Below are positions 1 through 64,000 of a stretch of DNA of 64,000 nucleotides, one piece after another. A program made the translations under genes and the position numbers. How positions within the stretch are numbered: the first letter of the stretch is position 1; every line of letters begins with the position of its first letter. A model generated the notes under the pieces. The model was given only the letters and a program-made list of their open reading frames with translations. It did no database searches and had not been told where the DNA came from. Source of the DNA: Pontibacter deserti (GTDB taxonomy: Bacteria; Bacteroidota; Bacteroidia; Cytophagales; Hymenobacteraceae); assembly GCF_023630255.1 (NCBI RefSeq), contig NZ_JALPRS010000001.1, forward strand, positions 2,046,001-2,110,000, given 5' to 3'.

Positions 1-104
1 ACAACCTGCCTGAGCTGGATAAGAAATTGAAAGAAGGCGCTGACAAAGCCAAAGCTATTGCTGCGCCTGTATTGCAGCGTGTACGCCAGAAATTAGGTTA
101 CTAA
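1..104 (+). CDS. trpS: Tryptophanyl-tRNA synthetase, C-terminal end (partial)
   Basis: Only the last 33 codons are in the window, ending at TAA 102-104. The translated tail contains EGADKAKAIAAPVLQRVRQ and ends in LGY, which matches the helical C-terminus of bacterial tryptophanyl-tRNA synthetases, where a Gly-Ala-(x)-Lys-Ala helix is followed by a Val-Arg-(x)-x-Leu-Gly end. That enzyme charges tRNA-Trp in the cytoplasm. The identification rests on this short tail and on memory of the family, so another class I synthetase or an unrelated helical protein is possible. A strong terminator follows directly, and a degraded copy of this gene end plus terminator lies near 660-742. Confidence 0.5.
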   Translation, partial: NLPELDKKLKEGADKAKAIAAPVLQRVRQKLGY

Positions 105-120
105 CCTACAGTTTATACTT

Positions 121-158
121 AAAAAAGGGCAGCTGAAATCTCAGTTGCCCCTTTTGCT
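121..158 (+). terminator. Rho-independent terminator, bidirectional
   Basis: A stem GGGCAGCTGA / TCAGTTGCCC (one G-U pair) at about 127-150 is preceded by an A run and followed by CTTTTGCTTT. It lies between the plus-strand trpS end and the minus-strand gene ending at 167, so it can serve both. Confidence 0.8.
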
Positions 159-166
159 TTATCAGG

Positions 167-496
167 TTACTTCTCCAGCAGGAAGTATAGAGTCTGAGTT
201 GGATCATTTGCACTTGGAGGAATTGCTGTGAAGTTGCTGCTTTTGATCTGCCAGCCGTTGTTTTGATACTCACTTACCAGCTTCATCACTTCGGTATAAT
301 CTTTCTTATGCTCAGCTTTCACCTGCTTTGTTTGGAAGGCCTGATTGCTTCCAGATAAGTAGATTGTCATATCTTTATAATTCCTATTTACTGCCATAAT
401 AGTCATGGTTTCTTTGGCAGTACCTTGCTCATACTGTTTGAAGCCGAAGAGAGCGGCTGCGGCAAAGAGGAGGGTAAAAAGTATAGCTTTGTTCAT
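167..496 (-). CDS. Hypothetical exported or membrane-anchored protein, 109 aa
   Basis: Not recognised. The N-terminus (residues 1-20) is a hydrophobic signal or anchor segment without a lipobox cysteine. The remainder is a small soluble domain rich in Lys, Gln and Thr, with a patch around residues 70-85 (VSEYQNNGWQIKSS) typical of short sheet-helix proteins that appear as DUF4177-like or orphan proteins in Bacteroidota. The start at 496 gives a good signal sequence. It converges with trpS and shares its terminator. No function can be assigned. Confidence 0.65.
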   Translation of the reverse strand: MNKAILFTLLFAAAALFGFKQYEQGTAKETMTIMAVNRNYKDMTIYLSGSNQAFQTKQVKAEHKKDYTEVMKLVSEYQNNGWQIKSSNFTAIPPSANDPTQTLYFLLEK

Positions 497-557
497 GTTT
501 GTAATATTTTAAAGTGGATAATATTAATTATTAAAAATATACTACGAACACTATATC

Positions 558-621
558 ACAAACTATAAAAGCGGAGGTGGCAACTTAACAACAGGCTGCT
601 GCCTCTGCTTTTATAGTTTGT
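558..621. repeat. Long imperfect inverted repeat
   Basis: Arms beginning ACAAACTATAAAAGC (558-572) and ending with its exact complement GCTTTTATAGTTTGT (607-621) enclose a further partly paired GC-rich section. It sits in the 282-bp gap between two minus-strand genes. It has no T run suited to a terminator and each arm carries a copy of the AACTATA word. Confidence 0.6.
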
Positions 622-659
622 AGTATCAAATTTTCCGGATGAGAAAGCTTCAGTTGTTA

Positions 660-742
660 GTACGCAGAAACCTGGTTATTAAACTATAACTTATACTTAT
701 AAAAAAGGGGCAGCTGGTTTCTCAGCTGCCCCTTTTGCTTTT
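660..742 (+). repeat. Degenerate duplicate of the trpS 3' end and terminator
   Basis: Bases 660-742 line up with 80-159: both run GTACGC, AGAAA, GGTTA, a TAA-like triplet, a TTATACTT word, an A run, then a GGGCAGCTG hairpin and CCCCTTTTGCTTT. By eye about three quarters of the positions agree, with small indels. The hairpin here is perfect (GGGGCAGCTG 707-716 with CAGCTGCCCC 723-732) and acts as a terminator for the minus-strand lipoprotein gene ending at 779. Confidence 0.6.
701..742. terminator. Rho-independent terminator
   Basis: A perfect 10-bp stem (707-716 / 723-732) with a 6-base loop, A-rich on one side and T-rich on the other. On the minus strand it follows the lipoprotein gene that stops at 779. 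Confidence 0.75.
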
Positions 743-778
743 ATACTTAATAGCAGGATTATAATTTCCCGGCTTTAC

Positions 779-1156
779 TTATTTCTTGGTTAAAGGTGCA
801 CCTACTGGTATGCCACAATCGTGGCCTGGCTGACCGTGCGGCGGGTTTGTGCCTGGAGCAACTGTTTGAGGTTGTGTAGTTGATGGCGTAAATGTTGGTT
901 GTGGTACAGATAAGTTCGGCTGAGCCGGAGAGTTAAGCGGTGCACCAACTTTAATATCGCAACGGTGGCCCGGCTCGCCATGTGGCGGGTTCAAACCTAC
1001 CGTAGTTGCTGGTGTGGTAGCCTGGTTAGGGGCAACTGTTGCCGGGGCATTAGCAGCCGGTGCAGTAGTTGTTTTGGTTTCCGTTTTACCGGAATCAGAG
1101 CAACTCATCAGGCCAACAAATAAAGCTGCCACTGCAATCTGGAATGTTATTTTCAT
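779..1156 (-). CDS. Small lipoprotein with two PHGxPGHxC repeats
   Basis: A 125-residue lipoprotein. The signal peptide ends in a lipobox with Cys19 (LMSC). A Thr/Ala/Pro-rich linker follows, then two copies of the motif G-x-NPPHG-x-PGH-x-C-x-I-x-VGAPL, at about residues 54-74 and 102-121. Each copy carries two His and one Cys in fixed spacing. This suggests metal or haem binding, but that is inference. Similar Pro-His-Gly lipoproteins recur in Cytophagales from memory, without a function known to me. It is preceded by an unremarkable 85-bp gap and followed by its own terminator. Confidence 0.75.
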   Translation of the reverse strand: MKITFQIAVAALFVGLMSCSDSGKTETKTTTAPAANAPATVAPNQATTPATTVGLNPPHGEPGHRCDIKVGAPLNSPAQPNLSVPQPTFTPSTTQPQTVAPGTNPPHGQPGHDCGIPVGAPLTKK

Positions 1157-1241
1157 GGTGCGTTTTGTTTTGAGCGGAATCAGAAACTAATATACGTATA
1201 AATGCTGATAAAGAACACTGTATCAGCTGTATACTTATTGT

Positions 1242-2012
1242 TTAATCCCCACAGATATATGATATAGTATCTGGTCCTAAACCTATACTACTATTTATTA
1301 ACGAAGAATAAGTACTTAATTCTGGATAGCCTTTCGAGTTATAATTATGTGATTTTACATATTGCTCTACAATCTGCCCATTTTTGTTTTTTATAACCAC
1401 TTTTAGAATATTGTTAGCTATTAGTAAATCCAGGCTTATCCTCTCATAGTCATCTCTTATCATACTAAAGTAGGGTGAAATAGCATAGAGTGGATTTATT
1501 TTATTATCATATTCAACCTCTATAGAATTAAATAATTCATCGTTTGATGTTATCAAAATCTTATTCTCTTCCAGGTAAGAATAAGTATTAGTGAACCGAT
1601 CGTCGTACATTTTTATAAGTTGGCCTTTTGTATTATACTCAAATAAGTTACTATACCAATAAGTAAGATGCCCATCCCATTGTCTAAAAACATTTCGCTT
1701 TACCAATTGATCAGCACTATTGTATTCATAGGTAAAATAATCTAGCAAATCACCATCATTATTAAATCTGGAATACTTTATAATGTTGCCTTTGCCATCA
1801 TATTCTAGTTTATAGTTTAAAGTAGAAAATGCTACCGGACTGATTTGCTTTATTTCCTTAAGTCTGTATTGCTTGTCATATACATATTTATATTTGACCC
1901 CATGGATAATAGCCTCGTTTATCAAACATTTATCCTTAAGAGTAACTGCTTCATCTTTTTCGCAGGCTAATATGGTAAACAACAAAAGAATTGGAATCAG
2001 ATATTTCTTCAT
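1242..2012 (-). CDS. Lipoprotein with YD-repeat-like segments
   Basis: A 256-residue lipoprotein: signal peptide with lipobox ILAC (Cys17), followed by tandem sheet motifs of the form EYDxxGNIIKY, YEYNSADQLVKR and FEYNTKGQLIKMY. These resemble RHS/YD repeats, common in Bacteroidota surface lipoproteins. It is AT-rich compared with its neighbours (many AAT, TAT and ATA codons), which hints at later acquisition. It is the first of several minus-strand small secreted proteins. The function is unknown; a surface-binding role is only a guess. Confidence 0.7.
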   Translation of the reverse strand: MKKYLIPILLLFTILACEKDEAVTLKDKCLINEAIIHGVKYKYVYDKQYRLKEIKQISPVAFSTLNYKLEYDGKGNIIKYSRFNNDGDLLDYFTYEYNSADQLVKRNVFRQWDGHLTYWYSNLFEYNTKGQLIKMYDDRFTNTYSYLEENKILITSNDELFNSIEVEYDNKINPLYAISPYFSMIRDDYERISLDLLIANNILKVVIKNKNGQIVEQYVKSHNYNSKGYPELSTYSSLINSSIGLGPDTISYICGD

Positions 2013-2044
2013 GTCATGTTCTTAGTAAGACTGTATAAAGCAGT

Positions 2045-2635
2045 TTAGTTTTTGCCAATAGCAATAACAGGAAGTTCAGCAGCGATCATTTCCTTCAGGT
2101 AATCGGTTCTGTCTGTTTTTAGGTTCTTCAGGAAAGGAATAATCGCATCTCCGTAGCTCCTTTTAGAGTAAGCATAAACAAGTATAGCTTTTTGGCCAGC
2201 ACCAACCTCTATTTGCTTGTATCGGTAAACATTAAATTCTGCGATTGCTATTTTATCATTCTTCTTTTCACTGAGAATGAAATCAACTATAAACTCTTTT
2301 CCGTTTGCGCTTTCGTTAACCTGGTAATTACATAGTTCATCAGTTTGCTTTCGCTTCGCCAGTTCTTTTACTTTTTGGGCAACAGCTTGTTCAGCTTCCA
2401 GGTCAGTAGCAAACAGGTGGATGGTGAGCATCTGGTTAAAGTTCTCCAGCTTCTCCCCTTTCGGCAGATATTCCTGTATGTAGTAGATATCGTTTGGTTT
2501 ATCTGTCCAGGCTAGTTCAAATTTACTTTTGTTAAACTTCAACGGCCCTTTTACCGACAGCCTGTCTATGGTATTATCAGATACAAAGGTGAAGGAGAAC
2601 AGGAAGATGGATAGGATGAGTAAAGAGTGTTTCAT
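2045..2635 (-). CDS. Hypothetical secreted protein, 196 aa
   Basis: A signal peptide (residues 1-18, SIFLFSFTFVS) is followed by a soluble domain of about 175 residues with alternating sheet patterns. There is no lipobox and no catalytic motif that I recognise. It lies 32 bp from the lipoprotein gene downstream and 31 bp from the plug-like protein upstream, so co-transcription is plausible. It is likely periplasmic. Function unknown. Confidence 0.65.
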   Translation of the reverse strand: MKHSLLILSIFLFSFTFVSDNTIDRLSVKGPLKFNKSKFELAWTDKPNDIYYIQEYLPKGEKLENFNQMLTIHLFATDLEAEQAVAQKVKELAKRKQTDELCNYQVNESANGKEFIVDFILSEKKNDKIAIAEFNVYRYKQIEVGAGQKAILVYAYSKRSYGDAIIPFLKNLKTDRTDYLKEMIAAELPVIAIGKN

Positions 2636-2666
2636 GTTATAGGTTTTAAAGTAATTCGTATTCAGA

Positions 2667-3077
2667 TTATTTCTTACTGCTTTTTTTAGTGGTGATAAAA
2701 ACTACACCTTGTTTACCCATTTCACCATACATCATAGTTATCTTCTTATCTGTCTCAGCTTTTATAGTTTCCACATCTTCCAATTTCAAGTTATTCAGGG
2801 CCTCCATTGTATAACCACGTCCGTCAAGTATAATCAGTGGAGAAGGATTTTGTGTGATTGGGAAAGATTCACGAACAACTGTTCTCCCATCTTTATCTTT
2901 TGTAATTGATGCTTCTATTTTACCTTCTCTTTTGTTGCTGGTAGAGTCGTAAGTATAGTTAAGATCAGTCTTCATCACTTCCACCACTTTCAGGTACAGG
3001 TCAGATTTGGTAGCATCTTGAGCAAAAGTATAAGATGCTGTAAAGTATAGCAGGGTGATTAGTATAAGCTTTTTCAT
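2667..3077 (-). CDS. Small secreted protein with a TonB-receptor plug-like C-terminus
   Basis: A 136-residue protein with a Sec signal peptide ending in TFAQ (about residue 20). Residues 80-132 run PLIILDGRGYTMEALNNL, ED-VETIKA, then YGEMGKQGVVFITTKK. This mirrors the end of the SusC plug domain (PLxVIDG ... ED-IESIEVLK ... YGSRGANGVxxITTKK), but there is no barrel and no transport domain. The ATG overlaps the TGA of the upstream gene by four bases (ATGA), so translation is coupled. It may be a periplasmic adaptor that mimics the plug, or a relic; this is inference. Confidence 0.7.
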   Translation of the reverse strand: MKKLILITLLYFTASYTFAQDATKSDLYLKVVEVMKTDLNYTYDSTSNKREGKIEASITKDKDGRTVVRESFPITQNPSPLIILDGRGYTMEALNNLKLEDVETIKAETDKKITMMYGEMGKQGVVFITTKKSSKK

Positions 3078-3925
3078 TTACTGATTTCTACTTGTTGACT
3101 GGATTGAGTTTGTGAATTTACTGTTATCTTTAAGTTGTTCACATTCATACTCATCTGCATATCTAAATCAGACTCATGTTTCGTAGTGAATCTATTTTCT
3201 ATATCGTATTCAGATATCCCTTTACCTGAACCTGTAGCTGTAATATTAGATTGCTCCACCGTCATGTCCAATTGAACTGTTTGGACAATATCAAAAAAAG
3301 CAATTTGACTTTTAATGTCTTTTAGCTTATAAATTGTATTTATAGTTATCTTAACTGGGCTCATTCCAGCTATAGGAATAGTCATTGGCAACGCTTGTGT
3401 AAATTCGTCTCCAATCTTCATTGGCTTATCAGGAAAACGAATTTGGTTCTGCATACTCTCTAAAGTAGCTTTCAGAGTATATCGTAGGCTTTCATTCAAT
3501 TTTTCACTAATTAATGTATCAATTACAAATTGATTATCAGCTTTATAGTTACCCTTTACAATAAGGCCAGAAATAGGGCTTTCTTCCTCGGTGGTTTTGC
3601 CGTTGCTAATGTTTACAGATGTTGCTTTATCGTAATTTATAGTAGCTGGAAAACTTTTGTCTTTGCGAATTGCTCCAGTGTTGATAGTAGAGATCATATT
3701 GCTTGAGCTCTCCGTTTTAATTGGAAGCTCTATTCCCTTTGCATTGATTTTTGAAATTAAATCATCAGGTCCTTCAAAATTCACCGAAGAGAGAGAATGA
3801 CTTTCTACTGTAGTAGTATATTTTGTATCGGGTAAAAATTTATTTGATAATACTACTTCCTTTTTCTGTGCAAAGGCTATAGTTGTATATACAAACAAGA
3901 ATAGTAAAAGGAAAAATTTTTTCAT
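3074..3925 (-). CDS. Secreted protein, DUF6263-like, 283 aa
   Basis: The start is set at the methionine of MKKFFLLLFLFVYTTIAFAQ (3925), which gives a clean signal peptide; the open frame extends 19 codons upstream without signal character. The mature domain is about 260 residues of sheet-rich sequence including FPDKPMKIGDEFTQALPM, a pattern found in DUF6263-type proteins of Bacteroidota (KPVKxGDxW). No catalytic residues were seen. It is coupled to the plug-like protein by an ATGA overlap, so the two probably work in the same compartment. The function is unknown. Confidence 0.65.
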   Translation of the reverse strand: MKKFFLLLFLFVYTTIAFAQKKEVVLSNKFLPDTKYTTTVESHSLSSVNFEGPDDLISKINAKGIELPIKTESSSNMISTINTGAIRKDKSFPATINYDKATSVNISNGKTTEEESPISGLIVKGNYKADNQFVIDTLISEKLNESLRYTLKATLESMQNQIRFPDKPMKIGDEFTQALPMTIPIAGMSPVKITINTIYKLKDIKSQIAFFDIVQTVQLDMTVEQSNITATGSGKGISEYDIENRFTTKHESDLDMQMSMNVNNLKITVNSQTQSSQQVEISK

Positions 3926-4133
3926 TTCTAAAATTGTAAAATAGCAGATTTGGTAAATAAAAGCTGGTTTGGTAATACTCAATTGTACAATTAATAATAT
4001 TCAGCTATCACAATATAAGTAGAACACATCAAAAGCCAAGTATAAAAATTGCCGCACCTACCTTGGCATAAAGCCTTGGCAAGTGCGGCAAGTATAAATG
4101 TTAACTCTTTAGTGCTTACTGTTAACTGTAAAG

Positions 4134-4532
4134 CTATTCGGCTGTCCAGAGTACGCGCTCCTGGTCTGAAAGTATAAGCAGGATACGTGGCGGGTTAGCT
4201 ACCAGCACCAAACGCATCTCTACTCCCGGAAACTTATCCGACTCCACCCAAACGCCTTCGCTCTCTTCGCCTTCTTCCAGTTCTTTCCCATCTACAGAGC
4301 TGGCCAGGTACGCAGTTGGTAGCAGTATGTCGGCATCAGACTTTATTTTGCTGTGTACATCTTCCAGTACTTCTTCCAGGTAATCGCCGTACGTTTCGTT
4401 AAAATCATCTTCCAGGTCGTGCAGTTCTTCTTCTACATCATCGTAGCGTGCATCGTTATAGTCCAGCTTGTTCAGCTCTTCCTTCTTCTGTAAAATGGCA
4501 ACAAGGTCTTTGTTCAGCGTATCTGCGTTCAT
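4134..4532 (-). CDS. Acidic conserved hypothetical protein, 132 aa
   Basis: The start is placed at the Met of MNADTLNKDLVAIL (4532); the 18 codons before it (rich in Cys, Ile, Gln) look untranslated. The protein is very acidic, with a probable helical hairpin at residues 10-60 (DYNDARYDDVEEELHDLEDDFNETYGDYLEEVLEDV) split by short turns, then a sheet domain ending RILLILSDQERVLWTAE. There is no signal peptide, so it is cytoplasmic. Not recognised beyond being typical of Hymenobacteraceae-like genomes. It is divergent from hpd. Confidence 0.65.
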   Translation of the reverse strand: MNADTLNKDLVAILQKKEELNKLDYNDARYDDVEEELHDLEDDFNETYGDYLEEVLEDVHSKIKSDADILLPTAYLASSVDGKELEEGEESEGVWVESDKFPGVEMRLVLVANPPRILLILSDQERVLWTAE

Positions 4533-4680
4533 AGCTTTATTCTGTTTTTTACAAATTTGAAAACATGCCGTAGCAATTGCAAGCATTCCGGTGATAATTT
4601 ACTTACAGCCCTCCCATTTTTGATAAAACTATAAAAGCTGTATTTTTACGTAATACATTGTAACACTAATACTACAGACT

Positions 4681-5805
4681 ATGACTACCAAGACGATAAC
4701 TTCAGAAAGTATAGCTACCGATATCCTACCTTTAAATGGCACCGATCATATTGAGTTTTATGTAGGCAACGCCAAGCAGGCAGCCCATTTTTACCAGACT
4801 GCCTTCGGTTTTAAACTGGTGGCTTATGCAGGCCCCGAAACCGGTGTACGCGACCGCGCCTCTTATGTGCTGCAGCAGGAGAAAATCCGTTTGGTACTTA
4901 CAACCGGTATCAGCCCTGATTCTGACATTGCCCTGCATGTGCACCTGCACGGCGACGGCGTAAAGGTGCTGGCCCTGTGGGTGGATGATGCAGAAGAAGC
5001 TTTCCGAGGCACAGTGGCGCGCGGTGCAAAACCAGCCATGGAGCCTAAAACGATAACCGATGAGTTTGGCGAAGTTAAAATGGCATCTATCCATACCTAC
5101 GGCGACACTATCCATACTTTTGTAGAGCGCAAAAACTATAGCGGTGTGTTTATGCCGGGTTACGTAGAGCGCACTTCTGAGCTGCAGGTAGAGCCTGTTG
5201 GCCTGAAGTATGTAGACCACTGCGTAGGCAACGTGGAGTTGGGTAAAATGAATGAGTGGGTGAAGTTCTACGAAGATGTGATGGGCTTTAAACTACTGCT
5301 TACTTTCGACGACAACGATATCAGCACCGAGTATACTGCCCTGATGTCGAAAGTAGTATCAAACGGTAACGGATACATCAAATTCCCGATAAACGAGCCA
5401 GCTGAAGGTAAAAAGAAGTCGCAGATAGACGAGTACCTGGAGTTTTACCGTGGTGCGGGCGTACAGCACATCGCCGTTGCGACAAATGATATTCTGCATA
5501 CCGTAGCTGAGCTGCGCCGCCGTGGTGTAGAGTTCCTGCGCGTGCCGGATACCTATTACGAAGACCTGATCGAGCGTATCGGCCATATTGATGAAGACAT
5601 GGCTGACCTGCGCAAACTGAATATACTTGTTGACCGTGACGACGAAGGTTATCTTTTGCAGATCTTCACAAAACCGGTAGAAGACAGACCGACTGTATTC
5701 TATGAGATCATTCAGCGTAAAGGAGCTAAATCGTTTGGTAAAGGCAACTTCAAAGCTTTGTTCGAAGCCATTGAGCGTGAGCAGGCCCTGCGTGGTAACC
5801 TTTAG
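4681..5805 (+). CDS. hpd: 4-hydroxyphenylpyruvate dioxygenase
   Basis: The 374-residue protein has the two-domain vicinal-oxygen-chelate fold of HPPD. The N-terminal domain begins TDHIEFYVGNAKQAAHFYQ and the C-terminal domain VDHCVGNVELGKMNEWVKFYEDVMGF. The iron triad is visible as His180, His263 (VQHIA) and Glu342 (FYEIIQR), and the C-terminal gate helix (GKGNFKALFEAIEREQ) is present. It converts 4-hydroxyphenylpyruvate to homogentisate in tyrosine breakdown. Length is normal for the family. No other tyrosine-pathway gene is adjacent, although an FAH-family gene lies at 16.8 kb. It is preceded by an AT-rich leader and is transcribed alone. Confidence 0.95.
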   Translation: MTTKTITSESIATDILPLNGTDHIEFYVGNAKQAAHFYQTAFGFKLVAYAGPETGVRDRASYVLQQEKIRLVLTTGISPDSDIALHVHLHGDGVKVLALWVDDAEEAFRGTVARGAKPAMEPKTITDEFGEVKMASIHTYGDTIHTFVERKNYSGVFMPGYVERTSELQVEPVGLKYVDHCVGNVELGKMNEWVKFYEDVMGFKLLLTFDDNDISTEYTALMSKVVSNGNGYIKFPINEPAEGKKKSQIDEYLEFYRGAGVQHIAVATNDILHTVAELRRRGVEFLRVPDTYYEDLIERIGHIDEDMADLRKLNILVDRDDEGYLLQIFTKPVEDRPTVFYEIIQRKGAKSFGKGNFKALFEAIEREQALRGNL

Positions 5806-5938
5806 GCTTTAAATAAAGTATAGCCCGGTGTAAACCCGAGCTAAAATCTCTTTATTTTGATATTTATATATCACACCAGTTCTTCCGGAAGTACACTTGT
5901 ACAGAAAGGGCTGGTGTGATTTTTTGTCCCTACACAAC

Positions 5939-7696
5939 ATGAGTACAACACAAGAAACAACTATGATTGAACCTGCAATTCAAGAAAAAATAAATGGCTG
6001 GCTAAACGGCAACTACGACGAAGCCACCAAAGCAGAAATCAACGAATTACTGGAGCGTAACGAGCACGAAGCGCTGTCGGATGCTTTTTACCGCGACCTG
6101 GAATTTGGTACCGGTGGCCTGCGTGGCATTATGGGTGCAGGCAGCAACCGCATGAACCGCTATACATTGGGTATGGCAACACAGGGTCTGTGCAACTACC
6201 TGAAAGCTAACTTCCCGGGAGAGCGTGTGAAAGTAGCCATTGCCCACGACAGCCGCAACAACTCCCCTGAGTTTGCCCGCATTGCTGCCGACATCTTCTC
6301 AGCCAACGATATTGAAGTATACCTGTTCCAGGCGCTTCGCCCTACGCCGCAGCTATCGTTTGCCATCCGCCATTTAGGTTGCCAGAGTGGCGTGGTGGTT
6401 ACCGCATCGCATAACCCGAAGGAATACAACGGCTACAAAGTATACTGGAACGATGGCGCGCAGGTAACTGCCCCGCACGACAAAAATATCATCGCCGAAG
6501 TAAACAACATCACAAGTATAGATGAGGTGAAATTTACTCCTAAGCCAAACAACATTCACCTGTTGGGCGAAGAAATGGACGAAGCCTATATCATGAAAGT
6601 GATTGGTTTATCTATCTCGCAGGATGCCATTAAACGCCAGCACGACCTAAAGATCGTTTACACCCCGATACATGGTACAGGTATAACGTTGGTGCCTAAA
6701 GTGCTGCAGCGTTTTGGTTTTAGCAATGTAACTATAGTTGATGAACAATCTGAGCCAAACGGCAATTTCCCGACCGTAGTTTACCCGAACCCCGAAGAAA
6801 AGGAAGCCATGACGCTGGCCCTAAATAAAGCCCGTGAAATAGATGCTGACCTTATACTTGCCACCGACCCTGATTCAGACCGTGTAGGTATAGCCGTGAA
6901 AAACCTGAAAGGTGAATTTGTACTCCTGAACGGTAACCAGACTGGTGCGCTACTTATAAACTACCTATTGCAGGCATGGCAAACAGCAGGTAAGTTAACT
7001 GGCAAGGAGTTTATTGTTAAAACCATAGTTACAACAGACCTGATAAAGGACATTGCAGAAAGCTATGGCGTGAAGCACTACGAAACCCTTACCGGCTTTA
7101 AATACATAGCTGAGAAAATACGTGAGCTGGAAGGCAAAGAAGTATATATTGGCGGTGGCGAAGAGAGCTATGGCTACATGATCGGTGACTTTGTGCGCGA
7201 CAAGGATGGTATCTCAGCCTGCGCCCTGATTGCGGAAATGGCAGCTGTGGCAAAAGACCATGGACAGAGCCTGTTCGAGATGATGGTAGAGATGTACGAG
7301 AAGTATAATTTCTATAAAGAAGAGCTGGTATCGTTCACTAAAAAAGGACAGCGCGGCGCCGAAGAGATTCAGCAGATGATGGCTGAAATGCGTGCAAACC
7401 CGCCGCACACTATAGCTGGCTCTAAAGTAGTAGAAATAAGCGACTTTAAGCTTAGTGCCCGCAGAAACCTGGTTTCAGGTGAAGTAAGCCAACTTGGCCT
7501 GGAAAGCTCTAACGTGCTGCAATACCTGACCGAAGATGGAAGCAAAATATCTGCCCGCCCATCCGGTACAGAGCCAAAGATCAAGTTCTACATCAGTGTT
7601 AACGAGCCGCTGGCATCTGCAGCTGATTTTGATGCAACAGAGCAGAAACTGGATCAGAAAATAGAGCAGATACTGGTTGACCTGAAGCTAAAATAA
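5939..7696 (+). CDS. Phosphoglucomutase/phosphomannomutase (alpha-D-phosphohexomutase)
   Basis: 585 residues from the ATG at 5939; the frame is open further upstream but that part is rich in Cys/Trp and unlike the family. All four family loops are visible: catalytic phosphoserine Ser157 in TASHNPKEYNGYKVYW, the Mg site DPDSDR at 310-315, the sugar-specificity loop GGEESYG, and the phosphate-binding loop ARPSGTEPKIKFY near the C-terminus. The length fits the larger PGM subgroup (B. subtilis PgcA-like). It interconverts hexose 1- and 6-phosphates in the cytoplasm, feeding glycogen and nucleotide-sugar synthesis. Followed by a strong terminator. Confidence 0.93.
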   Translation: MSTTQETTMIEPAIQEKINGWLNGNYDEATKAEINELLERNEHEALSDAFYRDLEFGTGGLRGIMGAGSNRMNRYTLGMATQGLCNYLKANFPGERVKVAIAHDSRNNSPEFARIAADIFSANDIEVYLFQALRPTPQLSFAIRHLGCQSGVVVTASHNPKEYNGYKVYWNDGAQVTAPHDKNIIAEVNNITSIDEVKFTPKPNNIHLLGEEMDEAYIMKVIGLSISQDAIKRQHDLKIVYTPIHGTGITLVPKVLQRFGFSNVTIVDEQSEPNGNFPTVVYPNPEEKEAMTLALNKAREIDADLILATDPDSDRVGIAVKNLKGEFVLLNGNQTGALLINYLLQAWQTAGKLTGKEFIVKTIVTTDLIKDIAESYGVKHYETLTGFKYIAEKIRELEGKEVYIGGGEESYGYMIGDFVRDKDGISACALIAEMAAVAKDHGQSLFEMMVEMYEKYNFYKEELVSFTKKGQRGAEEIQQMMAEMRANPPHTIAGSKVVEISDFKLSARRNLVSGEVSQLGLESSNVLQYLTEDGSKISARPSGTEPKIKFYISVNEPLASAADFDATEQKLDQKIEQILVDLKLK

Positions 7697-7708
7697 GAAG
7701 TTATACTT

Positions 7709-7748
7709 GAAAAAAGCCCGCTCAACTATAAGTTGAGCGGGCTTTTTT
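7709..7748. terminator. Bidirectional rho-independent terminator
   Basis: A 12-bp stem GCCCGCTCAACT / AGTTGAGCGGGC with loop ATA, flanked by AAAAAA and TTTTTT. It separates the plus-strand phosphohexomutase from the converging minus-strand gene ending at 7750. The loop-closing bases recreate the AACTATA word. Confidence 0.9.
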
Positions 7749-7749
7749 A

Positions 7750-8103
7750 TTAGTTATCTTTTAACCTGTCTTCCAGTTTCGACAGCAAGTTCAGAAACTG
7801 GTCAGATTTATATTCTATACTTTTCAAACCATCATGTGCCTGATCGATCTGCCCGCTATTGTAAAGGCTAAACAGCTCAAGAGCCGTGGAATTCAATTCT
7901 TTATGTACAGTGGCGAGTTCGCTCATTTCGGGTTCGTGTAAATAACGCACATGCCCTACGGTGCTGAACCACTGGCTCACCGGACCAGAGCGCGAGAAGA
8001 AAGCCTCATCATATACACCCCCATAAAGTACAGACCGTACCTTGGATTTGTATAGGATGTGCTTTATCCGAAGCTGCTGAAAGTCGAGTTGGGCTAAATT
8101 CAT
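7750..8103 (-). CDS. CZB-like (chemoreceptor zinc-binding) stand-alone domain protein
   Basis: 117 residues, no signal peptide. The pattern RIKHILYKSKVRSVLYGG, then WFSTVG and later LATVHKELNSTALEL, follows the CZB domain (H-x-LWK-x-(K/R), C-x-(x)-G-x-W, H-x3-H). His15 and the Trp/Gly landmarks are retained. The usual cysteine before the Trp is absent (SGPVSQW) and the second His of the last pair is Asn. It would therefore have a weakened or lost zinc site. It follows the PAS-only gene by 39 bp and is probably co-transcribed, suggesting a two-part sensor. The domain assignment is by eye. Confidence 0.6.
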   Translation of the reverse strand: MNLAQLDFQQLRIKHILYKSKVRSVLYGGVYDEAFFSRSGPVSQWFSTVGHVRYLHEPEMSELATVHKELNSTALELFSLYNSGQIDQAHDGLKSIEYKSDQFLNLLSKLEDRLKDN

Positions 8104-8142
8104 TTAATTGCCTCTCTTACCATAATACCACACAGTTGTCTG

Positions 8143-9396
8143 CTACACATGACCTATCTCCTGCAGCTTTTTCTTAAAGATTACCTGATCAGTCACTTCG
8201 TAAGCGAAAACCAGAATGCCTGTTACCTTATCGCTAGTGTACATTGCCTGGTAAATAAATGTCAGGTAAACCTCTTCCAGTAACCCATTGTCCTGCCTGT
8301 CTAGCTTTATAGGTACTTCTTCAGCTACAAATTCTTTACCTGTAGTATAAACAGTATCCAACAGGTCAATAAAGCCCTGCTCAATTACCTCGGGCAAAGC
8401 TTCAGCAACAGACTTTCCTATCAGATCACGTTTCGGGAATAGCATCTGGTAATTCTCGTTCACCAGTTTAAAACGATGCTCAGGCCCTTCTAACACACAA
8501 AATATAGCCGGGGCTTTCATAATCAGCTTTTCCAGGGTCTGCCGTTCTGATTCGGCTTTCTCAAATGCAAGTTGCACCTGATCTGAAAGTATGGCCATCT
8601 GCTCGTTGGTGTACAGCAGTTCCTGTACCATTTTCCGGGTATCATGTATATCCGTAGAGCTGCCCACCCACATGGTTATATTTCCATCAGCATCTTTCAT
8701 AGGCAGCGAACGGCACAGGTGCCAGCGGTAAACTCCCTCTTTATCACGTTTGCGCAGTTCTACGCGCATTGCTTCGCCTGCTTTAAAGGCAGTCTCCCAT
8801 TTTTCCATTGTGCTTTGCAAATCATCCGGATGAATGATTTCATGCCAGTTCTCCTGCATCAGCTTTTCCAACGGAATGCCGGTATACTCTTCCCATCGCT
8901 TATTAAAGTAGGTCAGATTTCCTTCTCCGTCTGTTGTAAAAATGAGTTGGGGCATTGCCTCCGCCATAAACTGAAACTTTTTCTGACTGGTATCGAGTGC
9001 ATGTTTTGCCTGCTCTCTTTCAGTTACATCTGACGTATGCTGAATGATGTATTCCACGTTGCCGGCAGCATCTAATACAGGCGTATGAGAGGCTTCCCAA
9101 TAACGTACTTCGTAAGAGCCATCCGGTTTGGTCAGGTCATAACGGGTAACATCCAGATAATCTACTTTTTTTGTGTTCAGCGCAATATCCAGTGATTTAC
9201 GAACGGGGTTCTGTTCATAAGGCACATCTTTTTCGGGAAAAGCTTCCAGCAGGAACTTCAGACCAAGTATATCTTCGCGCTTGCGCATCGTGATCTGAAG
9301 ATAATAATCTGTAGCAGCTAAAATTTTATATTCCGGTTCCGGAGACAAGACCACAAGGGCTTCAGGTACTTTTTCGAACAGCTTTACAAAATCCAT
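8143..9396 (-). CDS. PAS-domain sensor protein without output domain
   Basis: 417 residues containing three PAS domains, at about 5-125, 135-255 and 285-405. The first two carry clear PAC segments (RYWEASHTPVLDAAGNVEYIIQHTSDVTERE and YRWHLCRSLPMKDADGNITMWVGSSTDI). A coiled coil of about 30 residues (TNEQMAILSDQVQLAFEKAESERQ) joins PAS2 to PAS3. No histidine kinase, GGDEF or HTH domain follows, and no remnant of one is visible downstream, so this appears complete. It is cytoplasmic. The next gene in the operon is the CZB-like protein, which may be its partner. Confidence 0.85.
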   Translation of the reverse strand: MDFVKLFEKVPEALVVLSPEPEYKILAATDYYLQITMRKREDILGLKFLLEAFPEKDVPYEQNPVRKSLDIALNTKKVDYLDVTRYDLTKPDGSYEVRYWEASHTPVLDAAGNVEYIIQHTSDVTEREQAKHALDTSQKKFQFMAEAMPQLIFTTDGEGNLTYFNKRWEEYTGIPLEKLMQENWHEIIHPDDLQSTMEKWETAFKAGEAMRVELRKRDKEGVYRWHLCRSLPMKDADGNITMWVGSSTDIHDTRKMVQELLYTNEQMAILSDQVQLAFEKAESERQTLEKLIMKAPAIFCVLEGPEHRFKLVNENYQMLFPKRDLIGKSVAEALPEVIEQGFIDLLDTVYTTGKEFVAEEVPIKLDRQDNGLLEEVYLTFIYQAMYTSDKVTGILVFAYEVTDQVIFKKKLQEIGHV

Positions 9397-9527
9397 AATA
9401 CAGGCAGGTATTCAATTTTAGTAGCAGATGGTATCAAAGTTAGGAACTATAGTTGGCTCTGCAACGACTAGAAACGCATAAACAGGCATAGTGTTTAAAC
9501 TATTTTGCCTTAATTTTAGAACCTGCT

Positions 9528-9549
9528 ATTCAGATACAAGCATCTGAAT
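9528..9549. promoter_or_regulatory. Perfect 8-bp inverted repeat upstream of nitroreductase
   Basis: ATTCAGAT, six-base loop, ATCTGAAT, located 72 bp before the ATG of the nitroreductase gene in the divergent gap between it and the PAS gene. It could be an operator or a leader hairpin. No regulator gene is adjacent. Confidence 0.35.
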
Positions 9550-9620
9550 ATCTTATTAATTAAAAATGAGAAGTATAGCCTCTGTTTCTGGCTTCTCGTT
9601 TACCATTACATACAATAGCA

Positions 9621-10205
9621 ATGAACAATAATTTTGATATTATAGCTGGTGTTATTAAAGCCAGGAGAACTACAAAGCCACCACAATTGTCCGGGAAACG
9701 CATACCCGATGAGCAGGTATGGCAACTCCTGGAGTTAGCAGACTGGGCACCTACACACGGACACACAGAGCCATGGAGATTTAAAGTATATGCAGGCGAT
9801 AAAGTAACTCAGTTCTGCCAAAGCCACGCTAGCCTTTACAAGGAACAGTCATCACCTGATAAGTACCAACAGGAAAAGTATGAAAAGCTCCTGCACATGG
9901 GTGATAAAGCCTCTCATATACTTATTGCTTACATGCGTCGTGGCGATTTACCTAAGATTCCTGCTTTAGAAGAGATTGCTGCCACCTCCTGCGCAATACA
10001 GAATCTGTTACTTGGAGCTACTGCGTTAGGTATAGCCAGTTACTGGGGTTCCGGTGGCATGGCCTATCACCCTGCCATGAAAGATTTCCTTCACCTGCGC
10101 GAAGAAGATGTAGTATTAGGTATTTTATACTTAGGTTATTCCGAAAAAGAAGCACCAGCTGGAAAAAGAGTAGTGCCGCTAAGTGATAAAGTGGAGTGGA
10201 TGTGA
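9621..10205 (+). CDS. Nitroreductase family protein (YdjA-like)
   Basis: 194 residues, a single nitroreductase domain. FMN-contacting landmarks are seen: IKARRTTKPPQLSGKRIP near the N-terminus, LADWAPTHGHTEPWRFKVY, and IASYWGSGGMAYHPAMKDFLHL near the C-terminus. The short form and the motif TxPWRF are like the YdjA branch of NAD(P)H-dependent FMN oxidoreductases. The substrate cannot be told. Cytoplasmic and monocistronic. A second nitroreductase of a different subgroup occurs near 44 kb. Confidence 0.88.
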   Translation: MNNNFDIIAGVIKARRTTKPPQLSGKRIPDEQVWQLLELADWAPTHGHTEPWRFKVYAGDKVTQFCQSHASLYKEQSSPDKYQQEKYEKLLHMGDKASHILIAYMRRGDLPKIPALEEIAATSCAIQNLLLGATALGIASYWGSGGMAYHPAMKDFLHLREEDVVLGILYLGYSEKEAPAGKRVVPLSDKVEWM

Positions 10206-10256
10206 TTTTTAATAATCTTATAAAGTATAAGGGCGTTATAATTCTATAGTTTCCGT

Positions 10257-10790
10257 TGTCCAACCACCCCTACCCCTCCTTGTCTAAGGAGGGGAGCTTT
10301 TATTGTTACTGCTATAGTTGCTGTTATAGTTTTATAGTTGCTGCTTTAACACCCCTATAGTCCCCTCAAGGGGACAGTTTTTGCTTCAGCCAATTCACCA
10401 GTTATAGTTCTATAGTTACATCCTGTCGAGCGGACAGGTCGCGACCTGCCCCTACGAAACTATAACCACGAGAAAAGCTATGCAACTATAACTTCTCCTC
10501 TAACTATAAGTTAGCTATCGAACTGATATCAGTCTTTGGGTGGAGCGCCTTTGATTTGTTGCGGTGCCGCAAGGCAACACGAGCACAGCGAGGGTAGCTT
10601 CAAATCAGCAGCGCGAGGCCCAAAGACGAGGCCTCCCGGCCATGAGGGCACCAAAGGAAACTATAGATCTGTAGGTAGGTAAAGCTCCCAGGACTACTAG
10701 TGGCTATGAAAGGATAACTTGGTCTGAATAAGTATAAACCTCAACTATAGGACATATAAGATCCCTCGGTTACGCTCGGAATGACAACAG
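10257..10790. repeat. Dispersed multi-hairpin intergenic repeat, copy 1
   Basis: Shares with 44583-45160 and, for its left part, with 26561-26748 an ordered series of blocks: CCTCCTTGTCTAAGG, ACCCCT-x-TAGTCCCCTC, the hairpin GTCCCC-TCAA-GGGGAC, a GCGGACAGGT / ACCTG block (perfect palindrome CAGGTCGCGACCTG in this copy), then a conserved 120-base folded element. It ends in a block with CTCGG-x-TACGCTC and ATGACAA. The blocks are interspersed with TATAGTT words. Confidence 0.8.
10534..10656. repeat. Conserved folded element inside repeat copy 1
   Basis: Outer stem CTTTGGG (10534-10540) / CCCAAAG (10619-10625), middle stem TGATTTG (10552-10558) / CAAATCA (10601-10607), inner perfect palindrome TTGCGG-TG-CCGCAA (10559-10572), then a tail ending GGGCACCAAAG. 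The second copy at 44827-44948 keeps the stems, with an A-to-G change in the outer stem that converts an A-U pair to G-U. Confidence 0.65.
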
Positions 10791-10931
10791 AAAGTATAAA
10801 ACATAAACCTATAGAAAACGAAAAGCCGCTGGCTTTTGGCACAGCGGCTAATCTACCTTTGGCTATACTTTTATACTATAACCAATGCTGCTTAAACGCA
10901 AACACTAGCTGTATATTATCTTAACTAAAAA

Positions 10932-12509
10932 TTAAAATGGCGGTTCTTCATCAAAATTAGAACTTGGGAAACCGCCACTTCCTTTGCTTCCATCGTTCAT
11001 GCGGCTTCCTAAACGGATAGAGCCAGGTGCTTCGGCATCGAAGGTACTATTTGGTAAGGCATTAAAGCTATTAAACCCGTCTCCGGCAAAATCAGAATCC
11101 AAGTTAGTAAACTTTGTATACTTACCAATAAACTTCAGCTGCACATTCTCCAGAGAACCGTTACGGTGTTTTGCAATGATCACCTCACCCACACCAGCTG
11201 TCGGGTTACCCATTTCATCTTCAGTGATACCGTAATATTCCGGGCGGTAAAGGAAGCAAACCATGTCAGCATCCTGCTCAATAGACCCGGATTCACGAAG
11301 GTCAGAAAGCTGTGGTCGTTTATCGCCACCACGCGTTTCCACGGCACGGCTTAGCTGTGACAATGCGATTACAGGTACGTTAAGTTCCTTCGCCAGCATT
11401 TTAAGCGCACGCGAGATGGAGGCAATCTCCTGTTCGCGGTTACCACCACCCTTGCCTTCAGCGTTACCGCTCATCAGCTGCAGGTAGTCAATAATAATCA
11501 TCTGTATATCGTACTGCGCTTTTAGTCGGCGGCACTTGGTACGCAACTCACGGATCGAAAGACCTGGGGTATCATCGATAAAGATAGGTGCTTCCGTCAG
11601 TTTAGAGATCTTATGGTTGAGCTGTGCCCACTCGTATTCTTCCAGGCTACCTTTTTTGATCTTCTCAGAATCAAGCTCAGCCTCAGACGAAATAAGACGG
11701 TTAACCAGCTGCAGCGACGACATCTCTAGTGAGAAAATGGCAACACCTTTCTTAAAATCAACCGCCGCATTGCGCATACACGAAAGTACGAAGGCCGTTT
11801 TACCCATTGCCGGACGGGCAGCAAGTATAATTAAGTCGGATTTTTGCCAGCCTGAAGTTACACGGTCAAGAGCAGTAAGGCCTGTCGGAACACCTGTCAA
11901 GCCATCATCCTGCTTGCGCTTCTCTTCCAGTTCTTTAATAGCCTGGTGCATCAACGAGCGCATGTCGTCGAAATTCTTACGAATGTTGGATTCCGATACC
12001 TCGTATAGTTTGGCCTCGGTTTTATCCAGCAGCTCAAATACGTCGGTGGTATCTTCAAAAGCGCTCGACAGTACTTCCGAAGAAATAGTGATCAGGTCGC
12101 GCTTAATGGAGTTTTCGGTGATGATACGTGCGTGGTACTCGATGTTTGCTGCCGAGTTTACGCGGGTAGTAAGCTGCGTAACATAATATGCGCCGCCGGC
12201 CAGTTCCAGTTCGCCCTGCTCGCGCAGCTGGTGCGTAACGGTAAGTATATCTATCGGCTCCGACTTATCGAATAAAGCAAGTATAGCTTTAAAGATGCGT
12301 TGATGTGCTTCCTTGTAAAAACTCTGCGGTCGCAGAATATCGATTACTGTAGTAAGGGCATCTTTTTCTAACATCAGAGCGCCTAACACGGCCTCTTCCA
12401 GATCCAGCGCCTGCGGTGGCTTTTTGCCAAGCTCCGATACAGCAGGTGTTTTCTTCTGCCATCCGTTGCGTTGTCCCGCCGGGCGTACGTTCATTTGCAT
12501 TTCCTCCAT
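10932..12509 (-). CDS. dnaB: Replicative DNA helicase
   Basis: About 525 residues. N-terminal DnaG-interacting domain (DLEEAVLGALMLEKDALTTVIDIL), linker helix, then the RecA-like helicase domain with Walker A AARPAMGKTAF (Lys near residue 237), Walker B IIIDYLQLM and the DnaB motif LSQLSRAVETRGGDKRPQLSDLR. It is the hexameric 5'-3' helicase unwinding the chromosomal fork. Start: a GTG at 12515 and ATGs at 12509, 12500 and 12494 are in frame; a minus-strand TATATTTG box at 12522-12515 would put transcription start so close that 12494 may be the true start. The C-terminal tail is Gly/Asn/Ser-rich and disordered. Confidence 0.95.
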   Translation of the reverse strand: MEEMQMNVRPAGQRNGWQKKTPAVSELGKKPPQALDLEEAVLGALMLEKDALTTVIDILRPQSFYKEAHQRIFKAILALFDKSEPIDILTVTHQLREQGELELAGGAYYVTQLTTRVNSAANIEYHARIITENSIKRDLITISSEVLSSAFEDTTDVFELLDKTEAKLYEVSESNIRKNFDDMRSLMHQAIKELEEKRKQDDGLTGVPTGLTALDRVTSGWQKSDLIILAARPAMGKTAFVLSCMRNAAVDFKKGVAIFSLEMSSLQLVNRLISSEAELDSEKIKKGSLEEYEWAQLNHKISKLTEAPIFIDDTPGLSIRELRTKCRRLKAQYDIQMIIIDYLQLMSGNAEGKGGGNREQEIASISRALKMLAKELNVPVIALSQLSRAVETRGGDKRPQLSDLRESGSIEQDADMVCFLYRPEYYGITEDEMGNPTAGVGEVIIAKHRNGSLENVQLKFIGKYTKFTNLDSDFAGDGFNSFNALPNSTFDAEAPGSIRLGSRMNDGSKGSGGFPSSNFDEEPPF

Positions 12510-12514
12510 AAGCA

Positions 12515-12522
12515 CAAATATA
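12515..12522 (-). promoter_or_regulatory. Candidate Bacteroidota -7 box for dnaB
   Basis: Reading the minus strand, TATATTTG fits TAnnTTTG. It lies only a few bases before the first candidate start codons of dnaB, which would make the message nearly leaderless or the ATG at 12494 the true start. The -33 element is not obvious. Confidence 0.35.
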
Positions 12523-12687
12523 TAGCTTCTTATATAGCCTTCGCAGGCAATTAGTTGTTAAAAATTCCTCACGCACATATCAACACTATTTACCCGACCT
12601 GTTAACAATATAAAAAGATTTCCATACACCTTTCCACAAAATATCCACATATTAGTGTATAGCTATTTTTATTTAGCAAAGGTCTTC

Positions 12688-12695
12688 TAACTTTG
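12688..12695 (+). promoter_or_regulatory. Candidate Bacteroidota -7 box for the Mur ligase gene
   Basis: TAACTTTG fits TAnnTTTG exactly, 29 bp before the ATG at 12725. A T-rich stretch about 18-20 bp upstream could be the -33 element. Confidence 0.5.
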
Positions 12696-12724
12696 TCTGT
12701 TTGCAATATCATTTGCACGGTTTT

Positions 12725-14110
12725 ATGGAGAAGAAGGAATTACAACGCATCCACCTGATTGCTATTGGCGGAAGCATTATGCACAACCTGGCACTGGCCC
12801 TGCACGACAAAGGCCTGCACGTAACAGGATCAGACGACGAGATTTTTGAACCCGCTAAAAGCAGGCTGGCTGCGGCTGGCTTACTTCCGGCCCAGGAAGG
12901 CTGGTTCCCGGAGAAGCTGGATAAAACTATAGACGCTGTTATACTGGGTATGCACGCCCGCCCGGATAATCCCGAGTTATTAAAAGCGCAGGAGCTGGGA
13001 TTACCAATATATTCCTTCCCGGAGTTTATTTACGAACAAAGCAAAGACAAACAGCGCATTGTAATCGGCGGTAGTCACGGCAAAACCTCTATCACGTCTA
13101 TCATCATGCATGTGCTGAAGACGTTAGGCCGTAAGTTTGACTATGCTGTTGGTGCCCAGATAGAAGGCTTCGACCGAATGGTAAAACTAACCGATGATGC
13201 ACCAATCATTATCATTGAAGGAGACGAATACCTGTCTGACCCGATCAAGCTCGTACCTAAATTCCACCTGTACCACCACCACATTGCCGTGATCAGTGGC
13301 ATCAGCTGGGATCATATCAACGTGTTCCCGGACCCGGAAATGTACCGCGACCAGTTCCGCATTTTTGCTGAAATGACCCCTAAAGCCGGTACCCTGATCT
13401 ATACAAAAGATGACGAACAGGTACAGTTAGTAGCCGTGCCGCGCAACCCTGCTGATATCAACTATATAGGGTATGGCGTGCACGAGCATACGATAAAAGA
13501 AGGTAAAACTATACTGCACACCAAAAAGGACGGCGACATTGAGATACAGCTGTTCGGGGAACATAACCTGCGCAATATTAATGCGGCCAAGGAAGTGTGC
13601 AAGAAGATAGGTATAAAGGCACACGACTTTTACCAGGCTCTGAAAACATTTAAAGGTGCAGCCAAGCGACTTGAAAAATTAGGAGAAACAGACACCACGG
13701 TTATCTTCCGTGACTTTGCCCATGCTCCATCAAAAGTAAAAGCCACTACCGAAGCTGTAAAAGCGCAGTATCCACAGCGCAAACTGGTAGCTGCCCTGGA
13801 ACTGCACACCTTCAGCAGCCTGAACAAAGACTTTATACCCCAGTATGCCGGTGCCCTGGATAAAGCAGACGAGGCAATCGTTTACTTTAACCCGAAAACC
13901 ATAGAGCACAAGCGCATGCAGATGCTGACGGAAGAAGAGCTGAAAGCTGCTTTCAAAAACCCTAACCTGAAAGTATACACAGACTCTGAAGCACTGCAGC
14001 AGCACCTGCTAAACTATAACTGGCAGAACGCCAACCTGCTGCTTATGAGCTCGGGCAACTATAACAACATCAACATGGAGGCGCTGACCAAGGCGGTTCT
14101 AAACGCATAA
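12725..14110 (+). CDS. mpl: UDP-N-acetylmuramate:tripeptide ligase (Mpl-type Mur ligase)
   Basis: 461 residues from the ATG at 12725. Domain order is that of Mur ligases: an N-terminal UDP-binding Rossmann unit (RIHLIAIGGSIMHNLALAL), the ATP-binding loop GGSHGKTSITS, the central motif SGISWDHINVFPD, and a C-terminal domain starting near VIFRDFAHAPSKVKATTEAV. Mpl ligates the recycled tripeptide L-Ala-gamma-D-Glu-meso-Dap to UDP-MurNAc, saving peptidoglycan precursor. The length is close to E. coli Mpl, whereas MurC is longer in Bacteroidota variants. It is followed after four bases by the exonuclease gene, so the two share an operon. Confidence 0.85.
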   Translation: MEKKELQRIHLIAIGGSIMHNLALALHDKGLHVTGSDDEIFEPAKSRLAAAGLLPAQEGWFPEKLDKTIDAVILGMHARPDNPELLKAQELGLPIYSFPEFIYEQSKDKQRIVIGGSHGKTSITSIIMHVLKTLGRKFDYAVGAQIEGFDRMVKLTDDAPIIIIEGDEYLSDPIKLVPKFHLYHHHIAVISGISWDHINVFPDPEMYRDQFRIFAEMTPKAGTLIYTKDDEQVQLVAVPRNPADINYIGYGVHEHTIKEGKTILHTKKDGDIEIQLFGEHNLRNINAAKEVCKKIGIKAHDFYQALKTFKGAAKRLEKLGETDTTVIFRDFAHAPSKVKATTEAVKAQYPQRKLVAALELHTFSSLNKDFIPQYAGALDKADEAIVYFNPKTIEHKRMQMLTEEELKAAFKNPNLKVYTDSEALQQHLLNYNWQNANLLLMSSGNYNNINMEALTKAVLNA

Positions 14111-14114
14111 TTTT

Positions 14115-14927
14115 ATGAAACTGAACCTGAAACGCCCCATCGTATTCTTCGACCTGGAAACCACCGGCACCGACATCTGCAAAGACAGAATTGTAGAAAT
14201 AAGCGTGCTGAAAGTTAAGCCCGACGGCGAGGAAATTTTGAAAACCCGCAAGATCAACCCGACAATTCCAATTCCGCTGGAGTCGAGTTTGATACACAAG
14301 ATTTACGATGAGGACGTAAAGGACTGCCCTACTTTTGCACAGGTGGCTAAAAACTTAGATGAGTTCATGAAAGGCTGCGACCTGGGCGGGTATAACCTGA
14401 TCAGGTTCGATATCCCGTTGCTGGCCGAGGAGTTTCTGCGTGCAGGTATTGATTTTGACCTTGATAATCGAAATGTAGTAGATGCCTGCCGTATTTTCCA
14501 TATGATGGAGCAACGTACCTTATCAGCAGCCTACAAATACTACTGCGATAAAACTTTGGAAAATGCACATAGTGCTGAAGCTGATACGGTAGCAACTTAC
14601 CATATTTTAATGGCCCAACTGGACCGTTACCAGAACACCCCGGTTGAGATTACGGAAGGCATTGAAGAATTTCCGGTACAGAATGATATGGCGCAGCTGC
14701 ATAAGTTCACGTTCCAGAAAACAGCTGATTTGGCTGGCCGCATAGTCTATAATAATGCTGGGCAGGAAGTATTTAACTTTGGCAAGCATAAGAATATAGC
14801 AGTAGAGGAGGTGCTGCAAAAAGAACCAACTTATTACGACTGGATGATGAAAGGTGATTTCCCGTTGTATACTAAAAAGATCTTAACCCGCATCCGCCTG
14901 CGCAGCATGCAGAGCAGTATATCGTAA
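14115..14927 (+). CDS. DnaQ-like 3'-5' exonuclease with C-terminal DUF3820-type domain
   Basis: 270 residues. The exonuclease domain (about 8-180) carries ExoI VFFDLETTGTDICKDRIVEIS with catalytic Asp-Glu, ExoII GGYNLIRFDIPLLAEEF, and ExoIII HSAEADTVATYHIL (HxAxxD). The last 60 residues (FNFGKHKNIAVEEVLQKEP, then YYDWMMKGDFPLYTKKI) form the small domain found as DUF3820 after such exonucleases. It probably trims single-stranded DNA or RNA ends in repair or proofreading; the exact substrate is unknown. It is four bases downstream of mpl and ends at a strong terminator. Confidence 0.9.
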   Translation: MKLNLKRPIVFFDLETTGTDICKDRIVEISVLKVKPDGEEILKTRKINPTIPIPLESSLIHKIYDEDVKDCPTFAQVAKNLDEFMKGCDLGGYNLIRFDIPLLAEEFLRAGIDFDLDNRNVVDACRIFHMMEQRTLSAAYKYYCDKTLENAHSAEADTVATYHILMAQLDRYQNTPVEITEGIEEFPVQNDMAQLHKFTFQKTADLAGRIVYNNAGQEVFNFGKHKNIAVEEVLQKEPTYYDWMMKGDFPLYTKKILTRIRLRSMQSSIS

Positions 14928-14942
14928 GCTATACTTTACAAA

Positions 14943-14980
14943 CAAAAAAGGCTGCCAGTAATGGCAGCCTTTTTTGTTTA
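14943..14980. terminator. Bidirectional rho-independent terminator
   Basis: AAAAAAGGCTGCCA, short loop, TGGCAGCCTTTTTT: an 8-bp GC-rich stem plus A/T extension, between the exonuclease gene and the converging minus-strand lipoprotein gene whose stop codon touches it. Confidence 0.9.
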
Positions 14981-15634
14981 ATCTGGTTGGGGAACCGGTG
15001 CAGGTCTTTTTGTTTCACCTTCCCGCATGTTCCGTAACCTTGCATCTTTTAGCAACTGATTTGTAGAGCTTTCTTTCTGCTCGCATAAGTTGCCAGGGGC
15101 GCGGCTTTCACATTCGCAACCTGTTATCTGGTTACCCGAAAATGTAAAGTAGCAGAAACTACAGCCTGTTCCGGCACCGCATATATACTTGTTACTGTTA
15201 CTACTTAGGTATAAACTGTTATCGGAGGCTACATCTAGCTCCAGGGCCATAGCACGGTAAGCACCGTTGCGTATACCCATGCCTACTAAGTAATATCCGG
15301 CTTTATCCTGTTTTGTCTCCTGCACCTTACGTATCATCACCTTATCTACCACCGTTCCATCGCCGAACTCCTTAATAAAAGGCTGCATCAGGTCCTGAGG
15401 TGGTACAATATAATCCACACTATCGAAAACCACCTGTGCTAAAAGCTGCCCGTTGTAAGCTGCTGAGTCAGCACTTTCTCCTTCCGCTAGTTCTTCAGGG
15501 TCTTCGCTCTCTTCCGGAAATGCTTCGCGGCGGGTACAGGCCCCGGCCATCAGGAGCACAATTGCAAATATTGCAACCAGGCGGGCGCTAACCGGCATTG
15601 TGTACCAGTGGCGCATAAGGGTGATTTTAGACAT
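14978..15634 (-). CDS. Cysteine-containing lipoprotein of unknown function
   Basis: 218 residues. The signal sequence ends in LLMAGAC, with the lipidated Cys at 33 if translation begins at 15634; the Met at residue 13 (MPVSARLVAIFAIV, position 15598) gives a more usual leader and may be the true start. After an acidic linker the protein has a sheet domain and then a cysteine cluster (CGAGTGCSFCYFTFSG, GCECES, GNLC) with seven cysteines in about 40 residues, which suggests disulfides or metal. The C-terminus is Pro/Arg-rich. It is 24 bp after the M48 peptidase gene, so likely co-transcribed. Confidence 0.7.
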   Translation of the reverse strand: MSKITLMRHWYTMPVSARLVAIFAIVLLMAGACTRREAFPEESEDPEELAEGESADSAAYNGQLLAQVVFDSVDYIVPPQDLMQPFIKEFGDGTVVDKVMIRKVQETKQDKAGYYLVGMGIRNGAYRAMALELDVASDNSLYLSSNSNKYICGAGTGCSFCYFTFSGNQITGCECESRAPGNLCEQKESSTNQLLKDARLRNMREGETKRPAPVPQPD

Positions 15635-15658
15635 AGATGTTAGGTGCTTTAATGGGCT

Positions 15659-16453
15659 TTATTTTCTGTAATATTTTTTTGCTTCAGGTATAAAGCTCTT
15701 CAGGTTGTTCAGGCGTGTGCCGGCGCTCGGGTGAGTCGACAAGAACTCGGGTGGTGCCTGTCCGCCTGCTTTTGCCTCCATACGCTCCCAGAACGGAATA
15801 GCAGCCTCAGGGTTATACCCTGCCATAGCCATAAATATCAAACCTAATCTATCAGCTTCTGTTTCCTGGGTACGGCCATACTTAAGCATTCCGAGCTGTG
15901 AACCAACGCCATAAACGGCCATCACCAAATTCTGAGCTGTGCCTGGTTGCGAACCAGCCAGTGCTGAAAGTGTTTGTCCGCCGAACTGTTGCGCCAATGC
16001 CTGGCTCATTCGTTCGTTACCGTGCTTGGCAATTGCGTGAGCTATCTCATGGCCCATTACGACAGCAAGGCCAGTTTCGTTTTGTGCAACTGGTAAAATT
16101 CCGGTATAAACTACGGTTTTTCCGCCAGCCATGGCCCATGCGTTCACTTGTTTGTCTTCAATCAGGTTAAATTCCCATGCAAAACCCTGTAATTCAGCTG
16201 ACATTCCATTTTGTGCCATGTATTGCTCCACGGCTCGTTGAATGCGCTGGCCGGCACGTTTTACCATAGCAGTAGACTGTGCGTCGCGCGATAGTTTATG
16301 CTCTTTTAAGAATTGGTCGTAGGCGTCATAACTCATCGACTGCATTTGCGCGTCGGATACGAGGTTAAATTGTTTACGGCCCGTAATTGGTACCGTGGTA
16401 CAGGCAGCCATCATAACTACAGCTGCTGAAAAAGTTATTATTTTCTTATACAT
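15659..16453 (-). CDS. M48-family metallopeptidase, lipoprotein (LoiP/YcaL type)
   Basis: 264 residues. Signal peptide with lipobox MMAAC (Cys18), then TTVPITGRKQFNLV, the standard opening of this subgroup. The zinc motif HEIAH spans residues 135-139 and the third ligand is the Glu of TEADRLGLIFM. A C-terminal HPS-containing segment (LSTHPSAGTRLNNL) completes the family pattern. These periplasmic, membrane-tethered proteases take part in envelope quality control. The gene starts the M48-lipoprotein pair; a 368-bp divergent promoter region separates it from the FAH-family gene. Confidence 0.92.
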   Translation of the reverse strand: MYKKIITFSAAVVMMAACTTVPITGRKQFNLVSDAQMQSMSYDAYDQFLKEHKLSRDAQSTAMVKRAGQRIQRAVEQYMAQNGMSAELQGFAWEFNLIEDKQVNAWAMAGGKTVVYTGILPVAQNETGLAVVMGHEIAHAIAKHGNERMSQALAQQFGGQTLSALAGSQPGTAQNLVMAVYGVGSQLGMLKYGRTQETEADRLGLIFMAMAGYNPEAAIPFWERMEAKAGGQAPPEFLSTHPSAGTRLNNLKSFIPEAKKYYRK

Positions 16454-16821
16454 AATTTTAAATTTTTAATGACTATACTTTATAGTTCAAATTCTGAACC
16501 AAAAATAGTATTAGCCAGCATATCCAACGATAAATAAATCAGGAAATTGCTATATAGGAAGTATAAACCTTGTTACTTACTCAGTATCAGTCACTCCCGC
16601 CAAAAGACAATTACCTGCACATTTATACGTTCCAGAGACAGGCTATAGTTGTGCAATACTTTATACTTGCCAATCAAGGCTGGCAGTACATTCTGGCTAT
16701 ACTTTAGAAGTATAGATCAGAACCATAGTGCCGTTAACAATAAATTCATCACTTTTTTCTGTACAATTCGTTAGAAACGTTATTTTTGGAATACAGAACC
16801 CTTTACATCTATTCCGCACCA
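16454..16821. other. Divergent promoter region dense in TATACTT words
   Basis: 368 bp with no coding signal. At least seven TATACTT/TATAGTT/AAGTATA/AACTATA words occur here, including the perfect inverted repeat CTATACTT-TAG-AAGTATAG at 16697-16715. Promoters for both flanking genes must lie here; no convincing -33/-7 pair could be fixed. Confidence 0.6.
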
Positions 16822-17433
16822 ATGAAAATCTTAGCCATCGGGCGTAACTACGCCGACCATATAGCTGAACTAAAGAACGAAGTACCCGACGAACCTGTCA
16901 TTTTTTTTAAACCGGACACAGCCATACTTCGCCACAACGAGCCTTTTTATTACCCGGACTTTAGTAACGACATCCATCACGAAGCAGAACTTATACTTCG
17001 TATTTGCCGCGAAGGAAAGAATATTGATAAAAAGTTTGCACACAAGTACTACGATGGCATTGGCCTGGGTATAGACTTTACGGCCCGCGATCTGCAAAGC
17101 AAAGCCAAAGCCAAAGGATTGCCCTGGACGTTGGCCAAAGGCTTTAATGGTTCTGCCCCGATCTCAGAATTTATACCTCTAAACCAGTTCCCGGACCTGA
17201 AGAATATCAACTTTAGGCTGGATGTGAACGGCGAGACAAAGCAGAAAGGAAGCTCGCAGCTGATGATGAACGATTTCGATGATATCATCTCTTACATTTC
17301 CCGCTTTATTACGCTAAAAACAGGCGATATTATATTTACAGGTACACCCGAAGGCGTAGGCCCGGTTAAGATTGGCGACAGATTAGAAGGCTATATTGAA
17401 GACAGAAAACTGCTTGATTTTGAAGTTAAATAA
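16822..17433 (+). CDS. Fumarylacetoacetate hydrolase (FAH) family protein
   Basis: 203 residues from the ATG at 16822 (MKILAIGRNYADHIAEL); the upstream extension is unlike the family. The divalent metal site is visible in HHEAELIL (two Glu) and in DFTARDLQ (Asp), and the C-terminal FTGTPEGVGPVKIGD loop is standard. Family members hydrolyse or decarboxylate acylpyruvates and oxaloacetate, often in aromatic or amino-acid breakdown. It is shorter than true fumarylacetoacetase, so an acylpyruvase or oxaloacetate-decarboxylase role is likelier. Its 3' end overlaps the next gene. Confidence 0.88.
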   Translation: MKILAIGRNYADHIAELKNEVPDEPVIFFKPDTAILRHNEPFYYPDFSNDIHHEAELILRICREGKNIDKKFAHKYYDGIGLGIDFTARDLQSKAKAKGLPWTLAKGFNGSAPISEFIPLNQFPDLKNINFRLDVNGETKQKGSSQLMMNDFDDIISYISRFITLKTGDIIFTGTPEGVGPVKIGDRLEGYIEDRKLLDFEVK

Positions 17434-19324
17434 GATATTCCCGCTTTTTATACTTGCCATACTCAGCACCCTGGACCTGGCAGCCCAGTACAATCCGCCT
17501 TACACGCCAACCCCTGGTTATTTCCTGTTCCCGATAAAACCCGGCGAACGCAATTACCTTTCCGGAAGTATGGGCGAGATACGTTCCAACCACTTCCATG
17601 GCGGTTTGGATATTAAAACTGACCAGCGGGAAGGCCTGAATGTATATGCTGCAGCCGATGGCTATATTTCACGGGTTAAGCAATCTACGTACGGGTATGG
17701 CAACATCATTTACATTACGCACCCTAACGGGCTGACGACTACCTATGCACACCTACAAAAGTTTGGCGATCCGCTGGGCACGCACATCCTTCAGAAGCAA
17801 TACGAGAAGCAGACCTTTGAACTGGAGTTGTTTTTTGATAAAGACCAGTTCCCGGTAAAGCGTGGGGATATTATAGGCTTATCAGGTAACACAGGTGGCT
17901 CCGGTGGTCCGCACCTGCACTTCGAAATTCGTGATGCCCAGGACAGACTGTATAACCCGCTGAAGTATAAGTTTGCTGAGATAATAGATACCACACCGCC
18001 GGATATTTTTAGTCTGGGCATTTTGCCGCTTAACATTCATGCGCGCATCAATAACCAGTTTAACAGAGCGGAATATCGCACTAAGAAAGTAGGCACTAAC
18101 TATAGCATACCTGACACTATTTATGCAAATGGGCTCTTGGGGTTAGAAATACAGACTACGGACCGTTACGACGGAACTACCAACCAAAACGGCACGCAGG
18201 AGGTAACGCTTTATGTCAATAACAAACCGATCTATAACCATGAAATAGAGCAGGTTCCTTTTGAGCTGTCGCGCCAGGTATCACAGCACATTAACTATTA
18301 TATGTATAAGCGCAATGGCCGCACCTTCCAGAAAGCATTTATAGACCACGGCAACGACCTGCCACTTTATAAAGCCAATGGCAAACAAGGCCGCTTTAGT
18401 GTGCATCCGGACTCCACGTACCAGGTAAAACTGGTTGCTAAGGATACTTATAATAATGCGACTACACTTAGTTTTATAGTGAAAGGCCAGAAACCGGTAT
18501 TTACCCAAACGCTTGCCAAAACGGTAAAAAAGCCGGATATGCATTACGAGATCATCGGGAATATATTAAAAGTTAGCGCTACCGATACCAGCAGCACGCC
18601 GCGCAATGTGGAGTTGTTTGTAAGTGGCAAGCGTTTTGACCTGGTACCAAGTTATATGGCTAACTCAGCATCGGTGGCTTTATACGACCTGCGCGCCGGT
18701 ATGCCGGATTCGATAGGTTTCTGTAACGTAGGCAAAAGCTTTACTTATGAAAAAATGATCCCGCCAGGTGTAGAAGTAAACTATAAAAATGACTACCTGA
18801 GCATAGATTTCGGCAAAGAATCGCTGTACGATACATTGTACCTGAACACCAGCAAGAACAGCGATGTAGTTACCATAGGTGATTTTTATACACCACTGCA
18901 TAAAGCCATAAATGTTACCATTAAAGTAGATACCACAGGTATAGATCTGGATAAAGCGGCTGTATACTTCTTGGGTTTAGGAAACGGACGTGGCTTTACG
19001 GGCGGCAAATGGAATGGCAATGCCATCACGTTCAGTACCAAAAATATGGGCAAGTTTAAAGTAATGCAGGATACCAAGGCACCAACTATAAAACTGCTCG
19101 GCAAAAGCCCGGCCCAGATCAGGTTTAAGATTGGCGATGATCTGTCAGGGGTACAATCATTTAATGCGTGGGTAAACGGCCAGTGGGTACTAATGAAATA
19201 TGAGCACAAACAGGCGCTGATTTACTCTGAAAAACTCGATAAAAGTGTACCTTTGTCCGGTGAAGTAATTTTGAAGGTAAAAGACATAGCCGGAAACGAA
19301 GCTACTTACACTACCAAAATCTGA
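17420..19324 (+). CDS. M23-family metallopeptidase, secreted
   Basis: About 634 residues. No ATG is available; the TTG at 17420 yields a signal peptide (MKLNKIFPLFILAILSTLDLAAQ) and is preferred over the earlier TTG at 17396. It overlaps the FAH gene by 14 bases. The LytM/M23 domain lies at about residues 35-200, with zinc ligands His60 and Asp64 (HGGLD) and the HLH motif at 165-167. The remaining 430 residues form several sheet domains, probably Ig- or FN3-like. It likely cleaves peptidoglycan cross-bridges or regulates such enzymes in the periplasm. Confidence 0.88.
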   Translation: MKLNKIFPLFILAILSTLDLAAQYNPPYTPTPGYFLFPIKPGERNYLSGSMGEIRSNHFHGGLDIKTDQREGLNVYAAADGYISRVKQSTYGYGNIIYITHPNGLTTTYAHLQKFGDPLGTHILQKQYEKQTFELELFFDKDQFPVKRGDIIGLSGNTGGSGGPHLHFEIRDAQDRLYNPLKYKFAEIIDTTPPDIFSLGILPLNIHARINNQFNRAEYRTKKVGTNYSIPDTIYANGLLGLEIQTTDRYDGTTNQNGTQEVTLYVNNKPIYNHEIEQVPFELSRQVSQHINYYMYKRNGRTFQKAFIDHGNDLPLYKANGKQGRFSVHPDSTYQVKLVAKDTYNNATTLSFIVKGQKPVFTQTLAKTVKKPDMHYEIIGNILKVSATDTSSTPRNVELFVSGKRFDLVPSYMANSASVALYDLRAGMPDSIGFCNVGKSFTYEKMIPPGVEVNYKNDYLSIDFGKESLYDTLYLNTSKNSDVVTIGDFYTPLHKAINVTIKVDTTGIDLDKAAVYFLGLGNGRGFTGGKWNGNAITFSTKNMGKFKVMQDTKAPTIKLLGKSPAQIRFKIGDDLSGVQSFNAWVNGQWVLMKYEHKQALIYSEKLDKSVPLSGEVILKVKDIAGNEATYTTKI

Positions 19325-19332
19325 CGTAAACT

Positions 19333-19782
19333 ATGAATCTGAATATCGGCGATAAAGCCCCGGAGTTTGAAGGCAAAGACCAGAATGGAAATACGGTTAA
19401 GCTGAGCGACTACCGCGGTAAAAAAGTAATTTTATACTTCTACCCGAAAGACGATACCAGCGGCTGTACCGCTCAGGCCTGTAACCTCCGCGACAACTAT
19501 AGCGACCTGAAAAAAGAAGGCTACGAAGTAATCGGGGTAAGTATAGACAGCGAGAAATCGCACCAGAAGTTCATCAGCAAGTATGAGCTACCCTTCACCC
19601 TGATAGCCGATACCGAGAAACAGATTGTAGAGCAGTACGGCGTGTGGCAGGAGAAATCAATGTACGGCCGGAAGTATATGGGCACGATGCGCTATACGTT
19701 CGTTATCGACGAAAACGGGGTGATACAGGATATCATAACTAAGGTAAAGACCGCCGACCACACACAGCAGATCCTGAAGTAA
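19333..19782 (+). CDS. bcp: Thioredoxin-dependent peroxiredoxin, Bcp type
   Basis: 149 residues, a single thioredoxin-fold AhpC/TSA domain. The peroxidatic cysteine is Cys45 in DDTSGCTAQAC, with the putative resolving Cys50 five residues on, as in E. coli Bcp. The PKD loop (FYPKDDTSGCT) and YGVWQEKSMYGRKYMG segment fit the family. It reduces hydroperoxides using thioredoxin in the cytoplasm. It starts eight bases after the M23 gene and ends at a strong hairpin terminator, so it is the last gene of that transcript. Confidence 0.94.
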   Translation: MNLNIGDKAPEFEGKDQNGNTVKLSDYRGKKVILYFYPKDDTSGCTAQACNLRDNYSDLKKEGYEVIGVSIDSEKSHQKFISKYELPFTLIADTEKQIVEQYGVWQEKSMYGRKYMGTMRYTFVIDENGVIQDIITKVKTADHTQQILK

Positions 19783-19788
19783 ACATAA

Positions 19789-19826
19789 GAAGCGCAGCTA
19801 TCCACACGGGTAGCTGCGCTTTTCGT
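19789..19826 (+). terminator. Rho-independent terminator after bcp
   Basis: AAGCGCAGCTA, 10-base loop, TAGCTGCGCTTTTC: a perfect 11-bp stem followed by a short T run. Confidence 0.85.
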
Positions 19827-19877
19827 ATATTTGAATACCAATTCTTAATTCATAATTTCTAATTCATACTTAAAACC

Positions 19878-20735
19878 GTGAATCCACACAACAAAAGCAT
19901 TGAAGAGCTGAAAGACATTTCATCTCAGGTACGTCGCGATATCGTGCGTATGGTGCATGCAGTAAATTCCGGCCACCCGGGCGGTTCGCTTGGCTGTACT
20001 GATTATTTCGTGTCGCTGTACTTCAAGCTCATGAACTACAGCACTGAATTTAAAATGAATGGTCAGGGCGAAGACCTGTTCTTCCTGTCAAACGGCCACA
20101 TCTCCCCTGTATGGTACAGTACACTGGCTCGCGCTGGTTTCTTTGATGTTGCTGAGCTTGCCACGTTCCGTAAATTAAACTCAAGGTTACAAGGCCACCC
20201 GGCTACTGAAGAAGGCCTGGAAGGTATTCGTGTAGCTTCAGGCTCGTTGGGCCAGGGTTTATCGGTAGCTGTTGGTGCTGCGCAGGTTAAAAAACTGAAC
20301 AAAGACAACAACCTGGTGTACGTGCTGATGGGCGATGGTGAGGTAGAAGAAGGTCAGGTTTGGGAAGCTGCCATGTATGCTGCTCACCATAAAGTAGATA
20401 ACATCATTGCAACGATAGACTTAAACGGTCAGCAGATTGATGGGTCTACGGATGAAGTAATGAGCCTTGGAAGCCTGCGCAACAAGTTTGAAGCATTCGG
20501 CTGGAACGTGCTGGAAGCAGACGGTAACAACTTTGAAACACTGATACCGGCCCTGGAACAAGCTAAAGCCCAGACAGGAAAAGGAAAGCCAGTATTGTTA
20601 CTGATGCACACGGAAATGGGCTATGGTGTAGACTTTATGATGGGTTCGCACAAATGGCACGGTGTAGCACCAAACGACGAGCAGCTGGAAATTGCACTGC
20701 AGCAGCTGGCAGTTAAACATGCATCAGATTACTAA
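19878..20735 (+). CDS. Transketolase, N-terminal (thiamine-binding) subunit
   Basis: 285 residues, starting at GTG 19878. It corresponds to the first half of transketolase: SGHPGGSLGCTDYFVSLYF, the ThDP/Mg motif GDGEVEEGQVWEAAMYAAHH, and the terminal GSHKWHGVAPNDEQ. It ends exactly where the pyrimidine-binding half would start. The second half is encoded at 22234-23193, separated by a VWA-protein gene. Split transketolases are known in Bacteroidota and archaea, and the two chains form one active enzyme of the pentose phosphate pathway. No frameshift is involved, as both genes have proper starts and stops. Confidence 0.93.
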   Translation: MNPHNKSIEELKDISSQVRRDIVRMVHAVNSGHPGGSLGCTDYFVSLYFKLMNYSTEFKMNGQGEDLFFLSNGHISPVWYSTLARAGFFDVAELATFRKLNSRLQGHPATEEGLEGIRVASGSLGQGLSVAVGAAQVKKLNKDNNLVYVLMGDGEVEEGQVWEAAMYAAHHKVDNIIATIDLNGQQIDGSTDEVMSLGSLRNKFEAFGWNVLEADGNNFETLIPALEQAKAQTGKGKPVLLLMHTEMGYGVDFMMGSHKWHGVAPNDEQLEIALQQLAVKHASDY

Positions 20736-20775
20736 TAAGCTATAGATTTCAGTTTTATACTTCGGTTAGGAAACC

Positions 20776-22170
20776 ATGGCATTCTGGTTTAGAAAGGTAG
20801 GGATTCTCCTGCTGTTGCTGGTTTTAACAGCAACCGGAATGGCTATTGCCCAGGATAAAAAACCAAAGCCTAAAACACGCATTCTGTTTCTGCTGGATGC
20901 TTCGGGGAGTATGATGGCCAAATGGGAGAATAGCGACCGTATGAGCGTTGCGAAAGACCTGCTGGCCCACCTTGTAGATTCGCTGGAGCGGTTTGAGAAC
21001 GTGGAAGTAGCCTTACGGGCTTACGGCCACCAGCACGGCCGCGAGCTAAACGACTGCAAGGATACCAGACTGGAAGTACCTTTTGCGGTAAAGAATGCAG
21101 GTACAGTTAAGAAAAAGCTGGGTGAGATAATTCCGCGGGGGAATACACCAATTACTTATTCTCTGGAGCAAACAGCAAAAGATTTTCCGGAAGACCCGCG
21201 TGCGCGAAATGTAGTAATCCTGATTACAGATGGTTTGGAATCTTGTAACGGTGATCCCTGTGCAGTGTCGCTGGCCTTGCAAAGAAAGCGTATTTTTCTG
21301 CGCCCGTTTGTAATAGGTATAGGTATAGAAGCCGAGTACGAAAAACAGCTCAACTGCATTGGCCAGTACTTTAATGCTGCCGATGTAAAAACCTTTGAGA
21401 ACGTGCTCACCGAGATCGTCACCCAGACATTAAGCGAAACCACCGTTAGCGTGGAGTTACAGGACGAGAATGGCCGCACGGTAGAAACGAACGTGAACAT
21501 GACGTTCCTGAACTCGCTTACTGGTTTGCCGGAGTATAACTTTGTGCACTACCTTACCTCGCAGGGTAAGCCAGATATGCTGGAGATTGATGCACTGATG
21601 CCTTATGACCTGGTAGTGAACACTACTCCTGTGGTAATAGAACGCGACCTCAAAATAAGATCAGGCCGCCATAATGTCATCAAAGTAAAGGCACCTCAGG
21701 GCATTTTATACCTGCGCCAGGATGGGCCATCGCCTTACGGCCAGTTGCAGACTATAGTACGCCAAACTGGTGAAGTGCGAACCCTGAACGTGCAGCCTTT
21801 CGGTGATAAGCATAAATACCTGACTGGAAAGTATGACCTGGAAGTACTGAGCATGCCCCGGGTATACCTGAAAGATGTAGAACTGAAACAAGGGCAGATT
21901 AAAACCATAACCATACCGCCGCCAGGCCAGCTTTCTATCTCTTCGCAGATGCAGGGCTATGGCAGCATTTATACTTTAGATGAAAACGGTACACAAAAAT
22001 GGTTATGCAACCTGCCTGAGAATAATAGCAAAGTAACTATACCGCTGCAGCCCGGTAACTATAAATTGGTGTACCGCATGAAGAATGCACAGTCAAGTAA
22101 GTTTACAGATGTGCAGGATTTCAATATTCGGTCCGGGGCAACAACCAATGTAAAGATTTTTAACAGATAA
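20776..22170 (+). CDS. Secreted von Willebrand factor A (VWA) domain protein
   Basis: 464 residues. Signal peptide (residues 1-25, ending GMAIAQ), a VWA domain at about 34-215 with the MIDAS motif DASGS (Asp41, Ser43, Ser45), the threonine loop RGNTPITYSLEQT and the aspartate of ITDGLESCNGDPC. Residues 225-464 are repeated sheet domains (carboxypeptidase-regulatory-like). It is probably periplasmic or surface-exposed and metal-dependent in binding. It is located between the two transketolase genes in the same direction (gaps 40 and 63 bp), although nothing in its sequence links it to that enzyme. Confidence 0.88.
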   Translation: MAFWFRKVGILLLLLVLTATGMAIAQDKKPKPKTRILFLLDASGSMMAKWENSDRMSVAKDLLAHLVDSLERFENVEVALRAYGHQHGRELNDCKDTRLEVPFAVKNAGTVKKKLGEIIPRGNTPITYSLEQTAKDFPEDPRARNVVILITDGLESCNGDPCAVSLALQRKRIFLRPFVIGIGIEAEYEKQLNCIGQYFNAADVKTFENVLTEIVTQTLSETTVSVELQDENGRTVETNVNMTFLNSLTGLPEYNFVHYLTSQGKPDMLEIDALMPYDLVVNTTPVVIERDLKIRSGRHNVIKVKAPQGILYLRQDGPSPYGQLQTIVRQTGEVRTLNVQPFGDKHKYLTGKYDLEVLSMPRVYLKDVELKQGQIKTITIPPPGQLSISSQMQGYGSIYTLDENGTQKWLCNLPENNSKVTIPLQPGNYKLVYRMKNAQSSKFTDVQDFNIRSGATTNVKIFNR

Positions 22171-22179
22171 TTAACAGGT

Positions 22180-22195
22180 TATACTTTAAAGTATA
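22180..22195. repeat. 16-bp perfect palindrome made of two motif words
   Basis: TATACTTTAAAGTATA, an uninterrupted palindrome in the 63-bp gap between the VWA gene and the transketolase C-subunit gene. It is two TATACTT words facing each other and could be an operator or simply a chance pair of the common word. Confidence 0.6.
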
Positions 22196-22233
22196 GCTAG
22201 CAACTTCTGACCTTTAAGAGATAAAAGTATACA

Positions 22234-23193
22234 ATGAAAGATTTTCCATACACAGAGAAAAAAGATACCCGTTCTGGTTTCGGAGCTGGTTTGCTGGAGC
22301 TTGGCCGCACTAACCCAAATGTAGTTGGCCTGTGCGCCGACCTTACCGGCTCACTTAAAATGGATGCCTTCCAGAAAGAGTTTCCGGAGCGTTTCTTCCA
22401 GGTGGGTATTGCCGAAGCCAACATGATCGGCCTTGCTGCCGGTATGACCATCGGTGGTAAAATTCCATTTACAGGTACATTTGCCAACTTCTCTACAGGC
22501 CGCGTGTACGACCAGATCCGTCAGTCGGTAGCTTACTCTGGCAAGAATGTTAAGATCTGTGCATCTCACGCCGGCTTAACGCTGGGCGAGGACGGTGCTA
22601 CACACCAGATACTTGAAGACCTTGGTATGATGCGCATGCTGCCGCACATGACCGTTATCAACCCATGCGACTTTAACCAGACCAAAGCAGCAACTATAGC
22701 TGTTGCCGAGCACGAAGGTCCGGTTTACCTGCGTTTCGGCCGTCCTACGGTTCCTAACTTTACGCCTGCCGATCAGAAATTTGAAATTGGTAAAGCCCTG
22801 ATGCTGAACGAAGGAACTGACGTAAGTATATTTGCTACCGGCCACCTGGTTTGGAAAGCTATACTTGCAGGTCATATCCTGGCGGAAAAAGGCATCAACG
22901 CTGAAATTATAAATATCCACACCATTAAACCTTTGGATGCGGAAGCCATCTTAAAGTCTGTAGCTAAAACAGGTTGCGCCGTTACAGCTGAAGAGCATAA
23001 CCGTTTTGGTGGTCTTGGCGATGCCGTAGCACAGGTGCTGATCTCAAACAATCCTGTTCCTCAGGAATATGTAGCCGTAAACGATACTTTCGGCGAGTCT
23101 GGTACGCCAGACCAGTTAATGGAGAAGTATGGCCTGACTGAAAACAACATCGTAGCTGCTGTAGAGCGCGCCATCAGCAGAAAAAAAGCTTAA
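22234..23193 (+). CDS. Transketolase, C-terminal (pyrimidine-binding) subunit
   Basis: 319 residues covering the Pyr and C-terminal domains of transketolase. Landmarks are [45 protein letters not shown] (with the catalytic Glu in GIAEANM), [25 protein letters not shown], and the C-terminal [17 protein letters not shown]. It pairs with the N-terminal subunit at 19878 to form the enzyme that moves two-carbon units between sugar phosphates. Preceded by the 16-bp palindrome, which may mark its own promoter. Followed by a terminator. Confidence 0.93.
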
Positions 23194-23236
23194 CAGTGCT
23201 CAGTTAACAGTAACCGGTTAACAACTATAAGTTAAC

Positions 23237-23270
23237 AGGCTGTGCTGGAAAAGTACAGCCTGTTTTTCTT
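23237..23270 (+). terminator. Rho-independent terminator after transketolase C-subunit
   Basis: AGGCTGTGCT, five-base loop, AGTACAGCCTGTTTTTC: a 10-bp stem with one G-A mismatch and a following T run. Confidence 0.7.
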
Positions 23271-23331
23271 TATACTGCTTACTGCTAATTTAGAACTGTT
23301 TACTGCACACTATTTACTGTTACCTGTAAAA

Positions 23332-23871
23332 GTGGAAGACAAAGAGATATTAGAGAAGTTCGCTAACCCTGACAGCCGAAACCTGGCCTTTAACCAGCTT
23401 GTAAGGAAGTACCAGCAGAAAGTATACTGGCACATCCGCAAGATGGTGATCGACCATGAAGACGCCGACGACCTTACGCAGGAAGTTTTTCTGAAAGTAT
23501 GGAAGCACCTGGAAAATTTCAGGCAGGATGCGCAGCTCTATACCTGGCTTTACCGTATTGCCACCAACGAATGCCTGACCTTCCTATCAAGTAAAAAAAG
23601 AAAGTTCTTTTTACCGATAAATGATGTTGCCACGGAGCTGGCAGAAAAGATCGATTCTTCCACGGATATTACCGGCGACGAGATACAACTTAAACTACAG
23701 AAAGCACTCCTTAAACTACCTGACAAGCAGCGCCTGGTATTTAACATGAAGTATTACGACGAATTGAAGTATGAGGAAATTTCTGAGATTCTAGGTACTT
23801 CTGTGGGGGCTTTAAAAGCATCTTATCACCTGGCTGTTAAAAAAATTGAAGAATTTCTGAAGCAGGATTAA
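23332..23871 (+). CDS. ECF-type RNA polymerase sigma factor
   Basis: 179 residues from GTG 23332 (MEDKEILEKFANPDSRNLAF). The frame stays open upstream, but that part overlaps a terminator and is Leu/Phe-rich, so it is not used. Region 2 is LVRKYQQKVYWHIRKMVID-HEDADDLTQEVFLKVWKHL and region 4 is LPDKQRLVFNMKYYDELKYEEISEILGTSVGALKASYHLAVKKI (each continuous but given in parts). It directs RNA polymerase to a stress or envelope regulon. The next gene encodes a one-span membrane protein, the likely anti-sigma factor. Confidence 0.92.
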   Translation: MEDKEILEKFANPDSRNLAFNQLVRKYQQKVYWHIRKMVIDHEDADDLTQEVFLKVWKHLENFRQDAQLYTWLYRIATNECLTFLSSKKRKFFLPINDVATELAEKIDSSTDITGDEIQLKLQKALLKLPDKQRLVFNMKYYDELKYEEISEILGTSVGALKASYHLAVKKIEEFLKQD

Positions 23872-23907
23872 ACTATTGAAAGTAAACGCCATCTAACAGG
23901 TAAGAAT

Positions 23908-24348
23908 ATGAATACCAAGCATAAAAATTTTAATTTAAGCGACCTGCCCAAGCGCAATGTGTATCAGGTGCCGGAAGATTACTTCGACCGCCTGCCAATG
24001 CGCATTATGGAGCGTACAGCTGCTACTCCACAACAACAATGGCTGTCGGTACAGATATGGCAAAGCCTGCGGGTAGCTGTGGCACCGCTTGTTATGTTGC
24101 TGCTGTTTGTTGGCGTATTCTACTTTAGTTCAGAGTCGGTGCCGGAGCAGCAGGCATTAAACCTGGCTACCGTACCAGATACCGAAATAGTAGATTACCT
24201 GAGCACTTATGCAACAGTAGAGAGTGCCGACTTGGCAGAACTGAATACGCTGCAGCAACAGGAGCTAACTTCAGAATTTTTGAATGTGAGCGCTGCCACC
24301 GCCGAAGAAGAGCTGGAATATTATCACTTAAGAGATACTGATTACTAA
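23908..24348 (+). CDS. Putative anti-sigma factor, single-span membrane protein
   Basis: 146 residues. Residues 1-50 form a short cytoplasmic segment with LPKRNVYQVPEDYFDRLPMRIM, a pattern frequent just after ECF sigma genes in Bacteroidota. One transmembrane span lies at about 55-75 (VAVAPLVMLLLFVGVFYF). The rest is an acidic periplasmic tail. The sequence has no zinc HxxxCxxC motif. The anti-sigma role is inferred from position (36 bp after the sigma gene) and topology only. Confidence 0.7.
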   Translation: MNTKHKNFNLSDLPKRNVYQVPEDYFDRLPMRIMERTAATPQQQWLSVQIWQSLRVAVAPLVMLLLFVGVFYFSSESVPEQQALNLATVPDTEIVDYLSTYATVESADLAELNTLQQQELTSEFLNVSAATAEEELEYYHLRDTDY

Positions 24349-24361
24349 TTCACCCAATAGC

Positions 24362-24814
24362 ATGAAGCGTTATATTTTATTACTGGTTTTCTGTGCGTTG
24401 CTGTTTGCCACAGATACTGCATTTGCGCAGGATAACCAGAGTGCACAGGAGAAACGCGAGCGCGTGGAAGCCGCTAAAATTGCTTTCCTGACGGATAGAA
24501 TGGAGCTTACTTCTGAGCAGGCTCAGAAATTCTGGCCACTCTACAACGAGTACGAATCCAAGCGTCGCGAACTTTTAAAAGCATACCGCAGTGGTTACAG
24601 GCAAAATGTAGATGAACTGACTGAACAGGAGGCCAAAGCTCGTATTGAAACGATGTTTACAACCCGCGAAAAAGAACTTGCCCTGGAGCAGGAATATGCG
24701 GCAAGATACATGCGCGTGATCTCAAATAAACAGCTGATCAAACTCTACCGAGGAGAACGCGATTTCACTAAAATGCTACTAAAGCGCCTGGACAACAACC
24801 GGGCTTCCAGATAA
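24362..24814 (+). CDS. Spy/CpxP-like periplasmic protein
   Basis: 150 residues with a signal peptide (ending TAFAQ near residue 23). The mature part is almost entirely helical and charged. It includes LTDRMELTSEQAQKFWPLYNEYESKRRELLKAYR, which matches the LTxxQ-containing repeats of Spy/CpxP-type helical sensors or chaperones (shown here as one helix-turn-helix unit, in parts around residues 42-76). It is 13 bp after the putative anti-sigma gene. It may report envelope or protein-folding stress to that system, by analogy with CpxP. Confidence 0.75.
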   Translation: MKRYILLLVFCALLFATDTAFAQDNQSAQEKRERVEAAKIAFLTDRMELTSEQAQKFWPLYNEYESKRRELLKAYRSGYRQNVDELTEQEAKARIETMFTTREKELALEQEYAARYMRVISNKQLIKLYRGERDFTKMLLKRLDNNRASR

Positions 24815-25126
24815 AAGAATTTTGGCTAAGTTGAATGAGCAGAGGCGTCGCTGTAATGGTGGCGCTTTTTGTTTTTATTGAGCTTAGGTTAGCATTTCGA
24901 GCTTAATCTCTAGCTAACCTTAAAGCCCACACTTTACCAAAAGCCTTTGCTCCTGCTCAGCATCTTCTAATTCTTTAAAGTATAACTTCCTTGTTAAGTA
25001 ACAGCGTAAATGAGTGTACAGACAACGCTTTAGTTTAAAGCGTAAGTAACCCGCTAATAAAGCAATAACATTTAAATCGTCTTTCTCAGTATATTTGCTT
25101 AACCACTTACCTTACTAAAACCAGCT
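24815..25126. other. Spacer with two perfect inverted repeats
   Basis: 312 bp without coding signal. It contains a weak GC hairpin with T run just after the Spy-like gene (about 24843-24878, possible terminator), AGGTTAGC/GCTAACCT at 24886-24893 and 24913-24920, and ACGCTTTA-GTT-TAAAGCGT at 25025-25043. The last is upstream of the acetyltransferase promoter and could be an operator. Confidence 0.5.
25090..25097 (+). promoter_or_regulatory. Candidate Bacteroidota -7 box
   Basis: TATATTTG fits TAnnTTTG, 30 bp before the ATG of the acetyltransferase gene at 25127. The -33 region is AT-rich without a clear TTTG. Confidence 0.45.
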
Positions 25127-25735
25127 ATGAAAAAACAACCTGTCATTCCCTCTCAGATTTTCCTGGAGACTGAGCGGCTATACCTGCGCGAACTAAACCC
25201 AGAAGTATACAAATACCTGTTTACCGAATGTAACAGTTCCCGCATTGCAGAATATTTAGGCCTGAGTACCAGCAAAGAAGTAGAAACAGAGCGCGAGAAA
25301 TATAACCAGGGAATGGAGACGTTCTATTCTACCTTCCTGAGCTTTCATATACTGGATAAACAGAGGGGTAACGTACTAGGTAAATGCGGATTTCATACCT
25401 GGATACCGAGCCATAGAAGAGCTGAAGTAGGTTATGAATTGTATGCTGATGAAAACAAAGGGAAAGGTTACATGACGGAAGCATTAGGTGCCATCCTGAA
25501 GTATGGTTTTGAGCAAATGAACCTGCACCGCATTGAAGCTTATATTGCCAGCTATAATATTCCATCTGCCAAGCTGCTGCAACGATTCGGCTTTACACAG
25601 GAAGGCAATGCCCGCGGACATTATGTAGTGAATGGTGTAAATGAAGACTCGCTTCTGTTATCTTTGCTGCAGCCGGAATATGAGCAACAGAAAAGCTCCT
25701 GGGGTGTAAAAGATCAGGCAATTCATAATTTATAG
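25127..25735 (+). CDS. GNAT-family N-acetyltransferase (RimJ/RimL-like)
   Basis: 202 residues, one GNAT domain. It opens with FLETERLYLRELNPEVYKYLF; motif A with the acetyl-CoA loop is ADENKGKGYMTEALGAIL, and motif B is LHRIEAYIASYNIPSAKLLQRFGFTQEG. This layout is that of RimJ/RimL and spermidine-type acetyltransferases. The acceptor cannot be predicted. It is seven bases before the pseudouridine synthase gene, so a shared transcript and a link to ribosome modification are possible. Two further GNAT genes of this type occur in the window. Confidence 0.85.
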   Translation: MKKQPVIPSQIFLETERLYLRELNPEVYKYLFTECNSSRIAEYLGLSTSKEVETEREKYNQGMETFYSTFLSFHILDKQRGNVLGKCGFHTWIPSHRRAEVGYELYADENKGKGYMTEALGAILKYGFEQMNLHRIEAYIASYNIPSAKLLQRFGFTQEGNARGHYVVNGVNEDSLLLSLLQPEYEQQKSSWGVKDQAIHNL

Positions 25736-25742
25736 CTACCCA

Positions 25743-26426
25743 TTGAAGTACATTATACTTAATAAACCCTACGAAGTACTCACGCAGTTTACCGACGAAA
25801 CTGGCCGTGCTACGCTGAAAGATTATGTAAAGATACCGGACATTTACCCCGTTGGCCGCCTCGATTACGACAGCGAAGGGCTGGTGCTGTTAACAGACGA
25901 CAAAACACTGCAACACCGGTTATCAGACCCAAAGTTTAAGATCGAAAAAACGTATTGGGTGCAGGTAGATGGCCTGCCAACCGAGGAAGCATTGGAAGAA
26001 TTACACCGTGGTGTAAGTATAAAAGGAGTAAAAACCGCACCAGCCAAAGCCAGTATTTTACAACCTGCCCCTCTTGTTTGGGAACGCTCCACTCCTATCC
26101 GTTTCCGGAAAAATATTCCAACAACATGGGTAGAGATTAAAATATCGCAGGGCATGAACCGGCAGGTACGCCGCATGACAGCCGCTGTAGGTTACCCTAC
26201 CTTACGCCTTATTCGCCCAGCTATTGGTCCTCTTGCCTTAGGTGATTTACAGCCCGGTGAGTACCGAGAACTTACAACCGAGGAGATAGCAGAACTGAAA
26301 AGCCTTACTGCTGGCAGTAGCTATAAAAAACCGGTAAAAAGCAAAAATACCGGTGGTCGCCACTACGACAGCCGCCAGAACTCAAGCCGTCCAAGACCTT
26401 ACAAGCCTAAAGATAACAACCTTTAA
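25743..26426 (+). CDS. rluE: 23S rRNA pseudouridine synthase, RluE-like
   Basis: 227 residues starting at TTG 25743. It belongs to the RsuA/RluB/E/F branch but lacks the N-terminal S4 domain, as RluE does. The catalytic aspartate is Asp41 in PVGRLDYDSEGLVLLT. Further landmarks are the KTYWVQVDG strand and the ISQGMNRQVRRMTAAVGYPTLRL motif. The basic C-terminal tail of about 30 residues (KKPVKSKNTGGRHYDSR) is an extra RNA-binding extension. It modifies a single uridine of 23S rRNA. Confidence 0.88.
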   Translation: MKYIILNKPYEVLTQFTDETGRATLKDYVKIPDIYPVGRLDYDSEGLVLLTDDKTLQHRLSDPKFKIEKTYWVQVDGLPTEEALEELHRGVSIKGVKTAPAKASILQPAPLVWERSTPIRFRKNIPTTWVEIKISQGMNRQVRRMTAAVGYPTLRLIRPAIGPLALGDLQPGEYRELTTEEIAELKSLTAGSSYKKPVKSKNTGGRHYDSRQNSSRPRPYKPKDNNL

Positions 26427-26455
26427 TACCTGCTTTGGGAAATATATTCCCAAGC

Positions 26456-26510
26456 TGGCGCGAGTCTCCAGACTCGTTCCTAATGTATGGTGTTGTGTCT
26501 CCAGACGCAA
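26456..26510. repeat. Pair of REP-like palindromes
   Basis: TGGCGCGAGTCT-CC-AGACTCG (core CGAGTCTCCAGACTCG at 26461-26476) followed 16 bp later by TTGTGTCT-CC-AGACGCAA (26493-26510). A closely matching unit (GGTGCGAGCGT-TC-ACGCTC) lies beside the RAYT transposase gene at 37655-37674, which suggests these are its REP sequences. Confidence 0.6.
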
Positions 26511-26560
26511 CTGGGCCGGCAGGGGTGAAGGGCAAAGAGGCTAGCTATAGTTCATTAGTT

Positions 26561-26748
26561 GGTCCAACAACCCCTAACCCCTCCTTGTCTAAGGCGGGGA
26601 GCTTTTCTGCCTTTGCTATAGTTGGCATTATAGTTTTATAGTTCCCATTTCAACACCCCTGTAGTCCCCTCAAGGGGGCAGTTTCTAACCTCGTTACAGT
26701 TAGTATTATATTTACAGACTGTGAACGGACAAACACTACCTGCACAAC
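26561..26748. repeat. Dispersed multi-hairpin intergenic repeat, copy 3 (partial)
   Basis: Carries the blocks CCTCCTTGTCTAAGG, a tract with three TATAGTT words, ACCCCTGTAGTCCCCTC, the GTCCCCTCAAGGGGGC hairpin, and a decayed GAACGGACA block. It ends before the conserved 120-base folded element present in the other two copies. Confidence 0.7.
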
Positions 26749-26752
26749 ATAC

Positions 26753-27721
26753 TTATACTTTGTTGCCTGTAATATGCTTCACGATCTTTACGGCGTGTTC
26801 ACGGGAGTTCTCAATAAACCATACTCTTGTATCCATGCCGCCGCAAACCACACCTGCCAGGTAGATACGAGGCATATTTGTTTCCATGGTTTCAGGGTTG
26901 TGCGTAGGGTGTTTCAGTGCGTCGTGGCTCAGCTCTATTCCGAGCTTTTTCAGGAAAGTGAAGTTCGGTTGGTAACCTGTCATGGCCATTACAAAATCGT
27001 TGGCTATAGTTATCACGCCGTCCGGAGTATCAATATCTGCTTCATCTTCGCGTATCTCCAGCAACCGCGAACTGAAATAAGCTTTTACTGCTCCTTCTGC
27101 AATTCTATTCTCCAGGTCAGGTTTTACCCAGTACTTTATACTTCCCAGTTCCGGCTCCCGCACTACCAATGTTACTTCGGCACCTTTCCGGTAAGTTTCC
27201 AGGGCTACATCGGCGGCAGAGTTGTTGGCCCCTATCACCAGTACTTTTTGCTTGTAGTAGTAATGCGGGTCGTAATAATAATGGCGTACTTTTGGCAGCT
27301 CTTCTCCCTTAATGTTCAGCAGGTTCGGGATATCATAAAAGCCTGTAGCAACTATAATGTGTTTCGATTTATAGTTGGCTTTGCTTGTGCTCACTAAGTA
27401 TAGATCTTCTGATTCAGGAGATACAGCCAGTACTTCTTCAAAAAGGTTAATTTCCAGATCACCTGTTTCCGCTACTTTACGGTAATATTCCAGTGCTTCG
27501 GCACGGTTTGGCTTCGGGTGGATGCTCGGGAAAGGATAACCACCGATTTCCAGCCTGTCGGCAGTAGAGAAAAAAGTCATGTTGAGCGGGTAGTTAAACA
27601 GCGAATTAACTACGCAGCCTTTCTCCACGATCAGGTAAGTAAGGCCGGCTCTTTTAGCTTCCAGTCCGCAGGCCAGCCCTATGGGGCCGCCACCGATTAT
27701 AAGTATATCGAACGTCTTCAA
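26753..27721 (-). CDS. ypdA: YpdA-family bacillithiol disulfide reductase
   Basis: 322 residues, a flavoprotein of the thioredoxin-reductase-like fold with FAD loop GGGPIGLACGLEAKRAG at about 10-26 and NADPH loop VIGANNSAADVALETYRKGA. The active-site CxxC of thioredoxin reductase is absent; instead there is a lone Cys in FAD-proximal position (VVCGGMDTRVWF), as in YpdA. By family knowledge it reduces bacillithiol disulfide, maintaining thiol balance in bacteria that make bacillithiol, including many Bacteroidota. Monocistronic, converging on rluE. Confidence 0.88.
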   Translation of the reverse strand: MKTFDILIIGGGPIGLACGLEAKRAGLTYLIVEKGCVVNSLFNYPLNMTFFSTADRLEIGGYPFPSIHPKPNRAEALEYYRKVAETGDLEINLFEEVLAVSPESEDLYLVSTSKANYKSKHIIVATGFYDIPNLLNIKGEELPKVRHYYYDPHYYYKQKVLVIGANNSAADVALETYRKGAEVTLVVREPELGSIKYWVKPDLENRIAEGAVKAYFSSRLLEIREDEADIDTPDGVITIANDFVMAMTGYQPNFTFLKKLGIELSHDALKHPTHNPETMETNMPRIYLAGVVCGGMDTRVWFIENSREHAVKIVKHITGNKV

Positions 27722-27877
27722 GTTTACTATTTTTCCTTCAACAGCTATACGGGTATTAGGTTTATCTTTTGTGCTTAAGTTACCGGTAAGTATAGAATTT
27801 CACACTCTAAACTCTTACACTCACCTGCCCATCTTGTAGTATTCACAAGTATTTTTGTAAAGTATACATATTATAAA

Positions 27878-27933
27878 GTAAAACAAACTCTACTTTTGTA
27901 AAATTTACTTTACATTTGTAAAACAAACCTTAC
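27878..27933. promoter_or_regulatory. Candidate operator: direct repeats upstream of the membrane/XRE pair
   Basis: GTAAAACAAACTCTAC (27878-27893) and GTAAAACAAACCTTAC (27918-27933) are near-identical and start 40 bp apart, about four helical turns. Three TTTGTAAA half-sites overlap the area. They lie directly before the ATG at 27948 and are a likely binding site for the XRE regulator encoded by the second gene. Confidence 0.5.
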
Positions 27934-27947
27934 ATAACTATAAAATC

Positions 27948-28415
27948 ATGAAAACACGTTTCCTTTTTCCGTACCGGTTTAAGATAATCGGTTGGATACT
28001 GCTGGTGCCGTCTTTTATACTTGGCCTGCTCCTTATTTTATCAGACCAAGATATTTTTAACCTGGAAGCAACTGTTTTTGCCCTCTACGATAGTGGCATT
28101 TTCGAGCCTGTTAAAGCTTTTTCGCCTATCCGAAATAACATTGTGGATGAACTGATAGCCATTACCGCTATAGTTGGTGGTTTGCTGGCTGCTTTTTCAC
28201 GTGAGAAAGACGAAGACGAATATATTTCCCAGATCAGGCTGGAGTCGTTGTTGTGGGCTACCTACATCAATTATGGTTTCCTTATTTTCTCGATCGTTTT
28301 TATTTATGGCATTGCTTTTTACCAGGTACTGCTGCTCAACATGCTCACGGTGCTGCTTATTTTCCTGATCCGGTTTAATTTTATACTTTACCGTACCTCT
28401 AAAGCCTACGCATGA
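27948..28415 (+). CDS. Small integral membrane protein paired with an XRE regulator
   Basis: 155 residues with about four transmembrane spans: 13-32 (IIGWILLVPSFILGLLLIL), 65-83 (ELIAITAIVGGLLAAF), 105-122 (YGFLIFSIVFIYGIAFY) and 124-142. An acidic cytosolic loop (SREKDEDEYISQIRLESL) lies between spans two and three. It is similar in layout to membrane proteins that occur with short XRE repressors in Bacteroidota and Firmicutes. The stop overlaps the ATG of the regulator gene (ATGA), so they are translationally coupled. Function unknown. Confidence 0.75.
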   Translation: MKTRFLFPYRFKIIGWILLVPSFILGLLLILSDQDIFNLEATVFALYDSGIFEPVKAFSPIRNNIVDELIAITAIVGGLLAAFSREKDEDEYISQIRLESLLWATYINYGFLIFSIVFIYGIAFYQVLLLNMLTVLLIFLIRFNFILYRTSKAYA

Positions 28416-28612
28416 AAAATACGTTAAAAGTGCAACGGGCCATTCATAACCTGACCCAGGAAGAACTGGCCAAAAAAATAGGCGTAAGCAGGCAAACTAT
28501 AAATGCCATGGAGCTGAGCAAGTATGTGCCCTCAACGGTGCTGGCGCTTAAGCTGGCGCGTGTGTTCGATCAGAAAGTAGAAGATATTTTTACGCTGGAA
28601 GAAGATGATTAA
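28412..28612 (+). CDS. Short XRE-family HTH transcriptional regulator
   Basis: 66 residues, consisting of a single helix-turn-helix domain (NTLKVQRAIHNLTQEELAKK, then IGVSRQTINAMELSKYVPS) ending in VFDQKVEDIFTLEEDD. This is the YozG/YgzD-like type of small Cro/CI repressor usually found next to a membrane protein. It is likely to control its own operon through the repeats at 27878-27933. Confidence 0.9.
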   Translation: MKNTLKVQRAIHNLTQEELAKKIGVSRQTINAMELSKYVPSTVLALKLARVFDQKVEDIFTLEEDD

Positions 28613-28654
28613 CAGGCTCTAAACCTTAACTTAAGGCAACAACAATTCTGACCT

Positions 28655-29218
28655 ATGATTTTAAATAAACCTGTCGAATCCTTACCTGTAGCTCCGGATC
28701 TATACCTGCGCCCGGTAACCGTAGCTGATGCACCGGCTTTGTTCAGGATCATAGATAGTCAGCGCCCGTACCTGCGTGAGTGGCTGCCTTTTGTTGACCT
28801 TACCCGACAGGTTTCTGATACTACTTTATACCTGCAAACCATAACCTTAAGCACCACCGACAAAGTTTTTGTAATACTGGTTGATGAGGTCGTATCGGGG
28901 CTGATCGGGTTTAAAAGTATAGAGATGTTTAACCGGAAACTGGAAGTTGGCTATTGGCTGAGCCAGCACCAGCAGGGCAAAGGGATAATGCGCCGCTGTT
29001 GCAGCCGGCTGATAAAGTATGCATTTGAAGAGCTCCGGATGAATCGTATTCAGCTTAAAGTTTCTCCAGAAAATCACCCTAGCCGCAATATCCCCAGAAA
29101 ATTAGGTTTTACGCTGGAAGGTATAGAACGTGAAGGCGAACTCCTGAACGGCAATTTCCATGATCTGGAAGTATACAGCCTGCTTAAAAAAGAATGGCAA
29201 GCGCAACAGCCGGTTTAA
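28655..29218 (+). CDS. GNAT-family N-acetyltransferase (RimL/YdaF-like)
   Basis: 187 residues. The opening PDLYLRPVTVADAPALFRIID and the strand LEVGYWLSQHQQGKGIMRR (motif A) fit the ribosomal-protein-serine/alanine acetyltransferase group. Motif B is MNRIQLKVSPENHPSRNIPRKLGF. It lies 42 bp after the XRE gene in the same direction and may be co-transcribed. The substrate is unknown. Confidence 0.85.
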   Translation: MILNKPVESLPVAPDLYLRPVTVADAPALFRIIDSQRPYLREWLPFVDLTRQVSDTTLYLQTITLSTTDKVFVILVDEVVSGLIGFKSIEMFNRKLEVGYWLSQHQQGKGIMRRCCSRLIKYAFEELRMNRIQLKVSPENHPSRNIPRKLGFTLEGIEREGELLNGNFHDLEVYSLLKKEWQAQQPV

Positions 29219-29231
29219 TCTATTTATTTGG

Positions 29232-30275
29232 TTAACTATTGTCAGAGCCAAGCAACAGCGAGATAGGCCGCATGTGCTCGTGCTTATCTGCAATAAGCTT
29301 AAGTATAGCTAAAAACGGGATAAACAGGATCATACCGGATGCACCCCAAAGTATACCCCCGGCAACTATAGCCAGTAACGTAAACAGCATATTTACCTGT
29401 AGCCTGTAGCTCACAGCCCACGGAAAAATAAGATTCGCTTCCAGGTACTGCACTGCCGCAAACACAATTACAACACCCAACGGATACCAGGCCGAGTCGT
29501 ACGTAATCCAGGCTACAGCCATGGGTAGTATAGCCCCAATGGTGATGCCAACATAAGGTATAAAGGTAAGTATAGAAGCTACCACCCCAAAGAACAGCGC
29601 ATGCGGCACACCAATTATTAGCAGGCCGATTGTATTTAGTGTGCCTACAATGGCATAAACTATAGCCATTCCTTTTATAAAATTATAGTAGGTAGTAATT
29701 GTTTCCTGCAGTATGGTTTTGATCTTATGATGCTCGGTCCGGTAAAAGAGGGAAAATAATGCTCTGGCTAATTGTTCGCGGTTATAAAGAATAAGTACCA
29801 CGTACAATGGGATGAGCACCAGCAGCACCACCGATACTACCGAAGTATAAAGCAAACTCTGGATCATACTTAAAAGATTGGCAGCTATGTTATTTCCCAT
29901 ACTCTCAAGCCAGTTAACCTGCCGTGCCACTTTTAGATTAAATTGCTGCTCCAGGTGCGCGCTAATATCCTGCAAAGCAGCTAACAGCTTTTGCTGCAGA
30001 TTCGGCCACTCTTCTACCAGGCGCATTAACTGGTTTACCAGCAGCCAGGTAAGCCCGCCAAAAAGAATGAGCAACACCAGCAGGCAAACAGAAATGGCTC
30101 CCCAGCGAGGTATACCCCTTAGCTCCAGCCAGCGACAGATCGGGTAAAGCACAAAACTGATGAGCAAGGCAAAACTAAGCGGCACAAACAGCGAACGACC
30201 TACATACAGCACAATACCCAGCAATACGGTGTACTGCAGCAATTTTAGCCAGTTTACCTTAGTGCTTGTATCCAT
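29232..30275 (-). CDS. AI-2E family transporter (PerM-like)
   Basis: 347 residues, an integral membrane protein with about eight spans in the family arrangement: three near the N-terminus, a long central periplasmic or coiled region (residues 75-130, with LVEEWPNLQQKLLAALQDIS), then five near the C-terminus. The conserved core IGVPHALFFGVVASILTFIPYVGITIGAILPM is present (in parts). Members export AI-2 or act as Na+/H+ antiporters; the substrate here is not known. Monocistronic, convergent with the acetyltransferase gene. Confidence 0.88.
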   Translation of the reverse strand: MDTSTKVNWLKLLQYTVLLGIVLYVGRSLFVPLSFALLISFVLYPICRWLELRGIPRWGAISVCLLVLLILFGGLTWLLVNQLMRLVEEWPNLQQKLLAALQDISAHLEQQFNLKVARQVNWLESMGNNIAANLLSMIQSLLYTSVVSVVLLVLIPLYVVLILYNREQLARALFSLFYRTEHHKIKTILQETITTYYNFIKGMAIVYAIVGTLNTIGLLIIGVPHALFFGVVASILTFIPYVGITIGAILPMAVAWITYDSAWYPLGVVIVFAAVQYLEANLIFPWAVSYRLQVNMLFTLLAIVAGGILWGASGMILFIPFLAILKLIADKHEHMRPISLLLGSDNS

Positions 30276-30355
30276 AATAACTGTATATTGGTGTACCGTT
30301 ATACTAAACCAGCCTAAACAAAGCTATAATCTGTAAAAAAATGCTAACCTGTTCT

Positions 30356-31657
30356 ATGAAAAAAAATCTGGTACTGTTACCTGCTATACTTTTGTGTGTA
30401 TCGGGTGGTGTGTCTGCACAAAACCTGAAATCAATATCCCAGGAGAAAGCTACGCGAATTGTTAAAACCCTGAGTGCCGACGACATGCAGGGCCGTGCTT
30501 CTTTTACGCCTGGCGGAGAAAAAGCGGCAGATTTCATCGCATCGGAATTCAAAAAAACGAAACTAAAATATCTGCCTGGTGCCAATAGCTATAAACAGAC
30601 GTTTAAAGTGTACCGTGTAACGCCAACTAAACTGCAGGTAAAGCTGAATGGCGAAACTATAACTGAAGATAAATTATTTGCCAGCACCACTCACAAAGAC
30701 CTGAACTGGCAAGTTACCTCCAACCGCAAAATTGTAACTATAACCGAAAGCGATGACATTCGGAAAACACTCTCTGATGCTTACCAGTTAGAAGAAGATG
30801 TCCTCGTGCTGGTACATCCTGCTCATGTTAAAGCTTTTGCGAACTACCAGCGCTACCTGAGCCGTGGCGGTATAGTACAGAAAACCGGTAAAGGTGCCAG
30901 CAAAGTTTTTATACTTACTGATGTGGCACACCCGCAGGATTATGCGGTAGCAATGGAGAACAAAATTGAAGAACTGCAGCTGACCAATGTGGCAGGCATG
31001 ATAGAAGGCAAACGCAAAGATGAATACGTCGTTTTCTCAGGCCATTACGACCACATTGGTACCCACAAACCTATTGATGGCGATACCATAGCCAATGGTG
31101 CCGACGACGATGCATCGGGTACAACAGCCATGATGCTATTGGCGGATTTTTATAAGAAGCAGCGCAAACCGGAACGTACGATCATTTTTGTTGCTTTTGC
31201 TGCCGAAGAAATAGGCGGTTACGGTTCCAAACACTTCTCCGAACAGCTGAATCCGGACCAGATCATGGCTATGTTTAACATCGAAATGGTAGGCAAGCCT
31301 TCTAAATTCGGTCCTAACAGCGCTTACCTTACCGGCTTCGAAAAATCTAACCTGGGTGAGCTGATGCAGAAACGCCTGCAGGGTACAACATACAGCATCT
31401 ACCCCGATCCATATCCAAAGCAAAACCTCTTTTACCGCTCCGATAATGCTACACTGGCTCGTTTAGGTGTTCCGGCTCATACAATTTCATCGGTACAGAT
31501 AGACCAGGACAAAACCTACCACACTGTGAATGATGAGTTCGAAATGCTGGATATGGCGCACTTAACAAGTATGATCAAAGGCATTGCCCTAGGTTCTTAT
31601 GATGTTGTTTTCGGTAAAGCAACCCCTACACGGGTAGACAAGTCGCAGGTGCAGTAA
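30356..31657 (+). CDS. M28-family zinc aminopeptidase, secreted
   Basis: 433 residues from the ATG at 30356, which gives the signal peptide MKKNLVLLPAILLCVSGGVSAQ. The catalytic domain occupies about 200-420: first zinc-binding His230 in SGHYDHIG, bridging Asp within GADDDASG (250-252), catalytic Glu284-Glu285 in AAEEIGG, and the final His in YHTVNDEF. A PA-like insert precedes it. It is a periplasmic or outer-membrane-associated peptidase or glutaminyl cyclase relative. Ends at a strong terminator. Confidence 0.9.
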   Translation: MKKNLVLLPAILLCVSGGVSAQNLKSISQEKATRIVKTLSADDMQGRASFTPGGEKAADFIASEFKKTKLKYLPGANSYKQTFKVYRVTPTKLQVKLNGETITEDKLFASTTHKDLNWQVTSNRKIVTITESDDIRKTLSDAYQLEEDVLVLVHPAHVKAFANYQRYLSRGGIVQKTGKGASKVFILTDVAHPQDYAVAMENKIEELQLTNVAGMIEGKRKDEYVVFSGHYDHIGTHKPIDGDTIANGADDDASGTTAMMLLADFYKKQRKPERTIIFVAFAAEEIGGYGSKHFSEQLNPDQIMAMFNIEMVGKPSKFGPNSAYLTGFEKSNLGELMQKRLQGTTYSIYPDPYPKQNLFYRSDNATLARLGVPAHTISSVQIDQDKTYHTVNDEFEMLDMAHLTSMIKGIALGSYDVVFGKATPTRVDKSQVQ

Positions 31658-31679
31658 TAGAAAGAAATAATTTCCTAAT

Positions 31680-31722
31680 AAACAGACAAAAGCCCGCTAA
31701 CATAGTGGGCTTTTGTCTGTTT
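31680..31722 (+). terminator. Rho-independent terminator after the M28 peptidase gene
   Basis: AAACAGACAAAAGCCC, loop of about 11 bases, GGGCTTTTGTCTGTTT: a 16-bp perfect stem, one of the longest in the window. Confidence 0.85.
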
Positions 31723-31775
31723 ATAGTTTGCTGCCGTACACTAATAGTAGGAGAAGGATTGTAGAGGTTGATTGG

Positions 31776-33221
31776 ATGTTTAGATTTTTACTACTGCTGA
31801 TACTGCTCCTAAGTACCACACCCTTACGGGCGCAGGAGCCAACTATAAACTGGGGCCCGGAAATCCCCCACAGTTTCCGGAACCTGAACAAGATGCAGGT
31901 TATAGGTATTGGTAAAAATGGCTCTTTTTATACCCGCTATACCGAAAACCATCAGATCACGCTCGAACTATATAACCAGGAAAATCAGAAAGTATGGGCA
32001 GTGGCCATTGCTCCACAAAGTCCGGATGGCACCCTGGCAAAGTTCGAAGCACTTACCATGTTCAACCACCAGGTATACCTCATCTCCTCTGTGGGCGACA
32101 AGTATAAAAAATCTGTTTTTGGGCAACCCATAGATGCAGACGGCAACTATCTGCCTACTATTCGCCTGCTGGCAACCACAACACCTGATGCTGAAGTATA
32201 TACCAGATCAGAAGGTGGCAGGCTTTTGCTTGTGTTACAACAACAGGCCGAACCGCAGCAGACTTCCGTAGCTTTATACTTTGGTTCACTAACACCCCTC
32301 TGGACCCAAAGTATACCTGTTAAAGGCGAGATCAGCGAGATGCATATAGCAGCTAATGGCACCTCGTTTATACTTACCAAGCTCCCGGCTACCAATTCAC
32401 CGGAATCGGCATTTTACCTGTACCGCTTTGAAGGCCGCAATGGCAAGAGCAGCGACAAAGCTATTGGCAGCACCGCAAATCGTCCGCTACAGGCAAAAAT
32501 GTCCAACTACAACGGCGATATTGTGGTAGCAGGCGTTACGTCTCCGGCTCCATTTGTTGCAAGCCTGCAGCCAGAGCCAACCGGTACTTTTTTCTACCGC
32601 TTCCCGAAAGGCCGCTTCCGAAAGTACACACTTAACTACGCTCCTATCGACAGCCTTTTCCTGCATAACTATAAGTTCTATAAACCAGACTCCGACCATA
32701 GCCAACGTTTGCGTAACCTGCAACTGCAACACCTTATGCCGCTTACAAATAACCGCATAGTGCTGCTTGGCGAAGTGTATACCTTAAAGGGAGATCAGAA
32801 AACAGGTACCCATCATACAGATGATATCCTGGCGGTTGCCTTTGCTTCTAACGGCCGGCCTGTGTATACTACCAGTGCCAACAAGCACCAATCGGGGCAG
32901 GCGAACCAGGTTCGATTAGGGTCTTATTTAGCCACCACCGCCCAGGATACTGTAAAGCTGATCTACCTCGATTTTGAATACAACTATAATGAAAAAGATC
33001 AGATCATTATGGCGAGCCCGAGAGCTGTGCTAAAAACTCCGGTGCTGGTATCTATACTTCCGGATGGTGCACAAAAGGTAAAGCCATTGCGCAACACCCG
33101 CACCGGACGACATCAGAAACTTTACCTGTGTCCTTTATCGGCTTTTCCTGTCAGTAAAAAAGAGTTTATTGTACTTGGATCCGGCAACGGCTATTACAAG
33201 TATGGCAGGCTCAAATTTTAA
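31776..33221 (+). CDS. Hypothetical secreted protein, 481 aa
   Basis: The start is set at ATG 31776, giving the signal peptide MFRFLLLLILLLSTTPLRAQ; the open frame upstream runs into the previous terminator. The mature protein consists of repeating sheet units (GKNGSFYTRYTENHQITLELY, QVYLISSVGDKYKKSVFGQ) with spacing of 45-60 residues, compatible with a beta-propeller. No catalytic residues were identified. It is probably exported to the periplasm or surface. Not recognised as a named family. Confidence 0.75.
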   Translation: MFRFLLLLILLLSTTPLRAQEPTINWGPEIPHSFRNLNKMQVIGIGKNGSFYTRYTENHQITLELYNQENQKVWAVAIAPQSPDGTLAKFEALTMFNHQVYLISSVGDKYKKSVFGQPIDADGNYLPTIRLLATTTPDAEVYTRSEGGRLLLVLQQQAEPQQTSVALYFGSLTPLWTQSIPVKGEISEMHIAANGTSFILTKLPATNSPESAFYLYRFEGRNGKSSDKAIGSTANRPLQAKMSNYNGDIVVAGVTSPAPFVASLQPEPTGTFFYRFPKGRFRKYTLNYAPIDSLFLHNYKFYKPDSDHSQRLRNLQLQHLMPLTNNRIVLLGEVYTLKGDQKTGTHHTDDILAVAFASNGRPVYTTSANKHQSGQANQVRLGSYLATTAQDTVKLIYLDFEYNYNEKDQIIMASPRAVLKTPVLVSILPDGAQKVKPLRNTRTGRHQKLYLCPLSAFPVSKKEFIVLGSGNGYYKYGRLKF

Positions 33222-33324
33222 AGTATAGCCTTTGCGCTTCTTCAGAATAATAACAACAGGTATAAACTCCACTGCCGATCATACTAAAACAGAAAAATCA
33301 TATTTAATCTATTGCTCTAATTCT

Positions 33325-33332
33325 TATCTTTG
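33325..33332 (+). promoter_or_regulatory. Candidate Bacteroidota -7 box for the propeller-amidohydrolase gene
   Basis: TATCTTTG fits TAnnTTTG exactly, 33 bp before the ATG at 33365. The expected -33 position falls in an AT-rich ATTTAA stretch. Confidence 0.5.
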
Positions 33333-33364
33333 GTAAACAACTAACTAATCAATTTCATCCTACC

Positions 33365-36300
33365 ATGAATAAACGTACTTATCTGAGTATGTTCCTGGCA
33401 GCTGCGCTTGCACTCCCTTGCAGCACCGCCCTGGCCCAGGACAAAAAAGATGACAAGAAATGGAAAGTGGACGCAGCCCACGGCACCGAAAAAGAAGTAA
33501 CCGTAACCACCGACGAAGGCACCTGGATGAGCCTGGACGTTAGTCCGGATGGCAAAGAGATCGTGTTCGATATGCTCGGCGACATATACATTATGCCGAT
33601 TTCGGGTGGAAAGGCAAAATTGCTGCGTAGCGGCCGCGCTTACGAAGTACAGCCACGTTTCAGCCCGGATGGCAAATTCATTTCCTTCACTTCGGATGCA
33701 GGTGGCGGCGACAACATCTGGATAATGAAGCGTGACGGTTCTGGTGCAGAGCAGATCACAAAGGAAACGTTCAGATTATTAAATAACGCAGTCTGGACGC
33801 CGGATGGCCAGTATCTGATCGCGCGCAAGCACTTTACCAATACACGTTCGTTGGGTGCCGGGGAGATGTGGATGTACCACCGCACAGGGGGTGCAGGTAT
33901 ACAGCTGACAAAGCGTAAAAACGACCAGCAGGATGCCGGAGAGCCTTTTGTATCGCCGGATGGCAAGTATGTTTATTACTCTGAAGACATGAGCGGTGGC
34001 TCTACGTTTGAGTATAACAAAGACCCGAATGGCCAGATCTATGTCATCCGCAGAGTTGACCGTAACACAGGAGAGATCGAGAATATAGTTACCGGTAACG
34101 GAGGTTCTGTTCGCCCGACTATTTCCAGAGACGGCAAACACATTGCTTTTGTGCGTCGCGTGCGTACTAAATCTGTGCTGTTTGTGCAGGATTTGAAAAC
34201 CGGTGAGCAATGGCCGTTAACGGATAACCTGAGCAAAGACCAGCAGGAAGCCTGGGCTATCTTCGGTGTATATCCATCGTTCTCCTGGACTCCGGATAAC
34301 AAAAGCATCGTTTACTGGGCAAATGGTAAGATCAATAAGATTGATGTTGCGAACCAGAAAGTAACCAACATTCCTTTCGAAGCAACTGCTACGCATTATG
34401 TTTCAGATGCTGTACGCCACGACTTCAGCAAGAATGGTGGCGTTTCTCCGAAGGAGTTTACAGCTAAAGCAATCCGTCACGCCGTAACATCTCCGGATGG
34501 AAAGATCCTGGTATTTAACGCTGCCGGGCACATCTACAAAAAAGAACTGCCAAACGGTAAGCCGGAGCGCATCACCAAAGGCAGCGATTTTGAGTTCTAC
34601 CCGTCGTTCTCCCCAGATGGCAAGCATATCGTTTATTCTACCTGGAACGACGATAACTATAGCGCCCTGATGAAGCTGGACATCCGTAAGAAGAACGCTA
34701 AACCAACTAAACTTACATCTGAGAAAGGTTTCTACACCAATGCTTCGTTCTCGCCAAACGGTAAATTTATAGTTTACAACAAAGAAGGCGGTAACAACCA
34801 CATGGGCTACGCACACGGCAACGAGCGTGGTATTTATTACATGGAAGCCGATGGCGACAAGCCTACTTTCGTGCAGAAAAACGGTTCTTCGCCACAGTTT
34901 AATGCCTCATCTGACCGTATTTTCTTTACAGGTTTTGCCGGCGACAAAGCAGCCTTTAAGAGCGTAAACCTGCAAGGCAAGGAAGAGCAGACACACTATA
35001 CTTCGAAGTATACAGACCAGTTCTACCCAAGCCCTGACAACAAGTGGATCGCGTTTGTAGAGTTGTTTAACGGCTATGTGGCTCCTTTCTCAACCAACGG
35101 TTCAGGTTTAGACCTGAGCGCTGAAACCAAAGCAGTGCCGGTTGCCCGCTTCACCCGCGATGCCGGTACAAGCATCCATTGGTCTGGCGACAGTAAAAAA
35201 GTGAACTGGGTACTGGGAGATGAGTATTTCTCAAATGATATCAAAAACCGCTTCTCGTTTGTAGAGGGCGCACCTGAAAAACTTCCTGCTATCGATACGA
35301 CTGGGACCAAAATCGGCCTGGTGCTAAATACCGATACACCGGAAGGTAAAGTAGCTTTCACGAACGCGCGCATCATTACCATGAAAGGAGACGAAGTGAT
35401 TGAAGGCGGAACTATAGTTGTGGACGGCAACCGTATTGTAGCTGTTGGCAAAGGTGTTGCTATACCTAAAGATGCCAAAGTAATTGATGCTGCCGGTAAA
35501 ACAATCATGCCTGGTTTAGTGGATGTGCACGCGCACTTGGGTACTTTCCGTAATGGCATGACGCCGCAAAAACAATGGTCATACTATACCAACCTGGCTT
35601 ATGGTGTAACCACTACCCACGACCCATCCTCTACTACCGAAATGGTGTTCAGTCAGTCTGAGGCCGTGAAAGCCGGTGCCATGGTTGGTCCTCGTATTTA
35701 CTCTACAGGTACTATACTTTATGGTGCCGATGGTAACTTTAAAGCAGTTATCAATAACCTGGATGATGCCCGTTCGCACCTGCGCCGCATTAAAGCGGTG
35801 GGTGGTTTTTCGGTGAAGAGCTACAACCAGCCACGCCGTGAGCAGCGCCAGCAGGTAATTCAGGCGGCCCGCGAACTGGACATGACCGTGGTGCCGGAAG
35901 GTGGCTCTACGTTCTTCCACAACATGAGCATGATCCTGGATGGCCACTCTGGTATTGAGCACAACATACCTGTTGCACCGCTTTACAAAGATGTGGTGGA
36001 AGTATGGAAAGCATCACAAACAGGTTACACCCCTACGCTTATTGTAAATTATGCCGGTAGTTCCGGAGAGTATTATTGGTACCAGAAAACCAATGCCTGG
36101 GAAAAAGACCGCCTGCTGAAATTCACGCCTCGTTCTGTAATTGATGGTCGCTCACGTCGTGTTACCTTAGTGCCTGATGAAGAGTACAAGAACGGCCACA
36201 TCCTGACTTCAGAGTCTTGTAAGGTACTGACCGATGCTGGTGTGAAAGTGAACCTGGGTGCCCACGGACAGCTGCAAGGCTTAGGCGCGCATTGGGAACT

Positions 36301-36664
36301 ATGGATGCTGCAGCAAGGCGGCATGACCAACCACCAGGCACTTCGCGCTGCTACTTTAAACGGTGCCGAATACATTGGTATGGGCAAAGACATCGGATCC
36401 TTGGAAACTGGTAAACTGGCTGACCTGATCGTACTTGACAAGAACCCGCTGGAGAACATCCAGAACTCGGAGCACGTGAAGTATACGATGGTAAATGGTC
36501 GCCTGTACGATGCCGCAACAATGGCAGAAATGGGCAACTATAACAAGCAGCCGGGCAAATTCTGGTGGGAAAACAGCCGTACCGCCACCGCATTCGACTG
36601 GCACGAAGACACCAACACCCGTTTCGAAGGTATTGCTGGTGAGCATTGCACCTGCCGCCACTAA
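33365..36664 (+). CDS. Secreted amidohydrolase with N-terminal TolB-like propeller
   Basis: 1099 residues. Signal peptide (1-24, ending ALAQ). Residues 40-650 contain repeated PD40/WD40-type units (VSPDGKEIVFDMLGD, FSPDGKFISFTSDAGG, SPDGKYVYYSEDMSG, TPDNKSIVYWANG), so two propellers are likely. The metal-dependent amidohydrolase domain follows at about 690-1080, with the HxH motif His722/His724 (GLVDVHAHLG) and later DxGVKVNLGAHGQ and the metal-linked DIGSLETGKLADLIVLDKNPL. The pattern is that of imidazolonepropionase-like Tricorn-fused hydrolases. Substrate unknown; periplasmic. Followed by a terminator. Confidence 0.9.
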   Translation: MNKRTYLSMFLAAALALPCSTALAQDKKDDKKWKVDAAHGTEKEVTVTTDEGTWMSLDVSPDGKEIVFDMLGDIYIMPISGGKAKLLRSGRAYEVQPRFSPDGKFISFTSDAGGGDNIWIMKRDGSGAEQITKETFRLLNNAVWTPDGQYLIARKHFTNTRSLGAGEMWMYHRTGGAGIQLTKRKNDQQDAGEPFVSPDGKYVYYSEDMSGGSTFEYNKDPNGQIYVIRRVDRNTGEIENIVTGNGGSVRPTISRDGKHIAFVRRVRTKSVLFVQDLKTGEQWPLTDNLSKDQQEAWAIFGVYPSFSWTPDNKSIVYWANGKINKIDVANQKVTNIPFEATATHYVSDAVRHDFSKNGGVSPKEFTAKAIRHAVTSPDGKILVFNAAGHIYKKELPNGKPERITKGSDFEFYPSFSPDGKHIVYSTWNDDNYSALMKLDIRKKNAKPTKLTSEKGFYTNASFSPNGKFIVYNKEGGNNHMGYAHGNERGIYYMEADGDKPTFVQKNGSSPQFNASSDRIFFTGFAGDKAAFKSVNLQGKEEQTHYTSKYTDQFYPSPDNKWIAFVELFNGYVAPFSTNGSGLDLSAETKAVPVARFTRDAGTSIHWSGDSKKVNWVLGDEYFSNDIKNRFSFVEGAPEKLPAIDTTGTKIGLVLNTDTPEGKVAFTNARIITMKGDEVIEGGTIVVDGNRIVAVGKGVAIPKDAKVIDAAGKTIMPGLVDVHAHLGTFRNGMTPQKQWSYYTNLAYGVTTTHDPSSTTEMVFSQSEAVKAGAMVGPRIYSTGTILYGADGNFKAVINNLDDARSHLRRIKAVGGFSVKSYNQPRREQRQQVIQAARELDMTVVPEGGSTFFHNMSMILDGHSGIEHNIPVAPLYKDVVEVWKASQTGYTPTLIVNYAGSSGEYYWYQKTNAWEKDRLLKFTPRSVIDGRSRRVTLVPDEEYKNGHILTSESCKVLTDAGVKVNLGAHGQLQGLGAHWELWMLQQGGMTNHQALRAATLNGAEYIGMGKDIGSLETGKLADLIVLDKNPLENIQNSEHVKYTMVNGRLYDAATMAEMGNYNKQPGKFWWENSRTATAFDWHEDTNTRFEGIAGEHCTCRH

Positions 36665-36684
36665 GATTTAGAAGTATAAAGTAT

Positions 36685-36722
36685 AGAAAAAGGCTGTTCC
36701 ATCAGGAGCAGCCTTTTTTGTT
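36685..36722 (+). terminator. Rho-independent terminator
   Basis: AGGCTGTTCC / GGAGCAGCCT (one mismatch) with a four-base loop, preceded by AAAAA and followed by TTTTTTG. Confidence 0.85.
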
Positions 36723-36777
36723 TTTTAATCATGGTTAAATAAAGGATTTATAGTATATTCCTTTAAAAGATAAACCT

Positions 36778-37638
36778 ATGAAACGCTGTCTTGCTCCTAT
36801 ACTTCTGTTAGCTCTTATTTCCTGCAACACCAATGCCGAACAGGTAAAGGATGATAAGTCTATAGAAAGCTCAGTAGAGATAGCAGTAAGTATAAACCCG
36901 GCAGGCAGAACTATATCAGAAAGGTTTCCGGAACCTACCGGTTTCACCAGAGTTAAAGCACAGGAAAACTCCTTCGCAGCTTACTTGCAGAACTTCAAAC
37001 TTAAACCACATGGTGCAGTAGTACATTACTACAATGGTAAAGTAAAGCCCAATGATGATGTGTATGAAGCCGTACTGGACATTGATGTCGGTAACTATGA
37101 CCTGCAGCAATGTGCAGATGCTGTGATGCGTTTACGGGCAGAATATCTGTTTAAGCAAAAGCGCTTTAGCGACATACATTTCAATTTCACCAACGGCTTT
37201 AAAGCTGATTACAGCAAGTGGCAGCAGGGCTACAGGGTAAACGTGAATGGTAATACCACTAATTGGGTAAAAAAGGTTGCTCCTTCTACAGCGTATACTT
37301 CCTTCAGAGATTATCTGAAGCTGGTGTTTACCTATGCCGGAACAAAATCCTTGGAGAAAGAAATGAAAGCCATAGCCATTAAAGACATAAAAATTGGTGA
37401 TGTTTTCATTAAAGGCGGCAGCCCGGGCCATGCGGTTATAGTTGTAGATATGGCAGTAAATGTGCAGACAAATGAAAAGCTGTTTCTGCTGGCACAAAGC
37501 TATATGCCTGCTCAGGAGATACAGATTCTTAAAAACCCCATGAGCCCTAATTTGAGTCCCTGGTACAGCACCAACTTTACCGGTCCCTTATTTACACCTG
37601 AATGGACTTTCCAGAAGAGCCAGTTGAAGCGGTTTTAA
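36778..37638 (+). CDS. DUF4846-family lipoprotein
   Basis: 286 residues. Lipobox LISC with Cys16. The conserved DUF4846 opening GFTRVKAQENSFAAYLQNFKLKP is followed by HYYNGKVKPNDDVYEAVLDID, DLQQCADAVMRLRAEYLF, and the C-terminal GDVFIKGGSPGHAVIVVDMA with LLAQSYMPAQEIQIL. The terminal His/Asp region (PGHAVIVVD) is in the place where NlpC/P60-like folds have their catalytic His, so a distant papain-like enzyme is conceivable; this is inference. Function unknown. Monocistronic. Confidence 0.88.
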   Translation: MKRCLAPILLLALISCNTNAEQVKDDKSIESSVEIAVSINPAGRTISERFPEPTGFTRVKAQENSFAAYLQNFKLKPHGAVVHYYNGKVKPNDDVYEAVLDIDVGNYDLQQCADAVMRLRAEYLFKQKRFSDIHFNFTNGFKADYSKWQQGYRVNVNGNTTNWVKKVAPSTAYTSFRDYLKLVFTYAGTKSLEKEMKAIAIKDIKIGDVFIKGGSPGHAVIVVDMAVNVQTNEKLFLLAQSYMPAQEIQILKNPMSPNLSPWYSTNFTGPLFTPEWTFQKSQLKRF

Positions 37639-37654
37639 AGTATAAAAGTGATTA

Positions 37655-37674
37655 TGGTGCGAGCGTTCACGCTC
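37655..37674. repeat. REP-like palindrome beside the RAYT gene
   Basis: ATGGTGCGAGCGT-TC-ACGCTC, stem GAGCGT (37661-37666) / ACGCTC (37669-37674). It shares the leading TGGYGCGAG and the stem-loop size with the palindrome at 26456-26476. Confidence 0.55.
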
Positions 37675-37712
37675 ATTAAAAACTATAACAGGGCTTCTGA
37701 CCCAATTTCTAC

Positions 37713-38216
37713 TTATGCCAGTTTTACAGGTCCATTCGGGTTTGCACTACTAAAAGTATAATCATCAGCTTTTGTAACCAGGCCGGCTTCTACAGGACGC
37801 TGCTCAATGTAATCTATCTTCTGCTGAAGCATTTCTTCAGTAATTCGTTCAATGGAGTGTTTATGATCCCAGAATTGATAATTATTAGTGTGCCGGATAC
37901 TTTGCTTATAGTGTCGGAACATGTTCAGCAACCACTCTTTTCTATTTTCGTTTGAGTTAGTTTCTATTAGCTTTATGATCTGCTTACCGGAATAGCTTTT
38001 AAAATCAATAAGTATTTCGCTTAGTTTCACTCTCCCGATTGTACAGATAATGTGCACATGACTGGGCATAATGCAATAACTATAGATATTCATGCCTTTG
38101 TGCCCACTGCAGTAATTCAGGTCATCTACTAACTCGTCCAGATATTCTTTCCTGGTAAAAACATCTATCCAGCCTACAACCGGAAGGGCTATAAAATAAA
38201 TAATCTTTGGTTGCAT
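37713..38216 (-). CDS. REP-associated tyrosine transposase (RAYT, Y1/TnpA_REP family)
   Basis: 167 residues from the Met at 38216 (MQPKIIYFIALPVVGW); six further codons upstream are open. The HUH motif is His53-x-His55 in MPSHVHIICTIG, and the catalytic tyrosine is the one in the C-terminal helix IDYIEQRPVEAGLV. Intermediate landmarks are SYSGKQIIKLIE and FWDHKHSIERI. RAYTs process REP palindromes as single-stranded DNA. A REP-like palindrome lies just past its 3' end. No IS200/IS605 ends or TnpB were found, so it looks like a domesticated single-copy gene. Confidence 0.88.
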   Translation of the reverse strand: MQPKIIYFIALPVVGWIDVFTRKEYLDELVDDLNYCSGHKGMNIYSYCIMPSHVHIICTIGRVKLSEILIDFKSYSGKQIIKLIETNSNENRKEWLLNMFRHYKQSIRHTNNYQFWDHKHSIERITEEMLQQKIDYIEQRPVEAGLVTKADDYTFSSANPNGPVKLA

Positions 38217-38357
38217 CTTATTATTTCCTGACATAGTGGTACCTACCGGAAAGTTATGGTAAAGTATAAAAGTAAAGGAGCCTTAGTCGCCCGCTATAGT
38301 TTGGTACAAGTGTAGGCGCTCAAGCCATGATACTTGCTAACCTTTTACAATCAGTAA

Positions 38358-39536
38358 TTATTTTACCGCTGCTATTACCCGCTTGATTAGCTCATTCGGG
38401 TTGCCGTTGTGCCAGCGCCAAACTATAACGATGTCATGCTCCGGGTCTACCCATACGGTATTCTGGCCGGCGCCTAGGGCTGCGTAGCTGGTAGTTGGGG
38501 CATCTGGCCAGGCTTTGCCTTCGGTATTCAGCCACCACAGGTAACCATAATCCGGACCAACAGTGCCTCGGGAAGTTGTGGCTTCTTTCACCCATTTTTC
38601 TGAGAGTAGCTGTTTGTTTTTCCAGCGACCGTTGCGCAGGAACAGGTAACCGAAACGGGCTTCGTCGCGGGCACTTATCCAGAGGCCACCACCCCAGCGC
38701 GTACCGCCGCTCACCGATGGCATTTGCTTGCCGTTAATCTCTACTACTGAATTTCTGTAAGGCACCCATCTCCAGGTTTCAGAAGCACCGATCGGGTCCA
38801 TTATTTCATCTTCCAATACTTCCGGCAAAGGCTTTTCCCACAGGCGCAGCAACGACAAGGCAAAGCGGTTGATGCGAACATCGTTATACTCATAAAAGCT
38901 GCCAGGCTCCTGCAGCTCGCGTGGTTTGCGCTCTCCACGGCCAAATGCTTCTTTGCCAACAAAGTCATACTTCTTGCCCCACATTTCGCCTTCCCACTCA
39001 CTCGTCTGGCGTGCATGGTGCTCCCAGGTTACTTTGCTGTTCTGTTCCATATCGTAGCCACCATCCTTCACATACTTTGCCACCGGGTCGTTTGTACTTT
39101 GGATCATGCCTCTATCAATAGTTAAACCAAGTATAGTTGAGAGAAAACTTTTGGCAACGCTATAAGTTGGGTCTGCAGCTTTGGTATCTCCCCACTCTGC
39201 CACAATGTAACCGTCTTTAATAATAATGCCGTTTGTGCTGGCACGGGTAGTTGGCAGTGGTCCCAGTGGCTCTCCGAAAATCTCTTTTTGCGTAGAGAAG
39301 TCTTTTTCTATCTGGGTTGTTTCCTGTGTTTTGGCCCACTCTACTGCTTGTTGCAATAAGGTGGCATCCATACCTACGTCTTCAGGTTTTTTGGTTTGCC
39401 AGTTATTGTCTTTGCCCGGGTAGTATACTTTTGAAGTAGCAGAGTCAGCACTTGATGCGGAACTGGATGTCTGCTTCTCAGAGCACGAAAAAATGGCTAG
39501 TAGTACAAGCAGGTAAGGGTAATTTCTGAGCTTCAT
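38358..39536 (-). CDS. Serine hydrolase, class C beta-lactamase fold, lipoprotein
   Basis: 392 residues from ATG 39536 (the preceding TTG adds one codon). Lipobox AIFSC with Cys18, a Ser-rich linker, then the catalytic domain with the SxxK motif SVAK (Ser126, Lys129) and a YxN-type tyrosine in FYEYNDVRINRFAL. The third motif is replaced by an HNG segment (WRWHNGNPN). It belongs to the penicillin-binding/esterase branch (EstB/AmpC-like); it is unlikely to be a true resistance enzyme. Anchored in the periplasm or outer membrane. Confidence 0.88.
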   Translation of the reverse strand: MKLRNYPYLLVLLAIFSCSEKQTSSSASSADSATSKVYYPGKDNNWQTKKPEDVGMDATLLQQAVEWAKTQETTQIEKDFSTQKEIFGEPLGPLPTTRASTNGIIIKDGYIVAEWGDTKAADPTYSVAKSFLSTILGLTIDRGMIQSTNDPVAKYVKDGGYDMEQNSKVTWEHHARQTSEWEGEMWGKKYDFVGKEAFGRGERKPRELQEPGSFYEYNDVRINRFALSLLRLWEKPLPEVLEDEIMDPIGASETWRWVPYRNSVVEINGKQMPSVSGGTRWGGGLWISARDEARFGYLFLRNGRWKNKQLLSEKWVKEATTSRGTVGPDYGYLWWLNTEGKAWPDAPTTSYAALGAGQNTVWVDPEHDIVIVWRWHNGNPNELIKRVIAAVK

Positions 39537-39587
39537 CAAAAAGAAAGTTAGGTGAGTCTGCTAAAATAAGCACAGGATGTTTGAAAG

Positions 39588-39625
39588 CAAAAGCGGCCAC
39601 CTGTAAATCAAGTGGCCGCTTCTTT
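39588..39625 (-). terminator. Rho-independent terminator after the metallophosphoesterase gene
   Basis: AAGCGGCCAC, loop of 11 bases, GTGGCCGCTT. On the minus strand it is followed by TTTTGCTTT, ending the phosphoesterase transcript. Confidence 0.8.
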
Positions 39626-39635
39626 TATTTATAGT

Positions 39636-40376
39636 TTATACTTCCAGTACATAATACGGGATGGGCTTATCCAGCTTCTGTAAGAGTGGTTTGGCTACGT
39701 TAAATACCTTCACTCCTTTGGCAGTTTCGCCTTCTAAAGTACCTACGTGGGCATGCCCGTGAAAAGCAGCCAACACCTGCCTGCGCTCCAGTGGCTCTGC
39801 CAAACGCGAGGAGCCAAGGAAAGGATAAATGGCTTCCGGCTCGCCTTCTATAGTTGCCGCAATTGGCGCATAGTGCAGTACCGCTATTTTAGGCACATCC
39901 GGGTGCTCCGTTTCCAGGCGTGACAGAGCTCCATCTAACTTCAACGATTCATCTACGGCTTCCTGTACAAATTGCTTCATCATGGGTTCGCCAAACATGG
40001 CCAGCATAGCACGGTTAAAACCACCACCAAAGCCTTTTACACCGGCAAAGCCCACACCTTCCAGCACGATCATGTCGCCGTCCAGCATATTTACCCCAGC
40101 CTGGGCCAGTACCGTTCTGATAGCATCGTTTTCGTTGTGGTCATAATCATGGTTGCCAAGCACAGCTACTACAGGTATAGAACAGGCTCTTAGCTCCTGG
40201 CTCAGAATCTCAGCTTCCGAAGCCCGTCCATGGTCCGTCAGGTCTCCACAAATAAGGAGCACATCCGCATCAGCCGACACGTCTTTAAAAAAATCTGTCC
40301 ATTTGCCTTTGTCAGTATCACGCACATGTATATCACCAATAGCGGCAATGCGCGTTTTCTTCTTTTTTTTATCCAT
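39636..40376 (-). CDS. Metallophosphoesterase (calcineurin-like)
   Basis: 246 residues, no signal peptide. The metal-binding signature is complete: AIGDIHVRD, LICGDLTDHG, VLGNHDYDH, and C-terminal FHGHAHVG. A central segment (VGFAGVKGFGGGFNRAMLAMFG) is specific to a subgroup. It hydrolyses phosphoesters in the cytoplasm; the substrate is unknown. It starts four bases after the nucleotidyltransferase gene ends, so they form an operon. Confidence 0.9.
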   Translation of the reverse strand: MDKKKKKTRIAAIGDIHVRDTDKGKWTDFFKDVSADADVLLICGDLTDHGRASEAEILSQELRACSIPVVAVLGNHDYDHNENDAIRTVLAQAGVNMLDGDMIVLEGVGFAGVKGFGGGFNRAMLAMFGEPMMKQFVQEAVDESLKLDGALSRLETEHPDVPKIAVLHYAPIAATIEGEPEAIYPFLGSSRLAEPLERRQVLAAFHGHAHVGTLEGETAKGVKVFNVAKPLLQKLDKPIPYYVLEV

Positions 40377-40380
40377 TAGC

Positions 40381-41175
40381 CTAAATGGTTTTTATGGTAA
40401 CCACCTTATACTCCCACTCGGTAATATCGGTTTTGTACTGGGTCTGATCGATGATCGGCCCGCGACAAACTTTTTCTAATGAAGCCGGAAGTTCGTACTG
40501 ATGCTGCGCACGTTGGATCAGCTCGTCAAAAAGCCATTTAGGTATAATATCTCGGTCGGCGGGGTACACAAACTGGAAATTGATGATCTGGCTCAAAAGC
40601 AATTGCCAGTGCTGGTCCAGGCGGCTAAACAAACGTTTCCAGTCAAGCTTATGGCCATACTTCAGGAACAGGTGATTTACATCGGCACCATCGTAGCGTT
40701 CGCGGTTCTGCACATAAATCTTACACCAGATCAGTTCTTCCGGAGCCAGGAACTTTACAGGTATACCAAACACTTTACCCTTCACGGCATATTCATACCA
40801 GCTATCATCAACAGTGCAAATGTTATTTACCGTATCAAAAATGATATCTATATAATAACCATTCTGAAATACTTTCGCCAGCCAGCGGGCATCCGTAATT
40901 TCAGTTTGATACCCTTTGTCGTTCAGGTATTTAAGATGATACTGGTACTCGCTGGGCTTACAGAAAATATCCAGGTCTTTCATGTCGCGCACAATGCCGG
41001 TATACTCATACATGGCGTAACCACCACCCAGCAAGTATGGTGTAGGGCTGTCTTTCAGGAGCTCAAGGGTTTTTTTATAAAAGTCGTTGGCAATTTCCTG
41101 GCTGTTAACAACAACGTCGTTATTAGCCACTTTTTTGCCGTTCAAAACAACTTTATCTTCTTTTATCTTCTTCAT
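40381..41175 (-). CDS. Nucleotidyltransferase-fold protein
   Basis: 264 residues from the Met at 41175 (MKKIKEDKVVLNGKKV); the longer frame adds 23 codons without similarity. The fold is suggested by YLLGGGYAMYEYTGIVRDMKDLDIFC, in which the GG and D-x-D elements of Pol-beta-type nucleotidyltransferases occur, followed by IDIIFDTVNN with the third acid. It resembles the stand-alone MNT/NTP_transf_5-type proteins. Whether it is active is unclear. It is co-transcribed with the metallophosphoesterase, and a joint role in nucleotide or RNA end metabolism is conceivable. Confidence 0.75.
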   Translation of the reverse strand: MKKIKEDKVVLNGKKVANNDVVVNSQEIANDFYKKTLELLKDSPTPYLLGGGYAMYEYTGIVRDMKDLDIFCKPSEYQYHLKYLNDKGYQTEITDARWLAKVFQNGYYIDIIFDTVNNICTVDDSWYEYAVKGKVFGIPVKFLAPEELIWCKIYVQNRERYDGADVNHLFLKYGHKLDWKRLFSRLDQHWQLLLSQIINFQFVYPADRDIIPKWLFDELIQRAQHQYELPASLEKVCRGPIIDQTQYKTDITEWEYKVVTIKTI

Positions 41176-41350
41176 ATAGGATGTTACTAATAAATAGGTC
41201 TTGTTGCTGGTTCCGGGGCATGTATCAGGCAGGAGGCACAACAAGTAGGTAGGTTATTTACTTAATTCTGAAAGAATAGTTGTTCATCGAACACAAGAAA
41301 ACACCCGTATACCTGCTGAAAGAAGTACAAATACTATTTACTTATACTTT

Positions 41351-41959
41351 ATGCTCCAGATAAAGATTTACTCTGATTTTGTGTGCCCTTACTGCTTTTT
41401 TGGGGAGGTTGTATTGCAAAAGGCCCTGCAGGGGATTGAAAAAAGTGTACAAATTGAATGGATGCCTTTTGAACTGCGGCCCTACCCCACTCCTACTCTT
41501 AAACCGGAAGAGGATTACCTGCAAAATACCTGGCGAGATTCGGTATACCCGATGGCAGATCAGCTTGGGATAGAAATTGTACTTCCTGATGTATCGCCGC
41601 AGCCCTACACCGAGCTGGCTTTTGAAGGATACCAGTTTGCCAAAGAGCATGGGCAAGGAGAAGCTTATACGCACCGCATGTTTACTGCCTTTTTCCAGCA
41701 GCAGCAGGATATTGGCAATGTAGATGTACTTACCTCGCTGGCCATGGAAATAGGTTTGGATGGAAAGGCTTTTGAACAGGCACTGCTAAACCGCGATTAT
41801 AAAGTAGCACACCAGCAGGCACTGCAACATGCTTATAAAGAGGCTGGCATTTCGGCTGTACCTACTTTTGTAATAGGCAACAAAATGGTGCGTGGTTTAC
41901 TTCGCGAACAGGACCTCCGTAAACTAATAGAGCAGGAACTGGCATCTGCTGACACGTAA
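41351..41959 (+). CDS. DsbA-family oxidoreductase (FrnE-like), cytoplasmic
   Basis: 202 residues without a signal peptide. The active site is Cys12-Pro-Tyr-Cys15 in YSDFVCPYCFFG, followed by a helical insertion domain and the cis-proline strand AGISAVPTFVIG. This is the FrnE/2-hydroxychromene isomerase-like DsbA group, thought to handle thiol exchange or redox stress in the cytoplasm. Monocistronic; converges on the TerB-like gene. Preceded by a TATACTT word a few bases before the ATG. Confidence 0.9.
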   Translation: MLQIKIYSDFVCPYCFFGEVVLQKALQGIEKSVQIEWMPFELRPYPTPTLKPEEDYLQNTWRDSVYPMADQLGIEIVLPDVSPQPYTELAFEGYQFAKEHGQGEAYTHRMFTAFFQQQQDIGNVDVLTSLAMEIGLDGKAFEQALLNRDYKVAHQQALQHAYKEAGISAVPTFVIGNKMVRGLLREQDLRKLIEQELASADT

Positions 41960-41991
41960 TTCCTGCTCTGCTTCCTGTTTATAGTTTATAC

Positions 41992-42804
41992 TTACCAGCC
42001 TGAAGTTCTGCGTCGGCCGCCACCCAGCACACCTCCAAGTAAACCGCCCAGCCCGCCTGAGCCCATACCACCATACCCACGACGACCATTCAGGCCACCA
42101 AGTATAGAAATGATGGAGCCAAGTCCGCCACCGCGTCTCATGCCGCCTCCCATCATACCTCCACCCATCATTCCGCCGCCCATAGCACCGCCAAGTAAGC
42201 CACCTAAAAGGCCGCCGCCCATGCCGCCCATCATACCACCGCCACGTCTGCGCATCATTCCGGATAAAACTATAGGCGCTAAAATGCCTAACATACCTGT
42301 TACCATTCCTGGTGAAATTCCTGCGTTCTTAAACATATCACCAAAGCCGCTTTTGCTCATAAATGCCTGTGAGGTTGGATCTTCGCCGTGCTGCTTTGCT
42401 TCATCGGCTTTGTCAACAAACTGCTCCAGTATACTGTACTGTTTCTGATCTACACCCAGGTAATCTGCTATATCTTTTATGCGTTCCTGCTCATCTGAAG
42501 TATACTGGCCGTCGGCTTTGGCAAAGCTGATGATATCGGTTACAAAAGAGAAGCGAAGCTGGCTCTTTTTTAGTACATCTAAACATTGCTGCAAACTGAT
42601 CTGGGATGGATTCTTCGCAATCTGTACTACTTCCTGCTGCAGGTTTGCCGGCAGTTCGGCAACTTCACCCATCATTCTCAGAAACTCCAGTTCTTCCTCG
42701 CTTGCTGTACCATCGGCTGATGCCATAGTGGCCAGTGCTCCAAAATAAGCTCCTTTTTCTTCCTGCGAATAGTCTTTTAATAGCATTGTTTGTTCTTGTT
42801 CCAT
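41992..42804 (-). CDS. TerB-like protein with Gly/Met-rich C-terminal tail
   Basis: 270 residues. Residues 15-140 form a TerB-like helical domain with the acidic metal-binding pairs MASADGTASEEELEFLRMM and FAKADGQYTSDEQERIKDI. From about residue 165 the protein turns into a low-complexity tail with alternating GGMMGG, GGLLGGLLGG and RRRGGG blocks to the C-terminus. No signal peptide. The tail may insert in membranes or mediate assembly, but that is inference. TerB domains are linked to tellurite or envelope stress. A terminator-like hairpin separates it from the pirin operon. Confidence 0.8.
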   Translation of the reverse strand: MEQEQTMLLKDYSQEEKGAYFGALATMASADGTASEEELEFLRMMGEVAELPANLQQEVVQIAKNPSQISLQQCLDVLKKSQLRFSFVTDIISFAKADGQYTSDEQERIKDIADYLGVDQKQYSILEQFVDKADEAKQHGEDPTSQAFMSKSGFGDMFKNAGISPGMVTGMLGILAPIVLSGMMRRRGGGMMGGMGGGLLGGLLGGAMGGGMMGGGMMGGGMRRGGGLGSIISILGGLNGRRGYGGMGSGGLGGLLGGVLGGGRRRTSGW

Positions 42805-42924
42805 AGCTTTCGTGTTAATGTATAGTGCTGTAATAACGTCCGCTACAGATGTCGGGTTAATGTAATTTATACTTTATGCTGGTGATTTGGCAGCAGCTAC
42901 AACCAGAACACAAAAGATACAGGC

Positions 42925-42962
42925 ATAAAAAAATCCCCTGCCAATGTATAGCCGGGGATTTA
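42925..42962 (-). terminator. Rho-independent terminator after the pirin gene
   Basis: AAATCCCC, 15-base loop, GGGGATTT; on the minus strand it is followed by a T-rich stretch. Confidence 0.75.
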
Positions 42963-42981
42963 TCTACAGATAAGGTGTATA

Positions 42982-43695
42982 TTACCTCATCGGGATTTCC
43001 ATGAGCAGCAACTCTGCATCAGAAGAAGCTTTTATACTTACATTCTCAGTATCAGAAATACCCATTCCGTCGCGTTTGCTTAGCTTTTCGCCATCTATCT
43101 CTACTTCACCTTCCAGCACAAAAGCATACACGCCATTGCCCGTTTTATGTAGTTTATAGTCTTCAGAGAAACCAGTCTTTAAAGAACCCAGTGTAAACCA
43201 GGCATCCTGATTAATCCAGATGTTTTCCGCATCTTTCTCCGGCCCTACTACCGTTTGCAGTTTGTTCTGGCGGTCGGCGGGGTTAAAGGTCTTCTGCTCG
43301 TAACGTGGCGTTATGTCCTGCTCTTTCGGGAACACCCAAATCTGCAGAAAGTTTACCTGATCGGTTTTAGAGTTATTGAACTCAGAGTGCGTTAAGCCAC
43401 TGCCCGCCGACATGATCTGCACATCGTTCGTCTTAATCACTTTTTTATTTCCGGTGCTGTCCTGGTGGGCCAGTTCCCCCGACAATGGAATAGAGATGAT
43501 TTCCATATTATCGTGTGGGTGTGCACCGAAGCCCATACCCGGTGCTACAATGTCATCGTTCAGCACACGCAGCAACCCAAAATTCATGCGTTCCGGGTTA
43601 TAGTAGCGCGCAAAACTGAATGTATGGTGAGAATCGAGCCAGCCATGGTTTGCATGGCCTCTCGTATTTGCTTTATGAATTACTTTCTTGCTCAT
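42982..43695 (-). CDS. Pirin-family protein (quercetinase YhhW-like)
   Basis: 237 residues, a double cupin. The metal ligands are His59, His61, His103 and Glu105 (GAHPHDNMEIIS and SGLTHSEF), matching E. coli YhhW. The second cupin (residues 135-235) lacks ligands. YhhW has quercetin 2,3-dioxygenase activity in vitro; the natural role is unclear and may concern redox sensing. It follows the nitroreductase gene by 13 bp in one operon, so both may respond to electrophiles such as quinones. Confidence 0.92.
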   Translation of the reverse strand: MSKKVIHKANTRGHANHGWLDSHHTFSFARYYNPERMNFGLLRVLNDDIVAPGMGFGAHPHDNMEIISIPLSGELAHQDSTGNKKVIKTNDVQIMSAGSGLTHSEFNNSKTDQVNFLQIWVFPKEQDITPRYEQKTFNPADRQNKLQTVVGPEKDAENIWINQDAWFTLGSLKTGFSEDYKLHKTGNGVYAFVLEGEVEIDGEKLSKRDGMGISDTENVSIKASSDAELLLMEIPMR

Positions 43696-43708
43696 AGTTT
43701 ATGAATTA

Positions 43709-44314
43709 TTATTTCCAGATACCATTAAATACTAACTCCTGCAGCGGCTTTCGGTTACGTGGAGCTACTTCGCGTGCCTTCAGGTGATCCGGCAGCTGGC
43801 TTGGGTCGCCTAGATAACCAATTGCCATCATACTTACCGGTTCGTATCCTTCGGGTATGCCCAGCACTTCGCGTGCTTTATCGGCACTAAAACCACCCAT
43901 TATATGCAGGTGTAGTCCAAGCTCTGTTGCCTGCAATGCCAGATTAGCTGTTGCCATACCTGTATCGTGCCAGGCATAGGCATTCCGGTTTCCGTTGTTG
44001 CTATAGTTCGCTTTAGCTACGCTAAGTATAAGCACAGGCGCATTTTTTGCCCAAAGCTGGTTTGCTTCTACCAAGCAGCTAAGCAGTTTTTCATAAGCTT
44101 CTGGGTTATTCTTAGTTGCAAACACAAAACGCCATGGTTGCTCATTCATAGCAGAAGGAGCCCAACGGGCAGCTTCAAATATTGCTTCCAATTTTTCATC
44201 TTCTACCGGTTTGCTGTCGAATGCTCTGGGGCTCCAACGGTCCTGTATCAGATTATGCACTTCTATTTTATTTTCTGTTTCAATCATAGTATTCATTAGA
44301 TCAGCTTTTGCCAT
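43709..44314 (-). CDS. Nitroreductase family protein
   Basis: About 201 residues if started at the Met at 44314 (MAKADLMNTMIETEN); other Mets at 44326, 44296 and 44287 are possible. FMN-binding landmarks are RWSPRAFDSKPV, ARWAPSAMNEQPWRFVFA and the C-terminal GYLGDPSQLP. It belongs to a different subgroup from the nitroreductase at 9621. It is first in the operon with the pirin gene; the tandem repeats at 44331-44360 just upstream are a probable operator, suggesting induction by an electrophile-responsive repressor. Confidence 0.9.
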   Translation of the reverse strand: MAKADLMNTMIETENKIEVHNLIQDRWSPRAFDSKPVEDEKLEAIFEAARWAPSAMNEQPWRFVFATKNNPEAYEKLLSCLVEANQLWAKNAPVLILSVAKANYSNNGNRNAYAWHDTGMATANLALQATELGLHLHIMGGFSADKAREVLGIPEGYEPVSMMAIGYLGDPSQLPDHLKAREVAPRNRKPLQELVFNGIWK

Positions 44315-44330
44315 ATAAAGATACAAAAGT

Positions 44331-44360
44331 ATTTAATGTATATACATTTAATGTACGTAC
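44331..44360. promoter_or_regulatory. Candidate operator of the nitroreductase-pirin operon
   Basis: Two abutting 15-bp direct repeats, ATTTAATGTATATAC and ATTTAATGTACGTAC, each ending in a palindrome (GTATATAC, GTACGTAC). They end within 17 bp of the likely start codon. A HxlR/MarR-type repressor site is the best guess; no such gene is in the window. Confidence 0.55.
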
Positions 44361-44582
44361 AAAGTTTAATTTTATTCAATTATTTTTGATGTGTTGCTGG
44401 TAAAAGAACCTAAACAGGAAGTATGGTTAGCACAAGATGCAGATAGAAGTCTGAAGTTTTGGTTTTTATTTTTTTAATGTCTGAATCAGGATTTCCGGGA
44501 TTAGTGGATGGACAGGATACTAAAGTATTTGGGACGGTTCTCTGCTCCTGCTAGCATCTGGGTTATATTTTATAGTTACTTT

Positions 44583-45160
44583 GGTCCAACCACCCCTTTA
44601 TCCCCTCCTTGTCTAAGGCGAGGAGTTTTTCCTCGTACAAGCTTACACCCCTGTAGTCCCCTCAAGGGGACAGTTTTGTCTTTGCTATAGCTTCAAGTAT
44701 AATTTTATAGTTACAGACCATGAGCGGACAGGTGGTGACCTGTCCCTACGGATCTACATTGCAGGAGAAGCTAAGAGCTAATATTTCTCTATTAACTGAG
44801 GCAGCTACTATCGAAATGATCACAGGCTTTGGGTGGAGCGCCTTTGATTTGTTGCGGTGCCGAAGGCAACACGAGCACAGCGAGGGGAGCTTCAAATCAG
44901 CAGCGCGATGCCCGAAGACGGGGCCCCGCGGCCGTGAGGGCACCAAAGCCAACTATAAAACGGTAGGTAAGTAAAGCTCCCAAGATTAGAAGCTACTATG
45001 AAAGTAAAGCTTGGTTTAAGATGTAGGAAACTTTAGCTATAGTATATCAGACGCTCACAGGAGCTGCGCACGCTGCTAGGTCTTTACCTATCACTCAAAA
45101 TGACAAATAGAATCTATAGGACATATAAGATCTCTCGGCTACGCTCTAAATGACAAATAC
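44583..45160. repeat. Dispersed multi-hairpin intergenic repeat, copy 2
   Basis: Same block order as copy 1: CCTCCTTGTCTAAGG, ACCCCTGTAGTCCCCTC, GTCCCC-TCAA-GGGGAC, GAGCGGACAGGT, the 120-base folded element at 44827-44948, AAAGCTCCCA, CTCGG-x-TACGCTC and ATGACAA. It lacks the TATAGTT-rich tract that copies 1 and 3 carry between the first two blocks. Confidence 0.8.
44827..44948. repeat. Conserved folded element inside repeat copy 2
   Basis: CTTTGGG (44827-44833) pairs with CCCGAAG (44911-44917) through one G-U; TGATTTG/CAAATCA is unchanged; the tail GAGGGCACCAAAG is identical to copy 1. The inner palindrome has lost one base. Confidence 0.65.
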
Positions 45161-45164
45161 TAAA

Positions 45165-45734
45165 CTATAAACCTAGCTTTCTGAGCGCCAGCAGGCAAAG
45201 CGCAACCGAACCTGAAACATTGATCTGACCACTCAGCACCATATGCTCCACCTCCTGAACAGGTACGTGCAGCACTTCTATACTTTCCGATTCGTCGAGA
45301 TCCTGTTCCGCAATTTTGTAGGCATCGCGGGCTAGGTAGAAGTATATTTTGTTTGTGTCTTTGGTAGGGTTGTCGATCACTTCGGCTACCAGCTCCATGT
45401 TATCAGAAGTATAGCCGGTTTCTTCCAGCATCTCGCGGCGGGCAGCCTCCAGGGGGTTGTTTTCGTGGTCATCTATCACACCACCGGGTAATTCAATAAA
45501 AATATTAGCAGCAGCATGCTTGTACTGTTTCACAAATATCACCTGCCCATCTTCCGTAACCGGGAAAGTAAGCACTACATCCGGACGCACACTCACATAG
45601 TAATCATCCAGCACCATGCCGTTTGGCAGCTCCACTTCGTCGCGGCGCAGCTTGTACCACTTCTCATTAAAAACCAGTTCCGATTTCAGTACTTTCCAAT
45701 GTTTGGAACTTGGGATATGTTTGTTTGCAGACAT
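45165..45734 (-). CDS. NUDIX hydrolase (ADP-ribose pyrophosphatase type)
   Basis: 189 residues. The Nudix box is complete: GGVIDDHENNPLEAARREM followed by LEETG. The preceding VRPDVVLTFPVTEDGQVIFVKQYKHAA strand and the C-terminal EVLHVPVQEVEHMVLSG fit ADP-ribose/NDP-sugar pyrophosphatases. It would hydrolyse ADP-ribose or a sugar nucleotide in the cytoplasm. It lies 86 bp downstream of the glycoside cluster on the same strand, so it might control sugar-nucleotide levels for it, but could be independent. Confidence 0.9.
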   Translation of the reverse strand: MSANKHIPSSKHWKVLKSELVFNEKWYKLRRDEVELPNGMVLDDYYVSVRPDVVLTFPVTEDGQVIFVKQYKHAAANIFIELPGGVIDDHENNPLEAARREMLEETGYTSDNMELVAEVIDNPTKDTNKIYFYLARDAYKIAEQDLDESESIEVLHVPVQEVEHMVLSGQINVSGSVALCLLALRKLGL

Positions 45735-45820
45735 GGGTGCAAGTTATAGTTAATCGGCGTAAAAAAGCCACACTTACTTTTCAGTGAGCGCGGCGTTCGT
45801 TATAATGCTTGTTTATAGTT

Positions 45821-46639
45821 TTATTTTTTCCCATTCTGGCTGAGCATATACTCATTTTTGCCGGCTACTTTTTCTTTTACAGCTTCCTGCCAGTCCTGGC
45901 CTGTGGCCGATAAATACTCCGACTGGTTCCACTGCTGGTTTTGCTTAAGTTGCTCATCCACCTGCAGTATGTATAATTCGTGGCCTGGCTGTTCCTTTAC
46001 TACAAAGCCGCAGGAGCGCATCATGGCTACTATAGCTGCATGGTTAGGTGCCCACCAGTTAGTCAGGTCTCCGGCCATTTTCTTTTCGATAAAAGCCATT
46101 TTGGGCCAGCCTTCATCCAGCATGCGTTCTCGGTCATTTATTCCAAAATCTTCCGGCACATCGGCTACTTCTTTACCCGGCATGGTCAGCGTTTGGAACA
46201 CCATCATGTTGCGGCATTTTTGAGAAAGTATATCCAGGGAGAGCAGCGGGTACCGAAGGTGATAAAGCACACCCATGTACCAGATCAAGTCGAACTGGCG
46301 GTCCAGGCGGGTAACATCGTATACCTGCATCTGCTTCAGCTCTATTTTATCTTCCAGTCCAAACTGCTTAGCAGCCCATTCAGCCTGGCGCAGGTAATGC
46401 GGATCCACATCTATACCCAACACATTGGCCCCGCGTTTAGCGAGTTCTATACTATAAAAGCCGGCATTACAGCCAATGTCCAGCACATTCCAGCCACTCA
46501 AGTCAGCAGGCATAAACGGCTCCAGTTCCTTCCATTTAAAATTTGGAAAGTCGCCCAAACGGTGATTTGGTGCGGTCTGTTCCCCGTTTGGTAAATGCAG
46601 GTTATGAAACCATGGCCCCAACTGCTCTATCTCCGACAT
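45821..46639 (-). CDS. SAM-dependent methyltransferase, Rta_06860-like
   Basis: 272 residues. Motif I is WNVLDIGCNAGFYSIELAKRG, with DVDPHYLRQAEWA following. The first 35 residues (GPWFHNLHLPNGEQTAPNH, then LGDFPNFKWKELEPF) and the end NWWAPNHAAIVAMMRSCGF match, from memory, the TIGR04290 group of methyltransferases that travel with glycosyltransferases. That group relates in sequence to CmoB-like enzymes. It likely methylates a sugar hydroxyl or aglycone of the cluster product. Last gene of the cluster, 51 bp after the preceding glycosyltransferase. Confidence 0.85.
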   Translation of the reverse strand: MSEIEQLGPWFHNLHLPNGEQTAPNHRLGDFPNFKWKELEPFMPADLSGWNVLDIGCNAGFYSIELAKRGANVLGIDVDPHYLRQAEWAAKQFGLEDKIELKQMQVYDVTRLDRQFDLIWYMGVLYHLRYPLLSLDILSQKCRNMMVFQTLTMPGKEVADVPEDFGINDRERMLDEGWPKMAFIEKKMAGDLTNWWAPNHAAIVAMMRSCGFVVKEQPGHELYILQVDEQLKQNQQWNQSEYLSATGQDWQEAVKEKVAGKNEYMLSQNGKK

Positions 46640-46690
46640 AATTTAATTTTAAGTGAGTGATTGAGTGAATGTGTGAAATAAAGTTTACTG

Positions 46691-47770
46691 CTAACTGTTT
46701 ACTGTACTTACCGTCATAAGTTCCTGTGCGTAGCTTTCCAGTTCTTTGGCGCGGTGTGCTGCGGTGTGGTTGTTCATCACTTTTCTGCGGGCACGCTCGC
46801 CTATCATTTTACGCTCTGATTTGCAGATCTCACGCAGAAAACCCAGTGTATCTTTAGCTGAATAGGATACGAGTATCTCCTCCCCTATAGTAAACAAGCT
46901 ATCCAGTCCGTCCCAGTAATCTGAGATGATCGGGGTGCAGCATGCCGCAGCTTCGAACAGGCGCACACTTGGTGAGTAGCCGGCCTTGATCATATCGGCG
47001 CGGGTAATGTTCTGTGTAAAGCGCTGGCTGTTGTAAAACTTGCGGTGCTCTGCCGGCGGCAGGTGATGGATATACTCTGTGTTGGCAGGCCATTGTATAC
47101 TTGCCGGGTACTGCGGACCAGCTACCACAAAGCGTCCTGCAGGCCATTGGCGCGCTGCATCCAGCATCAGTTTTTCCAGTGGCGGCTGGCGGTCATCAGA
47201 GTAGGTACCCAGATATCCCAGATCCCATTTCACTTCCTGGTATTCCGGGTAGTATAGCTCCGTATCAAAAGAGCAGTAAAGGGCACGTGCTGCCGGCGAG
47301 CCATACTTTTTCTCCAGAAGGTCCAGTGTAGGGCCGCCTGTAAACGACAGGTACAGATCGTATTGCGGGATCAGGTTGGGATGCAGGTATTCGTAATCTT
47401 CTCGCTCCAGTTTGGCCAGCGTTACCGGGGTATCGATGTCGTAGAAAGCTTTAATACCATGAGCAGTTTGTATAGCCCACTCGCCTACCTGCACGCCTTC
47501 CGGCACATACGAACCAACTATAACCATATCCGCTTCGCGTACCTGTTCAGTAAAGCGCTGCTGCAGGTCATCCATCGAAGTATAAAGTTCGGTCTGGCAA
47601 TAGTCAGGGTTTGGCAGGTCGCGGTGGTCGGCATACCAAGGCTTATCGCGCTCCAGGAAAAGAATGTTGTGGCCCCTGTTTTTAAGCTCGCGCACCAACC
47701 CGCGGAAGGTGGTAGCGTGGCCGTTGCCCCACGACGATGTAATGGTCAGGCCAAGTATTACGATGTTCAT
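46691..47770 (-). CDS. CgeB-like glycosyltransferase 3
   Basis: 359 residues, GT-B fold. It opens with MNIVILGLTITSSWGNGHA followed by TTFRGLVRELKNRGHNILF, nearly the same layout as the next two genes upstream. The C-terminal nucleotide-sugar motif is SPSVRLFEAAACCTPIISDYW, then GLDSLFTIGEEILV, typical of CgeB/DUF3880-type glycosyltransferases. The start codon overlaps the stop of the preceding gene by four bases (ATGA). Donor and acceptor are unknown. Part of a tandem set of three. Confidence 0.85.
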   Translation of the reverse strand: MNIVILGLTITSSWGNGHATTFRGLVRELKNRGHNILFLERDKPWYADHRDLPNPDYCQTELYTSMDDLQQRFTEQVREADMVIVGSYVPEGVQVGEWAIQTAHGIKAFYDIDTPVTLAKLEREDYEYLHPNLIPQYDLYLSFTGGPTLDLLEKKYGSPAARALYCSFDTELYYPEYQEVKWDLGYLGTYSDDRQPPLEKLMLDAARQWPAGRFVVAGPQYPASIQWPANTEYIHHLPPAEHRKFYNSQRFTQNITRADMIKAGYSPSVRLFEAAACCTPIISDYWDGLDSLFTIGEEILVSYSAKDTLGFLREICKSERKMIGERARRKVMNNHTAAHRAKELESYAQELMTVSTVNS

Positions 47771-48873
47771 GCCAGTGCTTCGTTTGGTTGTTTTACTTTC
47801 GCGTATAGCAGTTGCTCGAGCTGCTCCGCACGGTGATTATACGTGTGCGCAGCCAGTACTTTTTTATAGGCTGCCTCTCCTATTGCTTTCGCTTTTTCTT
47901 CGGTCAGATCGGCAAGTATAGTTGCTACTTCAGCGCCATCTTTTGCTACCAGTATTTCCTTATCCGGCTCAAAAAAGAAGTCGATGCCTTCCCAGTAATC
48001 CGTAATGATGCAAGCCCCTGCACCGGCTGCTTCGAACACGCGCGTAGCCGGCGAGAAACCATAGCGGGCCATACTTTCGCGGCTGATGTTAAGTACAGCT
48101 TTTGGCGTACAGTTAAAAGCATTGTGCTCATGAGTGTACACGTGGCCAATATAGTTCACGTTTTCGCTCAGGTGCTTATCGCCCCAGCCGCTGCCGCCAA
48201 GTATAAACTTCTTATCCGGGTTAGCTTTTGCAGGCTTCAGGAAAAACTCTTCTACACGTGCTTCGCGGTCTGGCAAGCGGTTACCTAAAAAGGCAAGGTC
48301 GCAGGCAAAGCGCTCGTCTGGCTCCACCGGGAAGTGGGTGGCAGTATCCAAAGCATTATAGATCGGTACACACTTTTTAGCTCCCAACGCTTCGTAAGCA
48401 TTTACTACAGGGTCGCCGCCGCCATAGGTCAGGATCATGTCGTATTGCGGAATGTAGGTCAGGAACGGGTCCACCAGGTTGTTGTGCACGCGATCCAGCG
48501 TAGCCGGGGCATCCACATCCCAGAAAACCACCAGCCTGTCATCAGTCTGCAGTTTCAGCACTTCGCGCTCCAGCAGTTCATCAAACACACCCACGCCGCT
48601 GGCTTTTACTACCATGTCGGCTTCTGCGGCCTGTGCCAAGCATTTGTACACCGCATCTTCCGTAGCTTCGTACACCACTACTTTTGCCCAGTCCGGGTCG
48701 TCCATGTCGCGGTTTTGCTGGCGGTCGTAGGCATCAGGCTCATAAAATGTAACCTGGTGGCCACGCTCGCTAAGTGCACGAACTATACCTCTGTAGTAGG
48801 TAGCTGCTCCGTTCCAGTAAGCTGATACCAGGCTGGAGCCGAAGAAGGCGATATTGAGTTTTTTAGATTTCAT
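47767..48873 (-). CDS. CgeB-like glycosyltransferase 2
   Basis: 368 residues from ATG 48873 (MKSKKLNIAFFGSSLVSAYW); the open frame upstream is inside the previous gene. The N-terminal domain resembles that of its neighbours (NGAATYYRGIVRALSERGHQV). The C-terminal domain has GFSPATRVFEAAGAGACIITDYW and WEGIDFFFEPDKEILVA. It overlaps the preceding gene by 11 bases. The FEA-x-G-x(C/G) core and the glutamate within it are the sugar-nucleotide site. Sequence divergence from its paralogues suggests each adds a different sugar or acts on a different acceptor. Confidence 0.87.
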   Translation of the reverse strand: MKSKKLNIAFFGSSLVSAYWNGAATYYRGIVRALSERGHQVTFYEPDAYDRQQNRDMDDPDWAKVVVYEATEDAVYKCLAQAAEADMVVKASGVGVFDELLEREVLKLQTDDRLVVFWDVDAPATLDRVHNNLVDPFLTYIPQYDMILTYGGGDPVVNAYEALGAKKCVPIYNALDTATHFPVEPDERFACDLAFLGNRLPDREARVEEFFLKPAKANPDKKFILGGSGWGDKHLSENVNYIGHVYTHEHNAFNCTPKAVLNISRESMARYGFSPATRVFEAAGAGACIITDYWEGIDFFFEPDKEILVAKDGAEVATILADLTEEKAKAIGEAAYKKVLAAHTYNHRAEQLEQLLYAKVKQPNEALA

Positions 48874-50005
48874 GCAAGGTTTTTTCTTTTGCGGAAGTAT
48901 AGATTTTAGATGCAGGTATGCCCAGTTCTTCACACACTTTTTCCAATTCGTTTACGCGGTGGGCACAGGTATGGCGGTTGCGTATCGTTTCCAGGCCATG
49001 CGCGGCCACTTCATTTGCTTTGTCAGGATTATTAAGTATAGTTTGCAGGTGCTGTTTCATTTCTTCGCCGGTGCGAGCTATCAGGAAATCTTTTCCCGGT
49101 GTGAACAGGTTTTCAGCATCATCCCAAGGCGAAGAGATCAGCGGAATGCCACAGGCCATTGCTTCAAAAGGTCGTATAGTTGGGATACCCGGAAGTGCTT
49201 CTACATAAGGTCTGCGGGGCACATGTACAGTTACTTTATACTTTGCAAACTCTTCGGCAGCTTTATAGTTTGGCAGCCAGCCACCGTATTTTATTCCGGC
49301 ATCGGCCAGTGCTTTGCGTGCATGTTCCGGGTAGCGCACACCGTAAATCTTTGCTTTCAGACCCAGCTCTTTTACCGGATTTATCAAAAACTCGTGCAGC
49401 TCGGCTGTACGCTCTTCGTCGCCCCAGTTGCCGATCCACACCAGGTCGCCTTCATACTCTTTTCGTTCGTGCGGATAAAAAACCGAGGTATCAGCGGCTT
49501 CGTGCCAGGTCCAGGCGTTGGTGGTCCAACCTTCCTGCAAGTATAGATTTTTGATCACCTCGCCAAAGGCCAATACACCATCATAATGGGTCAGTTCATA
49601 CTTGGCCATACTTTCGCGCTCGGTTACGGCACGGTGGTGGGTATCGTGGAAGATAAGTTTATACTTGCCGCTTTTAGCGCGGTGTTCACCAATGCGCTTT
49701 ACCAGGTCATGTTCGCTCCATTCGTGTACCAGTACGAGGTCGGCATCAGCCAGTACATCATCCAGGTTTATGCTTTCAAGCTTGTAAAAATTGGTGCTGA
49801 TGCCAAGGTAATACTGCTGTAGCTCTTCCAGTTTCTCCTCTCCATAACCCTCTACTAAGTTTTGCAGGCTCCAGCCGTTTTCCGGTTCGTATACTTTTAC
49901 CTGATGACCACGCTCCTGCAACTCCCCGACTATACCTCTTAAAAAATGCGCGTTACCGTGGTTCCAGTCAGAAAGTATAGAATGGTAGAAAAGGACTAGC
50001 TTCAT
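48863..50005 (-). CDS. CgeB-like glycosyltransferase 1
   Basis: 380 residues. N-terminal domain MKLVLFYHSILSDWNHGNA followed by HFLRGIVGELQERGHQVKVYEPENGW; C-terminal domain with GIPTIRPFEAMACGIPLISSPWD and AENLFTPGKDFLIARTGEEM. It is the first and least reduced of three tandem CgeB-like enzymes. A 189-bp gap with a hairpin repeat precedes it, so it may have an internal promoter. It is cytoplasmic or membrane-associated; no transmembrane span is visible. Confidence 0.87.
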   Translation of the reverse strand: MKLVLFYHSILSDWNHGNAHFLRGIVGELQERGHQVKVYEPENGWSLQNLVEGYGEEKLEELQQYYLGISTNFYKLESINLDDVLADADLVLVHEWSEHDLVKRIGEHRAKSGKYKLIFHDTHHRAVTERESMAKYELTHYDGVLAFGEVIKNLYLQEGWTTNAWTWHEAADTSVFYPHERKEYEGDLVWIGNWGDEERTAELHEFLINPVKELGLKAKIYGVRYPEHARKALADAGIKYGGWLPNYKAAEEFAKYKVTVHVPRRPYVEALPGIPTIRPFEAMACGIPLISSPWDDAENLFTPGKDFLIARTGEEMKQHLQTILNNPDKANEVAAHGLETIRNRHTCAHRVNELEKVCEELGIPASKIYTSAKEKTLHEI

Positions 50006-50079
50006 GTGCTAATTTTGATTTAGTGAGTAATTGAGTGAATTTGTTATTGTTAAACTTTGAATGAATGGTGGGTATAGTC

Positions 50080-50148
50080 GTCATTTCAGATGCAGCGAGA
50101 AATCTATCAGAGAATCTGAGATAGATCTCTCCCGCTGATCGAGGTGAC
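50080..50148. repeat. Hairpin repeat inserted in the glycosyltransferase cluster
   Basis: GTCATTTC...GAGAAATCTATC pairs imperfectly with GATAGATCTCTC...GAGGTGAC: arms of about 29 bases around an 11-base loop. This GTCATTTC-AGCGAGAAATCT type is related to the ATGACAA-ending blocks in the other repeats (10750-10790, 45030-45160). It fills the only large gap in the cluster. Confidence 0.7.
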
Positions 50149-50194
50149 AAAGGAATTATTCACCCATTCAAAATTCAGTTATTCAGAATTTGGC

Positions 50195-51301
50195 TTAAGC
50201 AGTTACAGGTTCGTTGAGCAATTGTCTGTAGATGTGATTGTAATCCTGTGCCATCTGATCAGCGGTGTAGCCATGCGAGCGCTTTACAGAGCGGCAGGCC
50301 ATAATGTTACGGCAGAATTCATCTTCTATAAGCCCGTTTATGGAATCGCGCAATTCATCAGCATTGTTAGGGTCGGCATACTTGGCAGCATTTCCCCATA
50401 TCTCTGCCTGGCTCTCTGTTTTGCCCACTACCAACGCACAACCCGACATAGCGGCCTCTAAAATTGTTAAGCCAAACGGCTCATATTTTGCTGGCAGCGC
50501 ATAAATAGATGCCCGGGATAACCAGTCTGATACTTCTTTAGTAGTTAGCTTACCGAGGAAATGTACGTTCTCCAGTTCTACTGTTTTACCGGTAGCCGGA
50601 TGTTTATCGTCGCCGGCAATGTAAACCGGCCATTGCAGCTCAGCAGCAATGTGAGCAAGCATCGAAATGTTCTTAGCTTCGTCCCAAACACGACCCAGGC
50701 TAAAAACAAAAGGCTCTTTTCTACCAAACTGGAAATGATGCTGCCCGCGACCATTATAAACTACGCTGCTCTTTCTGAATGGCCCGTATAGTTCTTCGGC
50801 CTGGTGCAACATGGCCTGTGTTGGTGCCACTACCACATCAGCAGCCTGTAATCCTTTTTTAACAAGCTCTTTATACTTGTTCCATTCTTTAGGAGCCTCT
50901 TCGTCTTTCACGGCCTTCCACCAGCTCAGCACACAAGAGTGTACCACCGCAACAACAGGTTTTCCCCAATCCAGGGCAGCGTGCGCCATACCATTCAGGT
51001 GAATAAGGTCCGGCTGTATTTCATCTCTCAGTTGCAGCAGCCATTCCCCGGCCTTTTCTACATCTTCCCAGGGGTTATCCATCCACTCCAGCTTAAAGTC
51101 GCTTTCGTAAATGGTAAGGTTGCTGATGGCAGCGGCCTCTTCGCGTTGTTCTTCGGACATGCGGCCTCCCATGGTAGCTACTGCTACCTGTGTTCCTGTC
51201 TGCTCCAGTGCTCTGGTCAGTTCCAGCGTATAGGTCCAGACGCCGCCAACCGTATCGGCTGTCATTAAAATCTTCGAAGGGTGGTGATGATGTACTTCCA
51301 T
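50195..51301 (-). CDS. Glycosyltransferase family 4 protein
   Basis: 368 residues. GT4 landmarks are DTVGGVWTYTLELTRAL at the N-terminus (glycine-rich donor loop), SLGRVWDEAKNISMLAHIAAEL, and the E-x7-E element EPFGLTILEAAMSGCALV. The segment HLNGMAHAALDWGKPVVAVVHSC carries the acceptor-side His. It follows the Gfo/Idh gene after four bases. Likely transfers the first or core sugar in the cluster pathway; donor unknown. Confidence 0.9.
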   Translation of the reverse strand: MEVHHHHPSKILMTADTVGGVWTYTLELTRALEQTGTQVAVATMGGRMSEEQREEAAAISNLTIYESDFKLEWMDNPWEDVEKAGEWLLQLRDEIQPDLIHLNGMAHAALDWGKPVVAVVHSCVLSWWKAVKDEEAPKEWNKYKELVKKGLQAADVVVAPTQAMLHQAEELYGPFRKSSVVYNGRGQHHFQFGRKEPFVFSLGRVWDEAKNISMLAHIAAELQWPVYIAGDDKHPATGKTVELENVHFLGKLTTKEVSDWLSRASIYALPAKYEPFGLTILEAAMSGCALVVGKTESQAEIWGNAAKYADPNNADELRDSINGLIEDEFCRNIMACRSVKRSHGYTADQMAQDYNHIYRQLLNEPVTA

Positions 51302-51305
51302 GATA

Positions 51306-52352
51306 TTATCTCCCGTAAATTTTATCTAATACTTCTGCTACTCTCACAAATTCTTCGGCCTCTTCGTTAAAGCCTTCGCCTTTAGCCAGACGTTCTGCCC
51401 AGTCCACTCCTGCTCTTCCCGACCAATCATCAGGTGGTGAGCACAATACCTCTGTTTTAGTACCGTAATAGCGCTCGGCTACAAAATCGTAAAAAGACCC
51501 GTTGGTGTTTTTCAAGGCTACGCCGCCTTCTGTGCCATAAAATGTAGCGTTGATGATGGCTTCCTGGCCTGCTGGTAAATTCCAGGAACAGGTTAGCTGC
51601 AGATGTGTGCCGGTTGCTAAGGCTATACTTGCTGTGGCATAATCTTCTACCTTGCCTTCGGCCATACTTATAGGTTTGCCTTTTGCAAATAGCTGGCTGT
51701 GCACTTCCTTTACTTCCGGGAAGTTCAGCGACCATAAGGCCAGGTCTACCAGGTGCACGCCAAGGTCTATTACACAGCCGCCACCAGAAAGTTTCTGTTC
51801 ATAAAACCAGGCTTTATCCGGGCCATAGGCATTATGAAAAACCAGCTCTACCGCATAAATATGGCCTAACTCACCTGACTGCACCACCTTGTATACTTCC
51901 TGCATGGCTTTTGTGTAGCGGTACGACAGGTCCACGCCTAACAGTTTGTTATGGCTGCGGGCAGTATCTACTACACGGCGGGTTTCTTCTATGTTACGGC
52001 CAAGGGGCTTCTGGCAGAAAACAGCTTTACCTGCTTCCAGGGCCAGCATACTTTGCTCAGCATGAAAAGCACTTGGCGTAGCGATCACTACTCCATCTAC
52101 TTCAGGTTCATTAATGACGGCTTCCAACGAATTTACCTGTGTAGCTCCAGGAGCACTTTTCAGGGCTTCAGATGCATTTTGAGGCAAGGTATCAGCTATA
52201 AAAGCCACTTCGCCGGCTCCATTTTTTGCTATCACTTCCATGCGGTTTCGGCCAATCCAGCCGACACCTAAAAAGCCTAGTTTAGGTTTGGTTGATGTCG
52301 CCGAAGAAGGGATAACTGTATGTTGTTCCTGATCAAGTATAGTTTCCTGCAT
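51306..52352 (-). CDS. Gfo/Idh/MocA-family NAD(P)-dependent oxidoreductase
   Basis: 348 residues. Rossmann loop KPKLGFLGVGWIGRNRMEVI; the cofactor-proximal motif is FCQKPLGRN, with the usual EKP replaced by QKP; the C-terminal sheet domain includes SGGGCVIDLGVHLVDLALW, with the catalytic Asp-x3-His. A 20-residue tail before the fold is unusual. It probably oxidises or epimerises a sugar or inositol at a hydroxyl carbon. Spaced three bases from the MDR gene upstream and four from the GT4 downstream, so strongly coupled. Confidence 0.9.
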   Translation of the reverse strand: MQETILDQEQHTVIPSSATSTKPKLGFLGVGWIGRNRMEVIAKNGAGEVAFIADTLPQNASEALKSAPGATQVNSLEAVINEPEVDGVVIATPSAFHAEQSMLALEAGKAVFCQKPLGRNIEETRRVVDTARSHNKLLGVDLSYRYTKAMQEVYKVVQSGELGHIYAVELVFHNAYGPDKAWFYEQKLSGGGCVIDLGVHLVDLALWSLNFPEVKEVHSQLFAKGKPISMAEGKVEDYATASIALATGTHLQLTCSWNLPAGQEAIINATFYGTEGGVALKNTNGSFYDFVAERYYGTKTEVLCSPPDDWSGRAGVDWAERLAKGEGFNEEAEEFVRVAEVLDKIYGR

Positions 52353-52355
52353 GTA

Positions 52356-53372
52356 CTAAAAAGTTATTAAGGCCTTCACAAATCCATCAGGGCGTGATGT
52401 CAGATCATGAAAGGCTTCGCCAATATTTTCTAAAGTATAGGTATGGGTGTAGAGCTTTTCAGGATCGATGGCACCCTGCTCCACGGCTATAACTGCTGCT
52501 TTTATACCTTTGATGTACTCCTGTGGGTCCCGTTCGTGTGCGTTTATCACATCCAGGCCACGCCAGTTCCAGAGTTGGATGTTTACCTGCCGCATGCCAT
52601 CCTGATGAAAACCAGCGATAATGAGTTTGCCGCGTTCTGCGGTAAGTTCGCCGGCCAGGTTAAGCGGCCATTCTTTTCCGGTGCACTCTACTACGCGTTC
52701 GCAGAACTTTCCGTTGGTCAGTTCACTAACTTTTTGAATAATTTTATAGTGATCATCCATTTTGATCACCTCATCTGCACCACATTGTTTTGCCACATCC
52801 AAAGAGAAGTCGCGCTGGGAAATAGCTATAACCCGTGCTCCCGCATTTTTGGCCAGTTGCACCAGCAAAGCCCCCAGAAAGCCAATACCAAGTATAGCTA
52901 CTGTTTGCCCTGCTGAAATATCGCTGCGCTTGAAGATGTTCATGGCACAACCCAACGGCTCTCCCGGAAAAGGCTTACCCGCCAACGTATCAGGCAGCTT
53001 CACCACCTTATCAGCATCGGCTATGTCGTAAGCAGCATATGATTTATAAGACAGCGCTGCTACGCGATCACCGACTTTTACATCGGTTACGCCTTCGCCA
53101 ACGGCATCTACCAAGCCCCAGCCTTCGTGTCCCGGATTGCCGGCCTCTACGGGGTAGTTAAACCACTCCCGGCCTTCCCACACCGGTATGTTAGACGCGC
53201 ACAAACCGCAGCCTTCCAGCTTAACCCGAACCTGGTTTGCGCCGGGTTCGGGCAGCGGTACTTCCTGAACTTCCACAGTTTTAGGAGCCGTTAGTACTGC
53301 AGCCTGCATAGTGGCAACATAAGTTTGTGTGGCTGTTTTTTTTTCTGTTGTAAGGGTGTCTTGGTGTTGCAT
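52356..53372 (-). CDS. Zinc-dependent MDR alcohol dehydrogenase
   Basis: 338 residues. The catalytic zinc region is GCGLCASNIPVWEG and NPGHEGWGLVDAVGEGV; NAD loop GIGFLGALLVQLAKNAGARV. The four-cysteine structural zinc loop of classical ADH is absent. Similar enzymes oxidise polyols or sugar alcohols. The ATG shares one base with the stop of the preceding fusion gene (TGATG), indicating coupled translation. Its pairing with a Gfo/Idh enzyme suggests sequential redox steps on a sugar. Confidence 0.88.
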   Translation of the reverse strand: MQHQDTLTTEKKTATQTYVATMQAAVLTAPKTVEVQEVPLPEPGANQVRVKLEGCGLCASNIPVWEGREWFNYPVEAGNPGHEGWGLVDAVGEGVTDVKVGDRVAALSYKSYAAYDIADADKVVKLPDTLAGKPFPGEPLGCAMNIFKRSDISAGQTVAILGIGFLGALLVQLAKNAGARVIAISQRDFSLDVAKQCGADEVIKMDDHYKIIQKVSELTNGKFCERVVECTGKEWPLNLAGELTAERGKLIIAGFHQDGMRQVNIQLWNWRGLDVINAHERDPQEYIKGIKAAVIAVEQGAIDPEKLYTHTYTLENIGEAFHDLTSRPDGFVKALITF

Positions 53373-55438
53373 CAGGCTACAGCTACTTTATTTTCTGTTT
53401 CAACTTTTTCTTCGATGTCTGCTTTTTCAGAGGTCAGGATCATTGGCACCTGCAAGCCACGGTTTTCGCACAGCCACTGATAAAGCTTTGCCACACCCTC
53501 CTGCACATTGTGCTTCGGATACCAGCCGGTTGCTTCCTGAAACTTGCGTGTATCGGAAACATAATAGTGCTGATCTCCGGGGCGCCAGTCTCCAAACGAA
53601 AGTGCAATCTTCTTGCCCCTGTACTTACCTATAGTTTTAAGCAGTTCAAGCAGGCTTACCGTATTCTCGGGGCCGCCGCCAATGTTAAAGGCTTGTCCTT
53701 TTATGCTAGGCATGTGCTCCTGCGCCAGTAAAAATGCATCTACCAGATCTTCTACAAAAAGGATATCCCGAACTTGCTTGCCATCTCCATAGATACTGAC
53801 AGGCTTACCTTCTATGGCCCGGATAGCAAAATGAGCAACCCAGCCCTGGTCTTCGTTGCCATACTGGTGAGGACCATAAATACAGCTCATCCGGAAAACA
53901 ACGGCAGGTATATCATAGGTGCGGGCGTAGTCGATCACATACTGGTCGGCAGCTCCTTTAGAGCAACCATACGGACTATGAAAGTCGAGTACGCGTGCCT
54001 CACTGATTCCGTTTTCTTTTATATTCTCATCTGCAGGGTAATAGCGTGATCCATTTGAAATGAATTTAAGGTCTTCCAGGCCGCCGTATACTTTGTTAGT
54101 GGATGTGAACACCAGCGGTGGCGGGTTATCCTGTTCTCTGATCGCTTCCAATAAGTTGATAATGCCACGCGCATTAACTTCAAAATCGTTGAGCGGCAGG
54201 TCGAGAGATGTGGTTACGGCTACCTGTGCCGCAAAATGGAAAACAGCTTCGGCACGTTTCATTACTTTACGCACCGTTTGCAGGTCGCGAATGTCCCCAA
54301 CGTATACTTCCAGCTTATGGCCATAGGTGTCATGCAGCCATTGCAGGTTCTGCTCTACCCCGTCGCGGTTCAGGTTATCGAATATCATTACACGCTTTCC
54401 ATCATCCAGCAGCCGCTTCGCGAGGTTGGTACCCACAAATCCGGCTCCACCTGTAATTAATGTATAAGGTGCTGTGTCTTCAGCTAAGGTGCGTTTAATA
54501 AAATCCAACTGATCCAGTTTTTCGATGCCGTGTTTTGCCCATAGCCTGTAAAGCAGTTTAGTTGAACCATCAGATTTTTTCAATCCAAAATGATACTCCC
54601 GGTCATCAAGGTGGAAACCGGCTACCGTAGGCAGGTTGGCATCCAAGTCGCTGATACCATACCAATATACCCGTGTAGCATCTGCTTTCAGAGCTTCTTT
54701 AAATTCCTGTACTTGCTTGAATTCATCATGCTGCCAGGTCGAAAAGCCGGCTTCAGTAATCCAGAGTTCGGCTTTGCAGTTGTTCTGGTTCATTACCTCC
54801 CGCACTGCTTTTATCTTTTCTTCCCAGCCATCCCATACCTGGTCGAACACATATGGGAAACCATGTATACCTACGGCATCAATGTACTGCATCACGCCGT
54901 GGTCGAACATGCTCTGCAACCAGTTGGGGTCTATCGGGCTCATGCCTCCCAGCAATGTTTTTTTACCACGCTGCTGGCACCAGTAGGCTGCACCACCCAC
55001 CATTTCGGCAAATTTGTTCCAGCCATAGTCTAAGGTAAAATCATACTCTACTTGGTTATTTGGCTCGTTCCATAGTTCTACCCACTCAAAGTGTTGCCCA
55101 TGGTCGGTGATGAATACATCCAGGAAATCGGCATAGGCTTTTTTATCTTTTGGTGGTGCCGATGTGCGGGGCTTTTCACCTATACTTGGTGGAGTATACA
55201 GAAAGCATGGAAGTATATTTATTTCTTTAGCCAGCGTAGGTATCAACCAATCGTACCAGCTCTTTCCTTCCGGAGTATAATAGTCGGCCCAGGATACACC
55301 GGTGCGCAGTTCAGTTACCCCCAGTTCCTTCAGGTCTTTTAACACCTGCATTACATGCTCCCGCTCCCCAGGTCTGAACCATTCAACAAGCCCTACAACA
55401 GGAAAAGTATTCTTTACTGTATTATTATGCATTTTCAT
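53372..55438 (-). CDS. Glycosidase - NAD-dependent sugar epimerase fusion
   Basis: 688 residues without a signal peptide. N-terminal half (about 10-310): clan GH-A TIM barrel with acid/base Glu125 in ELWNEPNNQ and nucleophile Glu229 in LWITEAGFSTW, as in GH39 and relatives. C-terminal half (about 327-660): extended SDR with GGAGFVG at 330-336, Tyr490-x3-Lys494 (YGCSKGA) and STNKVYGGLEDL, which is characteristic of CDP-paratose 2-epimerase-like enzymes. A cytoplasmic glycosidase joined to a sugar-nucleotide epimerase is unusual. It may couple hydrolysis or transglycosylation with donor formation; this is inference. Overlaps the next gene by one base. Confidence 0.85.
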   Translation of the reverse strand: MKMHNNTVKNTFPVVGLVEWFRPGEREHVMQVLKDLKELGVTELRTGVSWADYYTPEGKSWYDWLIPTLAKEINILPCFLYTPPSIGEKPRTSAPPKDKKAYADFLDVFITDHGQHFEWVELWNEPNNQVEYDFTLDYGWNKFAEMVGGAAYWCQQRGKKTLLGGMSPIDPNWLQSMFDHGVMQYIDAVGIHGFPYVFDQVWDGWEEKIKAVREVMNQNNCKAELWITEAGFSTWQHDEFKQVQEFKEALKADATRVYWYGISDLDANLPTVAGFHLDDREYHFGLKKSDGSTKLLYRLWAKHGIEKLDQLDFIKRTLAEDTAPYTLITGGAGFVGTNLAKRLLDDGKRVMIFDNLNRDGVEQNLQWLHDTYGHKLEVYVGDIRDLQTVRKVMKRAEAVFHFAAQVAVTTSLDLPLNDFEVNARGIINLLEAIREQDNPPPLVFTSTNKVYGGLEDLKFISNGSRYYPADENIKENGISEARVLDFHSPYGCSKGAADQYVIDYARTYDIPAVVFRMSCIYGPHQYGNEDQGWVAHFAIRAIEGKPVSIYGDGKQVRDILFVEDLVDAFLLAQEHMPSIKGQAFNIGGGPENTVSLLELLKTIGKYRGKKIALSFGDWRPGDQHYYVSDTRKFQEATGWYPKHNVQEGVAKLYQWLCENRGLQVPMILTSEKADIEEKVETENKVAVA

Positions 55439-55471
55439 AATCTGTAATTCTGATTCTTGTTGAGAAGGATA

Positions 55472-56590
55472 TTAAACTGTAAGACCCCGGGCAGCCAGTT
55501 CGGCGCTCGCTTCGCTTACACGGTCATAGGCAATCTGCCCTTCGAGCCAGTCAGCCAGTTCTTCCAGGCCACCATTAAATTCTACCTGCGGATAAAAGCC
55601 CAGTATCTGTTTTGCTTTAGAGATATCGGCGTAGCAATGTCTGATATCACCTACTCTATACTTGCCGGTAACTTCCGCGACTAAGTGCTCTTTGTTCATT
55701 ACTGTTGCCAGGCGCTCAGCAATCTCACTTATAGTATAGTTGTTTCCGCTGCCCACGTTAAATACATGGCCATTCGCTTCGTCTTTTTCCATTGCCAGGC
55801 GACAAGCTAAAGCCACATCACGCACATGCACAAAGTCGCGCTGCTGGTAGCCATCTTCAAAAATCATTGGGGAGTTGTTGTTCAGGAACCGGGATGCAAA
55901 AATGGCCAGCACACCAGTATAAGGGTTAGATAATGCCTGCCGCGTGCCATACACATTAAAGAACCGCATGGCTACTGTTGGTATGTTATAAGCGCGCCCT
56001 ACCATTAAGCAAAGGCGCTCCTGGTCGTATTTGGAAAGTGCGTAAACCGATGATAAACAAGGGGTTTTGGTTTCGGGGGTGTGAAGCGGCTCTAATTGAT
56101 TGCCTGCAGCATCGTAAAGTTCCCAATTGGCAGCTTTCAGTTGTTCCAGCGGTCGTTCTTCAGCGGTTACCACTTCGCCCTGCTGGTTCTTATACAGCCC
56201 CTCGCCATAGATGCTCATGCTGCTGGCCACTACCAGCTTTTTAACAGGGTTCTTGATCAGGGCTTCCAGCAATACAGCAGTGCCAATATTGTTGACGTCT
56301 GTATACTCTTTTATCTCATACATGCTCTGCCCAACGCCTACCATTGCTGCAAAGTGGTAAACTATATCCACACCTTCCAGGGCACGTTTTACATCTTCCG
56401 GGTTGCGCACATCCCCTACCATCAGTTCAACATCTTCGTGCAGGTATTCAGGCCGCCCGCAGTCTTTGCCATGCACCTGTTCGCTCAGGTTATCCAGCGC
56501 TCTTACACTATAGCCATGCTTCAGTAATTCATCCGCCAAATGAGAACCAATAAAGCCGGCTCCGCCTGTTATCAAGACTTTGTTTTTCAT
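55472..56590 (-). CDS. NAD-dependent sugar epimerase/dehydratase (GalE-like)
   Basis: 372 residues, extended SDR. NAD loop ITGGAGFIGSHLADELLKHG; catalytic SSMSIYGEG (Ser) and YALSKYDQE (Tyr-x3-Lys); C-terminal substrate domain with GYQQRDFVHVRDVALA. An insertion at about 140-180 (including TAEERPLEQLKAANWELYD) lies before the YxxxK region. The substrate is likely a nucleotide sugar (UDP- or GDP-hexose). Second gene of the cluster, 29 bp after the SDR gene, 33 bp before the fusion gene. Confidence 0.9.
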   Translation of the reverse strand: MKNKVLITGGAGFIGSHLADELLKHGYSVRALDNLSEQVHGKDCGRPEYLHEDVELMVGDVRNPEDVKRALEGVDIVYHFAAMVGVGQSMYEIKEYTDVNNIGTAVLLEALIKNPVKKLVVASSMSIYGEGLYKNQQGEVVTAEERPLEQLKAANWELYDAAGNQLEPLHTPETKTPCLSSVYALSKYDQERLCLMVGRAYNIPTVAMRFFNVYGTRQALSNPYTGVLAIFASRFLNNNSPMIFEDGYQQRDFVHVRDVALACRLAMEKDEANGHVFNVGSGNNYTISEIAERLATVMNKEHLVAEVTGKYRVGDIRHCYADISKAKQILGFYPQVEFNGGLEELADWLEGQIAYDRVSEASAELAARGLTV

Positions 56591-56619
56591 AGTTTATATG
56601 TGTTGTTTGTAATCAAAAG

Positions 56620-57324
56620 CTAAAATGGCTGCGCAGTTGGCCTTATAGTAATATGGTTCGCAGAAACCCCCTCAGGCTGTTGCAATGCATAAAGCACTGC
56701 ATCTGCTACCGCCTCAGGCGATAAAGCTCCATAACCTATACTCTCAACCGTCTGACTTCCAGATATCGTATTTTCAAAAAAAGCTGTGTCCGTAACTCCG
56801 GGCGCAACTACCGTTACTCTTACAAAAGGCAGTACCTCCAGGCGCAGTGTTTCTGCCACTACCTCCAGCGCAGTTTTGGTTGCAGCATAAATACCACCAT
56901 AGGTATAAGCCTTTCCGGCAGCTACCGACGAAATGATCACCACATCGCCTTTGCCTTTCTCCAGCATAGCCGGCACAAAAGCCCGGATCAGCCGGAGTGT
57001 ACCTAACAGGTTTGTTTCAATTACCTGCTTCCACTTTTCGGGGTCACCTTCCGTAAGCTTCTCGTGCACGCCACGGCCAGCACTACATACCAGTATATCT
57101 GGCAGTCCCAACTTTCTATTTAATTCTGTAAACAAAGTGTCTGTGGCAGGTGCGGAGACCACATCACTTTTAATGTATAAGGGCTCTTGAGGCAGGGTAT
57201 CGGGGAGGTTCAGATCAGCAACAGCCGTTTTTACGCCATGTTCCAGTAGTTTTGCAGCAATCGCTTTACCAATACCGGAAGCCCCACCACTAACTAATGC
57301 TTTTCTACCTCTCAGGTCCTGCAC
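56620..57324 (-). CDS. Short-chain dehydrogenase/reductase (SDR)
   Basis: 234 residues, classical SDR. NAD(P) loop ALVSGGASGIGKAIAAKLLEHG, NNAG equivalent CSAGRG, catalytic Ser in ISSVAAG and Tyr-x3-Lys in YGGIYAATKTALE. It is the first gene of the minus-strand cluster; upstream the divergent gap to the acetyltransferase gene must contain the cluster promoter. Substrate unknown. The gene could also be a passenger, but the 29-bp spacing to the epimerase gene argues for membership. Confidence 0.9.
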   Translation of the reverse strand: MQDLRGRKALVSGGASGIGKAIAAKLLEHGVKTAVADLNLPDTLPQEPLYIKSDVVSAPATDTLFTELNRKLGLPDILVCSAGRGVHEKLTEGDPEKWKQVIETNLLGTLRLIRAFVPAMLEKGKGDVVIISSVAAGKAYTYGGIYAATKTALEVVAETLRLEVLPFVRVTVVAPGVTDTAFFENTISGSQTVESIGYGALSPEAVADAVLYALQQPEGVSANHITIRPTAQPF

Positions 57325-57452
57325 GCTATATTTAAAATTTAATATTTAAGTATAGTTTTTAGTAATTTATCGTGATAGGTACAAACGTAACGGAAGCAAA
57401 TTGGGTTGTTGATGCTGAAATACGACTATATTTTCATAGCTTAATTTGCGGG

Positions 57453-57460
57453 TATATTTG
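57453..57460 (+). promoter_or_regulatory. Candidate Bacteroidota -7 box in the divergent gap
   Basis: TATATTTG fits TAnnTTTG, about 120 bp upstream of the acetyltransferase start; without a clear -33 element. The same gap must serve the minus-strand cluster. Confidence 0.3.
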
Positions 57461-57580
57461 CTGCAAACACACTTTTAGTTACAGTAAAACTTCTGCTGCT
57501 GCCTTTGGTATTGCACTACTGTTTGCTATATAGTAGCTTGGCTGTTGCACTTTTAATTTAAGTAAACACTTACCTTGTCC

Positions 57581-58183
57581 ATGAACTTTGAAAAAGACCT
57601 GTATCTCGAAGATGATCATGTATTACTTCGCCCGATCAAGCCAGGTGACCTGGAGCAACTACAGCCAATAGCCCTAGATGCAGATACCTGGCGCTGGTAC
57701 GTTACGCGCATTGCTAACATACAGGACCTGGAAGAGTGGGCACAGGCAGCATTTAATGACAGGCGTGACCACAAGCGCTACCCTTTTGTGATAGTTGATA
57801 AAGCTACCGGAAAACTTGCTGCCAGCACCGCTTATGGTAACATCTCAGCGTTTGATAAGCGACTTGAGATCGGCTGGACATGGCTGGGCGAGGATTTCAG
57901 AAGTACGGGGCTGAACAGACACTGTAAGTTCCTGCTGCTGAGCTATGCTTTTGACGTGCTGCAGTATGAACGGGTAGAGCTGAAAACAGACGTGCTGAAT
58001 ATCCGATCCCGGAAAGCTATACTTAAAATAGGGGCCACAGAAGAAGGTACGTTGCGCAGCCATATGTTAATGCACAACGGCCGCCGGCGCGACACAATTT
58101 ATTATAGTATTCTTCGGCCGGAATGGCCTGCTATAAAAGCTACCATATTTACAGATTTAACCTTTACCTGTACACAAGTATAA
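57581..58183 (+). CDS. GNAT-family N-acetyltransferase (RimJ-like)
   Basis: 200 residues from ATG 57581 (MNFEKDLYLEDDHVLLRPI); a TTG two codons earlier is possible. It has the arrangement of RimJ/RimL-type enzymes: LLRPIKPGDLEQLQPIAL, then RLEIGWTWLGEDFRSTGLNRHCKF (motif A variant) and YERVELKTDVLNIRSRKAILKIGA. The acetyl-CoA loop is S-T-G-L rather than Q-x-x-G-x-G. A third GNAT gene of this window, and the first gene after the glycoside cluster on the opposite strand. Confidence 0.85.
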   Translation: MNFEKDLYLEDDHVLLRPIKPGDLEQLQPIALDADTWRWYVTRIANIQDLEEWAQAAFNDRRDHKRYPFVIVDKATGKLAASTAYGNISAFDKRLEIGWTWLGEDFRSTGLNRHCKFLLLSYAFDVLQYERVELKTDVLNIRSRKAILKIGATEEGTLRSHMLMHNGRRRDTIYYSILRPEWPAIKATIFTDLTFTCTQV

Positions 58184-58221
58184 CTTACATCGTATAGTTG
58201 GTGTAATTCATCGGCTATACT

Positions 58222-58800
58222 TTGGAAACTCCTGCTCCTAAACGTATTTTCCTGATCAGGCATGCCAGACCACAGGTTTCCGGCAAAGGTCTGTTTAATG
58301 CTGCACGCGCCCGGCAGTATATAACAGATTATGATGCAGCACAGGTAGAAGAATTTATACTTGCCCACGAAGCCCTTCCTTATAAGCAGATCACCAAAGT
58401 ACACTGCAGTACCTTGGTCCGCTCGCAACTTACTGCCAAGGCTATTTTCGGAGATGATGTTAATCTGATCATCGACCATAATTTCCGGGAGTTTGAGCGC
58501 AAAATATTCTCTCTTCCACTCCTGCAATTACCTATCAATCTCTGGTTAGTAGGCGCGCGTATTCTCTGGTTCCTGGGGCTTAATAGCCGTGGTATCGAAA
58601 CCTTTAAAGAGGCGCGCCATCGTGCACGAGCCGCCGCAAAACAACTTTCTGAAGAAGCTGAACGCGAAACTATAGCCGTTTTGGTAGCTCACGGGCTATT
58701 AAACTTCTTTATAAGACGCGAATTAAAACGATTAGGCTGGCAAATTTCTGTGAAAGGAGGCAGCGGTTTTATTAGTGTAAACGGGTTTGAAAGAGCTTAA
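58222..58800 (+). CDS. Histidine phosphatase family protein
   Basis: 192 residues, starting at TTG 58222. The RHG-like motif is IRHARPQVSG (catalytic His14-15 region), the second His is in VLVAHGLLNFF, and an additional Arg is in STLVRSQLTAKAIF. This is the branch-1 fold, though shorter than phosphoglycerate mutases. A hydrophobic stretch (INLWLVGARILWFLGL) in the middle may associate with membrane. Substrate unknown. It is 38 bp after the acetyltransferase gene and may be co-transcribed. Confidence 0.82.
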   Translation: METPAPKRIFLIRHARPQVSGKGLFNAARARQYITDYDAAQVEEFILAHEALPYKQITKVHCSTLVRSQLTAKAIFGDDVNLIIDHNFREFERKIFSLPLLQLPINLWLVGARILWFLGLNSRGIETFKEARHRARAAAKQLSEEAERETIAVLVAHGLLNFFIRRELKRLGWQISVKGGSGFISVNGFERA

Positions 58801-58957
58801 AAGCCAATAAGTTATAAAAAATAACCTCAAAATATAAATCTAATAGCATTATATACGTATGAAGCTGTATTAAGCAGATGGAAAGGTGCCCCTGCATTAC
58901 CTTTTCCCTGGTTTTTATACTGCAGGTTATTATTAATCACTTCAAATCATACCCATC

Positions 58958-61939
58958 ATGAAGAGAAATTTACTGTTAATTCTCCTTTTTGTCTGTGCGC
59001 TTACAAGCAGCGCCTGGGCTCAGGCACTTGTCGTGTCAGGAAGGGTGACATCAGCAACCGACGGTACAGCCCTACCCGGCGTAACTGTACTTGAAAAAGG
59101 GTCTACTAACGGGGTTACAACCAACAGCTCGGGAGAATATCAACTAACTGTTAGCCCCAACGCAGTACTGCAATTCAGATTTGTAGGTCTTACTACACAG
59201 GAAATTCCTGTAAACGGGCGGTCAAGTATAAATGTACAGATGAGCTCGGATGAACAGCAACTGAAGGAAGTAGTAGTTGTGGGGTATGGTACTCAGCTGA
59301 AACAGGAACTGACAGGTAACGTTGCCCAAATATCCGGAGAGCAGATAGCCAACGTTCCGGCTCCATCCCTGGAATCGGCATTGCAAGGCCGTGCTGCTGG
59401 TGTTTACATAAACCAGGGTAGTGGTAAGTTAGGTTCCGGTATAAATATCCGCGTACGTGGTGCTGCTTCTGTATCGGCAAGTAACCAACCGCTTTATGTG
59501 GTAGATGGTATACCTGTAACCTCCACTGACCTGGGCTCAACCAACGCTGAGCCGCTAAACCCGATAGCGGATATCAACCCGAATGATATCGAATCTATTG
59601 AGATTCTGAAAGATGCCTCAGCTGCCGCTATTTATGGATCCAGAGCATCAAACGGGGTAGTAATTATCACAACTAAGCGCGGTAAGGCAGGTAAAACAAA
59701 CGTTAACTTTAACTACTATACCGGCTGGAGCAAGCCAACCAAGATCAGGGAATTTCTGAACGCAGAGCAATACATTGAGCTATTTACAGAAGCAGCTGAA
59801 AATTCAGATATCGACCCAGCTGACATATTCGATTTTTTTGGGCTGGATATAAACTCAGAAGTTGACCAGAACTGGGACGAAGAGCCATTTCAGAATGGAA
59901 GTGTATCGCAGTATGAAGTATCTCTGAATGGCGGTAGTGATAAGACTCGTTTCTACATAAACGGTAACTATAACACAACGGATGGTATTATAGTTGGTAA
60001 CGAGTTTGACAGAGCAACAGGCCGCATAAACATAGATCATTCTATATCAGACAGATTCAGATTAGGAACCAACCTATCCCTGATCCGCACCCTGAACAAA
60101 CGTGTATCTGATGACAATGCTTTTTCTAACCCGATTCAGCTTAATGCGTTACCACCTATCCAGCCCAAAATAGACCCTGAAACAGGTGAACTTAACAGAC
60201 GCACATTATACTATAATAACCTTATAGACCAACGAGATGGCTTTAACGATGCCCTCACTTACAGAACTATAAGCACTGGTTACTTGGAGTTTGATATACT
60301 TTCTAACCTGCAGTTCAGAACAGAACATGGTATAGATTTCCTTAATCTTCAGGAAGAACTATACTTAGGCAGGCTGACAGAAGATGGCGGCCCATCAGGT
60401 TATGGTTATAATGCCCAGTTTACCTCCAGTAACTATAACACTAACAATACACTAAACTACAATACTGTACTAAGCGATGTTCATAAACTGGACTTCCTGG
60501 TAGGTTTCAGTTATCAGAATGCAAATTCCAATGGCTCTTCTGTTGAAGCCAGAGGTTTCCCAAGCGACAAATTTCAAAAGATCGCAAGTGCTTCCCGTAT
60601 TATTAGCGGCAGCTCTACCGGCACAGATTATGCATTCCTGTCTTACTTTACCCGCGCTAATTATGTACTGAACGAGAAATACTTGTTTAGTGGAAGTGTG
60701 CGTGTAGACGGTTCATCCAGGTTTGGTGAGGATAATCGTTTTGGTACCTTCCCTGCTGCATCTGCAGGCTGGATCATGACAGGAGAAGATTTCCTGAGCG
60801 AAAATAAAGTAGTAAGTTTCCTGAAATTACGTGCGAGCTATGGCCTTACCGGTAATGCTGAAATAGCCAACTTTGCACCACTTGCACTTTACAGTGCATC
60901 TGCCTACGAAGAAGAATCCGGCCTTGTACCAAGCCAGCTACCTAACCCTGACCTGCGCTGGGAGAAGACAAAACAGTTCGATATAGGTTTAGACTATGGT
61001 TTATTTAACGACCGTATTACCGGTGAAATAGATTACTATGTTAAAAATACAGATGACCTTCTGCTGAACCTGCCTTTACCTGCTACCGGTGGCTATACCT
61101 TCATTACAAAAAACATTGGCAAACTGGAGAACAAAGGTTTTGAGTTTGTGATAAACACCCAGAACCTGGTCGGAGAATTTAGCTGGAACACTAACTTCAA
61201 TATAGCATTCAACCGGAACGAGGTTACAGACTTAGGTGGCAATACCATTTTCGGTGATTCCAGGGGATTAGGTCAGATCCGTGAAGGTGAGCCAATGGCT
61301 GTTTTCTGGGGTCCGAAATACGCTGGTGTTGACCCGGATAATGGTGATGCTCTATACTATGTTCGTGCCGGCAGCGATGAAATAACAAACGATTATAGTT
61401 TAGCAGAAGATCAGAAAGTAGGTGACCCGAACCCCAAAGCCATAGGGGGTTTAACTAACACCTTCTCTTATAAAGGATTTGACCTGAACGTATTGATGCA
61501 GTTTGTAACCGGTAATGACATTTATAACATGGCTGGATTCTTCCAGTCAGTAAACGCAGACTTCTTCGATAACCAGACCCTTGACCAACTGGATCGCTGG
61601 CAGAAACCAGGTGATATTACAGACGTGCCACAAGCCAGGTTATTTGGTGGAAATGGTTCCGGCACATCCTCAAGATGGGTGCAGGATGGATCATTCCTGA
61701 GAATTAACCAGGTGAATCTAGGTTATAAACTGCCTGATAACTGGATAAGCAAAGCAAAAATGACATCAGCACGTGTTTATTTGCAGGCAACTAACCTGCA
61801 TACCTTTACCGATTATGATGGCTATGACCCGGAAGTAAACACTACTTACTTCGGACGCAGCAACGTAATGCTTGGCCACGATTTTTATACACCTCCGTTG
61901 GCAAAAACATTTACTATTGGCGTAAACCTGGGGCTATAA
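58958..61939 (+). CDS. SusC/RagA-family TonB-dependent outer-membrane receptor
   Basis: 993 residues. Signal peptide ending SAWAQ (about residue 22), carboxypeptidase-like N-terminal domain (VSGRVTSATDGTALPGVTV), then the plug (VVVGYGTQLKQELTG, LQGRAAGVYIN, PLYVVDGIPV, ILKDASAAAIYGSRASNGVVII) and a beta-barrel ending in FTIGVNLGL with the terminal aromatic/hydrophobic outer-membrane signal. It imports an oligomer with the SusD-like protein encoded next. No adjacent glycoside hydrolase or regulator is in the window, so the ligand (glycan or peptide) is unknown. No sigma/anti-sigma pair precedes it. Confidence 0.96.
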   Translation: MKRNLLLILLFVCALTSSAWAQALVVSGRVTSATDGTALPGVTVLEKGSTNGVTTNSSGEYQLTVSPNAVLQFRFVGLTTQEIPVNGRSSINVQMSSDEQQLKEVVVVGYGTQLKQELTGNVAQISGEQIANVPAPSLESALQGRAAGVYINQGSGKLGSGINIRVRGAASVSASNQPLYVVDGIPVTSTDLGSTNAEPLNPIADINPNDIESIEILKDASAAAIYGSRASNGVVIITTKRGKAGKTNVNFNYYTGWSKPTKIREFLNAEQYIELFTEAAENSDIDPADIFDFFGLDINSEVDQNWDEEPFQNGSVSQYEVSLNGGSDKTRFYINGNYNTTDGIIVGNEFDRATGRINIDHSISDRFRLGTNLSLIRTLNKRVSDDNAFSNPIQLNALPPIQPKIDPETGELNRRTLYYNNLIDQRDGFNDALTYRTISTGYLEFDILSNLQFRTEHGIDFLNLQEELYLGRLTEDGGPSGYGYNAQFTSSNYNTNNTLNYNTVLSDVHKLDFLVGFSYQNANSNGSSVEARGFPSDKFQKIASASRIISGSSTGTDYAFLSYFTRANYVLNEKYLFSGSVRVDGSSRFGEDNRFGTFPAASAGWIMTGEDFLSENKVVSFLKLRASYGLTGNAEIANFAPLALYSASAYEEESGLVPSQLPNPDLRWEKTKQFDIGLDYGLFNDRITGEIDYYVKNTDDLLLNLPLPATGGYTFITKNIGKLENKGFEFVINTQNLVGEFSWNTNFNIAFNRNEVTDLGGNTIFGDSRGLGQIREGEPMAVFWGPKYAGVDPDNGDALYYVRAGSDEITNDYSLAEDQKVGDPNPKAIGGLTNTFSYKGFDLNVLMQFVTGNDIYNMAGFFQSVNADFFDNQTLDQLDRWQKPGDITDVPQARLFGGNGSGTSSRWVQDGSFLRINQVNLGYKLPDNWISKAKMTSARVYLQATNLHTFTDYDGYDPEVNTTYFGRSNVMLGHDFYTPPLAKTFTIGVNLGL

Positions 61940-61960
61940 CCAACCTTAAAATCATCTGAT

Positions 61961-63400
61961 ATGAAACTGAAAAATATATTACTGGCATTTATACTAACGT
62001 CAAGTCTTGGAGTCACCTCCTGTGATGACCTGCTCGATGTTGAACCGCAACAGTCTATTGATGCGAGAGATGCGATCAATACACCTGAGGATTTGCAGGG
62101 CGCTGTAATTGGTATGTATTCTATACTTGGCGAACCTGAACTGTATGGTACCAACCTGTTATTATTGCCAGAACTACAAGGCTCTGAAGAAAATCTAACC
62201 TGGTTAGGTACTTTTGCAGGTTACCGCCAGGTGAGTTTAAAAAACATGACTGCTGATAACTCTGAAGCACAACGCACCTGGATTACTGCTTATGAAGGTA
62301 TAAACCTGGCCAACATTGTTCTGAGTAAGCTGGATATAATGGAAGACCCTGATGAGCGCGACCGTGTAGAAGGCGAGGCACTGTTTGTAAGAGGTATCCT
62401 GCATTTTGAGTTGGTAAGGATGTATGCCAAAGCCTGGAATGATGGAGACCCTACTAACGCTAATGAAAATCCGGGAATACCAATACGGTTAACACCTACA
62501 ACTACTGAAGCTGAGGCAGCCCAGTTACCGACACGCGGCTCAGTAGCAGATGTATATGCCCAGGTGCTGGAAGACCTGCAAGCTGCAAAAGAACTACTAC
62601 CAGAGCGAAACGACGAGCGGGCTAATACTTATGCAGCAAGCGCCTTTTTATCAAGGGTATACCTGCAACAGCAAAACTATGCTGGTGCCCGCGACGAAGC
62701 CAACAGAGTAATTGAAGAAGGAGGTTTTGAACTTAACCCATCTGTAACATCCATTTTCAGGAACGATAACACTGCCGAGGCTATTTTTGAGATACAGCAG
62801 AACGACCAGAACAACGCGGGCTCTGCCAACGATGGTCTTGCTACATTTTATGCTGACCTGGAAGGTATAGGTCGTGCCGATATAAGTGTGAATACAGAGT
62901 TCTCAGATGAGAACCCGAACCGCTACACTACTTATGATTTGTATGAAGAAGATGATGCGCGATTAAATCAGCTCTTTTATGAAGGCTTCAACTTTGGAGC
63001 CATCACAACGGGTAAATGGACAAGCCCTGGGCAAAATATTCCGGTTGTGCGCCTGGCAGAAATGTACCTGACCCGTGCTGAGGCAAATTTCAGGCTGGGT
63101 ACAACTGTTGGAGCCACTCCCCTGGAAGATATCAACACCATCAGAATACGTGCTGGCCTGAACCCTTTACTCATCGTTACACTGGATAGAATCCTGCTGG
63201 AGCGACGTTTAGAACTAGCTTTCGAGGGCTTCCGGATTCATGACCTGAAACGTACCGAAACTGACCTGATTGGTCGTGATCCAGAAAATGGGGCTGAAGA
63301 ATATGTAATTCCCTGGAATGCTGCTGAACTGATTTACCCGATACCAAGACGTGAAATAGACGCCAGCAAAGGATCGTTGAAACAGAATGAAGGCTATTAA
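61961..63400 (+). CDS. SusD/RagB-family surface lipoprotein
   Basis: 479 residues. Lipobox TSC with Cys21, followed by the family start DDLLDVEPQQSIDARDAINT. TPR-like helices follow (EGEALFVRGILHFELVRMYAK, YAASAFLSRVYLQQQNYAGA), and the C-terminal segment IRIRAGLNPLLIVTLDRILLERRLELAFEGFRIHDLKR (in parts) is diagnostic. It caps the SusC barrel and binds ligand at the surface. It starts 21 bp after the receptor gene, so the two form one transcript, ending at the terminator behind it. Confidence 0.96.
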   Translation: MKLKNILLAFILTSSLGVTSCDDLLDVEPQQSIDARDAINTPEDLQGAVIGMYSILGEPELYGTNLLLLPELQGSEENLTWLGTFAGYRQVSLKNMTADNSEAQRTWITAYEGINLANIVLSKLDIMEDPDERDRVEGEALFVRGILHFELVRMYAKAWNDGDPTNANENPGIPIRLTPTTTEAEAAQLPTRGSVADVYAQVLEDLQAAKELLPERNDERANTYAASAFLSRVYLQQQNYAGARDEANRVIEEGGFELNPSVTSIFRNDNTAEAIFEIQQNDQNNAGSANDGLATFYADLEGIGRADISVNTEFSDENPNRYTTYDLYEEDDARLNQLFYEGFNFGAITTGKWTSPGQNIPVVRLAEMYLTRAEANFRLGTTVGATPLEDINTIRIRAGLNPLLIVTLDRILLERRLELAFEGFRIHDLKRTETDLIGRDPENGAEEYVIPWNAAELIYPIPRREIDASKGSLKQNEGY

Positions 63401-63425
63401 GTTTGATAGCTTAGCTGAACTACAA

Positions 63426-63462
63426 AAAAGGCTCCTTACAAAGAGGAGCCTTTGCTTTTAAA
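63426..63462 (+). terminator. Rho-independent terminator after susD
   Basis: AAAAAAGGCTCCTT, six-base loop, AGGAGCCTTTGCTTTT: 8-bp stem with A/T flanks. Confidence 0.85.
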
Positions 63463-63485
63463 CTGAAATATAAATTGAGTTAAGT

Positions 63486-63540
63486 TAAAGTATAGATCTG
63501 AAATTAAGATTAATTTGCATCATGTTTAATCTATACTTTA
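63486..63540. repeat. 12-bp inverted repeat of motif words before the TonB-C gene
   Basis: TAAAGTATAGAT (63486-63497) and ATCTATACTTTA (63529-63540), perfect complements enclosing 31 bases, with the right arm ending three bases before the ATG at 63544. It could be an operator or a leader hairpin that occludes the start. Confidence 0.55.
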
Positions 63541-63543
63541 TCT

Positions 63544-64000
63544 ATGAAGCTAACTTTTACCATTTCCCTTGCGGTTGCCCTGCTACTATACTTTCCTGAA
63601 CGGGCTTTTTCTCAAAACAATACCGACGGTGCAGCCAGTAAAACGGTGTACGAGTATGTAGAAACCATGCCTAGTTACAATGGTGGTCAGGATGCTATGC
63701 TAAAGTACTTGTCTAGTAGTATTCCTTATACAAATGCTCAGGCGCAGGGGCTAGTAGTTGTTAGTTTTGTAGTTGATACTGATGGGAGTGTAAATCAGGT
63801 AAAAGTATTGAAGAGCCTGCATCCTAAACTGGATTCTGTTTGTGTGCAGTCTGTGAAGAACATGAGTGGCCACTGGACATCTGGTTACCAAAAAGGCAAG
63901 CCTGTTGCTGTGCGCTATACCTTACCGGTAAAATTCACAAATAATAGCTCCGGGTCTTCGACCGACAAACAGGATATGCCCGAGTTTACAGGTGGCCGAA
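63544..64000 (+). CDS. TonB C-terminal domain protein (partial, no anchor)
   Basis: 152 residues are visible; the gene runs past the window. Signal peptide (residues 1-24, ending AFSQ), then a TonB C-terminal-like domain: MPSYNGGQDAMLKYLSSSI, LVVVSFVVDTDGSVNQVKVLK and the strand PVAVRYTLPVKFTN. At the window edge MPEFTGGR begins a second copy of the same opening, so tandem TonB-C domains are likely. Unlike TonB it has a cleavable signal, so it would be free in the periplasm. It could interact with SusC plugs; this is inference from position after the SusC/D pair. Confidence 0.78.
   Translation, partial: MKLTFTISLAVALLLYFPERAFSQNNTDGAASKTVYEYVETMPSYNGGQDAMLKYLSSSIPYTNAQAQGLVVVSFVVDTDGSVNQVKVLKSLHPKLDSVCVQSVKNMSGHWTSGYQKGKPVAVRYTLPVKFTNNSSGSSTDKQDMPEFTGGR

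Follow-up and report, generated by a model that had tools for sequence, protein, structure and literature searches.

Pontibacter genomes hold thousands of copies of a short, evolutionarily kept word that species spell differently and that appears much like the tags by which Neisseria recognise their own DNA

Why would a bacterial genome repeat the same seven letters every few hundred bases? The window analysed here, the whole 64-kb stretch of Pontibacter deserti DNA (1..64000), had been characterised in a preliminary description as strewn with a genome-scale palindromic word, AASTATA, in strong excess. The excess is real, and the hand count of 20-22 copies in the first 5 kb was in fact low (26), but the word is asymmetric. 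Counted over the two strands, the window contains 257 copies (149 AAGTATA and 108 AACTATA), or roughly one every 249 bp, against some 24-30 expected; base composition predicts 12.1 of each, and an order-2 Markov model 19.3 AAGTATA and 11.2 AACTATA. The two words have the highest z of all 7-mers in the window (29.5 and 29.0), so the excess stands against the Markov background proposed as a check. The neighbours AATTATA (10 copies, 11.7 expected) and AAATATA (25 copies, 22.5 expected), at whose frequency the word would have been unremarkable, show no excess. A whole-genome count, likewise proposed, found 15,210 copies in 4.15 Mb (7,656 + 7,554), one per 273 bp, versus 1,396 for the reversed-pattern control (699 + 697).

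The excess also survives comparison with shuffled codons. In 232.8 kb of coding sequence (CDS), called heuristically by a simple longest-ORF rule, 20 synonymous-codon shuffles abolished most of it, giving 82 copies of AAGTATA against the actual 429 and 62 of AACTATA against 231; AATTATA (62 versus 64 shuffled) and AAATATA (59 versus 83) were again not in excess. Shuffling and neighbour words together rule out an artefact of codons or composition, and a repeat-borne word is ruled out because copies lie scattered over the CDS, in either orientation and in more than one frame. Over-representation is thus fully confirmed, as a property of the whole genome and of much of the genus, not of the window.

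Is the word a palindrome? It had been said to extend to two perfect palindromes. One of them, AACTATAGTT, occurs three times in the window and the other, AAGTATACTT, not once, and the flank profiles of the AAG and AGG sets of sites lack palindromic symmetry; these two results rule out a palindromic word. Pairs of words do overlap as dyads, more often than expected in the AAG set, the AAC set and the P. deserti genome. Besides the three perfect dyads, seven mixed ones (AAGTATAGTT or AACTATACTT) were found in the window by word scan:

6730..6739, no strand: perfect dyad AACTATAGTT, two overlapping words
9445..9454, no strand: perfect dyad AACTATAGTT
35410..35419, no strand: perfect dyad AACTATAGTT
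2951..2960, no strand: mixed dyad AAGTATAGTT, an AAG word overlapping an AAC word
39129..39138, no strand: mixed dyad AAGTATAGTT
47914..47923, no strand: mixed dyad AAGTATAGTT
49034..49043, no strand: mixed dyad AAGTATAGTT
52335..52344, no strand: mixed dyad AAGTATAGTT
57348..57357, no strand: mixed dyad AAGTATAGTT
60357..60366, no strand: mixed dyad AACTATACTT

An interspersed repeat had been reported to carry a three-word tract in two copies and to lack it in another. Word scan and blastn located the two tracts, and blastn a third copy that is about 33 bp shorter at this place, with 14 bp instead of 47 bp between the flanking blastn blocks:

10313..10339, minus strand: three AACTATA words (TATAGTT three times) in the repeat copy at about 10235-10787
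26617..26643, minus strand: identical three-word tract in the repeat copy at 26545-26684
44562..45156, no strand: third copy found of the interspersed repeat

The suggestion that words are gained and lost as units therefore holds for this one repeat tract, whereas many other sites differ by a point change in place.

Word density is 1.82 per kb in CDS, and in spacers 4.38 (divergent), 5.74 (codirectional) and 7.81 (convergent, the richest). Words are not evenly spaced: the pair function in CDS of native GC content is 0.88 at 7-20 bp and 0.99 at 20-50 bp, rises to 1.16-1.27 at 50-300 bp (mild clustering) and lies at 0.93-1.09 beyond. In 2-kb windows of at least 44% GC the word reaches 10-22 times expectation, while below 36% GC it stands at 1.77 times expectation in P. 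deserti (13 windows) and, over 12 windows, at 0.79 times in the other species with the word. AT-rich, island-like DNA is thus near chance level for the word, and such islands are only presumed to be newly acquired, since low GC was taken as the sign of recent arrival. An exception is positions 1-4000 of the window, AT-rich (36% GC) yet with 21 words. For a foreign-DNA control, no Pontibacter plasmid was found among the PLSDB matches listed (40 of 170 in one search, 30 out of at least 5,000 in another).

Related genomes, whose comparison had been suggested, revealed that the word has dialects. Among 50 species sampled in the genus, 39 carry AAGTATA, AACTATA, AGGTATA or AAG/AAC mixtures, and all 39 fall to one side of a branch with good support; the other 11, one of them ambiguous, have no clear dialect. 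Pontibacter aydingkolensis is one of the AAG species. AACTATA and AGGTATA are each one base away from AAGTATA, and TATA is common to all three. We set the labels from one stretch of at most 20 kb per species (49 stretches, one of 6.9 kb, plus the window) and afterwards compared them with whole-genome counts, which agree. The stretches were anchored on one gene, which with two others also served for the species tree:

5897..7696, plus strand: phosphoglucomutase/phosphomannomutase gene

On this three-gene tree the dialects require 5 changes, compared with a mean of 26.4 for shuffled labels (0 of 200 shuffles as low); since the root is a midpoint, we infer rather than observe which dialect is ancestral. 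The size of the excess differs greatly between related species. The ambiguous species, G007, was labelled as having no dialect and is so regarded because its AASTATA count (4,874 versus 1,637 for the control) gives a ratio of 3.0 and comes near that of the weakest AAG species, G020 (4,819 versus 876). The P. deserti genome is itself an AAG/AAC mixture and looks caught in a shift from AAG to AAC.

Farther afield, in a second genus of the family, three of the eight species carry CCTAGG, a word with a palindromic core, at more than 20 times the level in the other five, and TATATA and AATATT are further words with palindromic cores in relatives. Among loci of at least 9 kb in the wider Bacteroidota (best 40 listed), two Pontibacter loci rank at the top (z 19.4 and 15.3), followed by Larkinella (12.8). 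Among open-licence PMC papers, no title or opening of an abstract that our searches listed described a word of this kind for Pontibacter or for related bacteria.

Are individual sites preserved? Conservation of word positions between relatives, a further proposed check, proved strong: own-dialect words were kept at 0.57-0.82, as against 0.19-0.59 for letter-permuted controls (for example, 0.568 versus 0.219 for AAG words at 76-80% identity), in species pairs that reuse species and so are not independent, as also holds for the 60-pair spelling count and the frame statistics below. In 60 sampled pairs of AGG and AAG species, 162 of 588 sites (27.6%) bore the other spelling, versus 3.6% for controls; one such comparison, repeated on eight disjoint AAG/AGG pairs, gave 27/114 (23.7%, control 3.7%) and, in the opposite direction, 27/128 (21.1%, control 4.0%). 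Split by reading frame, the other spelling accounted for 37-56% in each of the three frames that permit a synonymous change, and for 0/215, 0/841 and 1/6 in the three that do not. Where AAC species have AACTATA, AAG species showed AAGTATA at 37 of 634 sites (5.8% versus 1.0%), and AAGTATA sites of AAG species read AGGTATA in species without a dialect at 35 of 378 (9.3% versus 2.9%); AGG sites read AAGTATA in the latter without excess (18/662, 2.7%, control 3.7%). Residual AAGTATA is also kept above control, in AGG species (e.g., 0.638 versus 0.347) and in AAC species at 80-85% identity (0.353 versus 0.246), as is AGGTATA in species without a dialect (0.588 versus 0.239, n = 17; 0.435 versus 0.151, n = 46). 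Above-control keeping is thus not restricted to own-dialect words.

What could maintain and respell so many sites? That some protein binds or recognises the word, as the preliminary description proposed, is supported in general terms. We lean, short of conviction, toward reading AASTATA as Pontibacter's version of a word for self-recognition, acting in the manner of a DNA uptake sequence. A candidate surface or periplasmic DNA-binding protein of the competence apparatus, by our searches not a type IV pilin, would prefer word-bearing DNA; DNA of dead kin would be taken up with a bias for the word and then recombined, so that word-bearing alleles would spread and lost words be restored (molecular drive). 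Were the receptor to come to prefer a word one base away (AAC or AGG instead of AAG), existing sites would be respelled in place, mostly by synonymous changes, and new sites would also arise elsewhere, yielding clade-specific dialects. Here we infer biased uptake as the driving force, the competence of Pontibacter, a receptor of changing specificity and the direction of the dialect changes. In favour of uptake we count dialects that follow the tree, well-kept sites that are respelled where they stand, a word density that is highest in spacers and near chance in AT-rich DNA, the surplus of overlapping dyads, ComEC in every genome and the parallels in Neisseriaceae and Riemerella. The keeping of words outside a species' own dialect counts against this uptake reading, as do AGGTATA at AAG sites in species without a dialect, the lack of even spacing, the AT-rich yet word-rich first 4 kb, ComEC in species that lack the word, and the search for a receptor, which found none.

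The competence channel family ComEC (PF03772) is present in 50 of 50 genomes, equally in species without the word. Type IV prepilins (PF07963, a profile only 27 positions long) matched in 0 of 50 genomes and in 8 of 14 control genomes, and by this search a type IV pilus receptor was rejected. DUF5689, the family of a Riemerella transformation gene, does not track the word (22/50 genomes: 17/39 with the word, 5/11 without). Its patchy presence, its two unlike kinds of protein (about 410-450 and 1,100-1,300 residues) and the placement of the P. deserti gene alongside PLD-domain and phosphoesterase genes in a SusC/SusD operon led us to reject it as the receptor. In 20-kb comEC neighbourhoods of 20 of the 50 species, no gene was present in all 12 with the word and missing from all 8 without.

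Several other explanations have to be weighed. Possible, if doubtful, is a HIP1-like mark, a word read by a methyltransferase or repair system and favoured by mismatch repair or another per-site process acting on the word strand; words would then build up one by one, and DNA uptake would not be needed. The density of one word per 273 bp with roughly independent placement fits this, as do the palindromic-core words of relatives (CCTAGG, TATATA, AATATT), CCTAGG fitting HIP-like systems equally well and so counting against uptake, and passages of PMC4390886 describe HIP1 as replaced in some cyanobacteria by other iterated words with a cognate methyltransferase. Against it stand the asymmetry of the Pontibacter word, the lack of excess of AATTATA, the expected product of m5C deamination, and the patchiness of PF01555 methyltransferases, the only family searched. 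The methylation site that had been suggested is a poor fit as the mark of one conserved PF01555 enzyme, because 13 of the 39 word species, P. deserti among them, have no match; this family was rejected as the reader. Distinctly unlikely is a site for an abundant chromosomal protein, one that serves the nucleoid or its organisation, that took on new specificities within the clade and whose sites are each held, like codon bias, by very weak selection. Conserved sites, mostly synonymous changes, mild clustering at 50-300 bp and the absence of strand bias would agree with it, but AT-rich, island-like DNA is near chance, the excess is very uneven between related species, and drive would shift thousands of sites in parallel more easily than fitness effects would.

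Mutational bias alone, with the word written by an error-prone or repair process, could account for its many copies on either strand and in many frames, and we regard it as very improbable. Loss is rarer for own words than for permuted controls, AT-rich stretches are near chance, and substitutions occur at all seven positions, even though A2 to G2, seen at 80 of the 1,431 sites compared, is the most frequent single change in the AAG set. The plain mutational hotspot of the preliminary description fits poorly because own words are better kept and all seven positions change. Chi sites and KOPS, too, are short, asymmetric, over-represented words, and they are strand-biased. To an oriented recombination or segregation signal of this kind we give next to no credence: CDS words number 322 sense and 338 antisense, word strand has no visible trend with GC skew in 12 stretches, and for want of such a bias the signal was rejected.

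Returning to uptake, a wider proposal is more tentative. The family of Pontibacter might have a pilus-independent DNA self-recognition in which a receptor reads an asymmetric, TA-centred octamer, A-NN-TA-NN-V (a template made after the words were seen), its specificity drifting as each lineage rewrites thousands of sites. Dialects would be AAGTATAA, AACTATAG and AGGTATAG in Pontibacter and ACCTAGGG in another genus, with GGTATA, TATATA and AATATT perhaps being others elsewhere. We know sequence-specific DNA uptake from the Pasteurellaceae and Neisseriaceae and are aware of no uptake-sequence system outside them; if true, the octamer reading would to our knowledge give the first, with a dialect change visible in progress in the P. 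deserti genome. The conserved dialect word would be a direct handle to fish for a pilus-independent DNA receptor in Bacteroidota, and the 50 related genomes, which differ in their word, mix words or lack one, would allow a test of how words spread, by drive, selection or repair bias. Were the cause HIP-like instead, Pontibacter would offer an independent, fast-changing case of that unsolved phenomenon.

Among known systems, the word resembles HIP1 in being abundant and dense in both genes and spacers and in giving way to other words in particular lineages. The likeness ends with form: HIP1 is an octamer, GC-rich, palindromic and linked to methyltransferases, and the Pontibacter word is AT-rich and asymmetric, with no PF01555 link found. 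Transformation in Riemerella anatipestifer, of the same phylum, involves ComEC; parts of PMC8459023 report that some Bacteroidota transform without pilus homologues, the DNA receptor not being established, and its main text lacks the terms 'uptake sequence', 'own DNA' and 'species-specific'. Because its dialects are asymmetric, follow phylogeny and share TATA, and HIP1 is palindromic, the Pontibacter word stands closer to the DUS dialects of Neisseriaceae. According to sections of PMC3630211, these share a core and follow phylogeny, reach 5,918 copies in 2.4 Mb and include one two-dialect genome with 1,294 overlapping dyads. The USS of Pasteurellaceae have a relatively even spacing, which is attributed to drive (PMC7811141). 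The Pontibacter word differs from both in its phylum, its shorter length, its lack of even spacing and of a type IV prepilin match, and in being known from sequence alone. Like DUS and USS, it is short and asymmetric, has thousands of copies, is richer in spacers than in genes and near chance in presumed new DNA, and comes in phylogeny-congruent one-base dialects around a common core, with a two-dialect genome bearing overlapping dyads.

The preliminary description had singled out the pattern AASTATA (AAGTATA and AACTATA) as strongly over-represented, and this is borne out. On both strands of the 64-kb window we counted AAGTATA 149 and AACTATA 108 times, where 12.1 of each word would be expected from base composition, and 19.3 and 11.2, respectively, from a Markov model of order 2; they are the top two 7-mers of the window by over-representation. 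The neighbouring words AATTATA (10, with 11.7 expected) and AAATATA (25, with 22.5 expected), which had been proposed as the comparison, lie near expectation, and the claim stands. The 4.15-Mb source genome holds 15,210 AASTATA sites versus 1,396 for the reversed pattern, and synonymous codon shuffling in a 284-kb genome sample lowered AAGTATA from 429 to 82 and AACTATA from 231 to 62. Orientation relative to the coding strand was almost balanced in that sample (322 sense, 338 antisense). The excess is a real, large, genome-scale signal. What the preliminary description did not capture is that the word exists in several dialects, which are conserved and differ in place across the genus.

These dialects were surveyed in stretches of up to 20 kb around a phosphoglucomutase/phosphomannomutase gene (window 5897..7696, + strand) from the 49 other Pontibacter genomes, some stretches being shortened by contig ends and one measuring only 6.9 kb. 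The product of this gene is 84-85% identical to its nearest named matches, two Pontibacter proteins. De novo word counts assigned AAGTATA to 19 species, AACTATA to six, both words to two (the source genome and G071), AGGTATA to 12 and no clear word to 11. Whole-genome counts are consistent with these assignments: AASTATA exceeds its reversed control 4.3- to 16.3-fold in the 27 AAG or AAC species, with ratios of 0.9 to 2.1 in 10 of the 11 species without a word (3.0 in the other, G007). Each of the 12 AGG genomes contains 5,748 to 9,303 copies of AGGTATA, and none of the remaining 38 has more than 3,132. Outside the genus, AASTATA reached no more than 1.41 times the reversed control in 110 genomes from five other genera of the family, and no more than about 1.1 times the control in 22 genomes from other families of the order. 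On a midpoint-rooted tree of three proteins, a single branch (SH-aLRT 100) sets the 39 word species apart from the rest, and branches likewise separate off the 12 AGG species (SH-aLRT 100) and the six AAC species (SH-aLRT 72); the source genome adjoins the AAC group, and AAG looks to be the ancestral dialect. In the three dialect sets, T seldom directly follows the word on its 3' side (2-5%), and beyond that base the wider flanks are nearly featureless.

We compared retention of each species' own word with that of other orderings of the same letters, between species sharing a dialect and by identity class. At 76-80% identity, own words were retained at 0.568 versus 0.219 for controls in AAG species (n=2,299) and at 0.669 versus 0.191 in AGG species (n=251); at 80-85% identity, AAC species retained 0.624 versus 0.354 (n=234). 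Judged from these alignments, some force evidently maintains the own-dialect word. Words of other dialects were mostly retained no better than controls, with some exceptions: AGG species retained their residual AAGTATA better than controls (for example 0.638 versus 0.347), AAC species did the same at 80-85% identity (0.353 versus 0.246), and AGGTATA was better retained in species without a word (0.588 versus 0.239, n=17; 0.435 versus 0.151, n=46). Substitutions occur at all seven positions, and sites are respelled in place: between AGG and AAG species the other spelling stood at the same site in 27.6% of cases versus 3.6% for control words (60 sampled pairs), and in eight disjoint pairs in 23.7% versus 3.7%, or 21.1% versus 4.0% in the reverse reading. 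Respelling reached 37-56% in the three reading frames permitting a synonymous change, and 0/215, 0/841 and 1/6 in the three without that option. AAC sites read as AAG in 5.8% versus 1.0% of controls. Some exchange is also seen beyond the system: where AAG species have AAGTATA, species without a word have AGGTATA in 9.3% of cases versus 2.9% for controls.

Placement of the word varies with composition and gene context. Below 36% GC, 2-kb windows had 0.79 times the expected number of words in the other word species (12 windows) and 1.77 times in the source genome (13 windows), and windows of at least 44% GC had 10 to 22 times; in the source genome, density was 1.65 sites/kb below 36% GC versus 3.67 at 44-48%. 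Among the low-GC stretches is an island of defence and mobile genes; its resolvase matches plasmid-encoded proteins from Adhaeribacter at 81-84% identity:

L143:1-15500 (G000:C1:860001-875500): KAP NTPase, SIR2-domain protein, serine resolvase, Cap15 cyclic-dinucleotide receptor

A counter-example is window 1-4000, which is AT-rich (GC 0.36) and yet holds 21 words, unlike most other AT-rich stretches sampled. Density per kb was 1.82 in coding sequence and 4.38, 5.74 and 7.81 in divergent, codirectional and convergent spacers, respectively; within 25 bp of a gene, 144 spacer sites lay by a 3' end and 70 by a start, as raw counts not normalised for spacer length. The head-to-head overlaps AAGTATACTT in AAG species (48 versus 9.9) and AACTATAGTT in AAC species (64 versus 19.4) are in excess, palindromes being counted twice, while AGGTATACCT shows no clear excess (18 versus 13.4). 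GC skew had no visible relation to word strand. An interspersed repeat rich in the word, at most about 0.6 kb long and with main blocks 80-83% alike, occupies window 10235-10787, 26545-26684 and 44562-45156. Separately, TAGGTATA (25) and ATACCTAT (24) are very frequent in a 20-kb stretch of one genome (L106, G059), which hints either at a tandem array in this stretch or at closely packed AGG-word dyads.

A separate word case is found in another genus of the family, where CCTAGG, frequently extended to the asymmetric ACCTAGGG, has 5,325-6,212 sites in each genome of three species out of eight; the remaining five have 123-249. CTAG tends to be rare in bacterial genomes.

CCTAGG-rich species: genomes G074, G083 and G095; stretches L185, L187, L188, L214 and L215

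Three separate stretches from each of three further genomes of the family (60 kb per genome, both strands) gave GGTATA 112 versus 36 (G036; L135, L202, L203), TATATA 238 versus 53 (G069; L125, L198, L199) and AATATT 282 versus 112 (G090; L184, L204, L205, all on one contig). These words and CCTAGG can tentatively be viewed as variations on A-NN-TA-NN-V, a template made post hoc, after the words had been seen. In 22 kb of Spirosoma profusum (L015), ACGTAG (38 versus 10) and ACGTAT (52 versus 19) are moderately over-represented and could be another such word.

How might such a word be maintained? ComEC (PF03772) was found in all 50 Pontibacter genomes, and a profile search for type IV prepilins (PF07963) matched in none. 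The comEC match carries one in-frame stop in G022 (TAA) and in G009 (TAG), and the open frame of G018 is short (561 aa); each is either a broken gene or an assembly error. We tentatively favour an uptake-sequence-like system in which a putative pilus-independent receptor would recognise the word, because the pattern matches that of DNA uptake sequences (DUS), because ComEC occurs without prepilins, and because transformation without pilus homologues is reported for Riemerella, of the same phylum (PMC8459023). The main rival, a mark like the cyanobacterial palindrome HIP1, drew no support from the one methyltransferase family examined (PF01555) and is held less likely; a site for a chromosomal protein ranks next.

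Unlike DUS and uptake signal sequences (USS), the Pontibacter word is not evenly spaced and is not accompanied by prepilin matches, and since pilin machinery and even spacing were both looked for and neither was found, we do not class it among them. Like them, it is poorer in coding sequence and in low-GC, presumably recent DNA; uptake sequences are described as scarcer in coding sequence and in newly acquired segments, with molecular drive through biased uptake given as the cause (PMC7811141). PMC3630211 describes Neisseriaceae DUS as reaching 5,918 copies in 2.4 Mb and as forming phylogeny-congruent dialects around a shared core, as the Pontibacter word does, and includes one two-dialect genome with overlapping dyads, a pattern that the Pontibacter word matches.

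Follow-up and report, generated by a model that had tools for sequence, protein, structure and literature searches.

The window, a 64,000-nucleotide stretch of Pontibacter deserti DNA, encodes what may be a conserved pathway that makes a small O-methylated multi-sugar glycoside in the cytoplasm for survival under stress, a reading that we consider evenly poised between right and wrong. The core of the locus is nine genes coding for Epi1, a glycoside hydrolase (GH)–epimerase fusion, an MDR dehydrogenase, a Gfo/Idh oxidoreductase, a GT4, three CgeB-like glycosyltransferases, and a TIGR04290 methyltransferase. Together with an SDR gene, these make up the ten open reading frames originally predicted, all of which lie on the minus strand (57324 to 45821) in the predicted order:

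56620..57324, minus strand: SDR oxidoreductase, the lineage-specific first gene (PF00106, 129 bits)
55472..56590, minus strand: Epi1, NDP-sugar epimerase, UDP-glucose 4-epimerase-like (PF01370, 181 bits)
54473..55438, minus strand: N-terminal half of the fusion, clan-A TIM-barrel GH-like domain (AF2, Foldseek and motif table)
53375..54472, minus strand: C-terminal half of the fusion, CDP-tyvelose 2-epimerase-like SDR (phmmer)
52356..53372, minus strand: MDR zinc-type dehydrogenase (PF00107/PF08240)
51306..52352, minus strand: Gfo/Idh/MocA oxidoreductase (PF01408/PF22725)
50195..51301, minus strand: GT4 glycosyltransferase, which persists when the remaining cluster is lost (genus presence counts, dN/dS, trees)
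48863..50005, minus strand: CgeB1, Glyco_trans_1_2 glycosyltransferase (PF13524, 132 bits)
47767..48873, minus strand: CgeB2, predicted retaining GT-B glycosyltransferase (PF13524, 141 bits; AF2; Foldseek)
46691..47770, minus strand: CgeB3, Glyco_trans_1_2 glycosyltransferase, second to GT4 in persistence (PF13524, 115 bits)
45821..46639, minus strand: TIGR04290 SAM-dependent methyltransferase (341 bits, cut-off 300)

The genes had been described as tightly spaced. This holds for the overlaps of 1 bp (fusion and MDR), 4 bp (CgeB2 and CgeB3) and 11 bp (CgeB1 and CgeB2, assuming the likely CgeB2 ATG start at 48873; the longest open reading frame gives 71 bp) and for the gaps of 29 bp (SDR-Epi1), 33 bp (Epi1-fusion), 3 bp (MDR-Gfo/Idh) and 4 bp (Gfo/Idh-GT4). 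CgeB3 and the methyltransferase gene lie 51 bp apart. A gap of 189 bp between GT4 and CgeB1 was overlooked. As it varies among relatives, from 39 to 611 bp, the GT4/CgeB1 junction may be a transcription-unit boundary. The NUDIX gene at 45165-45734 was ruled out as an operon member; it is a flanking gene retained in cluster-negative genomes.

The nine-gene order is intact in 20 of 21 Pontibacter loci and is likewise kept in all the other genera of the family that were examined (16 loci). The original prediction of a single biosynthetic unit was to be refuted by a lack of conserved gene order in any relative, and since the order is clearly conserved in all relatives examined, the arrangement is not due to chance. 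Epi1, the (GH-)TyvE protein, GT4, and the three CgeB proteins are adjacent in the order of TIGR04290 clusters. Across the family, 51 of 200 genomes encode the TIGR04290 methyltransferase, and Epi1 is 79-88% identical in the loci compared. The SDR gene adjoins the cluster in all 22 cluster-positive Pontibacter loci, as against none of the 15 cluster-negative ones, but was seen in only two of the 16 loci outside the genus (some of these end short of the SDR position). It is lineage-specific and lies outside the conserved core, so the predicted ten-gene cluster is reduced to nine.

GT4 can be separated from the cluster and outlasts it. It is encoded in all 50 Pontibacter genomes while only 26 encode the cluster. 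Supported tree branches force at least six losses within the genus. Horizontal gain is less likely than loss because outgroup genera carry the cluster and the GT4 tree broadly matches the flank tree; homologous recombination may exchange sequence around GT4. In cluster-negative genomes GT4 is under purifying selection (dN/dS 0.03-0.06). Its retention through every loss, together with this selection, indicates that GT4 has a function independent of the cluster. The CgeB3 clade is retained in 10 of 15 cluster-negative genomes. Most of the other genes seem to form an elaboration module that can be lost.

Rather than being restricted to this genome, the system recurs in the genus, the family, and the Proteobacteria. 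Among genomes encoding the Rta_06860 methyltransferase, those of Rhizobium, Sinorhizobium, Paracoccus, and Xanthomonas have a near-identical gene set to which a UDP-xylose synthase is added; gene order is almost unchanged and identity is 50–63% (lower for GT4). Among the best-scoring 80 methyltransferase loci, 63 have Epi1 and 64 have GT4 and CgeB1-2. Our search of the literature on Rta_06860, TIGR04290, CgeB in the general stress response, and RpoE2/EcfG, with R. etli p42b tags and S. meliloti tags that were only guessed, found no paper naming the cluster, and its product is apparently undescribed, as first proposed.

EcfG is the alphaproteobacterial general-stress sigma factor. In Alphaproteobacteria, an EcfG motif (GGAAC-N16/17-YGTT) is found at the cluster start in 38 of 61 loci, representing 21 of 32 genera, compared with a mean of 0.8 of 61 loci for permuted motifs. 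Within 120 bp upstream of Epi1 on the sense strand, it is present in 25 of 66 cases but only 26 of 1863 control upstreams (p=2e-25, uncorrected for relatedness). These counts cover alphaproteobacterial loci; the motif is not expected in the window's Bacteroidota copy. The cluster motif agrees with the published R. etli EcfG1 motif, GGAAC-N16-CGTT (PMC3892343). The EcfG-type motifs give indirect support for a soluble, compatible-solute-like role, though with EcfG being alphaproteobacterial the stress link is not automatically transferable to Bacteroidota. Upstream of the window's cluster, a simple Bacteroidota promoter pattern had no match.

The predicted glycosidase-epimerase fusion is present. 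Its epimerase half can be specified further, with phmmer scores of 300 and 295 bits to 9rl0/1orr and 130 bits for the next best match, marking it as a relative of CDP-tyvelose 2-epimerase. The glycosidase half has no Pfam match at E 1e-3 for the whole protein or E 0.1 for the window's domain; against the PDB, a single-sequence search was unsuccessful and a profile search had no match at E 0.01. Its AF2 model (pLDDT 84.6) is a TIM barrel, with PslG (5bx9, E 5.8e-15) and GH39 (5jvk, 1e-11) as closest folds by Foldseek. The WNEPN and WITEAG motifs are intact in the window protein, and the acid/base and nucleophile glutamate motifs are retained in the genus. Loss of the nucleophile in some genera (loci L074, L075, L077, L079, and L080) counts against a strictly required hydrolysis step. 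By eye a signal peptide was not obvious, and we infer that the domain is cytoplasmic. The best solved relatives of Epi1 are UDP-glucose 4-epimerase and related epimerases. The methyltransferase score places the enzyme in TIGR04290, confirming the predicted Rta_06860 type. In an AF2 model (pLDDT 89.9), CgeB2 resembles glycosyltransferases with soluble small-molecule acceptors, Foldseek matching it to ManT (7qsg), SPS, BshA, and MshA.

In the pathway we propose, GT4 would form the base glycosidic bond on the acceptor, a role suggested by its being the sole gene always retained. CgeB3 would attach the next sugar and CgeB1 and CgeB2 would lengthen the glycoside. Unusual donor sugars could come from Epi1, of the C4-type, and from the fused TyvE-like domain, of the C2-type, and in Proteobacteria also from UDP-xylose synthase. 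A ring position might be oxidized and then re-reduced by the MDR and Gfo/Idh pair; cytoplasmic trimming or transfer of an intermediate would fall to the GH-like domain, and methyl-capping of a hydroxyl to the TIGR04290 enzyme. We infer the step order, donors, acceptor, methyl position, and stress role in Bacteroidota. More tentatively, and with the balance of probability leaning slightly against us, the product may be a mixed-sugar glycoside with a methyl cap that represents a whole new class of stress metabolites and is made by one pathway in Bacteroidota and in Alpha- and Gammaproteobacteria; Acidobacteriota and Actinomycetota have related loci. All species of the genus would then share the base glycoside, made by GT4 alone or together with CgeB3, giving three locus states: GT4 alone, GT4 with CgeB3, and the full cluster.

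It is also possible, if rather unlikely, that the product is a membrane glycolipid. GT4 would then glycosylate a lipid such as PG or DAG, and a methylated headgroup would be built by the CgeB enzymes together with the methyltransferase. The nearest families of GT4 do include lipid-acceptor enzymes, its best NCBIfam match being N-acetylglucosaminyl phosphatidylglycerol (GlcN-PG) synthase at 43 bits and its best solved matches PimA-type at 28 bits, but its lipid-enzyme matches are far below the curated cut-offs. Presence of GT4 throughout the genus is expected of a core lipid enzyme and an exporter would be unnecessary; on the other side stand the likeness of the CgeB2 model to soluble-acceptor enzymes and the recurrent cluster neighbors, among which no acyltransferase or lipid gene was recognized. 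A role in supplying or decorating a surface polysaccharide (an O-antigen side chain, LPS or EPS), with polymerase and export encoded elsewhere, seems improbable to us. The original remark that polymerase, flippase and export genes are absent holds, since a Pfam scan matched none of the ten proteins to such families; a priming transferase is likewise lacking in the cluster, and none of these, including ABC export, was recognized among recurrent neighbors, so it does not qualify as a capsule or exopolysaccharide locus. The 4-epimerase, 2-epimerase, and UDP-xylose synthase are donor-sugar genes typical of polysaccharide loci and PslG is a hydrolase from the Psl polysaccharide locus, but the cluster recurs across phyla as a self-sufficient unit, and PslG is periplasmic whereas the GH domain is fused to an epimerase and apparently cytoplasmic.

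A methylated inositol glycoside, with MDR and Gfo/Idh interconverting inositol stereoisomers, is less probable still. The idea comes from a second type of TIGR04290 locus (MT'-INO1-HisPase-CgeB'-NTP transferase-GH-PIG-L-GT4'), which carries inositol-phosphate synthase, phosphatase, and PIG-L deacetylase. The Gfo/Idh score for inositol 2-dehydrogenase is 121 bits (nearest solved structure DgpA, 99 bits), and the MDR matches in NCBIfam, all far under cut-off, include scyllo-inosose 3-dehydrogenase at 100 bits; the curated cut-offs are 355 and 450 bits, respectively. Inositol-phosphate synthase (PF01658) is absent from the P. deserti genome and has no association with the cluster, being encoded in 11 of 22 cluster-positive and 6 of 15 cluster-negative Pontibacter genomes.

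The proposed cytoplasmic glycoside pathway is apparently carried by hundreds of bacteria of soil, plant-associated, and marine origin, among them the model rhizobia S. meliloti 1021 (pSymB) and R. etli CFN42 (p42b). Its role can be tested directly, given the link to EcfG promoters and the existence of naturally reduced versions. Only a few bacterial stress glycosides are known, and the product would join them if it proves to be a new protectant.

Of known systems, the TIGR04290/Rta_06860 loci (a hypothetical equivalog family) of Rhizobium, Sinorhizobium, Paracoccus, and Xanthomonas share the enzymes and nearly the order. Unlike them, the Pontibacter operon opens with an SDR gene, and the window's cluster contains no UDP-xylose synthase (one 48% homologue is encoded elsewhere in the genome). 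MDR and Gfo/Idh are usually a divergent pair in Alphaproteobacteria, unlike in the window, and the GH half, fused here, is sometimes detached elsewhere. That half shares its barrel and, in the genus, its acid/base and nucleophile motifs with PslG/GH39 glycosidases, from which it differs in having no sequence-family match, its inferred location, and the nucleophile loss in some genera. The other half is similar to CDP-tyvelose 2-epimerase (RfbE/TyvE, PDB 1ORR) over its full length but differs in being fused to a GH-like domain; the CDP-paratose pathway is not represented among the ten genes. The nearest solved relative of the methyltransferase is the tRNA carboxymethyltransferase CmoB (58 bits), but its scores as CmoB, 70.3 and 66.5 bits, fall below the curated 209 and 275 bits, the match begins at CmoB residue ~103-110, and the N-terminal CmoB region is absent. 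ManT, the mannosyltransferase of methylmannose polysaccharide (MMP) synthesis, is the top fold match of CgeB2 at 15% identity. The window's enzyme is of the CgeB family and has other partner enzymes, but like the product proposed here, MMP is a methylated cytoplasmic saccharide.

The window carries the following predicted gene series:

57324 down to 45821, minus strand: SDR, Epi1 (UDP-glucose 4-epimerase-like), a fusion of a glycoside-hydrolase-like (GH) half to a CDP-tyvelose 2-epimerase-like (TyvE-like) half, MDR, Gfo/Idh, GT4, three CgeB-like glycosyltransferases (CgeB1-3) and a methyltransferase

All ten open reading frames were confirmed in the order and positions of the original prediction. 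Family searches upheld their domain assignments, and the methyltransferase proved a true member of TIGR04290 (the Rta_06860 family; 341 bits, cut-off 300). The tight spacing claimed is mostly operon-like, the exceptions being a gap of 189 bp separating GT4 from CgeB1 and one of 51 bp ahead of the methyltransferase. Our literature search found no paper describing the cluster and none naming the family by model (TIGR04290) or founding locus (Rta_06860).

We surveyed other genomes for the methyltransferase. TIGR04290 scored above cut-off in 22 of 37 Pontibacter genomes in the first sample and was found in 51 of 200 Hymenobacteraceae genomes, representing five of six genera, and in none of 394 other Bacteroidota genomes. 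Of the other 21 Pontibacter genomes with the cluster, 20 keep the full series in order, and in 19 of these a NUDIX gene follows the methyltransferase. The remaining locus (L051, genome G026) is in decay: it lacks Epi1 and the fusion, has a short MDR, a split CgeB1 and a methyltransferase with an internal stop codon, and its GT4 is intact. In other genera the nine-gene order from Epi1 to the methyltransferase is kept in 16 of 16 loci, excepting those that run off the end of the fetched stretch, and SDR was seen in only two. Four loci of one genus (L072, L076, L084, L086) have several kb of unrelated secreted-enzyme genes between CgeB3 and the methyltransferase, named by eye as carboxylesterase-like, polysaccharide-deacetylase-like and others.

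GT4 is encoded in all 50 sampled Pontibacter genomes and the cluster in 26. In 15 cluster-negative genomes GT4 lies at the same site, between a GNAT or histidine phosphatase gene and NUDIX, and 10 of these also retain a CgeB3-clade member. GT4 alone or GT4 with CgeB3 is left at the locus in cluster-negative species of the genus (L178-L192). On supported branches, the GT4 tree and the flank tree each require six or more changes of cluster state, and GT4 dN/dS is 0.03-0.06 with the cluster present or absent. Retention without the cluster, the repeated state changes and the low dN/dS together argue that GT4 has an independent, selected function. The same loss pattern and dN/dS argue that most of the remaining genes are a dispensable elaboration module around it. 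GT4 is also present in 24 of 25 genomes from other Hymenobacteraceae genera with the cluster.

Outside Bacteroidota, tblastn searches of plasmids recovered an equivalent gene set in Rhizobium, Sinorhizobium, Paracoccus and Xanthomonas, at about 50-63% identity gene by gene and 32-46% for GT4. These operons differ in also encoding a UDP-glucuronate decarboxylase (UDP-xylose synthase), and the alphaproteobacterial ones have MDR and Gfo/Idh as a divergently oriented pair. At least 570 confirmed relatives of the methyltransferase came from a scan of 84,980 species. Among the best 80, chiefly Hyphomicrobiales and Rhodobacterales, 63-64 have Epi1, GT4 and the CgeB series. GT4 and CgeB genes also occur among these 80 in Acidobacteriota and an Actinomycetota-labelled MAG (Williamsia), and a Sorangium locus has the methyltransferase with no more than a CgeB and a GH homologue.

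A second type of TIGR04290 locus (L115, L126, L128, L135, L140, L142, L144, L150, L154, L155, L167, L169) encodes varied subsets of inositol-phosphate synthase, histidine phosphatase, CgeB, NTP transferase, a stand-alone GH, PIG-L deacetylase and another GT4. It looks like a locus for some other methylated glycoside, possibly one of inositol. Elsewhere in the window (39636-41244), a metallophosphoesterase adjoins a nucleotidyltransferase-like gene. On R. etli p42b, homologues of the two (50% and 42%) form a pair that immediately borders the cluster (L091 10341-11880), and they may therefore be functionally linked.

We also searched upstream of Epi1 in loci outside Bacteroidota for the EcfG general-stress promoter (GGAAC-N16/17-YGTT; published for R. 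etli EcfG1 as GGAAC-N16-CGTT, PMC3892343). Within 350 bp on either strand it is found at 41 of 66 loci against 3.6% expected, and within 120 bp on the sense strand at 25 of 66 against 26 of 1863 other upstream regions. The whole-genome set has it at 38 of 61 loci, in 21 of 32 genera, and 359 permuted motifs averaged 0.8 of 61; the few that scored high retained the GGAAC box with the second box displaced over the same site. These motif counts are strong evidence for stress control in Alphaproteobacteria; for Bacteroidota they offer no more than an analogy.

The fusion C-terminal half matches CDP-tyvelose 2-epimerase at 295-300 bits, the next epimerase scoring 130, and therefore probably epimerizes C2 of a nucleotide sugar. 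The N-terminal half of the window's protein gave no match in profile searches and is modeled as a TIM barrel (pLDDT 84.6) nearest PslG and a GH39 enzyme. Both GH catalytic glutamates are retained in Pontibacter and most Proteobacteria. Five loci from two other genera (L074, L075, L077, L079, L080) retain the protein with the nucleophile changed to alanine (WITEAG to WITAAG). The fusion is split into two genes in one relative (L082), and GH is a separate gene in S. meliloti-type loci.

In the pathway we propose, GT4 would make a base glycoside, with CgeB3 forming the bond after it. CgeB1 and CgeB2 would extend it with sugars supplied by the TyvE-like domain and Epi1. A ring position would be edited by the oxidoreductase pair, the GH-like domain would trim and the methyltransferase would cap the product. 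The main rival is that the product is a glycolipid. CgeB2 is modeled as a GT-B enzyme (pLDDT 89.9) nearest to ManT, sucrose-phosphate synthase, BshA and MshA, all of which have soluble acceptors. Gfo/Idh is nearest DgpA, and the methyltransferase is nearest CmoB while falling below the CmoB cut-offs. We class the cluster with small-glycoside biosynthesis, an already known kind of pathway.
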